A DNA stretch of 64,000 nucleotides from Georhizobium profundi (GTDB taxonomy: Bacteria > Pseudomonadota > Alphaproteobacteria > Rhizobiales > Rhizobiaceae). The DNA lies in NCBI RefSeq assembly GCF_003952725.1, contig NZ_CP032509.1, positions 186,001-250,000 on the forward strand, read 5' to 3'. The position numbers were made by a program, and so were the translations under genes. The notes under the pieces are model-generated. The model was not told where the DNA came from. It did no database searches and worked only from the letters and a program-made list of their open reading frames with translations. Shown piece after piece: positions 1 to 64,000 of the stretch; position 1 is the stretch's first letter; each line of letters opens with the position of its first letter.

Positions 1-417
1 GTGTTCTCCGCCGCCGAGCAGAAGTGCCTCGCGACCGGAATCTATTTCGAGGCGCGCGGCGAGAAATCGAGAGGGCAGGCGGCTGTCGCCCAGGTAATCT
101 TGAACCGGGTTAGGAACCCGGCTTATCCCGACACCGTCTGCGATGTGGTTTATCAGAATCAGCACATGCTCAACAGATGCCAGTTCTCGTTCGCTTGCGA
201 CGGAGTCCCTGACGTGATTTCGGATCGCCGGGCCTATCGGCTCGCAAAGGATGTTGCGCTTGCCGTCACCGCGGGTAAGATTTTCCTGCCGGAAGTCGCG
301 TCGTCGACACATTACAACGCCACCTACGTCCATCCTAAATGGGCTCAGTCGATGGAACGGATGACGCAGATCGGCAAGCACATCTTCTATCGCACGTTCG
401 GCGGGGGCTGGAGCTAG
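1..417 (+). CDS. SleB-type cell wall hydrolase, 5' end missing
   Basis: 138 residues matching the catalytic domain of SleB-family (Hydrolase_2) cell wall hydrolases. The family pattern is visible: IYFEARGE near residue 15, then VAQVILNRV, a CQFSF motif near residue 60, and a closing THYNATYVHPKW. Members cleave peptidoglycan outside the cytoplasm. The reading frame is open at base 1 and there is no signal peptide, so the GTG at position 1 is almost certainly internal and the true N-terminus lies left of the window. A DsbA-like gene follows 16 bp downstream on the same strand, so the two are probably co-transcribed. Confidence 0.85.
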   Translation: MFSAAEQKCLATGIYFEARGEKSRGQAAVAQVILNRVRNPAYPDTVCDVVYQNQHMLNRCQFSFACDGVPDVISDRRAYRLAKDVALAVTAGKIFLPEVASSTHYNATYVHPKWAQSMERMTQIGKHIFYRTFGGGWS

Positions 418-432
418 CGCGGTGAGGAACCG

Positions 433-1176
433 ATGAGAATCAAATTGTTGCGTGTTGCGCTGGTCCGAACCTTCGCCATTCTCCTGATGGCGACCCCGGC
501 GGCGATCGCAGAGACGATTGATCGCTCGGAGGTCGAGAAAATCGTCCGCGAGTACATTCTCGAGAACCCCGAGATAATCAAGGAAGCGTTGCTCGAACTT
601 GAGAACCGCTCGCAGAAGGCGCAAGAAGAAGCCAGGGCGGAGACGATCCGGGCCGAGCAGGACGTCCTGCTGCGGAGCGCCGCCGATCTCGTCCTCGGCA
701 ATCCCGATGGCGATGTGACGCTGGTCGAGTTCTTCGACTTCAACTGCGGCTACTGCAAAAGAGCTTTTCCAGACATAAAGGCATTGCTGGCCGAGGATGC
801 ACAATTGCGTGTCGTCCTGAAGGATTTCCCCATCCTCGGTCCGGGATCCATCGAGGCTGCGAAAGTCGCCCTCGCCGTGAAACGCCTGGGCGACGACGCG
901 AGCGCGCGCGATTTCCATGCCCGGCTGATGGCCATGCAGGGTCAGGCCAACGCAGGCCGAGCTTTGTCGCTTGTAGAGGAAATGGGTCTTGATCGCGCGC
1001 GTGTCGAGGCAGAGATGGGGTCTCCAGAGATCGAGACGGTCATCGCTTCGAACCTGGCGCTGGCTCAGCTTCTTGGACTGACAGGAACCCCATCGTTCGT
1101 CGTGGGCGAACGAATCGTCGTTGGCGCCGTGGGCAAGGAGCCGCTGGCGGAGGCCGTGCGATCGGTGCGTGAGTGA
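433..1176 (+). CDS. DsbA-family thiol oxidoreductase (periplasmic)
   Basis: 247 residues: a signal peptide (about residues 1-26), a helical segment rich in Glu and Arg (about 30-80), then a thioredoxin/DsbA fold with a CGYC active site (Cys105, Cys108) and the cis-proline loop TGTPSF near residue 220. This is the Com1/ScsC-like arrangement of the DsbA family (COG1651), whose helical N-terminus can mediate oligomerisation. The role is disulfide formation or isomerisation in the periplasm. It is one of at least four thioredoxin-fold proteins in the first 31 kb. The exact sub-role, oxidase or isomerase, cannot be read from the sequence. Confidence 0.88.
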   Translation: MRIKLLRVALVRTFAILLMATPAAIAETIDRSEVEKIVREYILENPEIIKEALLELENRSQKAQEEARAETIRAEQDVLLRSAADLVLGNPDGDVTLVEFFDFNCGYCKRAFPDIKALLAEDAQLRVVLKDFPILGPGSIEAAKVALAVKRLGDDASARDFHARLMAMQGQANAGRALSLVEEMGLDRARVEAEMGSPEIETVIASNLALAQLLGLTGTPSFVVGERIVVGAVGKEPLAEAVRSVRE

Positions 1177-1194
1177 TCGACCGGTCGGCCGCGC

Positions 1195-2250
1195 TCATCC
1201 CCCCCGATCAGCCAGAAGCCTCTGGACGACAAGCTCGGCGTCGGGTCCTGCTCCCATGATCAGCGCCGAAGCCCTGTTTCGCTGCCAGGGTCGCCCGACG
1301 AAATAAAGGCCCTTGACCGGCGAAACCCCGGCTTCGTGGCGGAAGGAACCGTCTTCATTCACGGCAAGAGGAACGTCGAGCCAGGAACTGTCGTCGCGGT
1401 AGCCGACCGTCCAGACGACGGTTCGGACCTCGGCCGAGCTTCCGTCCGAAAACCGCGCTGTCGTCTCGTCTGCATTCACGAGCCGCGGCGCGATCCGTAT
1501 GTCCTTTCTTTTCAGGCTTTCGAGGCTGCGGTCACGGTCGGGGAAGGCGTCGGTTGCCCTGACCCTGCTGCCTAGCAAGGAGTCCGGCGATGCCGTCAAA
1601 GCGCCGGTAAGATGAAGCCACCACCAGATCGACTTTCCCAGAATGCGTTCGGGCAGCAGCTTTCGAGGCTTTCCGGTCGCCAGGATCACCGGTTGAGTTC
1701 TTCTGCACTCGACAGCAATGTCGCGGCCGCTCGCACCATCCCCCACGATCAGCACAGGGCCGTCCGGCAACTGGTTGGCGTTGCGGAAGATGTCGGTCGT
1801 CAAATGGAGCACATCGCTGCCGAACTTCCCGGCGACAGTTGGAATTCTGGGGACCTGGAAGGCGCCAGCCGCCACGATGATCTCGCTCGCTTGCCGCTTT
1901 CCGCCGTCCTCAAATGTCGCCTCGAAACGTCCATCGTCGAGCCTGGAAAGGCGAACAACCCGTCTTCCGGTTTCGACCGGCAGCTTCAGGCGCGACGCAT
2001 AGGCTTCCAGATAGTCGGCGAATTCGTCCCGGTTGGAGTAGCCCTCGCGATTTCCGGAAAGCTCCAGTCCGGGCAGCGCACTGAACTGGCGCGGCGTGAA
2101 CAGGGTCAGCGCGTCGTAGCGCGCCCGCCAGCTGTCACCGACGCGCCGGTTCGCATCCGCGATGGAATAGTCGGCGCCGGCCCGGGCCAGGTGGTACGCG
2201 GCCGCGAGACCCGCCTGCCCGGCTCCGATGACCAGCACCGATCTTTCCAT
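1195..2250 (-). CDS. FAD/NAD(P)-dependent oxidoreductase, flavin monooxygenase-like
   Basis: 351 residues. An N-terminal FAD-binding Rossmann motif (G9-x-G11-x-x-G14), a second nucleotide-binding motif IVGDGASG in the middle, and the late VGYRDD segment are typical of the CzcO/flavin-containing monooxygenase group. The substrate is unknown. The frame is open further upstream, but the ATG at 2250 overlaps the stop of the upstream L,D-transpeptidase gene by one base (TGATG) and begins exactly at the first beta strand, so I chose it. It is the last gene of the minus-strand run dsbA-ppiC-ldt-fad, which starts below the MerR-type promoter at 4388-4418. Confidence 0.85.
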   Translation of the reverse strand: MERSVLVIGAGQAGLAAAYHLARAGADYSIADANRRVGDSWRARYDALTLFTPRQFSALPGLELSGNREGYSNRDEFADYLEAYASRLKLPVETGRRVVRLSRLDDGRFEATFEDGGKRQASEIIVAAGAFQVPRIPTVAGKFGSDVLHLTTDIFRNANQLPDGPVLIVGDGASGRDIAVECRRTQPVILATGKPRKLLPERILGKSIWWWLHLTGALTASPDSLLGSRVRATDAFPDRDRSLESLKRKDIRIAPRLVNADETTARFSDGSSAEVRTVVWTVGYRDDSSWLDVPLAVNEDGSFRHEAGVSPVKGLYFVGRPWQRNRASALIMGAGPDAELVVQRLLADRGG

Positions 2251-2813
2251 CAAACCACCACGACCCGGGCGCCGAGCGGCACACGCTCGTAGAGCTCTTC
2301 CACATGCTCGTTCACCATGCGGATGCAGCCGTTGGATACGGCCTGACCGATCGTCCATGGCTCGGTCGTGCCATGGATGCGGTAGTACGTGTCGCGACCG
2401 TCGCGGTAGAGGTAGAGCGCGCGGGAACCCAGCGGATTGCCCGGCCCGCCGGGGACGCCATTCGCGTATCTCGCGTATCTCGCGGGATCGCGTCTGATCA
2501 TGTTGGCGGTCGGCCGCCAGGCGGGCCACTTCGCCTTGCGTTCGATGATCGCGGAGCCGGAGAATGCGAGACCCGCCTTGCCTACGCCAATCCCGTAGCG
2601 TCGTGCCGCACCTCTGCCCTCGATCAGGTACAGGAACCGGTCCCGCGGGGCGACCACGATCGTACCGGCTGGCTGAGCGTATGGCGAGACGACGGTTTGG
2701 GGAAGAAAGCGCGGGTCGAGTTCGACCCTTCTGTGAGCCAGCGCCGCGGTCGGCAGTTGGACTGCCGACAGCGCTGCGATCAACCCTGTTGCGAACGATC
2801 TGCGATCCATCAT
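2250..2813 (-). CDS. L,D-transpeptidase (YkuD domain)
   Basis: 187 residues: a Tat/Sec-like signal (RRSFATG near the start, cleavage around residue 26), then an ErfK/YbiS/YkuD catalytic domain. The active-site block is complete, with His147 in IHGTTEPWTIG and the nucleophile Cys163 in SNGCIRM. Such enzymes form 3-3 peptidoglycan cross-links or attach proteins to peptidoglycan in the periplasm. It sits between a parvulin (33 bp upstream) and an oxidoreductase (1-bp overlap) in one operon, and is one of three L,D-transpeptidase genes within 4.4 kb. Confidence 0.9.
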   Translation of the reverse strand: MMDRRSFATGLIAALSAVQLPTAALAHRRVELDPRFLPQTVVSPYAQPAGTIVVAPRDRFLYLIEGRGAARRYGIGVGKAGLAFSGSAIIERKAKWPAWRPTANMIRRDPARYARYANGVPGGPGNPLGSRALYLYRDGRDTYYRIHGTTEPWTIGQAVSNGCIRMVNEHVEELYERVPLGARVVVV

Positions 2814-2846
2814 GGTAAGCCCCTCAATAGCTGCTGAAGTGTGCGA

Positions 2847-3719
2847 TCAGTGATCGTGCCCGTCGTCCGCCTGTGGCGGCGTGACGTCGGGAACGAGCTT
2901 TTCGACCTGGGCGGCGGCGCGTAGCCCCGCGAGAAGCCGTTGCTCTTCGGCGGACGCGAGCGCCTGCCGGATCTGCGGTTCGACCGTCTCGAATGCAGGC
3001 GGCGGCCGATTGCGTGCTTCCTCCAGCATCACGACATGGAAGCCGAAGGCGGTGGCGACCGGCGACCGGGTGAACTGTCCCGGTTCGAGCTCGGCCGCGG
3101 CCTCCTCGACTTCCGGCATGATCTCCCCTTCCGCGACGAAGCCGAGATCCCCTCCCTTTGCCTTCGACACCGCATCGATGGAGCGTTCCTGCGCTAGATC
3201 GGCAAAGGACTGCCCGGCTTCCAGCGCGTTGATGATGTCTGTTGCCTCGTCTTCGGTGCCCACGAGGATATGCCGCAACTTCCGTTCGGCCACGGTCGGA
3301 AAGCTGCCTACCTGGCCATCATAGGCGGCCCTTATCGCCTCGTCCGTCACCGCATCGGCCACGCGCTGCTCTATGAACACGGATCGAAGCGTCTGGGCCT
3401 CGAAGAACGCCAGCTGACGCTTGAACGCGTCCTGTTCCGTGACGTTTGCCTCGCGAGCGGCGTCGGCCACGATGCGCAGCTCGATGAGCGCGTTCACGAG
3501 AACGGAACGCCTGGCGTCTTCCGGCATCTGGCCGAGCTGGGGTCCATACATTTCTTCGGCGATTGCGAGATCGGCGGCCGTGATCTCCTGGCCGTTGACG
3601 CGCGCGACGACTTCGTCATCCTGAGCGTGAGCCAGTGGCGGCAGCATCGCCGCCATCATCGCAACCGCAACGAACCCTTGGACCTTCAGCCGGAAAGTGA
3701 GAGAGCGAATTCCCATCAT
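2847..3719 (-). CDS. Periplasmic parvulin-type peptidyl-prolyl isomerase
   Basis: 290 residues: a signal peptide (about 1-32), a SurA/PpiD-like N-terminal helical region, a parvulin PpiC domain (about 145-240; LRHILVGTE, AKGGDLGFV and GFHVVMLEE are the recognisable strands), and an acidic and His-rich tail ending DDGHDH. The family catalyses cis/trans isomerisation of Xaa-Pro bonds and chaperones proteins being folded or exported. It starts 11 bp after the stop of a DsbA-like gene, so oxidative folding and prolyl isomerisation are co-expressed. The C-terminal His residues could bind metal, but that is inference. Confidence 0.9.
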   Translation of the reverse strand: MMGIRSLTFRLKVQGFVAVAMMAAMLPPLAHAQDDEVVARVNGQEITAADLAIAEEMYGPQLGQMPEDARRSVLVNALIELRIVADAAREANVTEQDAFKRQLAFFEAQTLRSVFIEQRVADAVTDEAIRAAYDGQVGSFPTVAERKLRHILVGTEDEATDIINALEAGQSFADLAQERSIDAVSKAKGGDLGFVAEGEIMPEVEEAAAELEPGQFTRSPVATAFGFHVVMLEEARNRPPPAFETVEPQIRQALASAEEQRLLAGLRAAAQVEKLVPDVTPPQADDGHDH

Positions 3720-3730
3720 GCGCCCTCCCC

Positions 3731-4363
3731 CTATTGGCCGCTCGCCGCGATCAGCGGATCGACGATCTCGCTGAAGCGGTCGATGCTGAGGACGCCCTTG
3801 TACATCTCGCCATTGACGAAGAAGGTCGGCGTCGAATCGACGCCGAACTCACGACCTGCTTCGAATACAGCCTGCACTTGCTGCTGCAGTTCCTCGTTCC
3901 GCAGGCATGCCTCGAAGGCGGCCTCGTCCATCCCGGTCATGCCCATGACGGCCTTGAGCGAGCCTGAGCCGTCGGAGGACCGCGCCCAGTTGTCCTGGGT
4001 CCGGTAGAGCAGGTCGATGGTGGCGTACCATTTGTCGTCGCCGGCGCACCTGGCCAGCATGAATCCGGCCGAAGAGCGCGGATCGAACGGGAACTCGCGC
4101 ATGATGAAGCGGACCTTGCCCGTATCGACGTATTTCTCCTTGAAGGCGGGCCAGACATTCAGATGGAAGTTGCGGCAGTGGCCGCAGGTCAGCGACGCGT
4201 ACTCGATCACGGTGACCGGAGCATCTTCCGGACCGAAGCTTTTTTCCGCGAGCGCTCCCGGCGCGAGCAGGTCTTCGGGAGTCGGTTGGGCAAGCGTCAG
4301 AGCTGGAAAGGCGGCCGCCGCTCCGAGAGCGGACAGGCCATATAGAACGTTTCGACGTTTCAT
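3731..4363 (-). CDS. DsbA-family thiol:disulfide oxidoreductase
   Basis: 210 residues: an RR-type signal peptide (about 1-26), a thioredoxin fold with active site CGHC (Cys60, Cys63) in a YASLTCGHCRNFH context, and the cis-proline segment STPTFFVNGE near residue 175. This is the common alphaproteobacterial DsbA-like protein. The ATG at 4363 is preceded by an AAAGGAAA Shine-Dalgarno. An in-frame upstream start at 4396 would fall inside the promoter element. It is the first gene of the minus-strand operon dsbA-ppiC-L,D-transpeptidase-oxidoreductase and lies 25 bp below a MerR-type promoter. Confidence 0.9.
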   Translation of the reverse strand: MKRRNVLYGLSALGAAAAFPALTLAQPTPEDLLAPGALAEKSFGPEDAPVTVIEYASLTCGHCRNFHLNVWPAFKEKYVDTGKVRFIMREFPFDPRSSAGFMLARCAGDDKWYATIDLLYRTQDNWARSSDGSGSLKAVMGMTGMDEAAFEACLRNEELQQQVQAVFEAGREFGVDSTPTFFVNGEMYKGVLSIDRFSEIVDPLIAASGQ

Positions 4364-4387
4364 GGTCGTTTCCTTTGGTGAGCTTCT

Positions 4388-4418
4388 ACTTTGCAAGCTC
4401 TAGCCCCTGGAGGAGCAA
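4388..4418 (-). promoter_or_regulatory. MerR-type promoter for the dsbA-ppiC-ldt-fad operon
   Basis: On the minus strand: -35 TTGCTC, a 19-bp spacer CTCCAGGGGCTAGAGCTTG, and a weak -10 CAAAGT (AAAGTA with a 20-bp spacer). The spacer holds an imperfect dyad of the type seen at nine other sites in this window. MerR-family activators act on promoters with overlong 19-20 bp spacers. It ends 25 bp before the dsbA-like start codon. Confidence 0.65.
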
Positions 4419-4432
4419 GCGCTAATTTGGCG

Positions 4433-5179
4433 TCAGGCGATCGCTCTCGGACCGCTGCGCACGATGATTGGCGAGGGGATCGAGACACGATCGTAGAGGT
4501 CGATGATGTCCTGGTTGATCAGACGGACGCAGCCGCTCGACACCGCGCGCCCTATGGTCCAGTACTCGGGCGAGCCGTGCAGGCGGTAGAGGGTGTCCTG
4601 CCCGTTCTGGAAGATGTAGAGCGCCCGCGCACCGAGAGGATTGTCGAGCCCGGGCGGCTGGCCCCCGTTCTCGGCGCTGAATTCTTCCAGCTCGGGCTGG
4701 CGCGCAATCATCTCCGCCGGCGGGGTCCAGACCGGCCAGGGCCGCTTCCACTGGATGACCCCTTCACCGGACCAGGTGAACCCCGCCCGCCCGAGGCCGA
4801 CGCCGTATCTCATCGCCTTGCCGTCGGGCAGAACCAGATAGAGGAAAAAGGACTGCGTATCGACGACGACGGTTCCGGGACGTTCGCCCGTCGGGTCGTC
4901 GACGAACTGACGGTAGAACTGCCGGTCGACCCTTCTCAGGTCGACGGCGGGGATCGGGAAATCCTCTTCCGGCATCGCCCGGTACATGGAGACGAAGGAG
5001 GGATCGATGCTCGGCGTTTCCGGCACCACCGCGACGGGCTGGATATCGGTGGTCGTGCAGCCGGCCAGCGTCAAGGATGCGGCCGAGGATGCGGCAAGGG
5101 TCAGGACTTGCCGTCGGGACAGGCCTGTGCGTGATGGTGTGGTTGTCAATGCTTTGCTCCCAATACGGTCGTGGTCCAT
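4433..5179 (-). CDS. L,D-transpeptidase, lipoprotein-like
   Basis: 248 residues: an SRRQ Tat-like motif, a hydrophobic stretch and a lipobox LTLAG-Cys41, then a long linker and a YkuD catalytic domain with His201 (LHGSPEYWTIG) and Cys217 (SSGCVRL). The enzyme probably sits on the membrane facing the periplasm and cross-links peptidoglycan. It is closely related in layout to the transpeptidase at 2250-2813. It follows a 108-residue secreted protein and a third transpeptidase on the same strand, so it may be the last gene of that small operon. Confidence 0.9.
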   Translation of the reverse strand: MDHDRIGSKALTTTPSRTGLSRRQVLTLAASSAASLTLAGCTTTDIQPVAVVPETPSIDPSFVSMYRAMPEEDFPIPAVDLRRVDRQFYRQFVDDPTGERPGTVVVDTQSFFLYLVLPDGKAMRYGVGLGRAGFTWSGEGVIQWKRPWPVWTPPAEMIARQPELEEFSAENGGQPPGLDNPLGARALYIFQNGQDTLYRLHGSPEYWTIGRAVSSGCVRLINQDIIDLYDRVSIPSPIIVRSGPRAIA

Positions 5180-5299
5180 TGCTCCCCGCGGAAAGCAATT
5201 GGTGAGGACGAATTGCGACCGTCTGGATCGGAGCCGCCTTTCCTCGGGGCTGCGCCCGAAGAAACTCGATCTCCTACCGGCCGTTTCGCCTGCTCGACG

Positions 5300-5626
5300 C
5301 TATTGGGGCGGTGGGACGATGATGGGAATGAAGGCGAACGTCAGGTCCTGCTCCCGGCCGTGTATCGACAGCAGGCCCGCGCTGGCAGCGTGGGGTGAAA
5401 GCCAGATCGTCAATCCGGCGCAGTGGTCATGGCATTTCGTCGTGGCGTGCGGCGACAGTGGCAACGCATCATCGTTGCTATCGTTCGGCAGTTCGGAACC
5501 GCCGCTGCCAGCCATGATCTCGGCCGTCGCGAACTCCTGAAACGACATCTTCGCAGCCACGGCCGTGGGCGCCGCCATATGGACGGCGACCATGAAAGCC
5601 AGGAGGAATGCGAGGAATCGGATCAT
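5300..5626 (-). CDS. Small secreted protein of unknown function
   Basis: 108 residues: a clear signal peptide (about 1-25, ending AVAA), then a short mature chain containing HATTKCHDHC, a cluster of two Cys and three His that could bind a metal, and a proline-rich end. I do not recognise the family; it resembles short copper-island proteins only in style. It lies 12 bp after the stop of the transpeptidase at 5639-6643 on the same strand, so the two are likely co-transcribed. Confidence 0.6.
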   Translation of the reverse strand: MIRFLAFLLAFMVAVHMAAPTAVAAKMSFQEFATAEIMAGSGGSELPNDSNDDALPLSPHATTKCHDHCAGLTIWLSPHAASAGLLSIHGREQDLTFAFIPIIVPPPQ

Positions 5627-5638
5627 CGTGCTGTCGTT

Positions 5639-6643
5639 CTATTCCCTGGGCGAATGCGGGTCTGCAAGCGCCGCGGAAGGCCGGCTGATAGGGACGGAGC
5701 TCAGCGACGTTCTTTTTGCCAGTGTTTGCTCGCCGGAACGCTCCAGAAGACTACGGAAGCTTGGGTGCATTCCGCCGTCGACATAAGCATGAGCGCTGAG
5801 CGCCGTGCCGTTCTCCACCATGCTCTGCATCGCGAGGAGGTCGGCTTCCGTCCTGCGAGCGACGACGGGGTCGTCCCCTTTCACCGCCGGCGGACAGGCG
5901 GCAAGAGGATCGCGCGGCTCTCCACCCTGGAACTCCATGTCGAAGACGTAGCGGCGGCCGCAGTGGGAGACCCTGGGCTGGCGCCGGGTGACTTCAAAGA
6001 TATCGTAGCCGCGCTTCAGGTCGGTCCAGAAAGAGAAGTTCGGGTCGTCGCGATGCTTCGCCATGTTCTGGGCGGTCATTCGGAATGGAAACGCCTGCAC
6101 CTGGAAAGCAGGCTGGCCGCCCCTGAGGGCCTCGCGGGCCACGGCGTAGATCTCGGCCACGCCCTCATCCGTCAGGGCGAAGCATCCCGACGACGAACAG
6201 GCGCCATGCACCATGAGCGCTTCGCCCGTGTAGCCGAGCGCCGCCTCGAGGCGGTTGGGATAGCCAAGGTTGAAGGAGAGGTAATACTGCGAGTTCGGGT
6301 TAAGCATGCCCGCGTTGACGTGGTAGAACCCTTCGGGGGCCTGGCGGTCGCCCTCTCGCGTCTTGGGTCCGAGTTTTCCGGACCAGCGGCACATGGGATA
6401 GGTCTTGAGCAGGGCGAACTGGCCGCTGCGGTCGCGCTTCCAGATTTCGAGCTCGCTTTCCTGCTTGAAGATCCTGACGAGGATCGGGGCAGAGGGCGAC
6501 ATGGATTTGCGCGACATTTCGGCAAGGAGGGCGGCAGGGATGGGCTGCGACGCCTTGTTGTCGACGTCGAGAACTGTCGACACGCACCCGCTCGCCAAAA
6601 GGGCAAGCAAAACGACCACGCCTATCCTTATCGCTTGCAACAT
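5639..6643 (-). CDS. YafK-like L,D-transpeptidase lipoprotein
   Basis: 334 residues: a lipoprotein signal with lipobox LLASG-Cys20, then a YafK-type L,D-transpeptidase domain. Recognisable parts are EGFYHVNAG, LGYPNRLEAALGYTG, and the catalytic block with His147 (LMVHGACS) and Cys154 (SSGCFALT). After the catalytic domain there are about 150 further residues without a family I recognise. It is the third L,D-transpeptidase in the first 7 kb and the most divergent. The YafK class in E. coli (DpaA) releases the lipoprotein Lpp from peptidoglycan, so this one may cleave rather than form links. Confidence 0.85.
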   Translation of the reverse strand: MLQAIRIGVVVLLALLASGCVSTVLDVDNKASQPIPAALLAEMSRKSMSPSAPILVRIFKQESELEIWKRDRSGQFALLKTYPMCRWSGKLGPKTREGDRQAPEGFYHVNAGMLNPNSQYYLSFNLGYPNRLEAALGYTGEALMVHGACSSSGCFALTDEGVAEIYAVAREALRGGQPAFQVQAFPFRMTAQNMAKHRDDPNFSFWTDLKRGYDIFEVTRRQPRVSHCGRRYVFDMEFQGGEPRDPLAACPPAVKGDDPVVARRTEADLLAMQSMVENGTALSAHAYVDGGMHPSFRSLLERSGEQTLAKRTSLSSVPISRPSAALADPHSPRE

Positions 6644-6855
6644 GTTCGCGCTTTCATGATCCTTCGCGCCGATCCGACCTCGGGATCGAGCCGTAAGTTT
6701 GGGGCTATCATAGTTAAGAAGATGTTGCCCCTAACATGTTTGCGAGCGGCAAAGAACCGCAGCACGTTCGACTATCCGTCCTCGGGGGAGAGCCGATAAG
6801 AAGGACGGAATTGAGGCTGCGCCGCCTTGTCAGGGCTTTTTGGATTGAGGATGCG

Positions 6856-7035
6856 ATGAATTCGCTGGAGCAGATGACCCTGGAAGAATCTCGCGATTTT
6901 GTACGCAGGAGAGCGCGCAAGAACCTGTTGGTCGTCCTTCTGCTCGTCGGCTTTGTCGGCGCTGTGTTCTTCGCCAGCTTCGGCCATATCCTGGGCGAGA
7001 TGCGCCCGGCCCAGGTGGAGACCCAACCGGAATAG
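6856..7035 (+). CDS. Small single-pass membrane protein
   Basis: 59 residues: a charged N-terminal half (EESRDFVRRRARK) followed by one transmembrane helix and a short acidic tail. The ATG at 6856 has a GAGG Shine-Dalgarno about 5 bases upstream. A longer reading from 6736 has no such site and gives an atypical N-terminus. It is unidentified; small proteins of this shape occur beside respiratory genes in alphaproteobacteria, but nothing here proves a link. Confidence 0.55.
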   Translation: MNSLEQMTLEESRDFVRRRARKNLLVVLLLVGFVGAVFFASFGHILGEMRPAQVETQPE

Positions 7036-7077
7036 CGGAATAGTCACATAGGGTTGAGTGGCGTCGGGAAGCCGACA

Positions 7078-7365
7078 ATGAAAGAGTGGACCGGCATTTG
7101 TCCAATTGCCGGTCCACCAATGTTTTTGCGCCTGGTCTCTCTGCTGGCTGCTGGTTCGACAGCCTATATCACCCTTGCCACCATCTTCTGGCTTGTGTGT
7201 ATCGGGATCGGGCACAACAGGATGGAGATGCTCTATGGAACGACCGCGCTCTATCTCCTGACCCTGGCCGCCGCCGTGGAGGGCGCGTGGTTGTTGCCGG
7301 AGGATATCAGGAGATCGTCCTCGTTCATGAGGCTGACCCACTGGTTGAGATCCCGCTGGGATTGA
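7078..7365 (+). CDS. Possible two-helix membrane protein
   Basis: 95 residues with two hydrophobic stretches. The ATG at 7078 has a GGGAAG site 9-10 bases upstream and the reading frame follows the small membrane protein gene at 6856-7035. Against it, the last 115 bp overlap the 3' end of the convergent cysteine-peptidase gene. No family is recognised. It could be real and tail-to-tail, or a chance open frame. Confidence 0.35.
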   Translation: MKEWTGICPIAGPPMFLRLVSLLAAGSTAYITLATIFWLVCIGIGHNRMEMLYGTTALYLLTLAAAVEGAWLLPEDIRRSSSFMRLTHWLRSRWD

Positions 7366-7904
7366 CGCTTGAGGAAGTAGATTCTCGCCTCGCTCCAAAG
7401 CAGCACCTTCTGCTCGAGATTGTCGAGGATGAAGTCGCCAAGGCTCGTCACGACGGTGAGCACGGCGTGTCCCCCGCCCTGGGCGTCGCGAGCCGTTGTC
7501 AGCAGCAACGCGCCGAGCGGATAGCCCATTTCATTGAGGCGCTTGCGCTTCAGCAGCGCGTAGTCCTCACAGTCGGCTGCCGTCGTAGGGTATTCCCAGA
7601 ACTCCTCGACGCCGTAGATTTCCATGTCGGTGAGCGCCTTGATAGTGTTTACCTTCGTGTTGACCCTGACGATGTCGCTCCAGGCCGCACGCGTCAGCTC
7701 GATCATCGTGCCGGCCGGAGCGCGAGCGCATCGGTCTCGATATCGACGGCAATACTCGTAGTATCCGACCGGCATCGAGGTCGTACCGAACGTCGCCATG
7801 TTCCGTGCGTTGTATGGTTGGGTGGGGTTGAACTGTGACGCACTCGCCCATGCGGACGTGCAGAAAACCAGGAGCGCGAGTGCGCTCATCCAAAGCTTTT
7901 TCAT
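7251..7904 (-). CDS. Transglutaminase-like cysteine peptidase (BTLCP family)
   Basis: 217 residues: a signal peptide (about 1-21), then a bacterial transglutaminase-like cysteine proteinase fold. The catalytic triad can be placed: Cys in TAADCEDYALLK, His in GGGHAVLTV, and Asp in FILDNLEQKV. The family (COG3672) includes LapG-type periplasmic proteases, but most alphaproteobacterial members have no known substrate. It stands alone on the minus strand. Confidence 0.88.
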   Translation of the reverse strand: MKKLWMSALALLVFCTSAWASASQFNPTQPYNARNMATFGTTSMPVGYYEYCRRYRDRCARAPAGTMIELTRAAWSDIVRVNTKVNTIKALTDMEIYGVEEFWEYPTTAADCEDYALLKRKRLNEMGYPLGALLLTTARDAQGGGHAVLTVVTSLGDFILDNLEQKVLLWSEARIYFLKRQSQRDLNQWVSLMNEDDLLISSGNNHAPSTAAARVRR

Positions 7905-8056
7905 TGTTTGACTCTCCCCGAAGTGATGGGAAGAAGCCTAGCGTAGAAACCTCAAAATCGAAGAAAATCAATGGCTTGTATTCGATTCAAACTCGCTGCA
8001 AATCGCAGCGGTTTTCGCAATCCTTCCTTTACCAGGATCGGCGGGCTTGCTGCACG

Positions 8057-8473
8057 TTAGTTCGCGCTACGATCGGCCTCGCCGTGCCGGTGGCTGGTCA
8101 GCCGATCGGAGCTCGGCACGAGATAGGCTGACACTTCCACTTCCTGGCCATCGTCGAAGATCAGCATCAGGCGTTGGCTTTCCGATTGGTCGATCGGAGA
8201 CGCGGGATCGGCAAGCAGGAGGTGGATGCCGCCAATACGCATCTGCAGTTCGGCGTGCGCGGGAACCAGAAGCGGGCCGCCGACCGGCCCAGCCGCGTCA
8301 TCGTCGGAATTGAATGGTGTACGCATCAACCTGATGTTTGCAAAGGCTTCGCTGCTCACCTTAGCGAGATAGGCGTGAGTATCCGTGCCGTTCCAGATCG
8401 TCAGGAAGCCTCTGGCCGGGGAGCCGTCACCATCAGCAATCAAGATCTCGGCATGTTCGACTGTCAGCGTCAA
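8057..8473 (-). CDS. PCu(A)C-like periplasmic copper chaperone, N-terminus doubtful
   Basis: 138 residues ending in the family's typical core: a VPAHAELQMRIGGIHLLL strand pair and LMLIFDDGQEVEV. The copper-binding H(M)X10M pattern is poor: only one His survives in GIHLLL and the first His-Met is replaced by RLM. The only in-frame start is a TTG at 8473 with no Shine-Dalgarno. The frame continues upstream as GFLAGCQSL, which looks like the end of a lipoprotein signal, to a stop at 8533-8531 with no start codon. A good Shine-Dalgarno (GGAGGGG) precedes an ATG at 8510 in another frame, so the gene may be frameshifted within its signal peptide. Confidence 0.5.
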   Translation of the reverse strand: MTLTVEHAEILIADGDGSPARGFLTIWNGTDTHAYLAKVSSEAFANIRLMRTPFNSDDDAAGPVGGPLLVPAHAELQMRIGGIHLLLADPASPIDQSESQRLMLIFDDGQEVEVSAYLVPSSDRLTSHRHGEADRSAN

Positions 8474-8660
8474 GAGCGATTGGCAGCCGGCGAGAAATCC
8501 CTGTGTACATCGCTTATGTCCCCTCCACGATTAGTGGCCGTGAACGTCCGTGATGAATCGGGCAAGGCTGTGAACCGCGCCCGCCTTCGGGATGCGGCAA
8601 TTCGGCACTGTTGCGGGACACCGATTCATCCTTCAATATCTATAAGAGCTGGAGGTAATC

Positions 8661-9074
8661 ATGCTGACGATCGGAGAGCTGTCGCGCGTCACCGGGGTGA
8701 AAGTTCCGACCATCCGCTACTATGAGCAGATGGGTCTGTTGATGGCGCCGGGCCGCTCGGGCGGCAATCAAAGGCGTTATGAGCCTGGCGAACGGGAACG
8801 GTTGTCCTTCATCAAGCACGCTCGCGACCTCGGTTTCACGATCGGGGCCATTCGTGAACTGCTCGAGCTGAGCGAGCATCCGGAACGGCCATGCGCGGAT
8901 GCCGACAACATCGCGGTTCGTCAGCTGCAGATTGTCCGGGACAAGATTGCAAAGCTCAGGCCCCTTGAGCGCGAACTCGAACGCATCGCGACCCGATGCC
9001 ACGGCGATCAGATCAGGGACTGTTACGTCATTCAGTCTCTGGCCAACCACGAACTGTGCTCGAACGAGCACTGA
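8661..9074 (+). CDS. MerR-family metal sensor (CadR/PbrR/ZntR-like)
   Basis: 137 residues: an N-terminal winged helix (about 1-70; VPTIRYYEQMGLL is the MerR signature), a dimerisation helix (about 80-112) and a C-terminal metal loop. Cys78, Cys113 and Cys121 are placed as in the divalent soft-metal sensors (PbrR and CadR have Cys near 78, 113 and 120). CueR-type Cu(I) sensors have Ser at the first position, so Zn, Cd or Pb is more likely than Cu. GGAGG lies 5 bases before the ATG. It is divergent from the PCu(A)C-like gene. It is a candidate activator of the ten MerR-type promoters listed here. Confidence 0.88.
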   Translation: MLTIGELSRVTGVKVPTIRYYEQMGLLMAPGRSGGNQRRYEPGERERLSFIKHARDLGFTIGAIRELLELSEHPERPCADADNIAVRQLQIVRDKIAKLRPLERELERIATRCHGDQIRDCYVIQSLANHELCSNEH

Positions 9075-9082
9075 GAGTCGGC

Positions 9083-9580
9083 TTAGACCTCGGTCTCGTC
9101 ATCGAACCGGCAGTAGTGCGCTACCCTGTCGGCAGGGCCGTTCGTCGAGGGCACGTCGCGAAGGATGATGGTGACGGCCGAGCTATCCTTTGGCGCCACG
9201 ATCGAGCCGGATATCGTGATCGTCGGATGATCCTCCGGAACCAGCTCGAACGTCGTTTCGTCGCCGATCGTTGGGCCCAGGCGCAATGTCCCGGTATCGT
9301 AGTCCCCTTCCGCGGAGAACGTCGTTTCCATCCGGTCCTTTGTAAGGAAGAGATAGAACTCCAGCTCCGACCCGAAGGGTGCGCGGCCCCAGAGCCAAGC
9401 TTCGGCCTTTTCCAGTGAGGGCCCGACACGCGCGACGATGTCGTCGCAGTCCTGCGATGTAGGCGTGCCTTGCTCCGGATACCAGAGAAACACGCCGGTC
9501 GGAGGGCTCGCCAGGGCATGACCCGCACCGGCCAGCCACAAGGCAGCTCCGAACGCATGTACTGTCAGGCGCGGTCGCAT
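9083..9580 (-). CDS. Secreted protein of unknown function
   Basis: 165 residues with a signal peptide (about 1-29, cleavage near ALAS) and a soluble mature part of mostly beta character. No conserved family is recognised. The stop lies 8 bp from the end of the convergent MerR gene. I took the ATG at 9580 because it gives a standard signal peptide; a GTG five codons upstream is also in frame. Confidence 0.6.
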   Translation of the reverse strand: MRPRLTVHAFGAALWLAGAGHALASPPTGVFLWYPEQGTPTSQDCDDIVARVGPSLEKAEAWLWGRAPFGSELEFYLFLTKDRMETTFSAEGDYDTGTLRLGPTIGDETTFELVPEDHPTITISGSIVAPKDSSAVTIILRDVPSTNGPADRVAHYCRFDDETEV

Positions 9581-9636
9581 CTCATGTTCCCACACAGCCG
9601 GCGCGGCTGTCCTTCGTTTTCGCTTTTAGGTGGTCG

Positions 9637-10620
9637 TCAATCCGGGATAACCACGCGCGCCACGACTGGCAGATGATTGGAGCCAAATTTCGACCCCAGG
9701 GTCAGATCCTCCAGCCCCAATGTTGGCGACAAGACGATGCGGTCGATTGGCGTGCCGATCTGCGTGAGCGACCAGAGACGTATGCTGAAGCGTGTCGGCA
9801 GCGGCCACCACCGGGATTCGGTCGTCCGGTATCCCGTCGAGGACAGGAAGTCGAGAAAGAACGGAGACCAGGGTGGCGTGTTCCAATCGCCGGCGACGAC
9901 GACCAGAGCGTCCGACGGCTCCGACTTCACGGCTGCTTCCAGATCCCGAAGGTACGCGGCGCGCGCTTCCCAAGCGCGGGGGCTGCGCGGAGTCTGTGGA
10001 TGGACTGCATAGAGAACAACCGTCCTCCCTTCGACCGACAGCTCGAAGCGCACGGCGAACCTGCCGTATGTGTCGCCGCTCTCGGGAAAGACCGTCCGTT
10101 CGTCGAGGATCGGGAACCGGCTGAGAACCTTCATGTCGGTGTTGCCGGCAAGGTCGCGGCTGCTTTCGAAGGGCCAGCGCCCTCTGGCGATCAACGTGTT
10201 CTGCCAGAACGGCCTCACCTCCTGCAGCACCAGGATATCCGCCTCGCCGACCTCGGGAAGCGCAAGAAAGGGACGCGGATCCAGATTGTCGACCAGGACA
10301 TTGGCGGAGACCACGGTGAACGTCGTTCCCGCCGCCGCGGGCGCCGGCGGCGGGAGGAAAAGATAGGGAACGCCGGCAGCCAGAAGCGCGATTGCTCCCG
10401 CGATCTTCGTGGAGCGCCGAGGAAGCGCGAAGCCTATGACGAAAAGAATGACGCCCGCCACGAGAAGGTGGGGACGGATGAAGTTTGCCAGGTCTGCAGC
10501 CCATAGATTTCGGGATAGCGCTACGGATACGAACTGTGCCGCGGCAAAGGCGAGCTGCGCCAGCAGCAAGACGGCGAGGAAAAGCTTCGGCGTGCGGCCG
10601 CTGGCTGAAGAGAAGGGCAC
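9637..10620 (-). CDS. Membrane-anchored endonuclease/exonuclease/phosphatase-family protein
   Basis: 327 residues: three N-terminal hydrophobic segments (about 10-90), then an EEP (DNase I-like) domain with the expected landmarks: VVSANVL, VLQEVRP, VVAGDWNTPPWS and the closing GSNHLPVVARV. Members hydrolyse phosphodiesters of nucleic acids, phosphoinositides or related substrates. The catalytic domain would face the periplasm. The substrate is unknown. The gene is isolated between the secreted protein and the ATPase promoter. Confidence 0.88.
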   Translation of the reverse strand: MPFSSASGRTPKLFLAVLLLAQLAFAAAQFVSVALSRNLWAADLANFIRPHLLVAGVILFVIGFALPRRSTKIAGAIALLAAGVPYLFLPPPAPAAAGTTFTVVSANVLVDNLDPRPFLALPEVGEADILVLQEVRPFWQNTLIARGRWPFESSRDLAGNTDMKVLSRFPILDERTVFPESGDTYGRFAVRFELSVEGRTVVLYAVHPQTPRSPRAWEARAAYLRDLEAAVKSEPSDALVVVAGDWNTPPWSPFFLDFLSSTGYRTTESRWWPLPTRFSIRLWSLTQIGTPIDRIVLSPTLGLEDLTLGSKFGSNHLPVVARVVIPD

Positions 10621-10968
10621 CGGTGTCGATCCTGCTGAAAGCGCCGCGAGGAGCAGATTATTTCTGCGGTGCAGGTTTCGGCCAATGGGGCAATCTGGCG
10701 CATGGGGCTAGCGACAGGTTGGAAGTCCCGCATGAATTCGGCGCTTGTTGCGCGGCGGCCCAAAAAGGGCAGGGAAAAAGCGTACAAGGCAGAGGTCCGT
10801 GCATACTCAAGGTCTCCACTCCTGCGAGGTGAACGAGCACCTCATGACCGAGCTGGCGCTGGCCTTGCTAGACACGGTAACGAAACATCGCGCCGGCTCC
10901 AGCCGAAGCGCGATGTACTGACGGGAAGCACACGGCAGAGCGGGAACTGAAAAATCTGAAATTTCCTC
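10621..10968. other. Intergenic, no gene seen
   Basis: This 348-bp stretch lies between the divergent EEP protein and the P-type ATPase promoter. Short open frames exist on both strands but none has a Shine-Dalgarno, a hydrophobic signal or a recognisable family. I see no repeat or terminator. Confidence 0.6.
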
Positions 10969-10999
10969 TTGATCCTCTAGCTGCTCTAGGTCGTATGGA
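10969..10999 (+). promoter_or_regulatory. MerR-type promoter of the P-type ATPase operon
   Basis: -35 TTGATC, 19-bp spacer CTCTAGCTGCTCTAGGTCG, -10 TATGGA. The -10 ends 29 bp before the ATPase start. Metal-exporter genes are the classical targets of MerR-family activators, so this site anchors the reading of the other nine. Confidence 0.85.
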
Positions 11000-11028
11000 A
11001 TTGCTCCTGACATACAGGAGTGTAGATT

Positions 11029-13326
11029 ATGACGGTCCCGCAACGCCAGACGCGCTTTCGAGTGGAGGGGATGGATTGCGCGAGCTGCGCGGCCAAGATC
11101 GAGACAGCCGTTCGCCGCATTCCGGCCGTGACAGATGTAGGAGTTTCGGTCGTCGCCGGCACGATGACGGTGACACACGGGCCGGAAACCGACCTCGACG
11201 GTGTCGCGCGCAAGCTCGGCAGCCTTGGCTACAAGGCGTCCCCCCTGACGCGAACCGGAGAGAAGGCGCCCGCCTCCGGTCATGTCCACGGTCCGGAATG
11301 CCGTCACGAGGGGCATGAGCATTCGCACGACAACGATCACCATGCGCATGGCGGCGGTAACGCGCATGACGGTGTCCCTCCATCCAGGGCCTCGAATGTG
11401 CCGACCGGCGACTCGCTTCACGGCATGCACGGGCATGACCATGGGCCGATCGACGGTCCGTGGTGGAGCACATCGAAGGCGAAGCTGACCATCGTCTGCG
11501 GCGCGGCGCTCGCCATCGCCTTCGGGCTGTCGCAACTCTTTCCGCAAACGCAACCCTGGGGCTTCATCATCGCCATGGCCGTCGGGCTCGTGCCGATCGC
11601 GCGCCGGGCGCTGTTCGGGGCGATGAACGGCAGCCCGTTCTCGATCGAGACGCTTATGACCGTGGCGGCGGTGGGCGCCGTCATCATCGATGCTGCGGAG
11701 GAAGCCGCAGTCGTCGTCTTCCTGTTCCTTGTCGGCGAACTGCTGGAAGGCATCGCAACGGGACGGGCGCGAGCGTCGATCCGTGCGCTCTCGAACCTGA
11801 TGCCTAAGACCGCGCTGCTTGAAAGCGAGGGAGGCACACGGACCGTTCCGGCGGACAGCCTCACGGTCGGTTCGATCGTGATGATCCGTCCGGGCGACCG
11901 GGTGCCGGCCGACGGCGTCGTGCTTTCCGGCGAAAGCGCGGTAGACGAAGCGCCGGTGACCGGTGAGTCGGTCCCCAAGCGAAAGGAGGAAGGCGACAAG
12001 GTGTTCGCCGGCACGGTGAACCAGGAAGGGGTGCTGCGCGTGCGCGTCACGGCGGCCGCGGCAGACAACACGATCGCTCGCATCATTGCGCTGGTCGAGG
12101 AGGCGCAGGAATCGAAGGCTCCGACCGAACGCTTCATCGACCGCTTTTCCAAATACTATACGCCAGGCGTGATGGTCGTGGCAGCGCTCGTGGCTATCCT
12201 GCCGCCGTTGCTGGGCGGAGCCGAGTGGAACACATGGATCTATCGCGGTCTCGCGGTTCTGCTGATCGGCTGCCCGTGCGCGCTCGTCATCTCGACGCCG
12301 GCCGCAATCGCGGCTGGGCTTTCCGCCGGCGCCCGGCGCGGCCTGCTGATGAAAGGTGGAGCCGTGCTGGAGAACCTCGGTAAGGTCGACAGCGTGGCTT
12401 TCGACAAGACCGGGACGCTGACCGAGGGCAAGCCGAAGGTGACGGACATCGTCGGCATAGGGCGCGACGAGCGCGAGACACTTCGCCTCGCCGCGTCGCT
12501 GGAGGTGGGCTCAAGCCATCCGCTTGCGGTCGCGATCCTCGCAAAAGCCGAAGCGGAGAATGTGCCAGTGGTCGCGGCATCGGAGGCGGGCGCTGTTGGC
12601 GGCAAGGGCGTTGTGGGGACGCTCGATGGTGTGAAGCTGTTCTTCGCCTCGCCACGTGCGGCGGGCCAGCAGGTCATGCTCGACGAGGCCCTTACCACAC
12701 GCATTGCGTCGCTCAACGACGAGGGCAAGACCGTGTCGGTGCTGTTGGCAGGCGGACAGGTCGCCGGTTTGATAGCCATGCGCGACGAGCCACGCGATGA
12801 CGCGAAGGCCGGCATCGCCGCGCTGCGCGAGTTGGGCGCCGACTCTGTGATGCTGACGGGCGACAACCAGCGCACGGCCAAGGCGATTGCCGCCTCGCTC
12901 GGGATGGAAGCGCGCGCCGAGCTCTTGCCTCAGGACAAGCAGAAGATCGTCGGCGAGATGCGGGCGACAGGCTCGTTCGTCGCCAAGGTCGGCGACGGAA
13001 TCAACGATGCGCCCGCACTTGCCGCCGCCGACATCGGCATCGCCATGGGAAGCGGAACCGACGTCGCGCTGGAGACCGCGGACGCAGCGGTCTTGCACGG
13101 TCGTGTCAAGGATGTGGCGAACATGGTCTCGCTCTCGCGCGCAACCATGAGCAACATCTGGCAGAACATCGTCATGTCGCTTGGCCTCAAGGCGGTGTTC
13201 CTCGTCACGACCGTCCTTGGCGTGACCGGGTTGTGGCCCGCGATCCTGGCCGACACCGGCGCTACCGTTCTGGTCACCGCCAACGCCATGCGCTTGTTGG
13301 CCTGGCGCGGCATTCGCGATGCCTGA
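11029..13326 (+). CDS. Heavy-metal P1B-type ATPase, ZntA/CadA-like
   Basis: 765 residues: an N-terminal HMA domain with GMDCASC (Cys17, Cys20), a His-rich linker (about 84-145, many His-x-His pairs), eight predicted membrane helices, the TGES actuator motif, the transport motif CPC at 415-417 followed by ALVISTPAA, the phosphorylated Asp459 in DKTGTLT, and GDGINDAP. The CPCALVISTPAA block and the late LADTGATVLVTANAMRLL are typical of the Zn2+/Cd2+/Pb2+ subgroup, not the CopA copper subgroup (CPCALGLATP). It exports divalent metal from the cytoplasm. It heads an operon with PCu(A)C, SCO, DsbB and DsbA genes, below a MerR-type promoter. Confidence 0.93.
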   Translation: MTVPQRQTRFRVEGMDCASCAAKIETAVRRIPAVTDVGVSVVAGTMTVTHGPETDLDGVARKLGSLGYKASPLTRTGEKAPASGHVHGPECRHEGHEHSHDNDHHAHGGGNAHDGVPPSRASNVPTGDSLHGMHGHDHGPIDGPWWSTSKAKLTIVCGAALAIAFGLSQLFPQTQPWGFIIAMAVGLVPIARRALFGAMNGSPFSIETLMTVAAVGAVIIDAAEEAAVVVFLFLVGELLEGIATGRARASIRALSNLMPKTALLESEGGTRTVPADSLTVGSIVMIRPGDRVPADGVVLSGESAVDEAPVTGESVPKRKEEGDKVFAGTVNQEGVLRVRVTAAAADNTIARIIALVEEAQESKAPTERFIDRFSKYYTPGVMVVAALVAILPPLLGGAEWNTWIYRGLAVLLIGCPCALVISTPAAIAAGLSAGARRGLLMKGGAVLENLGKVDSVAFDKTGTLTEGKPKVTDIVGIGRDERETLRLAASLEVGSSHPLAVAILAKAEAENVPVVAASEAGAVGGKGVVGTLDGVKLFFASPRAAGQQVMLDEALTTRIASLNDEGKTVSVLLAGGQVAGLIAMRDEPRDDAKAGIAALRELGADSVMLTGDNQRTAKAIAASLGMEARAELLPQDKQKIVGEMRATGSFVAKVGDGINDAPALAAADIGIAMGSGTDVALETADAAVLHGRVKDVANMVSLSRATMSNIWQNIVMSLGLKAVFLVTTVLGVTGLWPAILADTGATVLVTANAMRLLAWRGIRDA

Positions 13327-13405
13327 CACATACATGCGGCGATGTGCATCCTGTTCCTGCAAGGCGGAGATGGCGCAGAACGCCTCATGTCGAGTGCGAT
13401 ATGGA

Positions 13406-13921
13406 GTGGAAAAATTGTTCAATGCTAACAAAGCCGTCGCCATGGCGACGCTGTTCATGTCCAGCTTGCTGATTGCCTCGCCCGCAGCGGCGCACGACTT
13501 TTCGGTCGGCGACATTGCGGTCGGCCATCCGTGGTCGCGTCTCGCACCGGCCAACGCTCCGGTCATAGGCGGCTATCTGACGCTGACCAACACAGGGTCG
13601 CAGCCCGATACGCTGGTCGGCGGAAGTGCCACGATCGCCGAACGCGTCGAGATCCACGAGATGCGTATCGAGGACGGGGTGGCCCGTATGCGGCCTCTTC
13701 CCGCTGGGCAGGAGATAGCTCCCGGAGCGACGGTCGAGCTCCAGCCGGGCGGTACCCATCTCATGTTCATCAATCCTGAACGTGCGTTCTCGGAAGGCGA
13801 GCGCTTCGAGGTGACGCTCGAGTTCGCGAATGCCGGTGAAGTGGCCGTCGAGTTCGTGGTGCAAAGGAACCCGGGTGGAAATGCGGGACAAGAGGATGAA
13901 CATGGAGGCCATGCGCCATGA
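13406..13921 (+). CDS. PCu(A)C copper chaperone (DUF461)
   Basis: 171 residues from the GTG at 13406: a signal peptide ending AAAHDF, then a PCu(A)C domain with the full copper site pattern: HEM, about 9 residues, then MRPLP, then GGTHLMF. Such proteins carry Cu(I) in the periplasm and, with SCO proteins, help to assemble the CuA site of cytochrome oxidase. The frame is open back to an ATG at 13319 inside the ATPase gene, but that start gives a long Cys-rich extension before the signal peptide, so a downstream start is more likely. The SCO gene overlaps its end by 4 bp. Confidence 0.85.
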   Translation: MEKLFNANKAVAMATLFMSSLLIASPAAAHDFSVGDIAVGHPWSRLAPANAPVIGGYLTLTNTGSQPDTLVGGSATIAERVEIHEMRIEDGVARMRPLPAGQEIAPGATVELQPGGTHLMFINPERAFSEGERFEVTLEFANAGEVAVEFVVQRNPGGNAGQEDEHGGHAP

Positions 13922-14523
13922 GCTTTGTCAGGCTGTTCCGCATCGGCGTTTGGGTCGCAATCGCGGTGCTGGGCACGTACCTGGTGGTGTCGACGCAGAT
14001 GACCGCGCAGCGCCAGCCTGTGGAAGCTTCGACCGGGGCAGCGCGTGTGGGCGGCCCGTTCTCGCTCGTGTCGCATGAGGGAGAGCGGGTGGACAATCAG
14101 TCGCTGGCGGGGCGTCCCTACGTCGTGTTCTTCGGCTTCACCCATTGCCCCGAGATTTGTCCGACGACGCTGTTCGAGCTGACCGACCTGATGGGCGAAC
14201 TGGGCCCGGATGCAGACAAGCTTGAAGTCCTGTTCGTCACCGTCGATCCGGAGCGGGACACGCAAGACATGCTCGCCGGCTACATGACCTCCTTTGACAG
14301 CCGCATCACCGCGCTGCGGGGGACGGCCGAAGAGACCGAGGCCGCACTGAACGCATTCTCGGCCTACGCGGCAAAGGTGCCTCTCGAAGCCGGCCAGTAC
14401 ACGATGGATCACACGGCCGGCGTCTTCCTCATGCGCGGCGACGGCAGCTTCGGTGGCGTTCTCGACATGCACGAACCCCGCGAGACGAGGCTGGAAAAAC
14501 TGCGCCGTCTCGCGAGCGCCTGA
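13918..14523 (+). CDS. SCO1/SenC-family copper protein
   Basis: 201 residues: one N-terminal membrane anchor (about 7-25) and a thioredoxin-like SCO domain with the copper ligands Cys77 and Cys81 (CPEIC) and the distal His in MDHTAGVF. SCO proteins deliver copper to, or reduce the cysteines of, the CuA centre of cytochrome c oxidase. It starts within the end of the PCu(A)C gene (ATGA overlap), so the two chaperones are translationally coupled. Confidence 0.92.
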   Translation: MSFVRLFRIGVWVAIAVLGTYLVVSTQMTAQRQPVEASTGAARVGGPFSLVSHEGERVDNQSLAGRPYVVFFGFTHCPEICPTTLFELTDLMGELGPDADKLEVLFVTVDPERDTQDMLAGYMTSFDSRITALRGTAEETEAALNAFSAYAAKVPLEAGQYTMDHTAGVFLMRGDGSFGGVLDMHEPRETRLEKLRRLASA

Positions 14524-14536
14524 CCGGGACTAGACG

Positions 14537-14986
14537 ATGCTCGACAAGGTGTCCAACAAATCGGCTGAAGACTGGAATTCCTGGTGGCTGTTAGTGGCCT
14601 GGCTGATCGCGGCCGGGTCGACGCTGGCAGCCTTGTTCATCGGTGAGATCGTGGGGCAGACCCCGTGCAACCTCTGCTGGTTCCAGCGGGTGTTCATGTT
14701 CCCGCTTGCCATTGTGCTCGGCATCGCGGCGTTCAGGCTGGATGTCGGTATCAGGATCTACGCCTTGCCGCTGGTGGCAATCGGCGCTGCAATCGCGGCA
14801 TTTCACTCGCTGGTGTACTTCGGCCTCATTGATGAGGGCATAACGCCGTGCGCCCGCGACGGCCCGTCCTGCTCGGGAGCCGACATGACCATTTTCGGCG
14901 GCGTGCCGCTGCCGCTCGTGTCGCTGCTCGCGTTCATCGCGATCGGCGGCAGTCTTGCCTTGTGCCGACCTGGAGTTTTCAAATGA
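14537..14986 (+). CDS. dsbB: Disulfide bond formation protein B (DsbB)
   Basis: 149 residues: four membrane helices, a first periplasmic pair Cys44/Cys47 (TPCNLCWFQR) and a second pair Cys105/Cys112 (TPCARDGPSC). DsbB reoxidises DsbA and passes the electrons to quinone. The next gene is a DsbA with ATGA overlap, so this is a complete oxidant pair encoded inside the metal operon. The length is typical of the short alphaproteobacterial form. Confidence 0.92.
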   Translation: MLDKVSNKSAEDWNSWWLLVAWLIAAGSTLAALFIGEIVGQTPCNLCWFQRVFMFPLAIVLGIAAFRLDVGIRIYALPLVAIGAAIAAFHSLVYFGLIDEGITPCARDGPSCSGADMTIFGGVPLPLVSLLAFIAIGGSLALCRPGVFK

Positions 14987-15630
14987 ACCGTCGACAGGTG
15001 ACCATCCTATCCGTTGGATTGGCCGCAGGAGCAATCTTCGGGGCGTCAGCGCTCTACTACAACCGCGCGCGCAGCCTCGATCCGTCCGGCGCCGAAGCTC
15101 TCGTGCGGGAGCATTCTCCCGTTATGGGGCCACCGGATGCTCCTGTGACGATCGTGGAGTTCTTCGATCCCTCCTGTGAAGCCTGCCGGGCCTTCCATCC
15201 CCTCGTGAAGAACATCCTTGCGCAGTATCCCGATGACGTCAGGGTCGTGTTCCGGTACGCGGCCTTCCACGACGGGTCGGATCAGGCGGTCGGGATCATC
15301 GAGGCGGCACGACGGCAGGACCTCTTCGTCCCGGTGCTCGAAGCACTTCTTGACGCGCAGCCGGAGTGGGCAATTCATGGCAACCCGAACCTCGACCGCG
15401 CCTGGCAGGCCGCCGCCGCAGCAGGCCTCGACCTCGAGCGCGCGCGCGAAGACGCAACCACGGCCGAGGTCGCGGCTGTGCTGCGGCAGGATACCAGCGA
15501 TGTCGACGCTTTGGGGGTCAGACAGACGCCGACATTCTTCGTAAACGGCAAGAGCCTTCAGTCCTTCGGGCCGCAGCAGCTGATTGATCTTGTCTCCGCC
15601 GAAGTGCGATCCGCTCGCGAGAGCGGATGA
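14983..15630 (+). CDS. DsbA-family thiol oxidoreductase
   Basis: 215 residues: an N-terminal membrane anchor or uncleaved signal (about 7-25), and a DsbA fold with active site CEAC (Cys65, Cys68) and cis-proline loop QTPTFFVNG near residue 183. It overlaps dsbB by 4 bp and is its likely partner. It is the last gene of the operon ATPase-PCu(A)C-SCO-DsbB-DsbA. The CEAC dipeptide differs from CGHC and CGYC in the other DsbA-like proteins here, so redox potentials probably differ. Confidence 0.9.
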   Translation: MNRRQVTILSVGLAAGAIFGASALYYNRARSLDPSGAEALVREHSPVMGPPDAPVTIVEFFDPSCEACRAFHPLVKNILAQYPDDVRVVFRYAAFHDGSDQAVGIIEAARRQDLFVPVLEALLDAQPEWAIHGNPNLDRAWQAAAAAGLDLERAREDATTAEVAAVLRQDTSDVDALGVRQTPTFFVNGKSLQSFGPQQLIDLVSAEVRSARESG

Positions 15631-15652
15631 GCCATCCGGCTGTGGGGCCGGA

Positions 15653-16594
15653 TCACTCATGATTGGATTTGAGTTCGCCCCGTGGGTCGACCTGCACGGT
15701 GACGTGGTCGATCGCATAGCGCTCCTTGAGCCAGGCCGAGACGAGCGGCGGGAGGCTGAGCGGATCCGTTCCGGTCGCCGGGCTGACATGGACTGTGGCG
15801 ACGCTCGTCTCGTCCGTCAGCGTCCAGGCATGAAAGTGCCCGGCCTCGGCGATGCCCGGTACGCCGGCGAGCCCGCGCTCCGCTTCGATCGCGTCCACAC
15901 CACGCGGAACAGCTTGCAGCAGGACGCGGATCGAATCCGAGACCAGGCTCCATGCGGATCTGACGACGAGCCCCGCCACCAGCACGGACAGGATGGGGTC
16001 GAGTATCGTCCATCCGGTCAGCATGATCCCGATCGCCGCAGCGATCGCGCCGACGGAGCCGAGCAGGTCGCCGATGACGTGCAGGAAGGCGCCCCTGAGA
16101 TTGCTGTCGCCCTTGTTGCCCGACCAGAGGATCCAGGCGCCGGCGACGTTCACGCCCAGGCCGATCACCGCGACGATCAGCATCGGGCCCGCCAGAATCT
16201 CCACCGGCGCGTTGATGCGCTGCACGGCCTCCCACGCGATCCAGGCCACGAGCAGGAGCAACGTCGCGCCGTTGGCGAGCGCCGCCAGTACCCTTACCCG
16301 GTGGAAACCGTAGGTGCGTTGGGAGTCCGCCGCGCGCCGAGCGATGCGATAGGCGATCAGGGCGAGCAGCAGCGCGGCCGCGTCGGAGACCATGTGGCCC
16401 GCATCCGCGATTAGCGCGAGCGAGCCTGAGTACCAGCCGCCGATCGCCTGCACGATGGCGTAGCTTGCCGTGAAGATTAGTACGAATCGGATGCGCCGCT
16501 CGTTCGAAGCGGTCACGACCTGTGCGTGATCGTGGCCCTCCTCGTGCGCGTGCCCTTCATGGCCCGTCTTCGAGATCTCTGGATTGCCGGTCAC
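15653..16594 (-). CDS. Cation diffusion facilitator (CDF) metal exporter, CzcD-like
   Basis: 313 residues: a His-rich N-terminus (GHEGHAHEEGHDH), six membrane helices with the HxxxD metal site HMVSD in helix 2 and a matching site in helix 5, then the cytoplasmic C-terminal domain. CDF proteins exchange Zn2+, Cd2+ or Co2+ for protons. The start lies one base after the stop of the HXXEE gene upstream, so both are probably transcribed from the MerR-type promoter at 17332-17362. It is convergent with the ATPase operon. Confidence 0.92.
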   Translation of the reverse strand: MTGNPEISKTGHEGHAHEEGHDHAQVVTASNERRIRFVLIFTASYAIVQAIGGWYSGSLALIADAGHMVSDAAALLLALIAYRIARRAADSQRTYGFHRVRVLAALANGATLLLLVAWIAWEAVQRINAPVEILAGPMLIVAVIGLGVNVAGAWILWSGNKGDSNLRGAFLHVIGDLLGSVGAIAAAIGIMLTGWTILDPILSVLVAGLVVRSAWSLVSDSIRVLLQAVPRGVDAIEAERGLAGVPGIAEAGHFHAWTLTDETSVATVHVSPATGTDPLSLPPLVSAWLKERYAIDHVTVQVDPRGELKSNHE

Positions 16595-16595
16595 A

Positions 16596-17144
16596 TCAAG
16601 CTCCTTTGGAAAGACGCCACATGCCCCACCACGCTACAGGCGCGAGCAGCACGACGGTCGCCATGCCGGGAAAATAGGCAAAAGGCTCTGGGGTAAACCA
16701 TGGGAAGACGATAAAGTGCGCGAGCTCCGTGATGCCCATGGCAGCGAATAAGGTCCAGGCGAGATAGGTGCCGAAACTGTACCCGCGGCTGACCAGGACG
16801 GGCATCAGCAGCCACGCTCCAACGGACAGCAGGACCAGCAGGATCACCTGCCAGGAAGCGGCTTCGGGCGTCACTATGCCGGTAATCTCCGCCAGCCTCT
16901 CGAAGAAGCCCATCGAGTATTCTTCGATGCGGTGAAGGGCGAAGAGCGCTAGTGCAAGAAAGTACGGGGTCCTGATCGCGGTGAAGGACGGGGTTGTCGG
17001 AAAGATCAGCCACAGCACGAACCCGCCGAGGAATCCGGAGGTGAAGATCAGCATCGTCCAGAAGCCGAAGGCGGAATAGCCAAGAACGAGAACCGCAACG
17101 GTGAAAAGGAATGCCGCTGTGACGGTCGTGGGATTGCTGGTCAT
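16596..17144 (-). CDS. HXXEE-domain membrane protein
   Basis: 182 residues with about five membrane helices. The family signature is present as His71-R-I-Glu74-Glu75, followed by a second His in LAHFIVFPWF. The function of HXXEE proteins is unknown; the conserved His and Glu residues in the membrane suggest metal or proton chemistry. It is directly upstream of the CDF exporter. A broken relative lies at 26067-26550. The ATG at 17144 gives a normal first helix; the frame is open further upstream without good starts. Confidence 0.75.
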   Translation of the reverse strand: MTSNPTTVTAAFLFTVAVLVLGYSAFGFWTMLIFTSGFLGGFVLWLIFPTTPSFTAIRTPYFLALALFALHRIEEYSMGFFERLAEITGIVTPEAASWQVILLVLLSVGAWLLMPVLVSRGYSFGTYLAWTLFAAMGITELAHFIVFPWFTPEPFAYFPGMATVVLLAPVAWWGMWRLSKGA

Positions 17145-17331
17145 GGCCGACCCCGCAACGCGGATGTTGAGGCTCGGAGGACTAAAGCCTGATCGGGCTT
17201 GTTCGCCCCGCGGGCCTTGAAAGTGTGTGACAACGCGGCATCGGTCGGAAGCGCGCAAGGGCCTCCGGTCTGCTGCTTTCTGAATGTGGTTTCGCGGAAC
17301 ATCGGCGGCTCACCTGATCCTGACTTGATTA
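17145..17331. other. Leader region of the HXXEE-CDF operon
   Basis: The region from the HXXEE start codon back to the MerR-type promoter forms an untranslated leader of roughly 190 bp. I see no gene or strong hairpin in it. Confidence 0.4.
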
Positions 17332-17362
17332 AGACTGCATCCTCTAGCCGCTAGAGGAGCAA
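17332..17362 (-). promoter_or_regulatory. MerR-type promoter of the HXXEE-CDF operon
   Basis: On the minus strand: -35 TTGCTC, 19-bp spacer CTCTAGCGGCTAGAGGATG, poor -10 CAGTCT. Positions 17341-17357 form the best palindrome of the set (CCTCTAGC, one base, GCTAGAGG). It lies about 190 bp upstream of the HXXEE start. Confidence 0.7.
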
Positions 17363-17611
17363 GCGAATTTTGCAGGTCGGAAAACTTCTGGGCCATTTCC
17401 GCTAGACGTCTTTTCGAGGGGCTCCTCATGGTTTGCGACATGGTGTTGGATTTTTGCCTCGCGCCGCCTGCCTCTCGCTCTCTCGGCGCAGAAGCAGTAT
17501 TCGGCCTCGGCTAGCGGAACCTAGGAATTGTGCGGCTAACGAGAGAGCGAACTTCAAATAGTCGTGCAACAATTGGCCTCTAACAGTCTCCGCTTGAAAC
17601 TTGGGGTAACG

Positions 17612-17881
17612 ATGGGTGGGGTCATGTTGGAGGAGCAGAAGTTTGAATTTGTTGCCCAGGATGCGGGCACGCGTGTCGCGGCGGTCAGTCACGGGAGGGA
17701 CATCTGGCTCTACAGGCTGCTTGTAAGATTGTGGAAAGCTCCGCTGCGTGCATGGCACAGGCGCTATTTGGCTTCCTTGAGCGACCGTCAGTTGTTGGAT
17801 GCTGGCATCGATCTGACGCGTGCGGGCAGGGGCAGGGGCTCGGCCGCACGCCTCGATCCGAATCTCGAAGGTCTTCGGTAG
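17612..17881 (+). CDS. DUF1127 small basic protein
   Basis: 89 residues; the C-terminal half (LYRLLVRLWKAPLRAWHRR, then LASLSDRQLLDAGIDL) is a clear DUF1127 domain. DUF1127 proteins in alphaproteobacteria are short, Arg-rich, and some bind RNA and affect phosphate or stress physiology. The N-terminal 40 residues are an extension without a family. An ATG at 17624 is an alternative start. A good terminator follows at 17943-17977. Confidence 0.7.
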   Translation: MGGVMLEEQKFEFVAQDAGTRVAAVSHGRDIWLYRLLVRLWKAPLRAWHRRYLASLSDRQLLDAGIDLTRAGRGRGSAARLDPNLEGLR

Positions 17882-17942
17882 TCTGCGTCACCGAAGTCAC
17901 ATCCTGCAGTCGTCGGACGGCGGGATAAAACATGCCCACTTA

Positions 17943-17977
17943 AAGGCGTGCCGCGAAGCTCGGTGCGCCTTCTTTTT
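17943..17977 (+). terminator. Rho-independent terminator after the DUF1127 gene
   Basis: Stem AAGGCGTGCC / GGTGCGCCTT (ten pairs, two of them G-T), a 9-base loop, then TCTTTTT. It lies 62 bp after the DUF1127 stop codon and before the convergent regulator gene. Confidence 0.75.
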
Positions 17978-18055
17978 GTGTTCTGTTTTCCCGCTCTCAC
18001 TCGGAGCGTGATGTGGATCCACATAAGGATGGGCGCGGACGCCGGCTCTGCCGCC

Positions 18056-19699
18056 TCAAGCAAAGCGGTCGGGCAGGCGCGGATGCGTCACGACAAGCTC
18101 ATCGGGAACAGCCGCCTTTCCGAAGCGCCGAACGACAAGCGTCAACAGGGTGCGAATGTCATTTTCCCTGTGCGCCGGATCGCTGAACAGCCGGGCCGAT
18201 ACGTAGCTCTGCCACTTCAGCAGCGCCGCCGCCTTTCCGCGCGAAAGCGTCATCGTCACCGCTTTGGCCCGAAGTGAAAGCTTCTCGGGATGCGAAAACA
18301 GCGGCTCGTACAGAAACATAAGGGCGGCGGACATGCGGTAGAGCTGCCGCTTGGCTTCGTGGAGGCGCTCGTAGTCCGACACCGCGCGCAACGCCTGAAG
18401 CTTGAGGGTGAGGGTGTAGAAATGCGTCTTCGAGCCCGGAGGCACGAGATTCAGCGCCTGATCGATGCAGCGCAGCGCAGCCTCGGTTTCGCCCGCGAAC
18501 GCCCGGAACTGGCCGACGATCGCCAGCGATCCGGCCGCCGATACGCTGGAAGCGTAGGCTTCCTCGGATAACTCGCGTGCGAGGTCGAAATAGCCGCGCT
18601 GAAGGAAATGAAGCAGCTTGGCCGCCATAATGGCGTATTCCGGCTGGGACTGGATATGAGGCAGCGCCTCGAGAACCAGCGCCTCGATGTCGTTCTCGTC
18701 CTGGGGCCGGTCGTCGATGCCGTTCTGAAACAGATTGTAGCCGAACTGGATGTACTTCGAATGTATGTGCGTGGCATACATCACCTTGAGGGACGCATCG
18801 TCTGGGCTGTCCTTCCGCAGATGCCTGAGCCGAACCTCGTTCTCCTTCCATGCAGCCACGACCCGGCTCTCGTGCAGCGACACCAGTTTCTGAAGATGCC
18901 CGTCGCTGTCGGTCGGCACGCCGGGGCCGAGTTCCAGATGGGTTGAGGCCGATTGCATCAGCACCGGCAGCGGGAGATCATCCCCGACATACGTGGCCAA
19001 TGACCGCCAGGTCTCCGCTAGAAGGAGCCTTGTCACCTCGGCGGCGGATCGTATGGAATGCGCTGGATCGTCATCTGGCACCATGACGCGGCGAACCGCC
19101 AATATCCGGCCTGAGCGAAATTGCCGCGTCGTGGCGACGCAATTCACCGCACCGCGTTCCTCGAAGAATGTCAACTCAACCGAAAGGGTAGGCATAGTAT
19201 CGGTGAAGTCGGGTGCAGGCGGGCAATCCGGCGCAAGCATAACTCGCCGTTCGGGTGGTAATTCGGATCGGAACGCTCCGTGCAGATGTGACGCGAACCT
19301 CTCGGCAAGGGCGCGGCGGTCGTCGAGATTGTCGATTCCCTTGAGCGGGCCTACTATGAGATAGGCGGCCGCGTAGTTGGCATCGACGCTCGGAGCGCCA
19401 CCGATCCAGACATAGCCTTCCCCATAGCGCGTCGCGATGAATCGCGGCTCGCGGGCGTTGTCCGAAAGCTTGCGGCGCAACCGATTGACCAGGAAATCGA
19501 TGTTCCGGTCGCCATTGTCGGAGCCTGACCCTGTGACCGCATCCAGAATCTGATCGCGGGTCAGGATTCTGTTCGGATGCCGCACCAACACCGCGAGCGC
19601 CCGCTTCTCGGAGCGCGTGAATGAAATCCGTTTGCCGCCCGGCATTTCCACGAAGGAAAAATCTGGAGCAAGCCTTATGCTTACAGGTTTCTCGCCCAC
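18056..19699 (-). CDS. Winged-helix transcriptional regulator with a long C-terminal helical domain
   Basis: 547 residues: an OmpR/PhoB-type winged helix at about 20-105 (FTRSEKRALAVLVRHPNRILTR, NIDFLVNRLRRKLSD and ATRYGEGYVW segments), then about 440 residues with helical repeats resembling TPR or SARP/HilA-type sensor regions. There is no receiver domain and no membrane helix. Target genes and signal are unknown. It stands alone and is convergent with the DUF1127 gene. The upstream 220 bp are AT-rich compared with the neighbours. Confidence 0.8.
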   Translation of the reverse strand: MGEKPVSIRLAPDFSFVEMPGGKRISFTRSEKRALAVLVRHPNRILTRDQILDAVTGSGSDNGDRNIDFLVNRLRRKLSDNAREPRFIATRYGEGYVWIGGAPSVDANYAAAYLIVGPLKGIDNLDDRRALAERFASHLHGAFRSELPPERRVMLAPDCPPAPDFTDTMPTLSVELTFFEERGAVNCVATTRQFRSGRILAVRRVMVPDDDPAHSIRSAAEVTRLLLAETWRSLATYVGDDLPLPVLMQSASTHLELGPGVPTDSDGHLQKLVSLHESRVVAAWKENEVRLRHLRKDSPDDASLKVMYATHIHSKYIQFGYNLFQNGIDDRPQDENDIEALVLEALPHIQSQPEYAIMAAKLLHFLQRGYFDLARELSEEAYASSVSAAGSLAIVGQFRAFAGETEAALRCIDQALNLVPPGSKTHFYTLTLKLQALRAVSDYERLHEAKRQLYRMSAALMFLYEPLFSHPEKLSLRAKAVTMTLSRGKAAALLKWQSYVSARLFSDPAHRENDIRTLLTLVVRRFGKAAVPDELVVTHPRLPDRFA

Positions 19700-19923
19700 C
19701 TACCCCACCCAAGCGCGCCCAAAAACCGCGACGATCGCAGGAACACTATTTAACAATAGCAACTCCTCCCGCCAACAAACATTTCAAACAAGCCAACCGC
19801 GATAGCACAAAACTGCACACAACTCATCTTGGGTGTTGTTACGTCGAGCCGGCCCCTCAGCAGACTATGTGAGGAACCGTCGGAACAGTTCTTTGGAAGC
19901 GCCAACAGCAAATGTCTGAAAAC

Positions 19924-21225
19924 TCAACTGGCCCTCTGCACCTGCTTGATCTTTTCCGGCTCGCTGATCGCATTGCCGGGTTCCTTACCAAGCACCGCCT
20001 CGGTGATCGAGTTGGGAACGCGACGAGGCGTCTCGAGAAGTCCCAGCAGCGGCATAACGATCAGAAAGAAGCCGAAATAGAACAGCGAAGAGACCTGCAT
20101 CAACGGTATGTAGATGCCTTCCGCAGGCTTCGCTCCCAGCCACCCGAGGAAAAGGGCGTTGGCTGCGAAAAGCCAGAAGAACAACTTGTACCAGGGGCGA
20201 TAGACCGCCGAGCGAACCTTTGACGTGTCGAGCCAAGGCACGAAGAACAGCACCGCAATAGCGCCGAACATCGCAAGCACGCCGCCGAGCTTTGCGTCGA
20301 TAGGCCCGATGTTGAAAGTGACCGCTCTCAGGATCGCGTAGAACGGCAGGAAATACCATTCGGGAACGATCTTCGCGGGCGTCCTGAGCGGATCGGCCTG
20401 CACGTAATTGTCCGCATGGCCCAGATAGTTCGGAATATAGAAGACGAAGTATGCGAACACGATCAGGAAGATCACCATGCCGACCGCGTCTTTCGTGGTC
20501 GCATAAGGCGTGAAGGGCAACGTGTCCGTCTTGTGCTTGACCTCTATGCCTGTGGGGTTGGTCTGTCCGGTGACGTGCAGCGCCCAGACATGCAGGACGA
20601 CCACGCCCGCAATCATGAAGGGCAGCAGGTAGTGAAGTGCAAAGAACCTGTTCAGCGTCGGACTGTCGACCGCAAAACCGCCAAGCAGAAGCTGCTGGAG
20701 CCACTCCCCGACCAAGGGGATGGCCGTAAAAAATCCGGTGATCACCGTCGCGCCCCAGAAGCTCATCTGCCCCCATGGGAGGACGTAGCCCATGAAGCCA
20801 GTAGCCATCATCAGGAGGTAGATGATGCACCCAAGGATCCAAAGCAGCTCGCGAGGAGCCTTGTAAGAGCCGTAGTACAGTCCGCGAAAGATGTGGAGAT
20901 AGACGGCGATGAAGAAGAATGAAGCTCCGTTGGAATGCAGATATCGCAGGAGCCAACCTGAATTGACGTCACGCATGATCTTCTCGACCGAATCGAACGC
21001 CGTTGCGGTGCTCGCCGAGTAGTGCATCGCCAGCACGATTCCGGTCGCTATCTGGAGGACCAGCATCAGTGTCAGAATGCCGCCGAACGTATAGGCGTAG
21101 TTCAGATTGCGTGGAACAGGATAGGATACGAAGGAATCATGGATCAGTCGCGGAAGCGGCATGCGCGCATCGACCCAGCGGCCAATACCTGACTTTGGGA
21201 CGTATCTGGATGGCGACCCCGACAT
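19924..21225 (-). CDS. Cytochrome b of a bc1-type complex, orphan copy
   Basis: 433 residues: a full-length cytochrome b with the heme-ligand helices ([22 protein letters not shown] with [18 protein letters not shown] with [10 protein letters not shown]) and the quinol-site motif [13 protein letters not shown]. It normally works with a Rieske protein and cytochrome c1, whose genes usually sit beside it; neither is here. The ATG at 21225 has an AAGGAGGGG Shine-Dalgarno. The MerR-type promoter at 21275-21305 is directly upstream. It is probably an alternative cytochrome b used under metal stress together with chromosomal partners (inference). Confidence 0.92.
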
Positions 21226-21274
21226 TCTGTTCCCCTCCTTTGATCCGGTCGATCTCCGATCGTACAATCCGGAG

Positions 21275-21305
21275 TCCGTAACACCTCACGCTGCTTGAGC
21301 TTCAA
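21275..21305 (-). promoter_or_regulatory. MerR-type promoter of the cytochrome b gene
   Basis: On the minus strand: -35 TTGAAG, 19-bp spacer CTCAAGCAGCGTGAGGTGT, -10 TACGGA, 50 bp before the cytochrome b start codon. The divergent MerR gene begins 138 bp to the right, the usual sensor/target layout. Confidence 0.75.
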
Positions 21306-21442
21306 GACCCTTCGAGACTTCTAGATGCGACAAATTTGTCCCCATGACATCGAGGCCCCAGCACAGGAGGCGAGATGGCGGGCACCTTGAGCATCATCTC
21401 AACCGTGCTACATCGGCGAAAAACAAGAGGACCGCAAAGACC

Positions 21443-21877
21443 ATGGGCGCAAGGACTTACTCGATCGGCGAGGCAGCAAGAGAGAGCGGCGTCAAGGTGC
21501 CGACAATCCGCTACTACGAGGATATCGGCTTGCTAGGGAGAATCGCGCGCAGCGACGGCAATCGGCGCTTCTACGACCGGTCCGACGTCAGCCGCCTCTC
21601 CTTCATCCGCCATGCGCGTGAACTTGGCTTCGAGGTGGATGCGATCCGCACGCTGCTGAAATTGCAGGACGATCCCGACCAATCATGCGAGGCCGCTGAC
21701 GCGATTGCAAAGGCGCGCCTCGACGATGTCGAGCGGCGCATCTCAAGCCTGAAACTGCTGCGCGTCGAGCTCAAGAAGATGATGCACGAATGCGCTTCGG
21801 GCCGGATCAGCGAATGTCGCGTCATCGAGATCCTCGCGGACAGCAGTCACCTTCACGGCAAACTCGTCGATCCTTGA
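21443..21877 (+). CDS. MerR-family metal sensor, second copy
   Basis: 144 residues: a winged helix (VPTIRYYEDIGLL), dimerisation helix and metal loop. Cys82, Cys117 and Cys125 have the same spacing as Cys78/113/121 of the MerR protein at 8661-9074, so it is also of the CadR/PbrR/ZntR type. It is divergent from the cytochrome b gene and its MerR-type promoter. A weak plus-strand element, TTGAGC at 21295 with TCTAGA 19 bp later, could give self-regulation but lacks the dyad. I chose the ATG at 21443 because it matches the usual MerR N-terminus; an earlier start would add 33 unlikely residues. Confidence 0.88.
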   Translation: MGARTYSIGEAARESGVKVPTIRYYEDIGLLGRIARSDGNRRFYDRSDVSRLSFIRHARELGFEVDAIRTLLKLQDDPDQSCEAADAIAKARLDDVERRISSLKLLRVELKKMMHECASGRISECRVIEILADSSHLHGKLVDP

Positions 21878-21905
21878 ACCAGGCTCGCGCAAGGGGGGGC
21901 AGCTT

Positions 21906-22634
21906 TCATCGTTGTGCAAGCCAGGACAGCGGCACGATGATCCCGAGGAGGATGGGCTGGTGCAGGAGGTAGATCGCGAGGCTGTGCCGCCCCATCCAGA
22001 CGAGCAGACGTGCTGGCTTCCCGGCAGCGAGCAAGTTCGCGAAGCTGGTATTCAAGTCAGCTGACAGAAGCCACTTTGCCACGGCAACGCCCATCAGCGT
22101 CAGGCCGACCCACGGAAAGATCGGCACGAAATCGTTGCTTGGCGGCACCTGCTCCGCGAACCCGATCCAGGCCAGCCAGCGCGTGTCGAAGATCGTTGAC
22201 CGCCAAAGCATCGGCATGGAGAAGACGGCGATGCCACCCAGGAGGCATGTCCATGCGCGTGCCCGCAGAAACAGCGTACCGATCAATGTGGCGGCGGCAA
22301 TCGCGTGCAGGATGCCAAAGTAGATGAAGGTCCCCGGAAGGACATACCACGTCACAACCGTGATCGCAGCGGCCGACGCGGCGATCTTTGCCAGGCGTAT
22401 GAAGTAGCTGGAAGGCTGAAAGCCGGCCCTGTCTGCCAATACGAGACCGACACCGACAAGGATCATGAAAGTGCCGGCAAGGCTACGTCCGAAGGCCAAC
22501 CACAACGGATGGTTGGCGACGCCGGCGATAAAGCCCGTGAACTCCAGATCCCAGACGAAGTGGAAAAATACCACACCGGCGATAGCAGCGCCGCGGACGG
22601 CGTCGATAGCCCAGAGTCGCATGGAGTTCGTCAT
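21906..22634 (-). CDS. DUF1624 membrane acyltransferase-like protein
   Basis: 242 residues, seven or more membrane helices. The N-terminal AIDAVRGAAIAGVVFFHFVWD segment and the C-terminal GRHSLAIYLLHQP are typical of the DUF1624/heparan-alpha-glucosaminide N-acetyltransferase-like family, which moves acyl groups across the membrane to envelope sugars. The substrate is unknown. The start lies 33 bp below one of the best MerR-type promoters (22667-22697). It converges with the second MerR gene. Confidence 0.85.
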   Translation of the reverse strand: MTNSMRLWAIDAVRGAAIAGVVFFHFVWDLEFTGFIAGVANHPLWLAFGRSLAGTFMILVGVGLVLADRAGFQPSSYFIRLAKIAASAAAITVVTWYVLPGTFIYFGILHAIAAATLIGTLFLRARAWTCLLGGIAVFSMPMLWRSTIFDTRWLAWIGFAEQVPPSNDFVPIFPWVGLTLMGVAVAKWLLSADLNTSFANLLAAGKPARLLVWMGRHSLAIYLLHQPILLGIIVPLSWLAQR

Positions 22635-22666
22635 GCAATGCCTTCATCTAAGGTTCCACGGGACAG

Positions 22667-22697
22667 ACTATAGGACCTCGACCTGCTTGAGGTTCAA
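22667..22697 (-). promoter_or_regulatory. MerR-type promoter of the DUF1624 gene
   Basis: On the minus strand: -35 TTGAAC, 19-bp spacer CTCAAGCAGGTCGAGGTCC, -10 TATAGT. This is the closest to consensus of the ten. The spacer differs at one base from the one at 26887-26905 (APC permease). Confidence 0.82.
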
Positions 22698-22780
22698 TTC
22701 CGATCTTGCTCACCGCAGCGAACTAAGATGCGGAGCTCGACCCACCATTGTCGCATGGCTCGCGCCCGGTTGGCCAACCC

Positions 22781-23347
22781 TCAACGACTGATCCGATAGA
22801 CAGACGCGGGTGGAAAGTTGCGGAATTCCGTTCCGATCATCTCAACCTTCAAGTCAAGACGTCGAAGGACGCTTTCGGGAATTGGGCTTCGCCATCCATA
22901 TGTGAATTGGTAAAAGCCCGCTTTCGGTTCCAGCAGCCTGAATGAGCCGGCAAGAATCCGCAGAACTTTGGAAGCCGGCATTGCCAGCAGCGGCAGTCCG
23001 CTGATGGCCGCTCCATGAAGCCTTGGTTGGGGGAGATTGCTCATGGATAGACGCGCAGCGTCGGCGCGCACGATCATCGCCCCGGGGTAGCGCTGCGCGA
23101 GAATGTCAGCAAACTCCTCGCCCAGCTCGACCAGGGTGAGTTCATTTTGCATTACGCCCCGGCGGATCAGCGCCTCCGTGAAAACCCCGGTGCCAGGGCC
23201 AAATTCGATTACCGGCCCGATCCCCGGGTGAACATGCCTGGTGATCAGTGCAGCGAGGTGCGCGCTCGAGGGGATGGCGGCACCGACGCGCAGCGGGTTG
23301 GCGACCCATGCGCGCAGGAAAGTTAGCCTGTCGGCCGATTGGGGCAT
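22781..23347 (-). CDS. SAM-dependent methyltransferase, phospholipid N-methyltransferase-like
   Basis: 188 residues. Motif I is VIEFGPGTGVFTEAL, with an acidic end of strand 2 (LTLVELGEEF). The opening FLRAWVANPLRVGAAIPSS matches COG3963 phospholipid N-methyltransferases (PmtA-like, making phosphatidylcholine from phosphatidylethanolamine) and the related rRNA dimethylase fold. A membrane-lipid role is the best guess. The MerR-type promoter at 23442-23472 lies about 95 bp upstream. Confidence 0.75.
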   Translation of the reverse strand: MPQSADRLTFLRAWVANPLRVGAAIPSSAHLAALITRHVHPGIGPVIEFGPGTGVFTEALIRRGVMQNELTLVELGEEFADILAQRYPGAMIVRADAARLSMSNLPQPRLHGAAISGLPLLAMPASKVLRILAGSFRLLEPKAGFYQFTYGWRSPIPESVLRRLDLKVEMIGTEFRNFPPASVYRISR

Positions 23348-23441
23348 TGTTTCGATCTCTCGCTGCCGGGTGAAGCCGCTCGCAGCCGGTACGGCCTCGA
23401 GGTTTCCCTGCGAATCAGCCAGTCAGTTGGATAGCCGCCAG

Positions 23442-23472
23442 ATGTTCCCACCTCTAGCAGCATGAGGTTCAA
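23442..23472 (-). promoter_or_regulatory. MerR-type promoter of the methyltransferase gene
   Basis: On the minus strand: -35 TTGAAC, 19-bp spacer CTCATGCTGCTAGAGGTGG, weak -10 GAACAT. The dyad and the -35 match the other sites well. Confidence 0.65.
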
Positions 23473-24060
23473 GCCCTCGCTCGTGTCCGCAGGACGAAAT
23501 CACGATCGACGGCCGTCAACCGAACTGCGCTGACGGGTACAGGGCACTGCGCGATGCAGGAAAGCTGTCGATGCGCATCATAGACTGGTTTTCGCTCTCG
23601 ACCACAAAGTCGCGTCCCGCAATTCGAGGGCTCGTGGCGCACAAAAGTTGCCCAAGAGCTTCCGCCTCCCCACCGCCTAAAAGCGTGGGGGTTTCCTGAT
23701 CCCCTATCGGGGACTCTAAAACAGGCACCAATTTGGCGGACTCTATGAGGAGCCCTACCACAATCATGGCATTGGCCAGGCCAGACGGTGATCGTCGATG
23801 GCGAATGGATCCGCAAAGTGCGCGGGCTGGAACCTCTGAACCGGTCGGGTCATATTCGAGCCTAATTCTCTTCATAGTCGGACTACAGAAAGCCGCGAAC
23901 GAGGCCGTCGGTGCAGCCCCATAGGGGGCGTTCCAAGACAAGCAACATTTTTGCGGCGGGGAGGAGTTCCTCCTAGCGGGAGCGATACGCGTGTTGACCA
24001 CGATGGTCTTCGCGCTATGAGAGACACTTGTGAAGGCCTGAGGGATAGCAGCCACAAAAA
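23473..24060. other. Intergenic, no recognisable gene
   Basis: This 588-bp stretch lies between the methyltransferase promoter and the M23 peptidase. A 179-codon open frame on the minus strand (23516-24055) has no Shine-Dalgarno, no signal and low-complexity composition. I see no repeat or terminator. It may be decayed DNA. Confidence 0.5.
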
Positions 24061-26013
24061 ATGCCGTCTGTCGATGACCCCCTTGCTTCGTTAGGGAACG
24101 AACCTCCGTTGGTTGTCGGCGGCCGCACTAAGCCACCGGACCGGCGTGAAGTCTCGATCCGATGGCTATCGGGAACATTTCTGACCGGCGTCACCTCAAG
24201 TATCTTGATGGGCGTGGCGCTGTTTGCGGCCCTCGACGGTCGCGAAGTTCTTGCCACGCCGCCCGAGGTTCTAAGCCTGCTTTCAGCCGATTGGTCCAAT
24301 GACAGCCAGTTGGCCACCAAGGCGGGTCGACTCGTTCCGCCGCGCAATCTGGCGAGTCTGACCGACCGCAGACGGATGGAACTGGCAACGATGACCCGGT
24401 CGGGCGACCGCGATGTGTTGCGCACGATGCCGTTTGTCCAGGCCCGGATGTCGCTGGCGGCCGGCCATGCGACGAGCCGCGCATATCCCGCCTTCGACGG
24501 CTTGGAGATTTTTGCCGAGGAAGGAGTCGCTCAACCCACTTCGAGCGCGGGCATCATCTACGGCGCCAGCGTCGAGAACGTAGTCCGTCTGCGAACGATC
24601 GATTTTCCTCTCGAGACCGACGTCTCCGACGCAAGTAGCGATTTGTCAGCCGAAGAGGTTGAGGTCGTGGTGCGCAATCTCAGTGCCCTCCTCACCGATG
24701 GCGACGTGCGGGTCGCGGCTCTCCATTTCGTTGACCCTGAGCGTTTCGGCAGTTCGCCGACCATAAGTGATCTGCAAGGGCCTACCGGCATTCGGATCGT
24801 GGCGGAGAATGCTTCGGTTGCTATCCGGGCAAGGAGCGGCGATCCCATCCTCGACTATGCTGAGGACGTCATCCCCTTTCATGCCGAAGGCGAAATTGAG
24901 GAAGCGCTGGAGCGGGCAGGCTACACAAGCGCTAATGCAGATGGGATGGCGTCGGCCCTTTCCACCATGCTAGGAACGCCGGTGCTGAAGGCTGGCAGCG
25001 TTCTGCGACTCGGTATCGAGGCGCGTCTTGGGGAAAGCCGCATCGTGCGCGCGAGCGTCTACGATGTAGATCGGCATGTGTCCACAGTCGCTCTCAACGA
25101 TAGGCGGCAGTATGTGCCAGGAAGCGAGCCGGAGCCTAGCCCCGCGTTGCAGGCGGCTTTCGACACCACTCACCCGCCCGCTATGTACAGCCGCGAAGAT
25201 CCACCAACCCTCTATGACGGAATTTACCGAGCCGCTTTTTCTCATGGGCTGACGCGTTCCATGACCCGAAAGCTGGTTCGGCTGCTCGCCGCCGATGCTG
25301 ATCTTCAATCGCGTCTCAATCAAGCGGACAGCATCGAGGTCTTCTTTTCACAGCCTGATGGCGAGGACAACGCTACGCAAGAGTCGGAACTCCTGTTCGT
25401 GCGGGCCACCATGGGTGGTGCCGAGCGCGCATTCTATCGCTTTCAGATGCAGGACGGCACTATCGGCTACTTCGACGAGAGCGGGCGTAGTGCCCGGCAG
25501 TTTCTCCTCCGCAATCCGATTCCTAACGGGAGATTCACGTCTGGCTTCGGCAATCGACGCCACCCGATACTCGGCTACGCCCGCGCTCATACTGGAGTCG
25601 ATTGGGCGGCCCCACGAGGCACGCCGATAATCGCTTCCGGGGACGGCGTCGTCGAACAGGCCGGCTGGAGTGGCGGCTATGGCCGTCAGACCATCATCAG
25701 TCACGCGAACGGCTATCAGACGACCTTCAATCACCAGGACAGGATCGCAGATGGAGTGGTACCAGGCGCACGCGTCCGGCAAGGCCAGATAATCGGCTAT
25801 GTAGGCTCGACGGGCCTTTCGACCGGAAACCACCTTCACTACGAACTCATCGTCAACGACACCAAGGTGGACCCGATGCGAGTCCGTCTGCCGGCGGAGC
25901 GAATGCTCGCAGGAGATGAGCTGCAGGCCTTCCTGGCCGAGCGAGCGAGGATCGATGGAGCTCTGATTCTGGAACAAGCTCGCACAACGACTTCCATACG
26001 TGCTCCCGTCTAG
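24061..26013 (+). CDS. M23-family (LytM) peptidase, membrane anchored
   Basis: 650 residues: a cytoplasmic N-terminus, one membrane helix near 40-60, a long periplasmic region with two or three LysM- or opacity-like stretches, and a C-terminal LytM domain (about 485-610). The zinc site is intact: HPILGYARAHTGVDW gives the His and HxxxD, and NHLHYEL gives the HxH. The family cleaves peptidoglycan cross-links or activates amidases. The promoter and Shine-Dalgarno are not obvious. It adds to the cell-wall enzymes of the island (SleB and three L,D-transpeptidases). Confidence 0.9.
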   Translation: MPSVDDPLASLGNEPPLVVGGRTKPPDRREVSIRWLSGTFLTGVTSSILMGVALFAALDGREVLATPPEVLSLLSADWSNDSQLATKAGRLVPPRNLASLTDRRRMELATMTRSGDRDVLRTMPFVQARMSLAAGHATSRAYPAFDGLEIFAEEGVAQPTSSAGIIYGASVENVVRLRTIDFPLETDVSDASSDLSAEEVEVVVRNLSALLTDGDVRVAALHFVDPERFGSSPTISDLQGPTGIRIVAENASVAIRARSGDPILDYAEDVIPFHAEGEIEEALERAGYTSANADGMASALSTMLGTPVLKAGSVLRLGIEARLGESRIVRASVYDVDRHVSTVALNDRRQYVPGSEPEPSPALQAAFDTTHPPAMYSREDPPTLYDGIYRAAFSHGLTRSMTRKLVRLLAADADLQSRLNQADSIEVFFSQPDGEDNATQESELLFVRATMGGAERAFYRFQMQDGTIGYFDESGRSARQFLLRNPIPNGRFTSGFGNRRHPILGYARAHTGVDWAAPRGTPIIASGDGVVEQAGWSGGYGRQTIISHANGYQTTFNHQDRIADGVVPGARVRQGQIIGYVGSTGLSTGNHLHYELIVNDTKVDPMRVRLPAERMLAGDELQAFLAERARIDGALILEQARTTTSIRAPV

Positions 26014-26066
26014 CGGCAAAAAGTGTCGGAAGGAGCGGGAGTGCATACCGCGCTCCTACCGAAAAA

Positions 26067-26550
26067 TCATACGAACAAAGAGCCGATCGCCAAGGCGGCA
26101 ATCATCGTTCCGACTACGAGGGCCAGCGCGACCTCTCCCTTGCTTGCTCGCTCTTCACGGATGATCCATGTAAAAAAAGAGCGTCGCCGGAATCGCAACG
26201 ACAGCGCCGGTGACGGCTCCGGGGGAGTATTCCGCGAACATTACCCAGGTGGCGAGGTGAAAGAAGGCGTTGACGAAAAACTGCCACTGAAAGGCCATCG
26301 TCAGCACGACCCACTGGGCAGCCCCCGCCCTCCACGCGCAGACCAGCACCAGGAGAAAAAGCGGTATGTGGTTCGCTGCGAAAGCCTCGGTGGTCTCCGG
26401 CCCGAAGTTCCTTGTGACCCAGGCCGCAAATCCGGGCAGCTCTTATAGCGTGTGAAGGACAAACACAATGTAAGGCAGGAGGAAAGGCAGTTCCCTGTAG
26501 CCGAAGCCGCTACCGCTTTTGTCGGACTGCGAAAGGTTGATGGTCGCCAT
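26067..26550 (-). pseudogene. Broken HXXEE-domain membrane protein
   Basis: The ATG at 26550 has a strong AAAAGGAG Shine-Dalgarno and reads as an HXXEE protein, but codon 36 is TAA (26445-26443). It falls exactly on the first Glu of the signature: His-Thr-Leu-stop-Glu. The same frame then continues for 95 codons of membrane protein. At an A7 run on the plus strand (26172-26178; T7 in the gene) the frame is lost; removing one base restores a terminal helix ending at 26067. Full length would be about 160 residues. The two lesions make it a pseudogene unless sequencing errors are involved. A MerR-type promoter lies upstream at 26727-26757. Confidence 0.8.
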
Positions 26551-26726
26551 TTTTCGACTCCTTTTGGCAAGGCGACGAAAGCTTCACTGAAACCGCCGAA
26601 GCCCTTGCGCGATGAATGCACTGCCGAGACTGCCTGGTAACCCCATCGCGATGGCATTCTGGTTGATCTACCTGTGACCAGCACACTACCGGGTACAGAC
26701 ATTGTGGCTCGGCTGCGATATCGAGA
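26551..26726. other. Leader of the broken HXXEE gene
   Basis: These 176 bp separate the HXXEE pseudogene start from its MerR-type promoter. No gene is seen. Together with the two promoters and the APC permease leader the gene-free stretch is 422 bp. Confidence 0.4.
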
Positions 26727-26757
26727 AGGCTAGCAGCTCTAGTCGCTAGAGGAGCAA
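26727..26757 (-). promoter_or_regulatory. MerR-type promoter facing the HXXEE pseudogene
   Basis: On the minus strand: -35 TTGCTC, 19-bp spacer CTCTAGCGACTAGAGCTGC, -10 TAGCCT. The -35 and dyad are nearly the same as those at 17332-17362, which serve the intact HXXEE gene, so promoter and gene type travel together. Confidence 0.72.
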
Positions 26758-26880
26758 GGGGGAATGTTCTATCGGGCACTCGGGCCCGGTAGGGTCGGGA
26801 ACCAGCATAGAGATCTTGCCTTGACGCCGTGTCTCTCGCCGCGTGGTGAGACCCGATCCCTCGGCAGTTGTCGTTTTCGG

Positions 26881-26911
26881 TTGAACCTCTAGCAGGTCGA
26901 GGTCCTAGAAA
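26881..26911 (+). promoter_or_regulatory. MerR-type promoter of the APC permease gene
   Basis: -35 TTGAAC, 19-bp spacer CTCTAGCAGGTCGAGGTCC, -10 TAGAAA, 61 bp before the chosen permease start. The frame of the permease is open through this element, so the longest possible start (26868) would lie upstream of the promoter and is unlikely. Confidence 0.82.
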
Positions 26912-26972
26912 TCCACTGACCGTTTTGTCGGAAGCGCACGAACGGCGTTCGAGATATCCGATCGAGGCAAGG

Positions 26973-28313
26973 ATGCGAGGAAAGATGTCGAGCAGCGGAA
27001 ACGAGCATCCAGCGCTGGCCAAGTCGCTCGGCGTTGTACGGCTGTCGCTCTATGGAGTCGGCACGATCATCGGTGCCGGGATCTATTCCGTCATCGCGCC
27101 GGCGGCCGGGGCAGCGGGCGATGCCATCTGGCTGAGCTTCGTGCTTGCCGCCGTGATATCGGCATTTTCCGGCCTGTCCTATGCTGAAATCGCCTCGGCG
27201 CTTCCAGGTGCTGGTGCGGAACATAACTTCCTGCGTAAGACGTTTCCTTCGTTTCCGGCTCTGGCGTTCATGATCGGGCTGTTCATCGCCGTTCATGGCG
27301 CGGCTACCCTGGCAACGGTGGCGCTCACCTTCGGCAACTACGCGCAGACACTCCTTCCGTTTGCGCCCGTCATCGTTGCCATTGCGCTCATGGGCGTCGC
27401 CACGATGATCAATATTGCCGGGATCGGCAAGGCGGCTTTCGTCAGCGCGGCCCTGACCGTTCTCCAGGTTTCATGTCTCGTGGGCTTTGCACTGTTCGCC
27501 ATACCATCTGGCAGCAGGAGCTTGCAGGACGTCTCGGTCTGGCCCGACAATCCCGCCGGCATCCTTCAGGGTGCGGCTATCCTGTTCTTTATCTACTCCG
27601 GCTACGAGCACATGGCTTCCCTCTCGGAAGAGGCCAAGCGTCCCGACCGCGATTTGTGGCGCGCTTTCATGATCGCGCTGGGCATCACCACCGTCGTCTA
27701 CATGGCCGTGATCTTCGGAGTTCTGAGCCTGATGAGCGCCGACAGTCTTGCAGGTTCCCAATCTCCGCTCGCCGATGCGGCCGCGCAACTGGGCGGCTCT
27801 TTCGGCATGATCATCATCGCTGCCGCCCTCATCGCTACCGCGAACGCCGTCGTGAGTTCCTCGCTGTCGGGGAGCAGGCTCCTCTTCGGCATGGCCCGCG
27901 ACGGCGATCTTCCCAGTCCCCTATCCAGAACCCTGGGCTTCAGTCGCAGCCCGTGGATCGCCGCACTGATCTATCTCGTGATCGCATGCGCCTTCGTAGC
28001 CGTCGGGGAAATCGCGTTTGTCGCAAGCCTGTCCTCGCTGGGAGTGACCCTTGTCTTCGCCGCGATCAATACGGCCGTGATCGTCCTGAGGTTTACACAG
28101 CCCGACCTCGAGCGGCCTTTCCGGCTGCCATCGATCGCGAACGTGCCGCCGACGGCGGTCCTGGGAGTGGTGACCTCACTCCTGCTGGCCACTCAATATG
28201 ATTGGGCCGTCTATCTGACGTTCGCCGGCGTGTTCGTACTTGGCGCGGTGCCGTACGTGTTTATCCGACGGCGGGGAAGCGCGACAACGCGGGCGAGCGG
28301 TGGTGAACCCTAG
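26973..28313 (+). CDS. APC-family amino acid/polyamine permease
   Basis: 446 residues with twelve membrane helices. The first helix carries the APC substrate motif GTIIGAGIYS, and the sixth region has FIYSGYEHMASLSEE. The substrate cannot be told from sequence. ATG 26973 and ATG 26985 are both possible starts. It follows a MerR-type promoter, which is unusual for an amino acid transporter; import of a thiol or polyamine precursor is one possible reason (inference). Confidence 0.88.
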   Translation: MRGKMSSSGNEHPALAKSLGVVRLSLYGVGTIIGAGIYSVIAPAAGAAGDAIWLSFVLAAVISAFSGLSYAEIASALPGAGAEHNFLRKTFPSFPALAFMIGLFIAVHGAATLATVALTFGNYAQTLLPFAPVIVAIALMGVATMINIAGIGKAAFVSAALTVLQVSCLVGFALFAIPSGSRSLQDVSVWPDNPAGILQGAAILFFIYSGYEHMASLSEEAKRPDRDLWRAFMIALGITTVVYMAVIFGVLSLMSADSLAGSQSPLADAAAQLGGSFGMIIIAAALIATANAVVSSSLSGSRLLFGMARDGDLPSPLSRTLGFSRSPWIAALIYLVIACAFVAVGEIAFVASLSSLGVTLVFAAINTAVIVLRFTQPDLERPFRLPSIANVPPTAVLGVVTSLLLATQYDWAVYLTFAGVFVLGAVPYVFIRRRGSATTRASGGEP

Positions 28314-28356
28314 AGCCGAGGCCGGTTGCCGGGACCTCAGCGACGTGGTCGGGCTC

Positions 28357-28387
28357 TTGCACCTCATCCTGCTAGAGGTTGCATAAA
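28357..28387 (+). promoter_or_regulatory. MerR-type promoter upstream of ccmF
   Basis: -35 TTGCAC, 19-bp spacer CTCATCCTGCTAGAGGTTG, -10 CATAAA. It lies 44 bp after the APC permease stop and 179 bp before ccmF, so ccmF has its own promoter of the same class. Confidence 0.75.
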
Positions 28388-28565
28388 GGGCTTGGTCGGG
28401 TCGGCGACATCGGTTTGCTCCGCCATTCCTGGCTGTTGATCGGAGAAGGGAGTTGGCGTTGGCGAACCCGGTGCTCATGCGTACGGACCGCCCCGTCGCG
28501 GCGAAACGGTTTGCGCGCGCGATCTCCAACTGTATTGCCCCTCGGAGGCTGCTCGGGACATCGCC

Positions 28566-30557
28566 ATGATTGTTGAGTTGGGACATTTCGCGCTCGTGCT
28601 GGCATGTGTTCTGGCCACGGTGCAATTCTTCATACCGTGGATCGGCACGCAACTGGGCGACGATCGCCTCATGGCCGTTGCCAGGCCGGCTTCGGTTGCG
28701 GTTTTCGGTTTCGTCGCGCTGTCGTTCGCCGCGCTCACGGCAGCCTATGTCACCTCGGACTTCTCCGTTCAGAATGTCTGGGAGAATTCGCATTCGCTGA
28801 AGCCGATGCTTTTCAAGGTCACCGGGGTTTGGGGAAACCACGAGGGCTCGATGCTGCTCTGGGTCCTGATCCTGGCATTCTTCGGCGCACTTGTGGCGTG
28901 GTTCAGCGACAATCTACCGGCCAGCCTGCGCACGAATGTACTGGCTGTGCAGGGTCTGGTCGGAGCCGCCTTCCTTCTGTTCATTCTCGCCACATCGAAC
29001 CCGTTCGCTCGAATCAACCCCGCACCGATCGAGGGCCGCGACCTCAACCCGATCCTGCAGGACATCGGGCTCGCGATCCATCCACCACTGCTCTATCTCG
29101 GCTATGTCGGCTTCTCGGTCTGCTTCTCCTTTGCGGTCGCGGCGCTGATCGAGGGCCGTATCGATGCCGCCTGGGCGCGCTGGGTGCGGCCGTGGACCCT
29201 TGCGGCCTGGTTGTTCCTGACGGGCGGTATCGCGATGGGCTCCTACTGGGCCTACTACGAGCTTGGCTGGGGCGGCTGGTGGTTCTGGGACCCGGTCGAA
29301 AACGCCTCGTTCCTGCCGTGGCTGTCCGGCACTGCGCTTCTTCACTCGGCGATCGTGATGGAGCGGCGCTCGGCGCTGAAGATCTGGACGCTGCTGCTCG
29401 CCATCCTCACCTTCTCGCTGTCTCTGCTCGGCACCTTCCTCGTGCGCTCCGGCGTGCTGACCTCCGTCCATGCTTTCGCCACAGATCCGGCGCGCGGCGT
29501 CTTCATCCTGATGATCCTGATCGCCTTGATTGGCGGCTCGCTGGCGCTGTTCGCCGCGCGCGCTTCGACACTGACGCAGGGCGGGCTGTTCCACCCCGTT
29601 TCGCGCGAGGGCGCACTGGTGCTCAACAACCTGTTCCTGACCACGGCGGCGGCCACGGTGCTGATCGGCACGCTCTATCCGCTACTGATCGAGGCGGTCA
29701 CCGGCGACAAGATCTCGGTCGGCGCGCCGTTCTTCAACCTCACCTTCATCCCCCTCATGATCCCACTGCTTCTGGCCGTGCCGTTCGGGCCGCTGCTGGC
29801 CTGGAAGCGCGGCGACCTCTACGCCGTGGCCCAGCGCCTCTACTTCGCCCTCGGCGCGGCGCTGCTGACGGCGCTCGTGGTCTTCTTCTTCGTGGAAGGC
29901 AAAGGGGCGCTCGCCGCATTCGGCGTCGGCCTTGCCGTCTGGCTGATGCTGGGCGCGCTGACCGATCTGACGCTGAAGGCAGGCATCGGCAGCGTGGGTG
30001 CGGCAGTGGCGTGGAAGCGATTCAAGGGCCTACCGCGCTCGGTTTACGGCACTGCTGCGGCACATTTCGGGTTGGGCGTGACGGTGCTGGGCATCGCCGC
30101 CGTCACCTCGCTTGAGATTGAGCGAATCGTCGTGATGCAACCCGGCGACACGATGCCGATCGCCGGATATACGTTGCGTTTCGATGGTATCGCGCCGCAT
30201 CGCGGCCCGAACTTCACCGAGGAGCAGGGCCGCTTCGTCTATCTCGACAGCGATGGCCGGCAACGCGGCGAGATAGTCTCGTCCAAGCGTCTCTACACCG
30301 CGCGCCAGATGCCGACCACGGAAGCAGGCATCGCCACCCGCGGATTCAGCCAGCTCTACGTCTCGCTCGGCGACCCCACCCCCGATGGCGGCGTCGTGGT
30401 GCGCGTATGGTGGAAGCCGCTGGTGCTGCTGCTCTGGCTCGGCGGCGTGGCGATGATGGCTGGTGGCGCGATATCGCTGTTCGATCGTCGGTTTCGGGTC
30501 GGCGCGCCGAGTCGAAATCGGATCGCACTCGCCCGATCGGATGTCCCAGCGGAGTGA
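28566..30557 (+). CDS. ccmF: Cytochrome c-type biogenesis protein CcmF
   Basis: 663 residues, the usual length. It has about fifteen membrane helices, the WWD heme-handling block (GWGGWWFWDPVENASFLPW) and several conserved His residues (for example in GNHEGSMLLW). CcmF is the core of the heme lyase that attaches heme to apocytochromes c, normally encoded with ccmE, ccmG and ccmH. Here it is alone except for a TlpA-like thioredoxin convergent on the other strand. It may be a second copy adapted to metal stress (inference). Confidence 0.93.
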   Translation: MIVELGHFALVLACVLATVQFFIPWIGTQLGDDRLMAVARPASVAVFGFVALSFAALTAAYVTSDFSVQNVWENSHSLKPMLFKVTGVWGNHEGSMLLWVLILAFFGALVAWFSDNLPASLRTNVLAVQGLVGAAFLLFILATSNPFARINPAPIEGRDLNPILQDIGLAIHPPLLYLGYVGFSVCFSFAVAALIEGRIDAAWARWVRPWTLAAWLFLTGGIAMGSYWAYYELGWGGWWFWDPVENASFLPWLSGTALLHSAIVMERRSALKIWTLLLAILTFSLSLLGTFLVRSGVLTSVHAFATDPARGVFILMILIALIGGSLALFAARASTLTQGGLFHPVSREGALVLNNLFLTTAAATVLIGTLYPLLIEAVTGDKISVGAPFFNLTFIPLMIPLLLAVPFGPLLAWKRGDLYAVAQRLYFALGAALLTALVVFFFVEGKGALAAFGVGLAVWLMLGALTDLTLKAGIGSVGAAVAWKRFKGLPRSVYGTAAAHFGLGVTVLGIAAVTSLEIERIVVMQPGDTMPIAGYTLRFDGIAPHRGPNFTEEQGRFVYLDSDGRQRGEIVSSKRLYTARQMPTTEAGIATRGFSQLYVSLGDPTPDGGVVVRVWWKPLVLLLWLGGVAMMAGGAISLFDRRFRVGAPSRNRIALARSDVPAE

Positions 30558-30628
30558 CGGCGCCTGTGTCGCAGCAACTCTAGCTCGATATTCGCGCAAC
30601 CGGCCAGGTTGGACAGCCTGACAGCAGT

Positions 30629-31294
30629 TCACATCGCAGCTTCGATAAGCCGCTTGGCATCGTCGCTGGCCCATTCGGCAGGGCCATTCATGTGGGCGAG
30701 AAGGCATCCCTCCTCGTCTACCAACAACGTAACCGGCAGGCCGATGGCGAGCCCTCGGCGCTTCAAGTTGTTGAAGAGCGCGAGCGTGGAGTCTCGATAA
30801 TAGGTGAGCTCGTCGATGCCGATCTCTTGCAGAAAGGCCTTCGGCCTCTCATCGCCGCCGGTATCGAGGTTGACGGCCACCACTTCGAAGTCCGGGCCGC
30901 CGATCGTGGCCTGCAGTTCGTTTAAGGCGGGCATTTCTTCCCGGCAGGGCGCGCACCACGTCGCCCAGAGATTGATGAGCAGTGTCTTGCCGGCCAGCTC
31001 CGCGACAGTCATGGCAGCGCCATCAGGCCCGTTGAACGCGAGGCTGCTCATCGAAAGCGGAGGATCGGCCGGAAGCATCGCCGCCACCTCTCCTTGGGCA
31101 GCCTTGTCGACAGCCGCGATCTTGTCGTCACGCGCAGGGCAGCTTTGGGTCCGATCGGAGGCGGTGGCTGATTGCCGCCCGCTACCAAAAGGGCCACCGA
31201 ACACGTAGACGCCGACTGCGCCGGCACTCATCCCGGCAAGAATTGCAGATGCCATCAACACTCCGGTCGGCAGGCGGAATTTTCCCTGTGCCAT
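30629..31294 (-). CDS. TlpA/CcmG-like membrane-anchored thioredoxin
   Basis: 221 residues: one N-terminal anchor (about 12-32), a linker with an extra Cys52, then a TlpA-type thioredoxin domain with active site WCAPC (Cys114, Cys117) and a VTLLVDEEG cis-proline region. Such proteins reduce apocytochrome c cysteines or the CuA cysteines. The chosen ATG (31294) gives a standard anchor; the frame is open 104 codons further without a plausible N-terminus. It converges with ccmF, a natural functional partner. Confidence 0.9.
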   Translation of the reverse strand: MAQGKFRLPTGVLMASAILAGMSAGAVGVYVFGGPFGSGRQSATASDRTQSCPARDDKIAAVDKAAQGEVAAMLPADPPLSMSSLAFNGPDGAAMTVAELAGKTLLINLWATWCAPCREEMPALNELQATIGGPDFEVVAVNLDTGGDERPKAFLQEIGIDELTYYRDSTLALFNNLKRRGLAIGLPVTLLVDEEGCLLAHMNGPAEWASDDAKRLIEAAM

Positions 31295-31619
31295 CTCTCG
31301 ATCCGATAAGAAAGAGCGGGTCTCATCTCCATCATGAGTGTAAACGATCCTGGCTACCTGGATGTCAATGCGCTTGTTGCCGCCAGCAAGCGGGTCGGAC
31401 GGGGCTGGCGGCGTCAACCGACGCTGAAAATCTGAGTGTACGCAAGACCTGGACTCTGGGAGCACCTTCACACACTCTGGCCGCCGGATTCGTGCTCCTG
31501 ATTCTCCCGGTCGGCCTCCCAGATTCGAACGCAACAGATCGGGTATTCTATAGGAGCAGCAGAAGTCGCCTAGTTGGCGAGCGCAAATGGGGTTCGCCCC
31601 ATCCACATATTCTTCTGCG
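31295..31619. other. Intergenic, no gene seen
   Basis: 325 bp upstream of the TlpA-like gene and downstream of the pseudoazurin remnant. Open frames here lack ribosome sites and family features. No MerR-type element was found for the TlpA-like gene. Confidence 0.5.
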
Positions 31620-32078
31620 CTAGGTGGTCGGAACGGCGGCTAGGAGCTCGTCAAAAAGTTGCTTGGCCCTGGGCGGATGCCTCACCGCTCCGGCCTCCTC
31701 TAGGTTGGTTGGGGCGCCCACTGAGATCAGCATCACCATCCCCATGCCATAGTGCGGCGTACATTTGACCCCATAGAGGCCTTCCCCTTCGAGGTTGATA
31801 GTGACCTACTCGTTGAGCTTGCTCTTGAAGGGCTTTGCGTCGGCAGGCAACATCCCCGCGATACTCTCGGCATTGTGGGATTTGTCGGTCGGAACGAAGG
31901 TGACGGTGTCACCGGGAGCGGCGGCGACGAAGTCGGGCTCATAGCGTCTCTCGAAGCTCTCCAGACCGACCATTTCAAGGTATCGGGAGACGACATTCAT
32001 CCCCTTGTGACGCGCGCCGAACAGGATGTTAGGCGATGTCAACAGGGCCGCAGAACTGCCGAGTGATGCCGGGAGCAT
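31620..32078 (-). pseudogene. Pseudoazurin (blue copper protein) with an in-frame stop
   Basis: One frame of 153 codons reads as pseudoazurin: [30 protein letters not shown], then a TAG at 31808-31806, then LYGVKCTPHYGMGM and a typical pseudoazurin tail. All four type-1 copper ligands are encoded: His of SHN, Cys of VKC, His of TPH and Met of GMGM. The TAG falls between the first His and the other three ligands, where family members usually have a Tyr or Asn codon. The N-terminus is also poor (a weak signal sequence and a lost first strand). Pseudoazurin carries electrons to nitrite or nitrous oxide reductases and peroxidases. Confidence 0.8.
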
Positions 32079-32151
32079 TCTCCTGCGTTTCCCGTCTGTC
32101 TAAGGGGGCTAATTCCTCGGGGCTCTTTCTAGTTCAACACAGCTTTGAAAC

Positions 32152-32182
32152 TTGATGCTCAAGGGGCTTGAGGTTTTATCAC
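32152..32182 (+). promoter_or_regulatory. MerR-type promoter upstream of the LysR gene
   Basis: -35 TTGATG, 19-bp spacer CTCAAGGGGCTTGAGGTTT with a clean CTCAAG/CTTGAG dyad, -10 TATCAC. It ends 74 bp before the LysR start. It is the last of the ten such elements and the one nearest the conjugation operon. Confidence 0.72.
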
Positions 32183-32256
32183 TGCAAATCGACTTTCGGA
32201 CCTGAGCACGCTTTTCGAAAGAAAAGCGCAGCGCATCAAACGTTGGAGGATAATCG

Positions 32257-33138
32257 GTGGAAGTGCGCCACCTCCGCTATATTGTCGCCACCGCCCGCAA
32301 CGGTAGCTTCAGTGCCGCCGCGCACGAGCTCAACGTCAAGCAGCCGATCGTTAGTAAGCGCATCAAGGAACTGGAGAGCGAGTTGGGCGTCGTGCTGTTC
32401 GACCGTTCCACAGCCGGGGCGCGACTGACGCCGACAGGGGAGGAATTTGTTGTCGCGGCCCGACGCATCCTTGAAGAAGCCGAGCGGCTGGGCGAACATA
32501 TGCGGGCGAGTGCTGCTGGCAAGCTCGGTCGAGTCGTCGTCGGGTTCTATAAGTCCCTTTCTACGGGAGGCTTCCGTACAGCTCTGCGTGGCTTCCGCCG
32601 ATGTTATCCCAAGATCGAGGTCGAGTTGGTCGAGTCGCCGTTTGTCGAGTTATCGGCCGGCGTGCTTTCAGGCACACTCGATACCGCGATCATCCTCGGC
32701 GATGCCGGCAAGTGCGACACTCTGGAAACTGTGGCGCTCTGGTCGGATCAACTTGTGGTTGCCCTGCCGGAAAACCATCCGCTCGCGGAGAAGCCGGTCA
32801 TCTATTGGCCGGAGCTGAAGCGCGAGCGCTTCATCATCACCCACCACGATCCCGGCCCAGACATCCGTGCCGTGCTGCTTCGCCACCTCGCCGCACCGTC
32901 CGACCACCCCGAGATCATCACTCGCCGCCTCAGCCGCGAAAGCCTGCTGAGCGAGGTCGCGGACGGCCAGGGCATCGCGCTGCAATGCGAATCCGCTGTC
33001 GGGCTTTCGGGCCTCGGCGTAGTGTTCCGCCCGCTGCACGACGGCAACGGGGCAACACGTCTCGGATACATCGCCTGCTGGAAGCCGGACAACATCAATC
33101 CCGTGCTGAAGACCTTCCTCGACGCCTTGAAGCCCTGA
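32257..33138 (+). CDS. LysR-family transcriptional regulator
   Basis: 293 residues: an N-terminal helix-turn-helix (FSAAAHELNVKQPIVSKRIKELE) and a LysR substrate-binding domain. The GTG start has a TTGGAGG Shine-Dalgarno. The effector is unknown. It lies between the MerR-type promoter at 32152-32182 and the trb operon on the same strand, 196 bp upstream of trbB, so it is a candidate regulator of transfer. Confidence 0.9.
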   Translation: MEVRHLRYIVATARNGSFSAAAHELNVKQPIVSKRIKELESELGVVLFDRSTAGARLTPTGEEFVVAARRILEEAERLGEHMRASAAGKLGRVVVGFYKSLSTGGFRTALRGFRRCYPKIEVELVESPFVELSAGVLSGTLDTAIILGDAGKCDTLETVALWSDQLVVALPENHPLAEKPVIYWPELKRERFIITHHDPGPDIRAVLLRHLAAPSDHPEIITRRLSRESLLSEVADGQGIALQCESAVGLSGLGVVFRPLHDGNGATRLGYIACWKPDNINPVLKTFLDALKP

Positions 33139-33334
33139 GCGTGATTCGGCCGGGCGGGCTTTTCCACGTGATCGACGCCAGATCGGCCGCCGCATGCTTC
33201 AAGTATTTTTTCGCTCGCCTACGACCGGCTACGAAATCGCAAATAATCTGGTTGCCCACCCATAGTTTGTGCCTTTCTTGATTGTCCCCGTCGCCATCCG
33301 ACCGTGAGTGCGGATGGCCGGAAACGGGGGCGGA

Positions 33335-34345
33335 ATGCCGGCGCATCGTCATCAGAATGAAGGCCAGAGCGCGGGATTGTCGCGAGGCGCGCGGATGCTG
33401 CGCACCGCGCTCGGCCCGGCCATCGCCCGCTATCTCGAAGACCCATCTATCGTCGAGGTGATGCTGAACCCGGACGGCCGCATCTGGGTCGATCGGCTGC
33501 GCGAGGGCCTCGTCGCCACCGGCGACATGCTGCTGCCGGCCGATGGCGAACGGATCGTGCGCCTGGTCGCGCACCATGTCGGCGCCGAGGTCCATCCCGG
33601 CAACCCACGCGTCTCGGCCGAATTACCCGAGACCGGCGAGCGCTTTGAGGGTCTTTTGCCTCCAGTCGCCACCGCGCCGGCCTTCGCCATCCGCAAGCCG
33701 GCCGTCGCCGTGTTCACCCTTTCTGACTACGTGGCCGCCGGCATCATGACCGCCACCCAGGCCGAGGTGCTGCGGCTCGCGGTCGAGAGGCGCAAGAACG
33801 TGCTGGTCGCCGGCGGCACCTCGACCGGGAAGACCACGCTCACGAACGCGCTGCTCGCCGAAGTCGCCAAGACCGACGACCGCGTAGTGCTGATCGAGGA
33901 CACGCGCGAGCTGCAATGCGCCGCGCCCAACCTCGTGGCGCTGCGCACCAGGGAAGGCATCGCCTCGCTCTCCGATCTCGTGAAGTCGTCGCTGCGGCTG
34001 CGGCCAGACCGCATCCCGATCGGAGAGGTTCGTGGCAGCGAGGCCCTCGACCTGCTCAAAGCGTGGGGCACCGGCCATCCGGGCGGCATCGGCACCATCC
34101 ACGCAAATACCGCGATCGGGGCGCTGCGCCGACTGGAGCAGCTCGTACAGGAGGCTGTGGTCACGGTCCCGCGTGCGCTAATCGCCGACACGATCGACCT
34201 GATCGCCGTGCTCTCCGGTCGCGGCTCGGCCCGCCGCCTCGCGGAGATCGCCCTTGTCGAAGGGCTCGATCCCGCCACCGGCGACTACCGCACCCTCCAC
34301 GCAACGCTCGAAACCCCCAGCCCCACACAAGGAGACTCCGCATGA
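33335..34345 (+). CDS. trbB: TrbB, conjugation ATPase (VirB11-like)
   Basis: 336 residues: an N-terminal domain, then a RecA-like ATPase with Walker [11 protein letters not shown], an Asp box [10 protein letters not shown] and the VirB11 motif [19 protein letters not shown]. TrbB is a hexameric cytoplasmic ATPase powering pilus assembly and substrate transfer. I prefer the ATG at 33335, which has a GGGGGCGG site; GTG 33308 and ATG 33314 are also in frame. It is the first gene of the trb operon and its stop overlaps trbC (ATGA). Confidence 0.93.
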
Positions 34346-34707
34346 CGACGAAGCCCGATCCGATCCGCAGCCTGCGCAGCCGGCTGCTTTCCGGCACGTT
34401 CCTGGACAGCCTCGGCACGGCCGGCATCACCGCCGCCGGGCTGCTCTACACCGCGCCCGCCTGGGCGGCCGGCTCCTCGATGCCGTGGGAGGAGCCGCTT
34501 CAGCAGATCCTCGAATCCATCGAGGGGCCGGTCGCCAAGATTGTCGCCGTCATCATCATCATCGTCACCGGCCTGACGCTCGCCTTCGGCGATACGGGCG
34601 GCGGCTTCCGCAAGCTGATCCAGATCGTGTTCGGCCTGTCGATCGCCTTCGCGGCCAGCTCCTTCTTCCTGTCCTTCTTCTCCTTCGGCGGCGGGGCGCT
34701 GGCGTGA
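34342..34707 (+). CDS. trbC: TrbC, conjugative pilin
   Basis: 121 residues: a long signal region ending PAWAAG, then two hydrophobic helices separated by a short polar loop (GDTGGGFRK), the VirB2/TrbC pilin layout. In the RP4 system the product is trimmed and cyclised by a peptidase. Its start overlaps the trbB stop and it has an AAGGAG Shine-Dalgarno. Confidence 0.9.
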   Translation: MTTKPDPIRSLRSRLLSGTFLDSLGTAGITAAGLLYTAPAWAAGSSMPWEEPLQQILESIEGPVAKIVAVIIIIVTGLTLAFGDTGGGFRKLIQIVFGLSIAFAASSFFLSFFSFGGGALA

Positions 34708-34985
34708 TGCCGGGATCGCTGATGGACGAGGACGTTCGCGGCTTCTTCGCGCCGGTCCACCGGGCGCTGACCGAGCCGATATTGCTCGGCGGCGCGCCGC
34801 GCGCCGTCGCAATTCTCAACGGCACGCTGGCCGGCGCGGTCGGTCTCGGCCTGCGGCTCTGGATCGCCGGCCTCGCCATCTGGGCGATCGGCCACTTCGC
34901 AGCCGTCTGGGCGGCGAAGCGCGATGCGCTGTTCGTCGACGTGGTGCGCCGGCACCTGCGCTACCCGACCCATCTCGGCGTGTGA
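34707..34985 (+). CDS. trbD: TrbD, VirB3-like inner membrane protein
   Basis: 92 residues with one long or two short hydrophobic segments in the middle (LNGTLAGAVGLGLRLWIAG) and the TrbD/VirB3 N-terminal pattern FFAPVHRALTEPILLGGAPR. Its ATG shares one base with the trbC stop. It anchors the TrbE ATPase in the mating pore. Confidence 0.9.
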   Translation: MPGSLMDEDVRGFFAPVHRALTEPILLGGAPRAVAILNGTLAGAVGLGLRLWIAGLAIWAIGHFAAVWAAKRDALFVDVVRRHLRYPTHLGV

Positions 34986-34992
34986 GGCGGCC

Positions 34993-37521
34993 ATGCTCAA
35001 TCTCTCCGAATACCGCAAGCGTTCCGCCAGCCTCGCCGACTTCCTGCCCTGGGCGGCCCTAGTGGCGCCCGGCGTCGTCTTGAACAAGGACGGCAGCTTT
35101 CAACGCACCGCGCGCTTCCGCGGCCCCGACCTCGACAGCGCCACGCCGGCCGAGCTGGTCGGCACGACCGCGCGCTTGAACAACGCCCTGCGCCGGCTCG
35201 GCTCCGGCTGGGCGATCTTCGTCGAGGCGCAGCGCAATCCGGCGACCGACTATCCCGACAGCCGGTTTCCCGACAGCGCATCCGCCTTGGTCGACATCGA
35301 GCGCCGCGAGCAGTTCGAGGACAGCGGCGTGCTGTTCGAGTCGAGCTATTTCCTCACCTTCGTCTGGCTGCCGCCGGCCGAGGAAGCCTCCCGCATGGAA
35401 TCCTGGCTCTACGAGGGCCGCGAGCGCAGCGGTGTCGATCCGTGGGAACTGCTCAAGGGCTTCGTCGACCGCACCGACCGCGTGCTCAATCTGGTCGAGG
35501 GCTTTGTCCCCGAGGCCGAATGGCTCGATGACGCCGAGACGCTCACCTACCTGCATTCCTGCATTTCCACGAAGCGCCATCGCGTCCGTGTGCCCGAGAC
35601 GCCGATGCACCTCGACGCGCTGCTCGCCGACCAGCCGCTCGCCGGCGGGCTGGAGCCGCGCCTGGGCGGCTTCCATCTGCGCACGCTGACCGTGATCGGC
35701 TTCCCGACGACGACATTCCCCGGAATCCTCGACGACCTTAACAGGCTCGCCTTCCTCTATCGCTGGTCGACGCGCGCCATCATGCTCGACAAGACCGACG
35801 CGACCCGGCTGGTCACGCGCATCCGTCGCCAATGGTTCGCCAAGCGCAAGTCGATCGCGGCCATCGTCAAGGAGGTGATGACCAACGAGGCGTCGGTGCT
35901 GATGGACACCGACGCGGCCAACAAGGCGGCCGACGCGGACGCCGCACTTCAGGATCTGGGTTCCGATCAGGTCGGAGAGGCTTACGTCACCGCCACGGTG
36001 ACGGTGTGGGATGCCGACCCGTCGATCGCCGACGAGAAGTTGCGCCTGATCGAGAAGGTCATCCAGTCGCGCGACTTCACCTGCATCGTCGAGGGCGTCA
36101 ACGCCATCGAAGCATGGCTCGGCTCCATCCCCGGACAGGTCTATGCCAATGTCCGCCAGCCGCCGATCTCGACGCTGAACCTTGCCCACATGATCCCGCT
36201 GTCGGCGGTGTGGGCAGGACCGGCGAAGGACGAGCATCTCGACGCGTCGCCGCTGTTCTATGCGAAGACCGAAGGCGCGACGCCGTTCCGCTTCGCGCTC
36301 CATGTCGGTGACGTCGGCCACCTGATGCTGGTCGGGCCGACCGGCGCCGGCAAGTCGGTGCTGCTGGCACTGATGGCGCTCCAGTTCCGTCGCTATCCCG
36401 GCAGCCAGGTCTTCGTGTTCGACTTCGGCGGCTCTATCCGCGCCGCAACGCTGGCGATGGACGGCGACTGGCAGGATCTCGGCGGCTCTTTCTCCGACGA
36501 CGCCGAGTCCTCCTCGGTCTCGCTCCAGCCGCTCGCCCACATCCAGCATACGCCGGAGCGGGCATGGGCCGCCGACTGGCTGGTCGACATCCTCGCGCGC
36601 GAAGGCGTCGCCATCACGCCGGAGGTGAAGGAGCACATCTGGACCGCGCTGACCTCGCTCGCCTCCGCGCCGCTTGAGGAACGCACCATCACCGGCCTGA
36701 CCGTGCTCTTGCAATCCACTGCACTCAAGCAGGCGTTGCGGCCATACTGCATCGGCGGGGCGCATGGCCGGCTGCTCGACGCCGAGCACGAATATCTCGG
36801 CGCGGCAGAGGTGCAGGCGTTCGAGACCGAGGGGCTGGTCGGCACCAGGGCTGCGCCCGCCGTGCTCTCCTATCTGTTCCACCGGATCGAGGCCCGCTTC
36901 GACGGACGGCCGAGCCTGCTCATCATCGACGAGGGCTGGCGCGCTCTCGACGATGGCGGCTTTGCCGACAAGATCAAGGAATGGCTGAAGACGCTGCGCA
37001 AGAAGAATGTCAGCGTCGTCTTCTCCTCGCAGTCGCTCGCGGACATCGAAGCCTCGCCGATCGCGCCGGTGCTGGTCGAAAGCTGCCCGACCCGCATCTT
37101 CCTTGCCAACGAGCGCGCCATCGAGCCGCAGATCGCGACCGTCTATCGCCAGTTCGGCCTCAATGACCGCCAGATCGAGATCCTCGCCCGCGCCACGCCG
37201 AAGCGCGACTACTACTGCCAGTCCCGGCGCGGCAACCGCCTGTTCGAGCTTGGGCTGGGCCACATCGCGCTGGCGCTCTGCGCCTCCTCCGATAAGGCCG
37301 CCCACGCGCTGATCGACGAGCTGCTGCGCGACGGCTCGCGGCCTTACTTCCTCGAAGCCTGGCTCCACGCCAACGGCCTCGCCTGGGCGGCCGAACTCGT
37401 GCCCGAGCTTTCCAACGTCATCGACCGATCCGCAGTCACCGACGCGCCGATCGCCTCGCATGATACCGGCACGGCCGGCGAGACCGATCCCGTCCACCCG
37501 TCACCCGAACAGGAGGTTTGA
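34993..37521 (+). CDS. trbE: TrbE, VirB4-like conjugation ATPase
   Basis: 842 residues: a CagE/TrbE/VirB N-terminal domain and a C-terminal ATPase with Walker A GPTGAGKS and Walker B LLIIDEGW. It is the largest ATPase of the type IV secretion channel. The ATG at 34993 is 7 bp after trbD and opens with the usual MLNLSEYRK. A long open frame on the opposite strand is only a codon-bias shadow of this gene. Confidence 0.94.
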   Translation: MLNLSEYRKRSASLADFLPWAALVAPGVVLNKDGSFQRTARFRGPDLDSATPAELVGTTARLNNALRRLGSGWAIFVEAQRNPATDYPDSRFPDSASALVDIERREQFEDSGVLFESSYFLTFVWLPPAEEASRMESWLYEGRERSGVDPWELLKGFVDRTDRVLNLVEGFVPEAEWLDDAETLTYLHSCISTKRHRVRVPETPMHLDALLADQPLAGGLEPRLGGFHLRTLTVIGFPTTTFPGILDDLNRLAFLYRWSTRAIMLDKTDATRLVTRIRRQWFAKRKSIAAIVKEVMTNEASVLMDTDAANKAADADAALQDLGSDQVGEAYVTATVTVWDADPSIADEKLRLIEKVIQSRDFTCIVEGVNAIEAWLGSIPGQVYANVRQPPISTLNLAHMIPLSAVWAGPAKDEHLDASPLFYAKTEGATPFRFALHVGDVGHLMLVGPTGAGKSVLLALMALQFRRYPGSQVFVFDFGGSIRAATLAMDGDWQDLGGSFSDDAESSSVSLQPLAHIQHTPERAWAADWLVDILAREGVAITPEVKEHIWTALTSLASAPLEERTITGLTVLLQSTALKQALRPYCIGGAHGRLLDAEHEYLGAAEVQAFETEGLVGTRAAPAVLSYLFHRIEARFDGRPSLLIIDEGWRALDDGGFADKIKEWLKTLRKKNVSVVFSSQSLADIEASPIAPVLVESCPTRIFLANERAIEPQIATVYRQFGLNDRQIEILARATPKRDYYCQSRRGNRLFELGLGHIALALCASSDKAAHALIDELLRDGSRPYFLEAWLHANGLAWAAELVPELSNVIDRSAVTDAPIASHDTGTAGETDPVHPSPEQEV

Positions 37522-37523
37522 CC

Positions 37524-38300
37524 ATGCCACACACCACTCGACACGCCCACCTTCGCCGCGCGCTCGCCGGCGCGATGGCGCTGTCGCTCGCCGCGCCCGC
37601 CATCGTCGCCGTCACCGTGCCCGCGCACGCGCAGTTCTTCGGCGGCCGCATCGTCTACGACCCGACCAACTACAGCCAGAATCTTCTCTCGGCCGCCCGC
37701 GCGCTGGAGCAGATCAACAATCAGGTGACGTCCCTCGCCAACGAGGCGCAGATGTTGCTCTACCAGGCGAGGAATCTCACCAGCCTGCCCACCTCCATGA
37801 TCTCCGAGATCGAAGGCAATTTCTCGGAGATGAAGAGCCTGCTCGGCGAGGCGGAGCGGCTGGCCTACAGCGTGCAGGACATCGAGAGCCAGTTCTCCTC
37901 GACCTATCGCGACTTCGCCGGCGACAAGACCGGCGAGCAGCTTGTCGCCGCCGCCCGCGAGCGCTGGCAGCAGTCGCTTTCGGCCTACGAGCATTCGCTG
38001 AAGGCCGGCGCGACCGCCGTGGGCAATATCGACGGCACGCAGGCGCAGACCCGATCGCTGGTCGGCGCCAGCCAGTCGGCGGTCGGCATCCTTCAGGCGA
38101 CCCAGGCAGGCAACGAGCTGCTCGCCGTGCAGGCGAGTCAGATCGCCGACCTGACCGCCATGCTGGCCGCGCAGGGTCGCGCCGAGGCGCTGGAGCAGTC
38201 CCGCCGCGCGGCTGCGCAGGAGCAGGCCCGCGAGCAGTTCGGCCGCTTCATGTCCGGCCGCGACTACAGCCCGTCCAGCGTGCGCATGTTCAACGACTGA
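37524..38300 (+). CDS. trbJ: TrbJ, VirB5-like pilus/channel protein
   Basis: 258 residues: a signal peptide ending PAHAQ, then a helical periplasmic protein with repeated coiled-coil-like segments, typical of TrbJ. The ATG at 37524 lies behind AGGAGG, directly after the trbE stop. VirB5-type proteins sit at the pilus tip or in the periplasmic channel. Confidence 0.92.
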   Translation: MPHTTRHAHLRRALAGAMALSLAAPAIVAVTVPAHAQFFGGRIVYDPTNYSQNLLSAARALEQINNQVTSLANEAQMLLYQARNLTSLPTSMISEIEGNFSEMKSLLGEAERLAYSVQDIESQFSSTYRDFAGDKTGEQLVAAARERWQQSLSAYEHSLKAGATAVGNIDGTQAQTRSLVGASQSAVGILQATQAGNELLAVQASQIADLTAMLAAQGRAEALEQSRRAAAQEQAREQFGRFMSGRDYSPSSVRMFND

Positions 38301-38313
38301 GGACACGCACACG

Positions 38314-38583
38314 ATGGACCTGAAGATCGCCGCCCGGATGATCGCCGTCCTCGCCATCGGCGCAGCCATGATTGCTGCCGTCGCTGCGCTGCGCGAGGCA
38401 GGCTCGGAGGATGACGCCCCCGCCACCCGCCTCCGTGATCCGGGCGGCGAGCCCGCCAATGCCGAGCTGGTCCGCTGCCGCGACCTCGGCATGGCGGCCG
38501 CCGACGATGCCGCCTGCAAAAGAGCATGGGTCGAGAGCCGCCGCCGCTTTCTGGAATCGTCCGGGGAGCGCGTCCGGCCATGA
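38314..38583 (+). CDS. TrbK-alt, putative entry-exclusion protein
   Basis: 89 residues: one N-terminal membrane helix (about 8-26) and a short mature part with two Cys (VRCRDLG and DAACKRAW) and a charged C-terminus. This pattern and its place between trbJ and trbL match the TrbK-alt family of alphaproteobacteria. Entry exclusion blocks redundant uptake of the same element. The stop overlaps trbL. Confidence 0.82.
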   Translation: MDLKIAARMIAVLAIGAAMIAAVAALREAGSEDDAPATRLRDPGGEPANAELVRCRDLGMAAADDAACKRAWVESRRRFLESSGERVRP

Positions 38584-39950
38584 ACGATGTCGGCGTCATC
38601 GACCGCTTCCTCAGCGTCTTCACCAGCTACATCGACTCCGGATTTGGCCTGCTCGGCGGCGAGGTGGCGTTCCTGACCACCACGCTGATCGTCATCGACA
38701 TCACCCTTGCCGGCCTGTTCTGGGCCTGGGGCGCCGACGAGGACGTGCTTCAGCGCCTCGTGAAGAAGACCCTCTATATCGGCTTCTTCGCCTTCATCAT
38801 TGGCAACTTCAACTGGCTCGCCAACATCGTCTTCGAGAGCTTCTCCGGTCTCGGCCTTCAGGCCGGCGGCGGCTCGCTCTCCGGCGCCGAGCTTCTCCAG
38901 CCCGGCCGCGTGGCACAGGTCGGCATCGACGCCGGCAATCCGATACTCGAGGCCGCCGGCGATCTCATGGGCTACCTGTCCTTCTTCGAGAACCTCGTCC
39001 AGATCGTCGTGCTGATGACAGCCTGGGCGATCGTGCTGATCGCCTTCTTCGTGCTGGCGATCCAGATCTTCGTGACCTTGATCGAGTTCAAGCTCACCAC
39101 CTTGGCGGGGTTCGTCCTGCTTCCCTTCGCGTTGTTCGGCAAGACCGCCTTCCTCGCGGAAAAGGTGCTGGGCAACATCGTCGCCTCCGGCGTGAAAATC
39201 CTCGTGCTCGCCGTGATCGTCGGCATAGGCTCCGGCCTGTTCGGCGAGTTTACCTCCGGTTTCCCGCCCGAGCCGACCATCACCGACGCCATGTCGCTGG
39301 CGCTCGGCGCTCTCGCCCTGATGGGCCTGTCGATCTTCGGTCCCGGCATCGCGACCGGCCTCGTCTCCGGTGCGCCGCAGCTCGGCGCAGGCGCGGCCGT
39401 CGGCACCGGCCTGGCGGTGGCCGGTATGGGGGCGGCGGGCTATATGGGCGCGCGTGCGGCGGCCGGCGGTGGTGCTGCGGCGATCGGGGCTGGTGGGCGC
39501 ATGTCGGCCGCTGCCGCACGCGGCGGCGCGCATCTCGCCGGCAGCACGTCGGCCGCCTACGGGCTGGCCGCCTCCACCTCCGGCCAGTCCGGCATGGGCG
39601 CCGTCGCCGCCGGTATCGGGGGTGTCGCCAAGGCCGGCGCGTCCGCCGCTGCTCAACCCGCCCGTCAGGCCATGTCGCGCGCGGCCGATGCCATGCGGTC
39701 CAGCTTCCGCTCCGGGCAAGCCGGCGCATGGACCGCCACCGGCGGCCAGTCACAAGTCGCCGGCATGGCGTCGGGCGCAGGCAGCGCCGCCGAAGCCGCC
39801 GCGCCTTCCGGACAGCCTGCATGGGCCGCGCGCATGAAGCGCGGCCAGACCATCAGCCACGGAACCACCGCGGCCGCCCATGCGGTCCGCTCCGGCGATT
39901 CCGGCGGCGGTTCCATGAACGTCTCTCTCAATCAGGACGACCGCGGATGA
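38580..39950 (+). CDS. trbL: TrbL, VirB6-like channel protein
   Basis: 456 residues: six or more membrane helices in the first 270 residues and a long Ala/Gly/Ser-rich C-terminus (low complexity), the normal layout of TrbL. It is a polytopic inner membrane part of the mating channel. The start overlaps trbK-alt by 4 bp and the stop overlaps trbF by 4 bp. Confidence 0.93.
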   Translation: MNDVGVIDRFLSVFTSYIDSGFGLLGGEVAFLTTTLIVIDITLAGLFWAWGADEDVLQRLVKKTLYIGFFAFIIGNFNWLANIVFESFSGLGLQAGGGSLSGAELLQPGRVAQVGIDAGNPILEAAGDLMGYLSFFENLVQIVVLMTAWAIVLIAFFVLAIQIFVTLIEFKLTTLAGFVLLPFALFGKTAFLAEKVLGNIVASGVKILVLAVIVGIGSGLFGEFTSGFPPEPTITDAMSLALGALALMGLSIFGPGIATGLVSGAPQLGAGAAVGTGLAVAGMGAAGYMGARAAAGGGAAAIGAGGRMSAAAARGGAHLAGSTSAAYGLAASTSGQSGMGAVAAGIGGVAKAGASAAAQPARQAMSRAADAMRSSFRSGQAGAWTATGGQSQVAGMASGAGSAAEAAAPSGQPAWAARMKRGQTISHGTTAAAHAVRSGDSGGGSMNVSLNQDDRG

Positions 39951-40636
39951 ACCTCTTCAAACGACCAACCGTGCGCTATGCGCGCACGCCCGAACCCGAA
40001 ACCCCATACAGACGAGCCGCTCAGGTCTGGGACGAGCGCATCGGCTCGGCCCGCGCGCAGGCCCGAAACTGGCGGCTCATGGCCTTCGGATCGCTGCTGC
40101 TCGCCGGGGGCTTTGCCGCAGCGCTCGTCTGGCAGTCGACGCGCGGGACCGTCGTGCCCTGGGTGGTGCAGATCGACCGCTTCGGCGAGGCCCAGGCGGT
40201 CGCCTCGGCCGTGGCCGACTATCGGCCGACCGATCCGCAGATCGCATGGCATCTCGGCCGCTTCATCGAGCAGGTCCGCGCGATTCCGGTCGATCCGATC
40301 ATCGTGCGGCAGAACTGGCTGCGCGCCTATGAATACACCACCGATCGCGGCGCAATCGCGCTCAACGACTATGCCAGGTCCAACGATCCGTTCGCGCGCG
40401 TCGGCCGGCAGCAGGTTGCGGTCGAGATTTCGTCCGTCATCCGCGCCTCGCCGGATTCCTTCCGCATCGCCTGGACGGAGCGCCGATACGAGAACGGCCA
40501 GCTCGCCGCCACCGAGCGCTGGACCGCGATCCTGACCGTGGTGATCCAGCCGCCGCGCACCGCCGAACGCCTGCGGGCCAATCCGCTCGGCGTCTATGTC
40601 AACGCAATCAATTGGTCGAGGGAGATGGGATCATGA
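39947..40636 (+). CDS. trbF: TrbF, VirB8-like channel assembly protein
   Basis: 229 residues: a short cytoplasmic N-terminus, one membrane helix (about 45-62), and a VirB8-type periplasmic domain ending NPLGVYVNAINWSREMG, a strong TrbF signature. It is a scaffold of the inner membrane complex. Confidence 0.94.
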   Translation: MNLFKRPTVRYARTPEPETPYRRAAQVWDERIGSARAQARNWRLMAFGSLLLAGGFAAALVWQSTRGTVVPWVVQIDRFGEAQAVASAVADYRPTDPQIAWHLGRFIEQVRAIPVDPIIVRQNWLRAYEYTTDRGAIALNDYARSNDPFARVGRQQVAVEISSVIRASPDSFRIAWTERRYENGQLAATERWTAILTVVIQPPRTAERLRANPLGVYVNAINWSREMGS

Positions 40637-41673
40637 TGGGGGCCTTGAGGAGAAGGACTTCGCTGCCGCTGGTCGTGCTGGTGACGGCGACGGCGCTCGC
40701 CGGCTGCGCCAGGAAGTATATTCCGCCGGAGATCGACTACGACGATGCCGCGCCGGCCGTGCTCACGGCCGATCCGCCCGGTCCGGTCCGCATCGTCGAG
40801 ACGCCTAAGCCGCTTCCGCTTCCCGGCCAGTTGAAGCCGGTCGACGGAGCCGCGGCGAAGCCCGAGCCGGCCGATCCGCGCCAGCGTATCACCCAGGCCA
40901 ACGAAGCCGCACGCATGCAGCCCGTCCGGGACGGCTTCATCAATGCCGTGCAGGTCTATCCGTATTCGGCCGGGGCGCTCTATCAGGTCTATGCCGCGCC
41001 CGGCCAGGTCACGGACATCGCGCTCCAGCACGGCGAGCAGCTCGTCGGCTCCGGCCCCGTCGCCGCAGGCGATACGGTGCGCTGGATCATCGGCGACACC
41101 GAGAGCGGCAGCGGCGATCGCCGCCAAGTCCATATCCTCGTCAAGCCGACGCGGCCCGATCTTCAGACCAACCTCGTCATCAACACCGATCGCCGCACCT
41201 ATCACCTTGAGCTGCGCTCGACACCCTCAACCTATATGGCGTCGGTGTCATGGCAATATCCGCAGGACCAGCTCATCGCGCTGCGCCGCCAGAACGCGAG
41301 GGCCGCCCAGGTCCAGCCCGTCGCGAGCGGCGTCGACATCTCCAGGCTCAACTTCCGCTATGCGATCGAGGGCGACAGCGCCCCGTGGAAGCCGCTTCGC
41401 GCCTTCGACGACGGCTCCAAGGTCTATATCGAGTTCCCGTCCGGCATCGCTCAGGGCGAGATGCCGCCGCTCTTCGTCATCGGCCCGTCCGGCAACTCCG
41501 AGCTGGTCAACTACCGAGCCAACCAGAACTACTACGTCGTCGACCGGCTGTTCGCGGCGGCCGAGCTGCGCATGGGCGACAAGGAAGCGCAGCGCCGTGT
41601 CCGCATCGTCCGCACGGACGGCAGGCCGGCGGCGCGCCGTCCGGCGATCTTCGCCAGGGGAGAAGGGCGATGA
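40633..41673 (+). CDS. trbG: TrbG, VirB9-like outer membrane channel lipoprotein
   Basis: 346 residues: a lipoprotein signal with lipobox TALAG-Cys, a proline-rich spacer, then a VirB9/CagX domain (VSWQYPQDQLI, FRYAIEGDSAPWKPLRAFDDG and the closing VDRLFAAAELRMG). It forms the outer membrane core with TrbI. I chose the ATG at 40633, which overlaps the trbF stop; a TTG at 40612 is less likely. Confidence 0.93.
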   Translation: MMGALRRRTSLPLVVLVTATALAGCARKYIPPEIDYDDAAPAVLTADPPGPVRIVETPKPLPLPGQLKPVDGAAAKPEPADPRQRITQANEAARMQPVRDGFINAVQVYPYSAGALYQVYAAPGQVTDIALQHGEQLVGSGPVAAGDTVRWIIGDTESGSGDRRQVHILVKPTRPDLQTNLVINTDRRTYHLELRSTPSTYMASVSWQYPQDQLIALRRQNARAAQVQPVASGVDISRLNFRYAIEGDSAPWKPLRAFDDGSKVYIEFPSGIAQGEMPPLFVIGPSGNSELVNYRANQNYYVVDRLFAAAELRMGDKEAQRRVRIVRTDGRPAARRPAIFARGEGR

Positions 41674-42893
41674 CCGACGCCCATACCTCTCCCGGCGGCG
41701 ACATCCGCGCCGAGCTGCGCCTGCGGCCCGAGCCGCCGCGCGTCACCCGGCTTTCGCGCAAGGTGCTGATCGGCCTCGGCGGCGTCGCTTCCGTCGCGGT
41801 CCTCGGCGCGCTGGTCTGGGCGCTCGACACGAGCCGGCGCGGCGGACAGCAGCCTTCCGAGCTTTACAGCACCGAGAACCGCTCGACGGCGGACGGCTTG
41901 CAGAGCCTTCCCCGCGACTACACCGGCCTGCCGCGTCCTGACGTGCCGGAGCTAGGGCCGGCGCTGCCTGGCGATCTCGGCCGACCGATCCGCCGCGCGC
42001 AGGAGCAAGGAAGGCCGGTCGCGCCGCCGGCGATCCAGACCCCGCAGGCCGATCCGGAGGAGCAGCGCCGCCTCGCCGAGATCGAGGCCGCCCGCACCGC
42101 GAGGCTGTTCACCGACAGCCGCGGCGAGCGCGTGACGGACGGCCTGTCCCTCGGCACGAGGCCCGCCGTCGATCCGATGACCGGCCTGACCCTTCCGGCC
42201 GAGCCGCCTTCGCTCGATCCCGGCTCCGCGCAGAACATGCAGGACCGCAAGCTCGCCTTCGTGAACGCGGAGACGGACCGCCGCACCGTCAGCACCGACC
42301 GCGTGCAGGACAAGGCGTCGCCCTGGGTCGTTCAGGCCGGCGCCGTCATTCCCGCCGCTCTCATCACCGGCATCCGCTCCGATCTGCCGGGCCAGGTCAC
42401 GGCACAGGTGACGGAGCATGTCTACGACAGCCCGACCGGATCGTACCTCCTGATCCCGCAGGGTGCGCGGCTGATCGGCCAATACGACAGCCAGGTCGCC
42501 TTCGGCCAGCGCCGTGTCCTGCTGGTCTGGAACCGCATCGTCATGCCGGACGGAACCTCGATCGTGCTGGAGCGGCTGCAAGGCACGGACCCGCAGGGCT
42601 TCTCCGGCCTTGAGGATCAGGTCGACTATCATTGGGGCCAGCTCTTCCGCGCGGCCGCGCTCTCGACGCTGCTCGGCGTCGGCACGCAGCTCGCCATCGG
42701 CGACGAGAGCGAGATCGCCCGCGCCATCCGCGAGAGCGCGCAGGACACCGCTTCCGACATCGGCCAGCAGATCGTCCGCCGCCAGCTCAACATCCAGCCG
42801 ACGCTCACCGTGAGGCCCGGCTTCCCGGTCCGTGTGATCGTCCAGCGCGATCTTGTGATGCAGCCCTACGGCGCGGCGAGGGAGCCGTCATGA
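41670..42893 (+). CDS. trbI: TrbI, VirB10-like channel protein
   Basis: 407 residues: an inner membrane anchor (about 30-52), a long proline-rich periplasmic stretch, then the VirB10 domain (VQAGAVIPAALITGIRSDLPG, YLLIPQGARLIGQYDS and VRVIVQRDLVM). It spans inner and outer membranes and gates the channel. Four-base overlaps on both sides show translational coupling. Confidence 0.94.
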   Translation: MTDAHTSPGGDIRAELRLRPEPPRVTRLSRKVLIGLGGVASVAVLGALVWALDTSRRGGQQPSELYSTENRSTADGLQSLPRDYTGLPRPDVPELGPALPGDLGRPIRRAQEQGRPVAPPAIQTPQADPEEQRRLAEIEAARTARLFTDSRGERVTDGLSLGTRPAVDPMTGLTLPAEPPSLDPGSAQNMQDRKLAFVNAETDRRTVSTDRVQDKASPWVVQAGAVIPAALITGIRSDLPGQVTAQVTEHVYDSPTGSYLLIPQGARLIGQYDSQVAFGQRRVLLVWNRIVMPDGTSIVLERLQGTDPQGFSGLEDQVDYHWGQLFRAAALSTLLGVGTQLAIGDESEIARAIRESAQDTASDIGQQIVRRQLNIQPTLTVRPGFPVRVIVQRDLVMQPYGAAREPS

Positions 42894-43129
42894 CCAAGCT
42901 CAAGCTCTCCGCCATCCCCGACGACCGGCCGGTCAAGATCACCGTCGAGCTGCCGGCCGCCGTCCACCGCGATCTCGTCGCCTATGCGGAGATCCTCGCC
43001 CGCACCGCCGGCGAGACTGCCGCGCTCGATCCGGCGAAGCTGGTGGCGCCGATGCTCCAGCGCTTCATGGCCACCGACAAAGGATTCAGCAAGGCGAAGC
43101 GCACCGATCTGTCGCAGCGTTCCGCCTAG
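42890..43129 (+). CDS. DUF2274 protein at the end of the trb operon
   Basis: 79 residues, entirely soluble; the KLKLSAIPDDRPVKITVELPA opening (shortened here) is the DUF2274 pattern. It regularly follows trbI in alphaproteobacterial elements. Function unknown; its size and VKITVELP strand resemble ribbon-helix-helix DNA binders, so a role in operon control is possible. It overlaps trbI by 4 bp. Confidence 0.88.
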   Translation: MTKLKLSAIPDDRPVKITVELPAAVHRDLVAYAEILARTAGETAALDPAKLVAPMLQRFMATDKGFSKAKRTDLSQRSA

Positions 43130-43175
43130 TGGTCTGGCTTCGGACGATACGCCATCAGTCGTCATCATGGAGCGC

Positions 43176-44324
43176 TCAGTCCTCGTTCGCGTCCGAGGAA
43201 GGTTGCATCAACGCAACGAAGTCCGACAGGCTAACCTCCGTCACCGGGCCGGCAACCTCAAACGGGTGTTCGATCAGTCGCGGGGTCGGTATTTCATTGG
43301 CCATGACACGAACCTGAACAAGATAACTGCCCGGACCTGATGGCAACAACGCCAGATCCTCCTCAGCGCGAATCGTCTGGCCCGGCCGTATCGTTCCCAA
43401 TGCGACGTGTGCCACCGGCTCGCTGCCTCGCTCGTCAATGCTCACCCGCTGATTGGCATGCTCAAAGTTGGAGGTGATGTGGGCCAAATAGGAGGAGTCT
43501 GGCTCGTCGGGCATGTGGTCGGCGCGAAGCAGCGACACGGATTCACCCTCCGGGCAACGGCATGTCACTTCCAGGTGCGTGTCTCCGAGCGAGTATTCAG
43601 ACTGATTTTCCAACGATAATCGAGCTTGTATTACTCTTCTCCAGCTCGAATGGTAGTATGCTCCGTCTCGCCAGTAGTTTTCATTGACGCTCAGGCCAGG
43701 AACGCGAAACATGCTGCTTCGATCTGGTTCGAGATCAGGCAAATCCTTTGGGAAAATCAGGAACTCTCTCTCAAAGGCATCCGGCAGCGGCTGGTTCTCC
43801 GGAGTCTGAAACGACAGCAAAATCTGGGCTTCAGCCCTCGCCGTATTGGCTGCTCCCATCATCGCGATCTCTCGGGGTGCAGCGATCGCAGTAGCGCTCC
43901 CCCGGCGCACATAGACCTCCTCCTTGGACAACTTGCCGTAGTTCTTCTTGAGGTAGAAAGGCCGTTGCTGTCTCGGAATAGAAATCACGGCGATATGCTT
44001 GCCATCGAACAACCGTTCCTCGTAACGGAAGTCGAGCTTGGTCTCCAGCTTCCCGTTCACGAACTCTTGGAGACGGGCATCATCAATCGCGCCCTCTGGA
44101 GCCAGTCCGACCACTTCCGCGGGATGCGGTGGCTTCTCCTTGAACCCCATCAGGATGTAGGCGGTTCCGATCCGATGCGCATTGGCCAGCGCGAGGATGT
44201 CCTTCAGAAGCTCCGACTTTTCGTCATCGGTGGCCTTGGCGAACGGATAACGCTCGGCCTTGTAGTCCAGATCGGAACCTTCGCCCTTGTAGCGCAATTC
44301 CTCAAGCAACACGTCGGTGAGCAT
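43176..44324 (-). CDS. AlbA_2/Schlafen AAA_4-type protein
   Basis: 382 residues: an N-terminal AlbA_2 domain (about 10-155; SDLDYKAERYPF, ILALANAHRIGTAYILMGF, YVRRGSATAIAAPREI), then about 220 residues of beta-rich sequence without a family I recognise. AlbA_2 proteins are often found in defence islands and some carry nuclease or regulatory roles; the biochemical activity is not settled. It is transcribed toward the trb operon and convergent with it. Confidence 0.8.
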   Translation of the reverse strand: MLTDVLLEELRYKGEGSDLDYKAERYPFAKATDDEKSELLKDILALANAHRIGTAYILMGFKEKPPHPAEVVGLAPEGAIDDARLQEFVNGKLETKLDFRYEERLFDGKHIAVISIPRQQRPFYLKKNYGKLSKEEVYVRRGSATAIAAPREIAMMGAANTARAEAQILLSFQTPENQPLPDAFEREFLIFPKDLPDLEPDRSSMFRVPGLSVNENYWRDGAYYHSSWRRVIQARLSLENQSEYSLGDTHLEVTCRCPEGESVSLLRADHMPDEPDSSYLAHITSNFEHANQRVSIDERGSEPVAHVALGTIRPGQTIRAEEDLALLPSGPGSYLVQVRVMANEIPTPRLIEHPFEVAGPVTEVSLSDFVALMQPSSDANED

Positions 44325-44595
44325 CTGTCGTGTCCCCTAGTTCCCAAGTGCTACCCGTCAGCGTCAGGTGCGTTGTCGCCGGCGTCGTTCCAGTTCTGCC
44401 TTGCGAGCTTGAAGAACGTCTCGCCCAAGTCAGGTTGTTAGCACGAGCAAAAGGAGCGTAGAAAGTTCGGTGGCTGCTTAGGGCTCTATCGGGAGCGCCT
44501 CCACAATAATTCCGGCCTGCGGCAGGAAAACGCCGTCCCTGCCTTCCGACCCTCTGGCATGGAGAGCGGCGATGCGCTCTATAGATCGAAATTCC
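44325..44595. other. Intergenic between divergent AlbA_2 gene and antitoxin
   Basis: The full gap is 319 bp. The right end holds the operator palindrome at 44596-44623. In the rest I see no gene with a ribosome site, and no terminator. Confidence 0.45.
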
Positions 44596-44623
44596 GCACT
44601 GAAATCTGAACTGATTTCAGTGC
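44596..44623. promoter_or_regulatory. Operator palindrome of the antitoxin gene
   Basis: GCACTGAAATC, six bases, GATTTCAGTGC: two perfect 11-bp arms, ending 20 bp before the antitoxin start codon. Antitoxins of the Phd/StbD class repress their own operon by binding such sites. Confidence 0.8.
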
Positions 44624-44643
44624 AGTCATTCGAGGGCCTGGCC

Positions 44644-44889
44644 ATGCAGCGTATCGAAGCCGAGATCGCCGTGAGTGTCTCCGACCTTAAGAAGAATCCG
44701 AGTGCCATTGTCGATGGTGCGCGCGGCAGCGCGGTCGCGATCTTCAATCGCAACCGCGTCATGGCGTATATGGTGCCAGCCGGCACCTATGAGGCGATGA
44801 TGGATGCGCTCGACGACCAGGCGCTTATCGAGATCGCGAAGGCGCGGGCCGGCGAGACGGGCGTGCCGGTCAACCTCGATGACCTATAG
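44644..44889 (+). CDS. Type II antitoxin, Phd/YefM/StbD-like
   Basis: 81 residues: the Phd/YefM pattern is clear (VSVSDLKKNPSAIVDGARG, VAIFNRNRVMAYMVPAGTYE, then MDALDDQALIEIAKARAGE, where the StbD-like toxin-binding helix lies). It would neutralise a RelE/StbE-like toxin. The next frame (44879) starts such a toxin but is truncated to 30 codons, so the antitoxin is an orphan here. Confidence 0.85.
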   Translation: MQRIEAEIAVSVSDLKKNPSAIVDGARGSAVAIFNRNRVMAYMVPAGTYEAMMDALDDQALIEIAKARAGETGVPVNLDDL

Positions 44890-44971
44890 ACTGGAGTTCC
44901 TGCCGTCGGCGCGGAGGGCAGATCAGCCGGATATGAACACCGCAACGGCGCCGGCGGTTTCCCGCCCGTAA
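44879..44971 (+). pseudogene. Truncated RelE/StbE-like toxin
   Basis: An ATG inside the last codons of the antitoxin gene (ATG at 44879) opens MTYRLEFLPSARR, the exact N-terminus expected for a StbE/RelE toxin, but the similarity stops after about 13 residues and a TAA follows at codon 31. The catalytic part is absent. The break suggests a deletion or an insertion junction at about 44917. Confidence 0.7.
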
Positions 44972-45109
44972 TAGCCGAATCCCCCAGCCTTCTATCCCGG
45001 TGACTCTGGCGTTTCCCGCCCTGTTCCGTTAGTGTTTTGTTCGCCTTTACCCCATCTTAGGCGGCGGTAGTCATTCTGAGTCCAGCCCAATCGAAGAAAG
45101 GAGGCGAGT

Positions 45110-46120
45110 ATGTCGACCAAGCACCTTCTCGCGCTCCTGAACTCCCATATCGAAGGGGACGAGGAACAATTTCTCTCGATCGCGCTTCAGGTTGCAGCCC
45201 AGGAGGCCCGGCAGGGGCACACGGAACAGGCCGATAAGCTGAAGCGCCTCGTTCAGAAGGCGCGGGACCGGCAACGGAATGGAACGCCGGCCGGCGGACA
45301 AACGCCAATCCCGCTGGCCCGGCCGCGCGGCGAACTTCAGGGCCTCGTCGAGAGCAGCTATCCCAAGATCACGCTGGCGAGCATGGTGCTGGCTGACGAT
45401 GTTCGTGCGCGCCTGATGCGGGTCGTTCGCCAGCAGCAGGAGCGGGCAACGCTTCGCGAGCATGGGCAAACGCCGACGACGCATATGCTGCTTGTGGGGC
45501 CGCCAGGAACGGGAAAGACCATGACGGCTTCGGCACTTGCCGGGGAACTGCGACTTCCCCTGTTCACGGTGAGGCTGGAATCCCTGTTCAGCCGCTATTT
45601 CGGCGAGACTGCCGGCAAGCTGCGGCTGCTGTTCGACCAGATCGCGCAGACGCGCGGTGTCTATCTCCTCGACGAGTTCGACGCCATCGGTGCCCGTCGC
45701 GGCGAACCGAACGACGTTGGAGAAATCCGGCGCGTGCTTAACTCAGTGCTCGCCTTCATGGAGGAACCCAACTCGACAGACAGTCTCGTCCTAGCCGCGA
45801 CCAACCATGTTGAAATCCTCGACGAAGCGCTGGCACGTCGCTTCGACGAAGTGATCGAATATGCGCGGCCCGATGCTGCCGCCGCGCGGGCAATCATCGA
45901 ACGTCGGCTCGGCAAGTTCAAGATTGCAGCCAAGTCCTGGTCCGAGCTTGCGCCCGCGCTCGACGGGCTGAGCCAAGGCGAGTTGGTGCGCGCCGCCGAC
46001 GCCGTGGTCAAGGACGCCATTCTCGAAGACGCTGCAAAGGTGTCGGTCGAGGCTTTGCGCGACGCCCTGCAAAACCGTCAGACCCTCAAGGAGAAGTTCC
46101 GTCGACAGTCCCGCCTTTAG
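45110..46120 (+). CDS. ietA: AAA ATPase, IetA-like (defence/stability pair)
   Basis: 336 residues: a helical N-terminus (about 1-100), then a classical AAA domain with Walker A GPPGTGKT, Walker B VYLLDEFDAI and the second region of homology (NHVEILDEALARRFDEVIEY). The partner downstream is a subtilase. This AAA ATPase plus S8 protease pairing matches IetA/IetS, described as a toxin-antitoxin-like stability and incompatibility pair of Agrobacterium pTiC58 and later reported as an anti-phage system. Identity is by arrangement and motifs, not by alignment. The Shine-Dalgarno is GAAAGGAGG. Confidence 0.78.
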   Translation: MSTKHLLALLNSHIEGDEEQFLSIALQVAAQEARQGHTEQADKLKRLVQKARDRQRNGTPAGGQTPIPLARPRGELQGLVESSYPKITLASMVLADDVRARLMRVVRQQQERATLREHGQTPTTHMLLVGPPGTGKTMTASALAGELRLPLFTVRLESLFSRYFGETAGKLRLLFDQIAQTRGVYLLDEFDAIGARRGEPNDVGEIRRVLNSVLAFMEEPNSTDSLVLAATNHVEILDEALARRFDEVIEYARPDAAAARAIIERRLGKFKIAAKSWSELAPALDGLSQGELVRAADAVVKDAILEDAAKVSVEALRDALQNRQTLKEKFRRQSRL

Positions 46121-46172
46121 TGAATCTCTTCGGACCGGACGAAATGGAACGACTCATTTATGGTAGGGTCTT

Positions 46173-48716
46173 ATGGTGGAGTCTGAAGACTATGGGGGGC
46201 GGAATCGCCCGCACATTTCGATCAATGCTTTCGCGGAAACGGCGGCTTACACCTACCCGTCCCGCAAGCAGGAGCGGAAGCCGCTCCGGGCCAACTATGC
46301 AGCCCATGCAGCAGCGTTGCTCGATCAACTCGACGCAGCCTTGGGTGAGCTGCCGGTAACCGATGCCGATGCGCGGCTGCCCGTCCAGGGTCTGAAGCCA
46401 GGCACGATCGTCGAAGTGACGACCCTTCCGCCGGCCGAAGGTTCGCGCGTCAAGGCGGTCAAAGTGCCGGCGACGCTGGAGTTCCCGACTCAGGATGTCG
46501 TCGTGCTCCGCTCGGAGCGAAACGACGATCGCACAGAAAGCGCGCTGCTCTTCGTGCCCGACGATACGCGCGCCTTTCTGCGCGGGAGGATCGAAGACTA
46601 TGGGCGTGATCCCGGCAACCAGCGGCGCCCGGACCTGGAGAAATTCGAGTCCGTCGAAACCGTGCGCGCCACCGAGAGCCTTTCACTCTTCACCGGCGAC
46701 GTCGATCTTGCTGCGCCCGACATCGTATGGTGGGAGCTTTGGGTTCGCCAGCCTGCGGCGATCTCCGATCGCCTCGCCGAACTGGCGCGCGGCGCGAATT
46801 TCGATGTCCATTCCGACCGGCTCATCTTCCCCGATACGACGGTCCTGTTCGTCCATGCAGCAGCCGGCGCGCTGTCTGCCTTCGCAGCGAAGGTGCCGGG
46901 CGCGCTCACCGAAATCAGGAAGGCGACAGGTTCGATCGAGCCGTTCCTTGATCGCGGCGATAACGGAATGGGCCAGCACGACTGGGTGGCCGAGCTTGCC
47001 GATCGCGTGATCCCGCCCGCAGGCGACGCACCGGCCGTATGCGCGCTCGATACCGGCGTTAGCGCCGCCCATCCGCTGATCGAGCCCGGACTGGCCGGCG
47101 CATGGGCCTACGACGTGGCCTGGGGAACGGACGACCATCATCCTGACGGCGGGCACGGCACGCCGCTCGCTGGTCTCGTCCTCTATGGCGATCTGGAGCC
47201 GCTCATGAACGGCAGCCAGCCGGTCACGCTCACCCATGCCGCGGAGTCGATGAAGCTGCTCCCTCCGCACGGTTTTCCGCCTACGAAACCGCCGAGCTAC
47301 GGTGTCGTGACGCAAGGCGCCGTCGCGCTTGTCGAGATCGAGCGCCCCGGCATTCCCCGCAGCTTTTGCCTCGCCGCCACCGCAACCGATTTTCCGCCGG
47401 GCCGCCCCTCCACATGGAGCGGCGCGCTCGATCAGGTCGCCGCCGGATCAATGCCTGGTGATGCTGCCGACGACGTGCCGGCATCGGAGCGCCCGAAGCG
47501 TCTTGTCCTTGCAGCAACCGGCAATGTGTCGGGAGGAATGATGGTCAACGTCGTGCCCTCCCTGCCGCTCGAAGATCCAGCGCAAAGCTGGAATGCCCTG
47601 ACGATTGGCGGCTTCACGCGCAAGGAGCAGGCTCCCGCGCCGCCGCCGGTCCTTGATCCCGTCGTTCCGGCCAACCATCGCAGCCCCTTCAGCCGCGGCT
47701 CGCAGTCGCTTCCCGACGACCTCACGCCGATCAAGCCGGAGGTGCTGTTCGAGGCCGGCAACATGCTTTCCGACGCCACCGGCTTCTGCGCCTGGGGACC
47801 GTCCGTCTCGCTGCTTGCGCCCGGATCGGACGTAGCCGCGGAGCCGCTGGTGCCGTTCTGGGCGACCAGCGCGGCGGTGGGGGTAGCCGGATACTTCATG
47901 GGTAGCCTGCACGCGGCGCTGCCTGGCCACTGGCCGGAAACGTACCGCGCGCTGGCAGTCGACTCCGCGCAATGGCCGCAACCGATCCGAAGGCGGTTCA
48001 TCGGTCGCGGGGCGCACTGGAAGAGTGGGGCAAAGGCCGAGAAGCAGCAGCTCTTGCGCGAGTTCGGCTACGGCGTTCCCGACCTCGGGCGTGCGATCCT
48101 CTCCGCACGCAATGACGTTACCCTCGTCGCTGAAGCAGAAATCCAGCCTTTTGCGATCGGCACCGATGGCCGCAGCGGCGTCTTCAATGAAATGCACTTC
48201 TACGATCTACCCTGGCCGAAAGCGGCCCTGGAGAAGATCGAGAACGAGATCGTCGTCATGAAGGTGACGCTCTCCTACTTCATCGAGCCCAACATCACCG
48301 GCAAGGCCGCGACGCGGCCGGACACCTACCGATCGTTCGGGCTCCGCTTCGACATGAAAAAGCGCACCGAGACGAATGCCCGCTTCAGAAGCCGCATCTC
48401 CGCCAGCCAGGAAAAGGATGGCTCGGAAACTGAAGCAGAAGCGAGCTACTGGCTGCTCGGACCCAAGGCCATCCAGGCCGGCTCGCTCCATTGCGATCTC
48501 TGGCGCGGCCGTGCGATCGAGCTTGCCGGCCATGACGCCATCGCGGTCTATCCGGTCGGCGGCTGGTGGAAGTCGCACACAGGCCAGAAGCGGATAACGG
48601 ACAAGGCGCGCTATTCGCTGGTCATCTCGATCTCTGCCGCGGGGCAGGCCGTCGACCTCTATTCGGAGATTGCGGCTCTCGTGGAGGTGAAGGAAATCGA
48701 AATCTCCATTGGCTGA
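46173..48716 (+). CDS. ietS: S8 (subtilisin-like) serine protease, IetS-like
   Basis: 847 residues: an N-terminal region of about 280 residues without a known family, an S8 peptidase core with Asp293 (CALDTGVSAAHP), His328 (GGHGTPLAG) and Ser566 (ATSAAVG, in place of the usual GTSxA), and a C-terminal beta-rich domain. There is no signal peptide, so it acts in the cytoplasm, as expected for a toxin or effector restrained by the AAA partner. It starts 52 bp after the ATPase gene. Confidence 0.8.
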   Translation: MVESEDYGGRNRPHISINAFAETAAYTYPSRKQERKPLRANYAAHAAALLDQLDAALGELPVTDADARLPVQGLKPGTIVEVTTLPPAEGSRVKAVKVPATLEFPTQDVVVLRSERNDDRTESALLFVPDDTRAFLRGRIEDYGRDPGNQRRPDLEKFESVETVRATESLSLFTGDVDLAAPDIVWWELWVRQPAAISDRLAELARGANFDVHSDRLIFPDTTVLFVHAAAGALSAFAAKVPGALTEIRKATGSIEPFLDRGDNGMGQHDWVAELADRVIPPAGDAPAVCALDTGVSAAHPLIEPGLAGAWAYDVAWGTDDHHPDGGHGTPLAGLVLYGDLEPLMNGSQPVTLTHAAESMKLLPPHGFPPTKPPSYGVVTQGAVALVEIERPGIPRSFCLAATATDFPPGRPSTWSGALDQVAAGSMPGDAADDVPASERPKRLVLAATGNVSGGMMVNVVPSLPLEDPAQSWNALTIGGFTRKEQAPAPPPVLDPVVPANHRSPFSRGSQSLPDDLTPIKPEVLFEAGNMLSDATGFCAWGPSVSLLAPGSDVAAEPLVPFWATSAAVGVAGYFMGSLHAALPGHWPETYRALAVDSAQWPQPIRRRFIGRGAHWKSGAKAEKQQLLREFGYGVPDLGRAILSARNDVTLVAEAEIQPFAIGTDGRSGVFNEMHFYDLPWPKAALEKIENEIVVMKVTLSYFIEPNITGKAATRPDTYRSFGLRFDMKKRTETNARFRSRISASQEKDGSETEAEASYWLLGPKAIQAGSLHCDLWRGRAIELAGHDAIAVYPVGGWWKSHTGQKRITDKARYSLVISISAAGQAVDLYSEIAALVEVKEIEISIG

Positions 48717-48823
48717 GCCTCAAATAGTATCGAGACGGCGACCGAATTTTCAGCTACGTGGACAAGAGTCAGGTTCCGGTGCCGGGACACTTTCAGCTTT
48801 GCCCCGATCATATAACCTCAGTC

Positions 48824-49603
48824 ATGTCACAGAGTTTTTCAGACCGCTACGGCTACAAGCCATCCGAACCCGACATCACCATCCGGGAAGACGCGCCGGA
48901 TGACCTGCGATATGCCGTCGCGCAGATCGCCTTCAACGCAGGCTTGGCACCGAGTCAGATCAGGGATGTAGTTTGCAGCGTCCTCTTTGTCGCCCCTGAC
49001 CGCAACAACTGGTCCGAATACCCGAACATCTGGGATGAGGTTCGATGGCAACTTGAGGACTGCGAATGGTTCAAGGTCTATGACATCGCCGAGCGGCTGC
49101 ACCGCACCCTCCACTACCAGCAGGCCGACCAGTTTCGCGACGAGCTGAACGGGCTTTTCCGCGAGAAGGGCATCGGCTGGGAACTGAAAGATCACGAAGG
49201 CATCGTCTATCGTGGGAGTGCTCCATTTGCGGCCGCAACCGCCGACGCGGTTGAGGCCCTAACGGCAACCGGACGCCTGAGTGCGGCCTCCGAAATTCGT
49301 GAGGCATTGCGGGATATTTCCCGGCGGCCGACGCCGGACAGAACCGGCGCTATCCAGCATTCCATCGCAGCACTGGAATGCGTTGCACGCGACGTTGCGA
49401 AGCAACCCGGACTGACCCTTGGACGACTTCTACCGCGCCTCGGCCTTCCTCGACCGCTCGACGAGGCCGTCGAAAAGCTTTGGGGCTTCGCCTCAGAAAG
49501 GGCCAGGCATATCCAGGAGGGACAGCAGCTCGGGGACGATGAGGCGGAACTGGTCGTCAGCGTCGCCTGCGCGGTGTCGATCTTCCTTATCCATAGGAAA
49601 TGA
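48824..49603 (+). CDS. AbiJ-NTD4-like protein, probable abortive infection component
   Basis: 259 residues: the N-terminal part (DRYGYKPSEPDITIREDAP, LRYAVAQIAFNAG, then a NNWSEYPNIWDEV region) matches the AbiJ_NTD4 domain. The C-terminal part (AIQHSIAALECVARDV, SERARHIQEGQQLGDDEAEL) resembles the HEPN-like Abi C-terminal region. Such proteins are associated with abortive infection. The ATG at 48824 starts the domain directly; upstream in-frame codons back to 48758 lack a good ribosome site. Confidence 0.72.
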   Translation: MSQSFSDRYGYKPSEPDITIREDAPDDLRYAVAQIAFNAGLAPSQIRDVVCSVLFVAPDRNNWSEYPNIWDEVRWQLEDCEWFKVYDIAERLHRTLHYQQADQFRDELNGLFREKGIGWELKDHEGIVYRGSAPFAAATADAVEALTATGRLSAASEIREALRDISRRPTPDRTGAIQHSIAALECVARDVAKQPGLTLGRLLPRLGLPRPLDEAVEKLWGFASERARHIQEGQQLGDDEAELVVSVACAVSIFLIHRK

Positions 49604-49632
49604 CAACATCAGGCCGAGAGTCGGAGAGCAAC

Positions 49633-50085
49633 ATGCACGCGAAACTCAACGAACTCGCCTCTGAACTCTTCCGCACCTTCGCCCGCTTCGAATACGCACT
49701 TAAAGCCGCAGGCTTTCATAGGGGCGAGGGAGCGGCAGAGCCGAACTGGCGTTCGTTCGCGGAGTCCATCCCCGATCTGTTTGACAACATCAGCGAAGCG
49801 ACGCTGAACGAGGCCGTCAGCTACATCCTCCAGCACCCACCGAAAAAGCAAGTCATCTCGGGAGGTGTTCTTGACTGGGCAGATGGAGTTCCTCAAACGG
49901 ACCTCCAGTCTGACCGCATTCTGATCTATGTGCGGCGCGTCAGGAACAACCTCTTTCATGGGGGGAAGTTCAACGGCCACTGGTTCGCGCCTGAACGCAG
50001 CGAGGCACTCTTGAAACATTCCCTCGTCATTCTTCGTGCCTGTCTAGGGGCATCGCCAGACGTTCGACAGGCTTACGACAACTGA
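49633..50085 (+). CDS. Small HEPN-domain protein (possible RNase)
   Basis: 150 residues, all helical. It contains RNNLFHGGKF, an R-x4-H motif in the place where HEPN ribonucleases carry their catalytic Arg and His. It follows the AbiJ-like gene by 29 bp and a GGAGAG site precedes the ATG. It may be the toxin or partner of the AbiJ-like protein; no antitoxin gene of the MNT type is adjacent. Confidence 0.6.
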   Translation: MHAKLNELASELFRTFARFEYALKAAGFHRGEGAAEPNWRSFAESIPDLFDNISEATLNEAVSYILQHPPKKQVISGGVLDWADGVPQTDLQSDRILIYVRRVRNNLFHGGKFNGHWFAPERSEALLKHSLVILRACLGASPDVRQAYDN

Positions 50086-50260
50086 ATGCTCGGGGCGCTT
50101 GCCCGGCGTGATCGACTGTCGCTATCCCCTTCAGGTTTCACTTTTTGGCCGATCCGCACCCGCAGCAATGCGTTGATCGTTCGAGTTTATTTTGCGAATT
50201 GCGTGAGAAATGGCCGATCTTGAACGCTAAGTTTCATCGCGGATCGCGGTGGTGGAGGAC

Positions 50261-50279
50261 AGTGGCGCAACGCGCCACT
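50261..50279. repeat. Perfect 8-bp hairpin between HEPN and integrase genes
   Basis: AGTGGCGC, three bases, GCGCCACT, 22 bp beyond the integrase stop. The minus-strand copy is not followed by a T-run, so it is at best a weak terminator for the convergent genes. Confidence 0.5.
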
Positions 50280-50300
50280 CTGCTCCCCGGTCGGTGGCTC

Positions 50301-51599
50301 TCAGGCAGCCGCCTTCAACTCCTCGTCCGGCAAGACCGGCAAGGTGGCTACCTTCGCTTGGTGGAGCCAGCCCAGGTCCGGTCCCTCGTCCTTACCCTTC
50401 GCGCTGTCGATGATTACCTTCGAGATCCGCTCCTGCTGCTTGCGCAGATGGTCGCGCAGCAGGCTGTCGCGCGTGATGTAACCCGCGTTCACACCGGGCA
50501 GCGAATGGTTCATCAGAAGATGGATGTCCAGTTCCGACACCCCGGCCGCCTGCGCCAGCGTGCGGTAGCTCTGGCGAAGGTCGTTGCCCCACTTCGACAG
50601 CACGTCCCGCTCTTCCTTGTGCTCAATCAAATGCCCGCTGTCGCTGTCGGCCGGGAACAGCCAGAACTCGGCCTGGTCGGGATAAAGGATGCGGCCGGTG
50701 CGCATCGCCCGCAGGATGCAGCGGATCATCGGCCGCGATAGCGGAATGTCGAACGCCTTCTTCACCCCGCCCTTCGGCTTCGGGATGTGCAGCAGCCGGC
50801 TGCGGAAGTCGATGTGCTCGATCCGCACGTTCTTCAGCGCAGTCGGCCGCGAGCCGGTCAGAAGCGTCATCAGGTGGAACTCGCGGCGGATCGGATTCGT
50901 CAGCGCCGTCAGCTCCGCGAACCAGGACGCCATGTCGCCGGTGCCCATGCCGGTGTCGCGCCGCTGCTCGGTATTCCAGTCGATCGCCGTCACCGGATTG
51001 ACCGGCGGCAGGTCGGGATTGGTCTTCCGTGCGTGGTTGTAGACCGCCCGTAGGCTTCGCATCGCGCCATTGGCGATGTAGGGACCGTTCTCCTCGCTGA
51101 TCTTGTCGTGCCGCTCGGCAACCAGCTTCGGCTGCCGGCCGAGCTTAGCGAGCGGCTTGTCCAGCCAATCCTCGAACAGCCGCTCCATGTGGTCGCGATA
51201 GTTCTCGATCGTGCGCGCATCCCGTCCCTTGCGGACCATGTGGCCGTCCCGATACCGCTCCCACGCCTTGCGCAGCGTGACGGCGCCGGGCTTGATCTTC
51301 TGCTCTTCACCTGGCCGCTCGCCCCGCGCGATGGAGCCGATCTCGACCTTCGCTTTGCTGCGAGCCTCGCGCGTCGTCACGTCCCCGCACTCGCCGAGCT
51401 TCACCTGCGCGGCGAACTCCCGGACGCCATCGCGCCAGAACTCCCCCTGCGCCATAAAGGTCTTCTTCTTCTTTCCGACGAGCACGAAGAAGCCGGGAAG
51501 CTCGGTGTCGCGGACCTTGTATTGCTTGTCGGTAGCATAGGGCAGGCGCGCGATCGCCTTGTCGGTGAGAAGCTGCCGGTTATCGGCCATTTCGGGCAT
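50301..51599 (-). CDS. int: Tyrosine recombinase (integrase) of the element
   Basis: 432 residues: an N-terminal DUF4102-like arm-binding region (LTDKAIARLPYATDKQYKVRD, shortened here), a core-binding SAM-like domain (about 110-190), and a catalytic domain with the first Arg in LTGSRPTALKNVR, a HLLMNHSLPG box in place of HxxR and the nucleophile Tyr in NAGYITRD. It is related to P4/ICE integrases that use tRNA 3' ends. It lies beside a tRNA-Arg fragment and is divergent from it. ATG 51590 is an alternative start. Confidence 0.92.
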   Translation of the reverse strand: MPEMADNRQLLTDKAIARLPYATDKQYKVRDTELPGFFVLVGKKKKTFMAQGEFWRDGVREFAAQVKLGECGDVTTREARSKAKVEIGSIARGERPGEEQKIKPGAVTLRKAWERYRDGHMVRKGRDARTIENYRDHMERLFEDWLDKPLAKLGRQPKLVAERHDKISEENGPYIANGAMRSLRAVYNHARKTNPDLPPVNPVTAIDWNTEQRRDTGMGTGDMASWFAELTALTNPIRREFHLMTLLTGSRPTALKNVRIEHIDFRSRLLHIPKPKGGVKKAFDIPLSRPMIRCILRAMRTGRILYPDQAEFWLFPADSDSGHLIEHKEERDVLSKWGNDLRQSYRTLAQAAGVSELDIHLLMNHSLPGVNAGYITRDSLLRDHLRKQQERISKVIIDSAKGKDEGPDLGWLHQAKVATLPVLPDEELKAAA

Positions 51600-51606
51600 C
51601 CCAATT

Positions 51607-51628
51607 TTTAGTCTGGGTTTAGTCTGGG
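51607..51628 (-). repeat. Tandem 11-bp repeat just upstream of the integrase gene
   Basis: Two copies of TTTAGTCTGGG (plus strand), adjacent without a spacer, 8 bp from the integrase start codon. They could be an arm-type integrase site or an operator controlling int. Confidence 0.55.
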
Positions 51629-51679
51629 GAAGTGTCCGGCGAGAGTCATCGCGGTCAAACTACGCTAAAGCACGACCAT

Positions 51680-51695
51680 CTACTAAAAATAGTAG
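51680..51695. repeat. Short palindrome in the int-att interval
   Basis: CTACTA, AAAA, TAGTAG: six-base perfect arms in an AT-rich patch about 80 bp upstream of int. A binding site for an excisionase or host factor is possible; nothing more can be said. Confidence 0.4.
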
Positions 51696-51771
51696 CAAAA
51701 TCAGTATCTTGTGTCAAGACGAAAAGTATGGTGACGTAGGCGCTCGGGCATTCCAATATGGCTGATTACAT

Positions 51772-51817
51772 ACTACGAATCTGGGGGTCAGAGGTTCGAA
51801 TCCTTTCGGGCGCGCCA
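51772..51817 (+). other. att site: 3' fragment of tRNA-Arg(ACG)
   Basis: The sequence from the anticodon loop (CTACGAA, anticodon ACG) through the T-arm GGTTCGAATCC to the encoded CCA at 51815-51817 is that of tRNA-Arg(ACG). The 5' half upstream does not fold: the anticodon stem has two mismatches and no D-arm can be formed. Integration of an element into a tRNA gene leaves exactly such a 3' copy at one end. It marks the right boundary of the element; the complete tRNA copy should be at the other end, left of the window. Confidence 0.82.
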
Positions 51818-51932
51818 TTTTGAAATTCTTCGATTGCTACGCATGTAGTCCGGTGTCTTATGCCGGAGGGCGCTCACCGGCATCCATCGGCGATACCGCC
51901 TTCCCAGCATCCGGACACTCAAGGGCTGATGC

Positions 51933-52238
51933 ATGCCACCCCTGACGGCTTTCGTGCACAGTCGGCTTGCGGGAACCGCGCGCATCGAGACCGTGTTCTG
52001 GCGCGACATGATGCTGACGGGCACGAGCTTGACGCTGGCGACATTCGTCGCGGCCATGCTTTTGCTGGCGCAGGATTTTCCGACTGCGCTGGTGCTCGTG
52101 ATCTACTTCATGACCATGCCCTACAACATCTTCATCACGATCGCCGTTTGGCGAGGCGCTGCGCAGGCCGGTGCAGCAGGCCAGATGTTCTATCGAGCGA
52201 GCGCCGCGCTCTGGCTCGTCGTCACGACGCTGCTGTGA
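51933..52238 (+). CDS. Small membrane protein of unknown function
   Basis: 101 residues with two or three membrane helices (LTGTSLTLATFVAAMLLLA, then TALVLVIYFMTMPYNIFI). No family recognised. It is the first gene on the chromosomal side of the att site and converges with the LysR gene. Confidence 0.6.
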   Translation: MPPLTAFVHSRLAGTARIETVFWRDMMLTGTSLTLATFVAAMLLLAQDFPTALVLVIYFMTMPYNIFITIAVWRGAAQAGAAGQMFYRASAALWLVVTTLL

Positions 52239-52257
52239 TTCGATTTCGGCCTTCCGG

Positions 52258-53160
52258 TCAGTGACCTGGCCGAGGGTCCGCCTCTTCCATCAGCAGTCTT
52301 TCCAATTCCAGCGTCGCGCGGGTGCGGTGGCGGTCGCTGTGGCGGATGACGAAGAACTGGCGTTCGGCGCCTTCGAGCGGCAGCATCGCCACGAGGCCCG
52401 CGGCGGATGCGGCCATGGCTGCACGCTTCGACAAGACAGTGGCGCTGCGCCCCGCCATGATCGCCGCCAGGACCGCTTCGTTGGATGGCAGATCCAACGT
52501 CACGGTGAGATCGTCGAGCGCACCACCCTTGTCGTCGAGCCAGTCCTCGAATTCGGCGCGCGTTCCCGAACCTTGTTCGCGAAGGATCCAGTCGCTCTCC
52601 TTCAGCCGGGCCAGGGGCAGATTTTGCGCGGTTGCAAAGGGATGACCCGGCGCAACGACGACGACGAGCTGATCGGTCGCAACCACTTTGGTGGTTAGAT
52701 GCGGCCGCGCGACGGACGATTCGACGACGCCGAGGTCCGCCTTGCCTTCCATCACGGCGAGCGCTGCCTGCGTCGTGTTGGCGACAGTCAGCTCGATCGC
52801 CACGCCCGGGTGCCGCTCGTGAAAACGCACCAGCCGCTCCGGCAGCCAATAGCTCGCAACCGTCTGGCTGGAATGGATGCGAACGCGGCCTGTCGTGGTG
52901 TCGGCGACGTCGGCCAGCATCAGCGCGGCAGTCTCCGCCGCCGCCAGCACCGCCTCGGCCTGCGGCACCAGAAGGCGGCCCGTTTCCGTCAGCTCGATGC
53001 GGCGCCCGACACGATCGAAGAGCCGCACATCGTGGCGCGTTTCGAGCGCGGAGATGGCCGCCGAGACGGCAGATTGCGTCAGGTGAAGCGTCTGGGCTGC
53101 ACGGGTCACGTGCTGATGGGTCGCCACCGCCAGGAATATGCGCAGCTGTTCGAGTGTCAT
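52258..53160 (-). CDS. LysR-family regulator of the yeiH-like gene
   Basis: 300 residues: an N-terminal helix-turn-helix (VTRAAQTLHLTQSAVSAAISALE) and a CysB/CbbR-like effector domain. It is divergent from the YeiH-family gene with a 93-bp gap containing the short palindrome ATCGATCGA and its relatives, the usual LysR/target arrangement. The effector is unknown; sulfur compounds are likely given the neighbour. Confidence 0.9.
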   Translation of the reverse strand: MTLEQLRIFLAVATHQHVTRAAQTLHLTQSAVSAAISALETRHDVRLFDRVGRRIELTETGRLLVPQAEAVLAAAETAALMLADVADTTTGRVRIHSSQTVASYWLPERLVRFHERHPGVAIELTVANTTQAALAVMEGKADLGVVESSVARPHLTTKVVATDQLVVVVAPGHPFATAQNLPLARLKESDWILREQGSGTRAEFEDWLDDKGGALDDLTVTLDLPSNEAVLAAIMAGRSATVLSKRAAMAASAAGLVAMLPLEGAERQFFVIRHSDRHRTRATLELERLLMEEADPRPGH

Positions 53161-53253
53161 GTGCTTCTCCCCCAGAACACAATAACAAGAAAAATCGATC
53201 GAACATACAAATACTATTTGATGGATCGATCGAATGCTGCGGGAGGATAAGGG

Positions 53254-54360
53254 GTGGTCGCAACTCTCGGACCAGCCCAGTCAATGTCGCCTGCACCTAC
53301 GCCCACCGCTGCCGTCGCCACGCATCGCAAGAGAAGCTCGGCTCGACGCGGCGGATTGGTCGCGACAAAGCGCATCCTGCCGGGGCTGGCATTGAGTTTC
53401 GCCATTGCGGCGCTCGCCTACGGGGTCGTGGCCGCTTCCGGTCTGTCGTTTCTCAGCCCGCTGATCGTGGCGATCGTGCTTGGCATGGTGGGTCGCCTCA
53501 TCATTAGGCCACCCATCGCGGCCGAGCCGGGGCTGCAATTCGCGCTTCGGACGGTGCTGCGCTTCGCGATCGTCCTGCTCGGCCTGCAGCTGACCATTGC
53601 GCAAGTCATTTCGGTCGGCGGGCGCGGCGTTCTCATCATCTTGGCCACGGTGATCGCCTGCTTTTTCTTCACCCGCCTGGCCGGGCGCCTGCTCGGTGTC
53701 GACCGGAAGCTGGCCGAGCTGATTGCCGCCGGCACGTCCATCTGTGGCGCCTCCGCCATTCTCGCCACGAACACCGTGACGCGCGGCAGCGACGAGGACG
53801 TCGCTTACGCGGTTGCCTGCGTCACGCTCTTCGGATCGCTGTCGATGATCCTGTTTCCGATGATCGCTGCGATGAGCGGGATGGGAAGCGACGATTACGG
53901 GCTTTGGACCGGAGCGGCGATCCATGAGGTGGCGCAGGTTCTTGCCGCGGCGTTCCAGGGCGGCGAGCAGGCGCTGGAAAGCGGCACGATCGCCAAGCTC
54001 AGCCGCGTGATGCTTCTCGCGCCGCTTGTGCTGTCGCTCGGCTATTGGGCCGCCTGGCGCGGGCGTGCGAGGCGGGATTTGAGTAGCGCGGAAGCGGCCG
54101 GGCCGGCACGGGTGCCGATGCCCTGGTTCGTGCTGGGCTTTCTGGCGATGGTGGCGCTGAACAGCGCAATTGCGCTGCCTGAGTCCGTCAGCACCGCCGC
54201 TTCAGCAGCAACGTCGATCCTTCTCGCCGCAGCGATGGCAGCGATGGGGCTGATGACTGACATCGGGAAACTGAAAGCCAAGGGGCTCCGCCCGCTTGCG
54301 CTGGGCGCAGTCTCCTGGGTCTTCATTTCCGTGACGGCGTTCGTACTGATTGCCGTCTGA
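53254..54360 (+). CDS. YeiH/UPF0324-family putative sulfate exporter
   Basis: 368 residues with about ten membrane helices. The family core is GTSICGASAILATNTVTRG and the following VTLFGSLSMILFP. YeiH-like proteins are thought to export sulfate or sulfite released from taurine-type compounds; direct evidence is limited. The GTG start has GGAGG in range; ATG 53284 is an alternative. Confidence 0.88.
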   Translation: MVATLGPAQSMSPAPTPTAAVATHRKRSSARRGGLVATKRILPGLALSFAIAALAYGVVAASGLSFLSPLIVAIVLGMVGRLIIRPPIAAEPGLQFALRTVLRFAIVLLGLQLTIAQVISVGGRGVLIILATVIACFFFTRLAGRLLGVDRKLAELIAAGTSICGASAILATNTVTRGSDEDVAYAVACVTLFGSLSMILFPMIAAMSGMGSDDYGLWTGAAIHEVAQVLAAAFQGGEQALESGTIAKLSRVMLLAPLVLSLGYWAAWRGRARRDLSSAEAAGPARVPMPWFVLGFLAMVALNSAIALPESVSTAASAATSILLAAAMAAMGLMTDIGKLKAKGLRPLALGAVSWVFISVTAFVLIAV

Positions 54361-54375
54361 AGTTGAGGTCTATCC

Positions 54376-54894
54376 TCAAGCGGGGGTAGTTTCGCCGGGT
54401 TTGAAGACGAGCGCGACGCCATTCAAGCAGTGCCGCTTGCCGGTCGGCTGCGGACCATCGTCGAAGATGTGGCCGAAATGCCCGCCGCAGCGGCGGCAGT
54501 GGCATTCGGTGCGGGTCATGAACAGCGAATTGTCGGCCTTGGTGCCGATGGCATCCGGCAGCGCGTCCCAGAAGCTCGGCCAGCCGGTTCCGCTGTCGTA
54601 TTTCGTCGTTGAGGAATAAACGGGAAGATCGCAGCCGGCGCAGTGGAAGAGGCCAGCGCGCTTTTCGTCGTTCAGCGGGCTGGTGAATGGCCGCTCGGTC
54701 GCCTCCTCGCGCAGCACGGAGTACTGCTCGGCATTCAATAATGCGCGCCATTCATCCTCGGTCCGCGTGAACTCGAAGGTGCCTTCAGGGGCGGCATGGG
54801 CTTCCATGCGCCGCGTGATCGAGAAGCCGATGCCGGAGGCAATCGCCAGTGCGGCTCCGGAAAGCAAAAAATTGCGTCGCGTGATCATGATCAC
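54376..54894 (-). CDS. msrB: Peptide-methionine (R)-S-oxide reductase, exported
   Basis: 172 residues: a Tat-type signal (TRRNFLL, about 1-37), then an MsrB domain with two CxxC zinc pairs (FHCAGC, CHCRRCGGH) and the catalytic Cys in RHCLNGVAL. It repairs methionine R-sulfoxide in proteins, here in the periplasm. It converges with the yeiH-like gene 15 bp away; a 6-bp hairpin (TTGAGG/CCTCAA at 54363-54379) sits at the junction. Confidence 0.93.
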   Translation of the reverse strand: MIMITRRNFLLSGAALAIASGIGFSITRRMEAHAAPEGTFEFTRTEDEWRALLNAEQYSVLREEATERPFTSPLNDEKRAGLFHCAGCDLPVYSSTTKYDSGTGWPSFWDALPDAIGTKADNSLFMTRTECHCRRCGGHFGHIFDDGPQPTGKRHCLNGVALVFKPGETTPA

Positions 54895-55207
54895 TCCTCT
54901 GCGGCCACGATTTCAGCCGCTGTGTTGAACTGAATATAGAGAATGGACCGCCAAATGGCGAATTACGCCTCTTCAACTGCGCGTGACGAGATCCGTGATC
55001 CTCGGGGGCGAAGGTCCCCTCCGCCATGCGTTGGAGTGCGTTGGGTGCTCACATGACGGAGGGTGCAGGCCGCGCCGCATCCGGACAGCATGGCAGCGGC
55101 GGACCTGATGGGGTTCGCGCTTGGATGTACGGGTGCGGTTTTCAGAAAGTTTCAGCCGCGTGCAGCAAATTTGTTCGGCCACCGCAGCTACCGGCATATT
55201 GCCCTGA
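54895..55207. other. Intergenic, no gene seen
   Basis: 313 bp between msrB and the anti-sigma gene. It should contain the msrB promoter on the minus strand. No recognisable gene, repeat or operator is seen. Confidence 0.5.
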
Positions 55208-55939
55208 TCAGGGGCGCCGGACTTCACCGCTCGCGATCACCGGGCCGGTCGGCTGGCCCGTCGGCGAACCGCCCTGCGGCTCTAGGCTGACGGCCAGCAC
55301 GGCGCCTTCGGAAAGCCGCGCGCGCATCGGCGCCTCGATCACCATGACGCCTTCTCCATCCCGCCCGACAACGCCGAGCGAGACGGGCGCGGCATCGGCC
55401 GTCTCGATCAGCCACAGTTCCATCACGCGCGCATCGTCGGCGCTCAGCGAGGCAGCCATCAACTGCATGCGCCCAGAACCGCCGTCATAATGGGCGACGA
55501 GATCGACCGGCGCGTCGCCAACCGCGGACAGCTCGGCAATCAAAGCGTTTGGGGCCTGTGCCGACCAGCTTCCCTGCCAAAGCAGTGCGCCGAGCGCGAG
55601 CACCGCGACCAGGGACGCCGCAGCCAGTCCCTGCCACAGTCCGACGGATTGCCAGAGAGATGCAAAGCGTCTCGGCCGTGCAGTTGGAACGCCGAAGATC
55701 CGGCCTTCGATGCGGGCGAACAGTTCGCGCGGCGGGGCAGACGCGGGAAGAGCGTCATCGATGGCGGAGAAATCCGCCTGCCAGCGGGCAACGCGTTCCG
55801 CAAACTCCGGATCGCGCGCGATGCGTGCCTGGAGCTCCCTGCGAAGTGCCAGATCCTGAACGCCGAGCGCGTATTCGCCGGCGAGCGTCTCGTCGTCGCC
55901 GTCCAACCTATCCGTGTCGTCGTCACCGGCCGCGTTCAT
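55208..55939 (-). CDS. Anti-sigma factor (RskA/anti-sigma-K type)
   Basis: 243 residues: a cytoplasmic N-terminal sigma-binding region (about 1-90; LAGEYALGVQDLALRRELQAR), one membrane helix near 110-130, and a periplasmic RskA-type domain (VMELWLIETADAAPVSLGVVG). No HxxxCxxC zinc motif is present. Its ATG overlaps the sigma gene stop (ATGA), so the two are coupled. It restrains the ECF sigma factor at the membrane. Confidence 0.9.
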   Translation of the reverse strand: MNAAGDDDTDRLDGDDETLAGEYALGVQDLALRRELQARIARDPEFAERVARWQADFSAIDDALPASAPPRELFARIEGRIFGVPTARPRRFASLWQSVGLWQGLAAASLVAVLALGALLWQGSWSAQAPNALIAELSAVGDAPVDLVAHYDGGSGRMQLMAASLSADDARVMELWLIETADAAPVSLGVVGRDGEGVMVIEAPMRARLSEGAVLAVSLEPQGGSPTGQPTGPVIASGEVRRP

Positions 55940-56472
55940 CGTTCCAGGCATTCTCTCAGCTTGATGAGTGACCTGCGTAGCCAGGTTCGCATCGTGTTCA
56001 GCGGCACGCCATAATGGCGCGCCAGTTCTTCGTAACTCAAGCCCTCCACATAGGCCTTGAGCACCGCCTGGGCCCTGTCCTCCGGCAGCTCCTGCAGGCA
56101 ATCTTCGATCCGCCGTCCCTCGCTGGCGGCCAGAGCCGCCTCTTCGGGATTGCGGGACGGATCGGCAACGGCGACCGCATCATCGATGTCGCGTGCAACC
56201 GGCTTTCGCGCCCTGATGACGTCGATCGCGTGGTTGCGGGCAATCGCCGACAACCACGTCATCCCTCCGGCGCGGCCGATCGCGAAACGGTCGGCCCGCT
56301 GCCAGATTTTCACGTAGACTTCCTGCAGTGCCTCTTCGGCCTCGGCCCGATCGATCAGAATACGCAGGCACACGGCAAAAAGTTTCGGACTGGTTTTGCG
56401 ATAGAGCTCGGCAAAGGCTGACCGGTCGCGAAGAGCGACGCGAGCGATCAACGCTTCGATGTCCTGCGTCAT
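55936..56472 (-). CDS. ECF-type RNA polymerase sigma factor
   Basis: 178 residues: region 2 (FAELYRKTSPKLFAVCLRIL, AEEALQEVYVKIWQRADRF) and region 4 (CLQELPEDRAQAVLKAY, EELARHYGVPLNTMRTWLRR). It belongs to the SigK/RpoE-like ECF group that works with RskA-type anti-sigma factors. It is translationally coupled to its anti-sigma gene. Targets are unknown; msrB downstream on the same strand is a plausible member of an oxidative-stress unit. Confidence 0.92.
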   Translation of the reverse strand: MTQDIEALIARVALRDRSAFAELYRKTSPKLFAVCLRILIDRAEAEEALQEVYVKIWQRADRFAIGRAGGMTWLSAIARNHAIDVIRARKPVARDIDDAVAVADPSRNPEEAALAASEGRRIEDCLQELPEDRAQAVLKAYVEGLSYEELARHYGVPLNTMRTWLRRSLIKLRECLER

Positions 56473-56644
56473 TGCCTGGCCAGTTCCGTTTCCCGCACTT
56501 CTCTGATCTAGCGCAGATGCGGGTCATTAACACCCACATCGTGGCGCAAAGGCAGCGCAGCCCTTTGTGGCCAAGCACATTGCGGCAGAGGGGCAATCCG
56601 TCTAAAAGCCGGCAAACCTTAAGGGCACCCGAGAGCACGGCGAC

Positions 56645-57538
56645 ATGGCAGACAGCGAAAACAACAGCCAGATCAAAGCGGAACTGCTGTCGCAGGCACT
56701 GCCCTACATGCAGCGCTACGAGAACCGCACGATCGTCGTCAAATATGGCGGACATGCCATGGGCGACGCGGCGCTGGGCCAGGCTTTCGCCCGCGACATC
56801 GCGCTCTTGAAGCAGTCCGGCGTCAACCCGATAGTCGTTCATGGCGGTGGGCCGCAGATCGGCGCCATGCTGACGAAGATGGGCATCGAATCAAAGTTCG
56901 AAGGTGGCCTGCGCGTCACCGACCAGAAGACGGTCGAGATCGTCGAGATGGTGCTGGCCGGTTCGATCAATAAGGAAATCGTCGCCCTGATCAATGCCGA
57001 GGGCGAATGGGCCATCGGCCTGTGCGGCAAGGACGGGAACATGGTCTTCGCCGAGAAGGCCAAGAAGACCATCATCGATCCGGACAGCAACATCGAGCGG
57101 GTTCTCGATCTCGGATTCGTCGGCGAGGTGGTCGAGGTCGACCGCACGCTTCTCGACCTTCTGGCGAAATCGGAAATGATTCCCGTCATCGCGCCCGTCG
57201 CACCGGGCCGCGACGGTCATACCTACAACATCAATGCCGATACCTTTGCCGGTGCGGTCGCTGGCTCGCTCAATGCAACGCGCCTGCTGTTCCTCACCGA
57301 CGTTCCGGGCGTGCTCGACAAGTCGGGCGAGCTGATCAAGGAACTGTCAGTCGCCGAAGCCCATGCGCTGATCGCCGACGGAACGATCTCGGGCGGCATG
57401 ATCCCGAAGGTCGAAACCTGCATTCAGGCCATCGAGGCGGGCGTCGAAGGCGTCGTCATCCTGAACGGCAAGGTCGCCCATTCGGTGCTGCTCGAACTCT
57501 ACACCGAACATGGCGCCGGCACGCTGATCGTGCGCTAA
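56645..57538 (+). CDS. argB: Acetylglutamate kinase
   Basis: 297 residues: the amino acid kinase fold with [25 protein letters not shown], and [23 protein letters not shown]. ArgB phosphorylates N-acetylglutamate in arginine biosynthesis. The length fits the arginine-sensitive form, which has an extra N-terminal helix (about 1-30). It is a core gene and shows the window has left the element. Confidence 0.95.
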
Positions 57539-57557
57539 TTCCAGCTTTCTGCTGAGA

Positions 57558-58562
57558 TCAGTTGCGGCCCGGCAGCACCCTGTCGGGCGGCCGATGGCCG
57601 TCGACGAAGGCGCGGATGTTGATGATGACCTTCTCGCCCATGTCGATGCGACCCTCGACGGTCGCCGACCCCATGTGGGGTAGCAGCACGACGCGGCCGC
57701 TTTCCGCCAGCTTGATGAGCTTCGGATCGACGGCCGGTTCGTGCTCGAACACGTCAAGCCCTGCGCCTGCAATCGCGCCATCCTTCAGCGCCTGGATCAG
57801 GGCCGCCTCGTCGATGATCCCTCCTCGAGCCGTGTTGACGATGTAGGCGCCGGGCTTCATCAGCGCGATGCGTCGCGCCGACAGGAGGTGAAACGTCGCC
57901 GGCGTCGACGGGCAATTGACGGATACGATGTCGACGCGCGCCAGCATCTGGTCGAGGCTGTCCCAATAGGTTGCCTCGAGCTGGTCCTCGGTCTGCTGGC
58001 TGACGCGCCGGCGGTTGTGATAGTGGATCGACAGGCCGAACGCCTTTGCCCGGCGTGCGACCGCGGTTCCGATGCGGCCCATCCCGACAATGCCGAGCCG
58101 CTTGCCCCAGATGCGGTGGCCGAGCATCCAGGTGGGCGACCAGCCCTGCCAGGATCCATCGTCGGTCGTCAGGATCTGCGCACCTTCGGTCAGGCGACGG
58201 GGCACGGCAAGAATCAGCGCCATGGTCATGTCGGCCGTGTCTTCGGAGAGCACGTTCGGCGTGTTCGTGACGGTGATGCCGCGCCTTGCCGCAGCGTCGA
58301 TATCGATATTGTCGACGCCATTGCCGAAATTGGCGATCAGTTTCAGATTCTCTCCGGCCTGCTCGATGATCGCCGCATCGATGCGGTCGGTCACCGTCGG
58401 CACCAGCACGTCGCTCTCGCGCATGGCGGCGACGAGTTCGGGCTGGGCAAGCGGGCGGTCCTCGATGTTGAGATGCGCATCGAACAATTCGCGCATGCGC
58501 GTTTCGACCGGATCCGGCAATTTGCGCGTAATGAAGACCTTAGGCCGCTTTCGGATCGCCAT
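57558..58562 (-). CDS. D-2-hydroxyacid dehydrogenase (glyoxylate/hydroxypyruvate reductase-like)
   Basis: 334 residues: the D-isomer-specific dehydrogenase fold with NAD-binding GMGRIGTAVARRAKAFG, catalytic Arg in NTARGGIIDE, Glu in DVFEHEP and His in LLPHMGSAT. It reduces glyoxylate or a related 2-oxoacid. It converges with argB. Confidence 0.9.
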   Translation of the reverse strand: MAIRKRPKVFITRKLPDPVETRMRELFDAHLNIEDRPLAQPELVAAMRESDVLVPTVTDRIDAAIIEQAGENLKLIANFGNGVDNIDIDAAARRGITVTNTPNVLSEDTADMTMALILAVPRRLTEGAQILTTDDGSWQGWSPTWMLGHRIWGKRLGIVGMGRIGTAVARRAKAFGLSIHYHNRRRVSQQTEDQLEATYWDSLDQMLARVDIVSVNCPSTPATFHLLSARRIALMKPGAYIVNTARGGIIDEAALIQALKDGAIAGAGLDVFEHEPAVDPKLIKLAESGRVVLLPHMGSATVEGRIDMGEKVIINIRAFVDGHRPPDRVLPGRN

Positions 58563-58753
58563 CTTGTATCAGGCCCCTTCTTGTTGAGAGCGCGTTAACC
58601 AAACTCAGCGACACTTTCTCCCTGGAACCTCGCTTCTACCAGACAGCCCGGCGATGACAAACAAAAGTCGGCGCCGTCTCGTGTCCGCCGCCCGCGGCGT
58701 CGGAGCACACCGGGAGCATGAGGCTCGATCGGCACCCTTGGGAGTTGAAAATC

Positions 58754-59296
58754 TTGCGTAAGTCGATGATTGCAAAACTTCTGCCCACGCTCGTGCTCAC
58801 GCTGGCGATGACAGCAGGGGCGACGCTTGCGCAGGCTCAATCGGCCAACCGTGGAGCGAGCGGCTTGCCGCTGCCGCGGTTCGTCAGCCTCAAGGCCGCG
58901 AAGGTCAACATGCGCGTAGGCCCGGGGATCGATTACGCCATCTCGTGGCGCTACACCCGCTCCGGCATGCCCATGGAAGTCATCCAGGAGTACGACAACT
59001 GGCGCAAGGTCCGCGACGCGGAAGGCGCCGAGGGCTGGATCAACCAGGCGCTGCTTTCGGGCGAGCGCACCGCGATCGCCGCACCGTGGATGCGCAATCG
59101 CGGCGAGGACGTCTATGTCGAGATGTATGGTGATCGCGAAGCGCGTGGACGCCTCGTCGCCAAGCTCGCGCCCGGCGTCGTTCTGCGCGTCAATGGCTGC
59201 GATGGGAACTGGTGCGAAAGCACGGTCGATGGCGCATCGGGCTGGGTCTCGCAGCAGGAAATCTGGGGCGCCTATCCGGGCGAAGCCTTCCGCTGA
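58754..59296 (+). CDS. Exported bacterial SH3-domain protein
   Basis: 180 residues: a signal peptide ending LAQAQ, then two SH3-like repeats (KAAKVNMRVGPGIDYAISW and EDVYVEMYGDREARGRLVAK). The TTG at 58754 has a GGAG site 9 bases upstream, better than the ATG at 58766. It is a common rhizobial envelope protein of unknown role (DUF1058-like). Confidence 0.82.
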   Translation: MRKSMIAKLLPTLVLTLAMTAGATLAQAQSANRGASGLPLPRFVSLKAAKVNMRVGPGIDYAISWRYTRSGMPMEVIQEYDNWRKVRDAEGAEGWINQALLSGERTAIAAPWMRNRGEDVYVEMYGDREARGRLVAKLAPGVVLRVNGCDGNWCESTVDGASGWVSQQEIWGAYPGEAFR

Positions 59297-59303
59297 AACG
59301 AAA

Positions 59304-59335
59304 AAGGATCGGCGCTTCGCGACGATCCTTGCAAC
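59304..59335 (-). terminator. Hairpin terminator between SH3 gene and irr
   Basis: Eight-base arms AAGGATCG / CGATCCTT with an inner CGC/GCG stem. On the minus strand the run TTTTT follows the stem only from the right, so it terminates irr best; on the plus strand it lies 7 bp after the SH3 gene stop. Confidence 0.65.
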
Positions 59336-59356
59336 CCCTGACCGCACCGGAACGGA

Positions 59357-59809
59357 CTAAGTCTTTTTCCGCAGCCGGATGATCACGTCGACATGGGCGA
59401 TTTCCATGCCCTCTGGTGGCTCCGGCAGATTGCCGACCTCGACATCGCCGGTGTCGATGTCCAGCACTTCGCTGTCGCCTTCGACGAAGAAATGGTGATG
59501 GTCCGACGTATTGGTGTCGAAATAGGTCTTCGCCGTTTCGACCGCGAGAACACGCAGCATGCCGGCTTCGGTGAACTGATGGAGCGTGTTGTAGACGGTC
59601 GCGAGCGAGACCTGAACGCCGGCGCGAACTGCTTCCTCGTGCAGATCCTCAGCCGTCAGATGGCGATCGCCCTTGGCAAACAGAAGCCCGCCCAGCGCAA
59701 TGCGCTGCCGCGTCGGGCGCAGACCTGCATCGCGCAGGCGCACGTCGATCGAGCGCGTCGGGCAAGAGAAGGCTTCCATGGCATTCGGCGTCGCGGTCAT
59801 GGCACTCAT
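59357..59809 (-). CDS. irr: Irr, heme-responsive Fur-family iron regulator
   Basis: 150 residues: a Fur winged helix (LRPTRQRIALGGLLFAKGDRHL, VSLATVYNTLHQF) and the Irr HHH motif in SDHHHFFVE. Irr controls heme synthesis and iron uptake in Rhizobiales in response to heme. A CP dipeptide (FSCPTRS) lies near residue 17, where Bradyrhizobium Irr has its heme regulatory motif. I chose ATG 59809; 59911 would add 34 residues. Confidence 0.9.
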   Translation of the reverse strand: MSAMTATPNAMEAFSCPTRSIDVRLRDAGLRPTRQRIALGGLLFAKGDRHLTAEDLHEEAVRAGVQVSLATVYNTLHQFTEAGMLRVLAVETAKTYFDTNTSDHHHFFVEGDSEVLDIDTGDVEVGNLPEPPEGMEIAHVDVIIRLRKKT

Positions 59810-60062
59810 TATCAGGGTCAATCCTTGCTTAGGATATAACTTTTCCGGCAAGCGCATGCAATAGAGCCCACTTTGACGCGCATGGACACTGCGCCTGAAT
59901 GCCTTGCGCACTGGTGCTTGAGATAAAGTTCGGTTAAGCGGTGGGCGCGAATTGCCGAGGGTTCAATCCCGCGGCAACGGTATGATAGGGTCGGCCGCTC
60001 CCGTCGAACTGACGTAGGGGAAGTTTTCGAGCGAGCGGCGCGCCGAGGAGATGCAAGCCTTC

Positions 60063-60575
60063 ATGGATAAGAAATCCAGTTACGATTACGAGGACATCCT
60101 GCGATGCGGCCGTGGGGAGCTGTTCGGACAGGGCAATGCGCAGCTTCCGCTGCCGCCGATGCTGATGTTCGACAGGATCACCGAGATTTCGGAAACGGGT
60201 GGTGAGTTCGGCAAAGGCTTCGTGCGCGCGGAGTTCGACATCAAGCCGGATCTCTGGTTCTTTCCGTGCCACTTCCAGGGCGACCCGGTCATGCCTGGCT
60301 GCCTCGGCCTCGATGCGATGTGGCAGCTGACCGGATTCTTTCTCGGCTGGCTCGGCGAGCCGGGTCGTGGTCGGGCAATCTCCACGGGCGAAGTGAAGTT
60401 CACCGGAATGGTCACGCCCGAGACGAAGCTCGTCGAATACGGCATCGACTTCAAGCGCGTGCTGCGCGGCCGCCTCGTGCTTGGCATCGCCGAGGGCTGG
60501 CTGAAGGCCGATGGCGAGACCATCTACAAGGCCAGCGACCTAAGGGTCGGCTTGTTCAAGGACAAGAGCGCCTGA
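60063..60575 (+). CDS. fabA: 3-hydroxydecanoyl-ACP dehydratase/isomerase
   Basis: 170 residues: the hot-dog fold with the active-site block [21 protein letters not shown] (shortened: [17 protein letters not shown]), where His and Asp are catalytic. FabA introduces the double bond for unsaturated fatty acids. GAGGAG lies 9-12 bases before the ATG at 60063 but directly touches the ATG at 60051, so I chose the former. It is followed by fabB and fabI. Confidence 0.95.
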
Positions 60576-60666
60576 GACCAGGGCTTGGCGCGGGTGGAGC
60601 TGGCCTGTTTAAAGGGGTCAGTCCATGCGGCCAGTCCAGCGGACAGATGAAAAAAGGAATTTCCAG

Positions 60667-61887
60667 ATGAGACGTGTGGTTGTGACCGGGCTCGGCATCG
60701 TGTCCTCGATCGGCAACGATCAGGAGGCGGTCACGCAGTCGCTTCGGGACGCCCGTTCGGGCATCTCCCGCTCGGAAGACTTCGCCGAACACGGCTTTCG
60801 CTGCCAGGTCTGGGGTTCGCCCAAGATCGACACGAGCGAGCTGGTGGATCGTCGTGCGGCGCGCTTTCTCTCCCAGGGCGGCGCCTGGAACCATGTCGCC
60901 ATGCAGCAGGCGATCGACGACGCCGGGCTCGAACAGGGCGACATCACCAACGAGATGACCGGCATCGTGATGGGCTCGGGCGGCCCGTCCACCCGCACCA
61001 TCGTGGAAGCGGCCGACATCACGCTCAAGAACGGCAGCCCCAAGCGCATCGGACCGTTCGCGGTGCCGAAGGCCATGTCGTCCACCGCTTCGGCGACGCT
61101 TGCCACCTGGTTCAAGATCCACGGCGTCAACTATTCGATTTCGTCGGCCTGCTCGACATCGGCGCATTGCATCGGCAACGCCGCCGAACTGATCCAGCTC
61201 GGCAAGCAGGACATCGTTTTCGCCGGCGGCCACGAGGATTTGCACTGGTCCATGTCGAACCTCTTCGACGCCATGGGCGCCATGTCGTCGAAGTACAACG
61301 ACACGCCGGAATCCGCTTCGCGCGCCTATGACGCCAACCGCGACGGCTTCGTCATCGCCGGTGGTGCCGCCGTCCTCGTCATGGAAGAGCTGGAACACGC
61401 CAAGGCACGCGGCGCGAAGATCTATGCCGAACTCGTCGGCTACGGCGCAACGTCGGACGGCTACGACATGGTCGCTCCATCCGGCGAAGGTGCGGTGCGC
61501 TGCATGCGCCAGGCGTTGAAGACTGTCGACGGTCCCGTCGACTACATCAACACCCACGGCACATCGACGCCCGTCGGCGACAGCAAGGAGATCGGCGCGA
61601 TCCGCGAAGTCTTCGGCGACAAGATCCCCTTCATCTCGTCAACGAAGTCGCTCACCGGCCATTCGCTCGGTGCGGCGGGCGCGCAGGAGGCGATCTACTC
61701 GCTTCTGATGATGCAGGCGGGTTTCCTCGGCAAGAGCGCCCATATCGAGACGCTCGATCCCGAGTTCGAAGGCATGCCGATCCTGACCGAACGCCGCGAC
61801 GACGTGAAGATCGATCGGGTTCTATCGAACTCCTTCGGCTTCGGCGGCACCAACGCGACGCTGGTCTTCCAGCGCTACGAAGGCTGA
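60667..61887 (+). CDS. fabB: 3-oxoacyl-ACP synthase I
   Basis: 406 residues: a KAS I enzyme with catalytic Cys in ACSTSAHC, His in [11 protein letters not shown] and the GHSLGAAG loop. It elongates the cis-3-decenoyl chain made by FabA. It is downstream of fabA (91 bp) and upstream of fabI (16 bp), the normal Rhizobiales order. Confidence 0.96.
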
Positions 61888-61903
61888 AGGCAGGATCGAT
61901 CGC

Positions 61904-62722
61904 ATGAAGACCGACATCATGAACGGAAAGCGCGGCCTCATCATGGGGGTCGCCAACAACCATTCCATCGCCTGGGGCATTGCCAAGGCGCTGCGCGCTG
62001 CCGGCGCGGAACTTGCCTTCACCTATCAGGGCGATGCATTCGGCAAACGCGTGAAGCCGCTTGCCGCCGAGCTCGGCTCCGACATTCTTCTGCCGTGCGA
62101 CGTGGAGCAGATCGAAACGGTCGATGCCGTCTTCGATACGCTGAAGGAAAAATGGGGCACGCTTGACTTCGTCGTGCACGCCATCGGCTTTTCGGACCGG
62201 AATGAACTGAAGGGACTCTATGCCGACACCACGCGGGACAATTTCTCCCGCACCATGGTGATCTCGTGCTTCTCCTTCACCGAAGTCGCCAAGCGCGCTG
62301 CGGCCATGATGAACGAAGGCGGCTCGCTTCTGACGCTCACCTATGCCGGCTCCACCCGCGTCATGCCCAACTACAACGTCATGGGTGTCGCCAAGGCAGC
62401 ACTCGAGGCAAGCGTCCGCTATCTCGCTGCGGATTACGGCCCGAAGCAGATCCGCGTGAACGCGATTTCAGCGGGTCCGGTGCGCACGCTGGCCGGCGCC
62501 GGCATTGCCGATGCGCGGGTCATGTTCAGCTACCAGGCACGCAATTCACCCATGCGGCGCACCGTCACGATCGACGATGTGGGCTCGTCTTCGCTTTACC
62601 TTCTTTCGGACATGTCGCGCGGCGTGACGGGCGAAGTTCATTTCGTTGACTCGGGTTACCACATCACGTCGATGCCCGTGCTGGACGAGCTCAAGCGGCA
62701 GGACCCGGAAGAAAGCGAATAG
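61904..62722 (+). CDS. fabI: Enoyl-ACP reductase (NADH)
   Basis: 272 residues: an SDR fold with GVANNHSIAWGIAK, and the catalytic Tyr-x6-Lys in YNVMGVAK. It reduces the enoyl-ACP in each elongation cycle and is the usual target of triclosan and isoniazid-like inhibitors. Last gene of the fabA-fabB-fabI group. Confidence 0.95.
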   Translation: MKTDIMNGKRGLIMGVANNHSIAWGIAKALRAAGAELAFTYQGDAFGKRVKPLAAELGSDILLPCDVEQIETVDAVFDTLKEKWGTLDFVVHAIGFSDRNELKGLYADTTRDNFSRTMVISCFSFTEVAKRAAAMMNEGGSLLTLTYAGSTRVMPNYNVMGVAKAALEASVRYLAADYGPKQIRVNAISAGPVRTLAGAGIADARVMFSYQARNSPMRRTVTIDDVGSSSLYLLSDMSRGVTGEVHFVDSGYHITSMPVLDELKRQDPEESE

Positions 62723-62908
62723 GGTTCATCTGGAAGAGCAGCCAAGTAACGCGTAGTAAGCCACAGGCGTTCACGCACACGTTACCAATTTGTAATCTTC
62801 GTCATCCTTGAATCGCCATATTCCCAGAGCCAAATTGATGTCATCGGCAACACGAAATCTGCCGGTGTCCGGCTCTACTGGCTTGTCCCCCGCCACTGCC
62901 GGACATAG
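62723..62908. other. Intergenic after fabI, no gene seen
   Basis: The gap to the next gene is 339 bp in all and holds the inverted repeat and terminator listed next. No coding signal. Confidence 0.5.
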
Positions 62909-62945
62909 GGACAAAGGCCTCATCCCCCTCTCCGGGCCTTTGTCC
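62909..62945. repeat. Long inverted repeat after fabI
   Basis: GGACAAAGGCC, 15 bases, GGCCTTTGTCC: perfect 11-bp arms. No T-run follows on either strand, so it is a hairpin, not a simple terminator. Confidence 0.6.
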
Positions 62946-62957
62946 GATCTATAGGAA

Positions 62958-62998
62958 GCCGTCGCGACACCGCCCCCCGTCGCGGCGGCTTTTCTTTT
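62958..62998 (+). terminator. Rho-independent terminator of the fab operon
   Basis: Stem GCCGTCGCGAC / GTCGCGGCGGC (11 pairs, one G-T), 10-base loop, then TTTTCTTTT. It lies 236 bp after fabI and 64 bp before the peptidase gene. Confidence 0.85.
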
Positions 62999-63061
62999 GG
63001 CCGGACGCGGCTATGGTCCCACGCAAATCAGTTGCTTTGAAATCCTGCGAGGATCCGTCCC

Positions 63062-64000
63062 ATGTCCCTGTCCGCACCTGCGCTCGAGCGCGCCGACGCC
63101 AACCTTCCGGCAAGCCTGGAGCGTCTGTTCGATCTCATCCGCATCCGCTCCATCTCCACCGATCCTGCCTACAAGGACGAGTGCCGCAAGGCGGCCGCCT
63201 GGCTGGTCGCGGAACTTTCGGCGATTGGTTTCGACGCATCGGTGCGCGACACGCCGGGCCATCCGATGGTGGTGGCGCACAACAACGAAGCGGGTGAAGC
63301 TGCCCCGCATGTTCTTTTCTATGGCCATTACGACGTTCAGCCGGTCGACCCGCTGAACCTTTGGGAAAACGACCCGTTCGAGCCGGCCGTGCGCGAGGCG
63401 AAGTCGGGCCGCAAAGTCATCACCGGTCGCGGCGCCGCAGACGACAAGGGTCAGCTGATGACCTTCGTCGAGGCCTGCCGTGCCGTGCGCGAGACGGCCG
63501 GCAAGCTGCCGGTCCGCGTCACGATCCTGTTCGAAGGCGAGGAAGAATCCGGCTCCCCGTCGCTCAAGCCCTTCCTCGAAGCCAATGCGGCTGAGTTGAG
63601 GGCCGATTTCGCGCTCGTTTGCGACACCAATATGTGGGACGCGGAAACGCCGGCGATTTCGGCAGGCCTGCGCGGGCTCGTCGGCGAAGAGATCACCATC
63701 ACTGCCGCAGACCGCGACCTGCATTCGGGCTATTTCGGCGGAGCGGCCGCCAATCCGATCCACATCCTCTCGTCGATTCTCGCCGAAATGCGCGATGCCG
63801 ATGGCCGGATCACGATCCCGGGATTCTACGACGGCGTCGAGGAGACGCCTGACGAGATCAAGGCGATCTGGGACAAGCTTGGGCGTTCTGCCGAAGACTT
63901 CCTCGGCGAAGTCGGTCTGAAGAAACTTGCCGGCGAAAAAGGCCGCTCGGTGCACGAACTTACCTGGGCCCGGCCCACGGCGGAAGTGAACGGCATCTGG
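63062..64000 (+). CDS. M20-family dipeptidase, 3' end beyond the window
   Basis: The first 313 codons of an M20/ArgE/DapE-type metallopeptidase: HYDVQPVDPLNLWENDPFEP (first metal His and Asp), GRGAADDKGQ (bridging Asp), and EGEEESGSPSL (catalytic Glu pair). The YGHYDVQP wording suggests a dipeptidase. The frame is open at base 64000, so the gene runs on. Confidence 0.9.
   Translation, partial: MSLSAPALERADANLPASLERLFDLIRIRSISTDPAYKDECRKAAAWLVAELSAIGFDASVRDTPGHPMVVAHNNEAGEAAPHVLFYGHYDVQPVDPLNLWENDPFEPAVREAKSGRKVITGRGAADDKGQLMTFVEACRAVRETAGKLPVRVTILFEGEEESGSPSLKPFLEANAAELRADFALVCDTNMWDAETPAISAGLRGLVGEEITITAADRDLHSGYFGGAAANPIHILSSILAEMRDADGRITIPGFYDGVEETPDEIKAIWDKLGRSAEDFLGEVGLKKLAGEKGRSVHELTWARPTAEVNGIW

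Follow-up and report, generated by a model that had tools for sequence, protein, structure and literature searches.

Ten predicted MerR-type promoters and a candidate metal-responsive regulon on a mobile element of Georhizobium profundi

The 64,000-nucleotide stretch of the Georhizobium profundi genome analysed here (the window) contains ten elements that probably operate as MerR-controlled promoters, through which one metal signal would open efflux and envelope-repair genes, with the regulon carried on an apparently mobile element. Judging from sequence, metal pumps and envelope repair genes are probably switched on together, rather than the usual one or two genes. The premise of the initial annotation, that MerR proteins usually control one or two promoters, agrees with the accessible text of two papers (PMC5045206; PMC12301328). 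MerR regulons as such are already known; the novelty would lie in an enlarged, mobile one.

Ten promoter-like elements of one design

Re-reading both strands recovers all ten previously proposed elements, each at its proposed position and orientation (Table 1). Each consists of TTG plus three bases, a dyad started by CTC, and a -10-like hexamer. The spacer between -35 and -10 is exactly 19 bp in all ten and in all 17 sites identified in the genome, a length partly preset for the seven sites beyond the window, which were found with a fixed-length matrix. This falls in the 19-20 bp range of long-spacer MerR promoters. In the window sites the dyad centre lies within the spacer, 7 bp from -35, and the same geometry (7 bp to the dyad centre, 19 bp spacer) is stated for CadR-PbrR sites in the available part of PMC5045206. 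The dyads had been described as CTCTAGC..GCTAGAG or CTCAAGC..CTTGAG; dyads are indeed present, but not in two clean classes, as CTC-TAG, CTC-AAG, CTC-ATG, CTC-CAG and mixed forms occur. The -10 hexamers are weak, with only the second base invariant. All ten sites, which had been picked for their look, keep at exact spacing the CTC, the right-half AG and the -10 A.

Placement relative to genes is consistent throughout. The TTG side points away from the start codon and the -10 side towards it in every case (10/10), and a sense start codon follows within 5-200 bp at 10/10 sites versus 12.3% of random positions, start codons and ORFs being our own readings of the sequence. Promoters with other spacing were not found among the 12 best extra dyads of the window, none of which shares with the ten a TTG six bases ahead; the strongest three (35485, 8954, 24194) fall inside ORFs. 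One gene assignment of the initial annotation needs adjustment: a CDF gene does lie near the site at 17332, but behind an HXXEE-like gene rather than directly next to the site. The ORF downstream of the site at 26727, called HXXEE in the initial annotation, has no Pfam match. No clear site precedes the window L,D-transpeptidases (4433, 5639) or the PCuAC gene at 8057, unlike the corresponding position in relatives or the second island described below. A hairpin covering the ribosome site of zntA was considered and rejected: it folds, but so do 30 of 200 shuffles (z -0.97).

Table 1. Predicted promoters, regulators and associated genes, in window coordinates
Feature	Position	Strand	Remarks
MerR-type promoter, before dsbA-like (Thioredoxin_4) and ppiC	4388..4418	-	matrix and genome profile
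MerR-type promoter, before ZntA-like P-type ATPase	10969..10999	+	matrix and genome profile
MerR-type promoter, before HXXEE-like gene and CDF transporter	17332..17362	-	matrix and genome profile
MerR-type promoter, before cytochrome b, between it and divergent merR2	21275..21305	-	matrix and genome profile
MerR-type promoter, before DUF1624/HGSNAT_cat gene	22667..22697	-	matrix and genome profile
MerR-type promoter, before PmtA-like methyltransferase	23442..23472	-	matrix and genome profile
MerR-type promoter, before small ORF 26301-26702	26727..26757	-	matrix and genome profile
MerR-type promoter, before APC-family permease	26881..26911	+	matrix and genome profile
MerR-type promoter, before ccmF-like gene	28357..28387	+	matrix and genome profile
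MerR-type promoter, before LysR-type regulator	32152..32182	+	matrix and genome profile
PpiC-type peptidyl-prolyl isomerase	2847..3719	-	transcript probably common with dsbA
DsbA-like thioredoxin, predicted target	3731..4396	-	start probably about 4363; match begins at C1:190363 of this genome
merR1	8661..9074	+	Pro-type recognition helix GVKVPTIRYYE; Cys78/113/121
ZntA-like heavy-metal P-type ATPase, predicted target	11029..13326	+	
PCuAC copper-chaperone-like	13319..13921	+	probable operon with ATPase
Sco1/SenC	13918..14523	+	probable operon with ATPase
CDF cation efflux protein	15653..16594	-	probable operon
HXXEE-like membrane protein, predicted target	16596..17258	-	23.1 bits, cut-off 25
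Cytochrome b, predicted target	19924..21267	-	
merR2	21344..21877	+	helix GVKVPTIRYYE as in merR1; 45% identical to merR1
DUF1624/HGSNAT_cat, predicted target	21906..22634	-	
Phospholipid N-methyltransferase-like, predicted target	22781..23347	-	92 bits, PmtA cut-off 250
APC permease, predicted target	26868..28313	+	start probably near 26973
CcmF/NrfE-type haem lyase, predicted target	28566..30557	+	
LysR-type regulator, predicted target, possible cascade	32257..33138	+	
Integrase-like protein	50301..51599	-	right element end; Pfam match Arm-DNA-bind_3 only

Any short motif will turn up often in 64 kb, and ten look-alikes could in principle reflect chance or base composition. We give this reading a negligible probability, since it is refuted by the matrix, shuffle and start-codon controls as well as by the genome profile, footprints and helix-box covariation presented below. 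Left-out sites score 25.3-37.7 bits against a matrix built from the other nine, and no non-site position of the window reaches the score of a left-out site. With the full matrix, the best window position outside the ten dyads and their mirror images scores 6.7 bits; 50 dinucleotide shuffles of the window have a mean maximum of 9.3 and a highest value of 17.5 bits, and 13 control stretches of the same genome (260 kb) reach at most 13.2. Three further site-free stretches of this genome, counted separately from the 13 (L047, L050, L053), peak at 10.7 or less. Equally frequent hits in shuffled or core sequence, which the initial annotation had named as grounds for abandoning the idea, were seen neither with the matrix nor with the genome profile described below. 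Origin of the sites from a repeat was also rejected. The 17 sites have unrelated flanks, with a pairwise identity of at most 0.38, and so did not arise by recent copying of a single sequence.

Distribution in the genome and in relatives

A genome profile applied to the best 150 of 1564 candidates returned 25 matches at E<=10, comprising 17 sites and 8 mirror images, and all of these matches among the best 150 are confined to two islands. The first carries 12 sites, the ten in the window plus two upstream of it, before lspA and ccdA-lnt; the second, diverged island carries five. The original set of ten thus stands for its own members and falls short as an inventory. A 70,417 bp segment ending just past the integrase-like gene is 99.997% identical in a genome from another genus of the family (G172), and relaxase, coupling-protein and T4SS-type genes are present. 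These genes and the occurrence in a second genus fit the pattern of an integrative conjugative element, a discrete unit that carries integrase, relaxase and T4SS genes and is shared between genera, and the element carrying the 12 sites looks like one. No tRNA that might mark an attachment site lies within the window.

For five of the ten sites, those before dsbA, zntA, DUF1624, the methyltransferase and ccmF, a site also precedes a homologue in other lineages. The dsbA site recurs in L073, L074 (weakly, with TCG), L088, L090, L191, L201, L203 and the second island. The DUF1624 site recurs in the second island and in L081, and is present before one of six homologues in the fetched loci; the methyltransferase site precedes one of seven (L204, 52% identical), and the ccmF site the sole homologue found (L193, 83% identical). 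No counterpart before a homologue was found in the fetched loci for 17332, 21275 (cytochrome b, 0/2 homologues), 32152 (LysR, 0/7), 26727 or 26881; homologues of ORF 26301-26702 and of the APC permease are themselves absent from these loci. Our confidence in the preferred explanation is slightly lower because of these five sites and the LysR, DUF1624 and methyltransferase counts.

Where promoters can be aligned, identity is concentrated in the site relative to its flanks: 0.75 versus 0.31 for zntA (13 sequences), 0.69 versus 0.34 for dsbA (4 of 5 sequences), 0.66 versus 0.29 for lspA (5 sequences) and 0.61 versus 0.23 for DUF1624 (3 sequences). Sets that do not include a site of this genome give 0.73 versus 0.32 for LDT2 (8 sequences) and 0.94 versus 0.52 for sco1 (4 sequences). 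Among 80 loci around MerR1 relatives (1.5 Mb), 56 together hold 89 sites of at least 18 bits and the remaining 24 have none at 18 bits; 345 kb of control sequence from the same genome also has none at that threshold. TTG occurs in 89/89 of the relatives' sites, partly by construction as the matrix favours it.

MerR regulators and a helix-to-box correspondence

MerR1, MerR2 and MerR3, the last encoded in the second island, share one identical recognition helix, GVKVPTIRYYE, and Cys78, 113 and 121 are invariant in all three, as in the three-cysteine pattern of CadR/PbrR. Among solved structures, CadR and a MerR-family protein (entry 5gpe) are the best relatives of the window MerRs. The initial annotation called both regulators CadR/PbrR-like. 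The resemblance holds, but family membership does not: MerR1 and MerR2 score 104.8 and 97.7 bits against the NCBIfam CadR-PbrR cut-off of 151.45, and they combine Pro with C, where CadR/PbrR regulators have Glu in the helix and, at the third base of the half-site, G (PMC5045206, Table 2, as far as accessible). Both also fall below the cut-offs of the curated CueR, ZntR, MerR and SoxR families.

Three of the ten MerR-domain genes in the genome are Pro-type, namely both in the window and the one in the second island, and the single Glu-type gene is accompanied by a CTG box of its own at C1:158179. Across loci, CTG boxes adjoin MerRs whose recognition helix has Glu in 25/25 cases; the 30 loci with CTC boxes have Pro in 23, Gln in one, Thr in one and no MerR nearby in five. 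From this covariation the regulator class can be assigned, CTC boxes pairing with Pro-type MerRs and CTG boxes with Glu-type. Control by the two MerR proteins, as first proposed, is supported by the cross-genome footprints together with the covariation of box letter and helix residue. With the same helix in all three, any of the regulators may act at a given site.

Proposed regulon, alternatives and significance

We propose that all ten are promoters of the sigma-70 type whose spacer, over-long at 19 bp, contains a MerR operator. The CTC...GAG dyad would be bound by MerR1 and MerR2 (and by MerR3 from the second island), which would keep the promoters shut when metal is absent. A divalent soft metal, most likely Zn, Cd or Pb, would bind MerR and cause the DNA to be untwisted, presenting -35 and -10 to RNA polymerase. 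One signal would then induce export (ZntA-like ATPase, CDF) with copper-chaperone and Sco proteins, thiol-disulfide and cytochrome maturation (DsbA, CcdA, CcmF, cytochrome b), lipoprotein maturation (LspA, Lnt), membrane-lipid enzymes and the LysR regulator. The purpose may be to combine efflux with the repair of envelope proteins that metal has damaged at their thiols, haem or metal sites. The regulon would travel on the conjugative-like element, and among other Hyphomicrobiales it appears to recur, on islands and plasmids, with a membership that changes.

It is possible, though we consider it unlikely, that only some of the promoters (zntA, dsbA, DUF1624, methyltransferase, ccmF) are live and that the others are decayed or captured and no longer responsive. 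The five sites without a counterpart fit this reading, as does the differing membership among relatives, including the window L,D-transpeptidase and PCuAC genes that lack the relatives' site; the strict spacing of the conserved letters in all ten sites and the unrelated flanks speak against it. A similarly doubtful reading has MerR1 and MerR2 respond to different metals and read separate subsets, giving two or three regulons. Their 45% identity and the variation among dyads would suit such a division, but the helix is the same in all three proteins, and relatives such as L076, L081 and L091 show one Pro-type MerR with several sites in the roughly 20 kb covered. In E. coli, the SoxR box reads CCTCAAG-CTTGAGG within a 19 bp spacer, and the members resembling CTCAAG...CTTGAG might accordingly be taken for SoxR boxes of a redox regulon. 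We rejected this as highly improbable. SoxR-type regulators carry a four-cysteine cluster motif, which we did not see by eye in any of the ten MerR-domain genes as far as read; both window proteins score far below the SoxR cut-off, and CTCAAG and CTCTAG dyads occur together near one Pro-type MerR in L082, L086, L092 and L202.

The single metal-responsive regulon that we favour shares with CadR/PbrR regulons (the cadR-cadA divergon and the pbr operon of Cupriavidus metallidurans) a 19 bp spacer, a central dyad, a Cys-type MerR and a metal P-ATPase; pbrC encodes a predicted signal peptidase (PMC1526738, accessible part), comparable to lspA here. In contrast, published MerR regulators of heavy-metal response act as local switches, each having about one site: the available portion of one survey lists 884 sites for 763 regulators, and 174 for 172 in CadR-PbrR (PMC5045206, Table 1). 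According to the accessible text of PMC12301328, Pseudomonas aeruginosa CadR has two bound sites in the genome, at cadA and at an unlinked second target, zrd, which encodes a zinc-ribbon protein, versus 17 predicted here. In L203 a box precedes a zinc-ribbon (Zn_ribbon_TFIIB) gene, which resembles zrd in encoding a zinc-ribbon protein, and homologues of this gene (82-97% identical) also bear a box in L191, L193, L197 and L201. In Mesorhizobium and other Hyphomicrobiales, merR-zntA or merR-CDF divergons with a single site have the Pro-type helix and CTCTAG box, but with one promoter beside the regulator rather than many away from it. Plasmid pSinB of Sinorhizobium sp. M14 encodes a Pro-type MerR relative and has boxes before a murein L,D-transpeptidase and a P-ATPase, but only two strong sites in the 40 kb covered. 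A shared regulon for rhizobial metal-resistance plasmids such as pSinB is not described in the accessible part of PMC6115938, and we found no comparable MerR metal regulon among the matches listed in the accessible full-text literature.

On balance we lean towards a broader interpretation, in which a Pro-helix MerR subclass has expanded on mobile elements of Hyphomicrobiales from a one-promoter divergon to a multi-operon regulon (12 promoters on the element studied here and 17 across the genome) that links metal export with renewing the envelope machinery for thiols, haem, lipoproteins and cell wall. A code common to resident and incoming islands would mean that a new element is wired in at once. 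The Pro-C pair would extend the printed MerR correlation table, whose available portion does not list it (PMC5045206, Table 2). Membership in the regulon may also hint at a function, envelope repair under metal stress, for DUF1624, HXXEE and the L,D-transpeptidase, LspA and Lnt genes that metal islands carry as accessories. So large a mobile regulon, whose helix-to-box code can be read, would allow direct tests of how regulons grow through horizontal transfer.

Promoter-like sites in the window and the genome

The ten promoter-like elements that the initial annotation had described between window positions 4388 and 32182 all lie where it had placed them. In each, a TTG-type -35 is separated from a -10-like hexamer by a spacer of exactly 19 bp that contains a dyad. 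Left out of the matrix in turn, each site scored 25.3-37.7 bits, above every non-site position in the window. In the matrix scan that the annotation had proposed, no control position scored as high as the left-out sites: the top score was 17.5 among 50 dinucleotide shuffles of the window and 13.2 in 13 stretches (260 kb) of the same genome. The best independent non-site place in the window reached 6.7 bits with the full ten-site matrix, once mirror-image matches to the ten dyads themselves, which score as high as 19.4 bits, are excluded. By our readings of start codons and operons, a sense start codon follows within 5-200 bp at all ten sites, versus 12.3% of random positions (first 33 kb). The ten are real and strongly supported as a set, and some or all of them may be live promoters.

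A matrix made from the ten located seven further sites, and columns T1, T2, G3, C7, T8, C9, A20, G21, and A27 are invariant in all 17. The sites are not fragments of a larger repeat, since their flanks are unrelated (highest pairwise identity 0.38). The genome is a single contig of 4,356,607 bases. A degenerate pattern (up to three mismatches) matched 29 places in it, versus 17 for a reversed control pattern; 19 of these, mirror images counted, fall within two islands, and 10 lie elsewhere with two or three mismatches. The 17-site profile gave 25 matches at E<=10 among the best 150 of 1564 candidates scored, comprising the 17 sites and eight mirror images, all within the two islands. Twelve sites belong to the window's element and five to the second island (loci L048 and L049). 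MerR3, the regulator of the second island, is 66% identical to MerR1 of the window, so the islands are not recent copies. The second island holds the same package in diverged form, with a GC content of 0.56 and 0.58 (two 20 kb stretches) versus 0.63 in the window.

Predicted sites and their counterparts ahead of homologues in 96 fetched loci (C1, contig NZ_CP032509.1; plain numbers, window positions)
Location	Position	Gene(s) downstream	Counterpart elsewhere
Window	4388	dsbA	found
Window	10969	zntA	found
Window	17332	HXXEE, CDF	none at 1 HXXEE homologue
Window	21275	cytochrome b	none at 2 homologues
Window	22667	DUF1624	1 of 6 homologues
Window	23442	methyltransferase	1 of 7 homologues
Window	26727	ORF 26301	no homologue
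Window	26881	APC permease	no homologue
Window	28357	ccmF	1 of 1 homologue
Window	32152	LysR	none at 7 homologues
Same element, upstream	C1:179121	lspA	
Same element, upstream	C1:182287	ccdA, then lnt	
Second island	C1:2.060-2.077 Mb	PCuAC gene (divergent from merR3), lspA, DUF1624, dsbA, P-type ATPase	
Nitratireductor rhodophyticola plasmid		lspA, ccdA, zinc-ribbon gene, dsbA, response regulator, ATPase	

A weak promoter-like match at window 7941-7971 (-), ahead of a BTLCP peptidase gene, scores 6.7 bits with the ten-site matrix and 9.7 bits with the 17-site matrix, and is possibly a decayed or forming site. A short inverted repeat (CTCCTG...CAGGAG, 11003-11021) spans the zntA ribosome site and is also present in relatives L073 and L074; 30 of 200 shuffles fold equally.

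Assignment of the regulators

A published table pairs the residue at position 14 of the MerR DNA-binding domain with base 5 of its site (Glu with G, Lys with C, Gln with A), a correlation in which Pro does not figure (PMC5045206, Table 2). To test this code, we selected loci in 199 genomes of the order solely by their DNA pattern and identified the nearest MerR afterwards; all 25 loci with CTGTAG boxes had a Glu-type MerR. At 30 loci with CTCTAG boxes (of 37 matches; one from this genome), the MerR was Pro-type at 23, Gln-type at one (572 bp away), and Thr-type at one, with no MerR within 1.5 kb at five; the counts are not all independent because related genomes are among the loci. The profile used to find MerRs was made from three Pro-type proteins, and it still detected Glu-types.

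Only three of the genome's ten MerR-domain genes are Pro-type, MerR1 and MerR2 in the window and MerR3 in the second island, which ties the ten sites to these three. All keep Cys 78, 113, and 121. Among proteins of solved structure, CadR and the MerR-family protein of entry 5gpe are their best matches. Control by the window's two MerRs, as originally proposed, is supported, with a third regulator added, whereas membership in CadR/PbrR is not: both window proteins fall under the NCBIfam cut-offs for CadR-PbrR, ZntR, CueR, and MerR and so are not filed as CadR or PbrR.

Occurrence in relatives and on a mobile element

Among 80 loci encoding MerR1 relatives in GTDB genomes (best 80 of 572 stretches), the 17-site matrix found 89 sites of at least 18 bits in 56 loci, and none in the other 24 or in 345 kb of own-genome control. 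Many loci have a single site adjoining merR, ahead of zntA or a CDF gene. Several sites occur at some of the closest relatives' loci (as many as seven within 20 kb at a 14-bit threshold, in L081), ahead of zntA, murein L,D-transpeptidase, lspA, sco1, dsbA, and DUF1624. Promoters of the same gene are 0.61-0.94 identical over the 31 site bases, versus 0.23-0.52 over 40+40 flanking bases. Of 247 genomes of the family, counting this one, 129 show a match at E<=0.02, and 13 show no fewer than five; this genome has the most, 15 under stricter filters. Much of the package is present on a named plasmid of N. rhodophyticola, and pSinB of Sinorhizobium sp. M14 has boxes ahead of L,D-transpeptidase and ATPase genes. 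At L203:8450, L191:6749, L193:16311, L197:8691, and L201:12035, the gene that follows the box encodes a zinc-ribbon (Zn_ribbon_TFIIB) protein; the same type of product is encoded by zrd, which is under CadR control in P. aeruginosa (PMC12301328).

Site by site, in 96 loci (L073-L152 and L189-L204), counterparts ahead of a homologue exist for five of the ten, and the other half have none outside copies of the same element. No site of its own precedes any of 27 homologues of the CDF gene beside HXXEE; at two of them a divergent site gives a mirror-image match.

A genome of another genus in the family (G172) matches C1:141620-157701 at 100% (16,082 bp) and C1:167404-237820 at 99.997% (70,417 bp), and there the two pieces form one continuous stretch. 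The intervening 9.7 kb (C1:157701-167404, outside the window; L067, L051) is an insertion missing from the otherwise identical G172 element. It encodes its own Glu-type MerR, with a CTG box, and one tyrosine recombinase (Pfam Phage_integrase); two large ORFs beside the recombinase lack an integrase match. The element's right end is near window position 51,820, just beyond an integrase-like gene, and genes for a relaxase, a coupling protein, and type IV secretion lie inside. Two other genomes, G085 and G196, have 11 sites each, and the nine listed for G196 keep the spacing of this genome exactly. Given the G172 match, the gene content, and these sites, the cargo appears to travel as one unit.

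A predicted metal-responsive regulon

MerR-family regulators sit on long-spacer promoters and, when triggered, distort the DNA to activate them. Naming the inducing metal from the cysteines and transporters would be a guess. In response to a single metal signal, the cell would step up efflux and metal chaperones together with lipid enzymes and the maturation of disulfides, cytochromes, and lipoproteins, and the LysR gene among the predicted targets would allow a second tier. Such promoter-like sites are more general than was supposed at the outset, for they also occur upstream on the element, in the second island, and in relatives. Judging from gene content, the theme of the predicted regulon would be envelope repair under metal stress.
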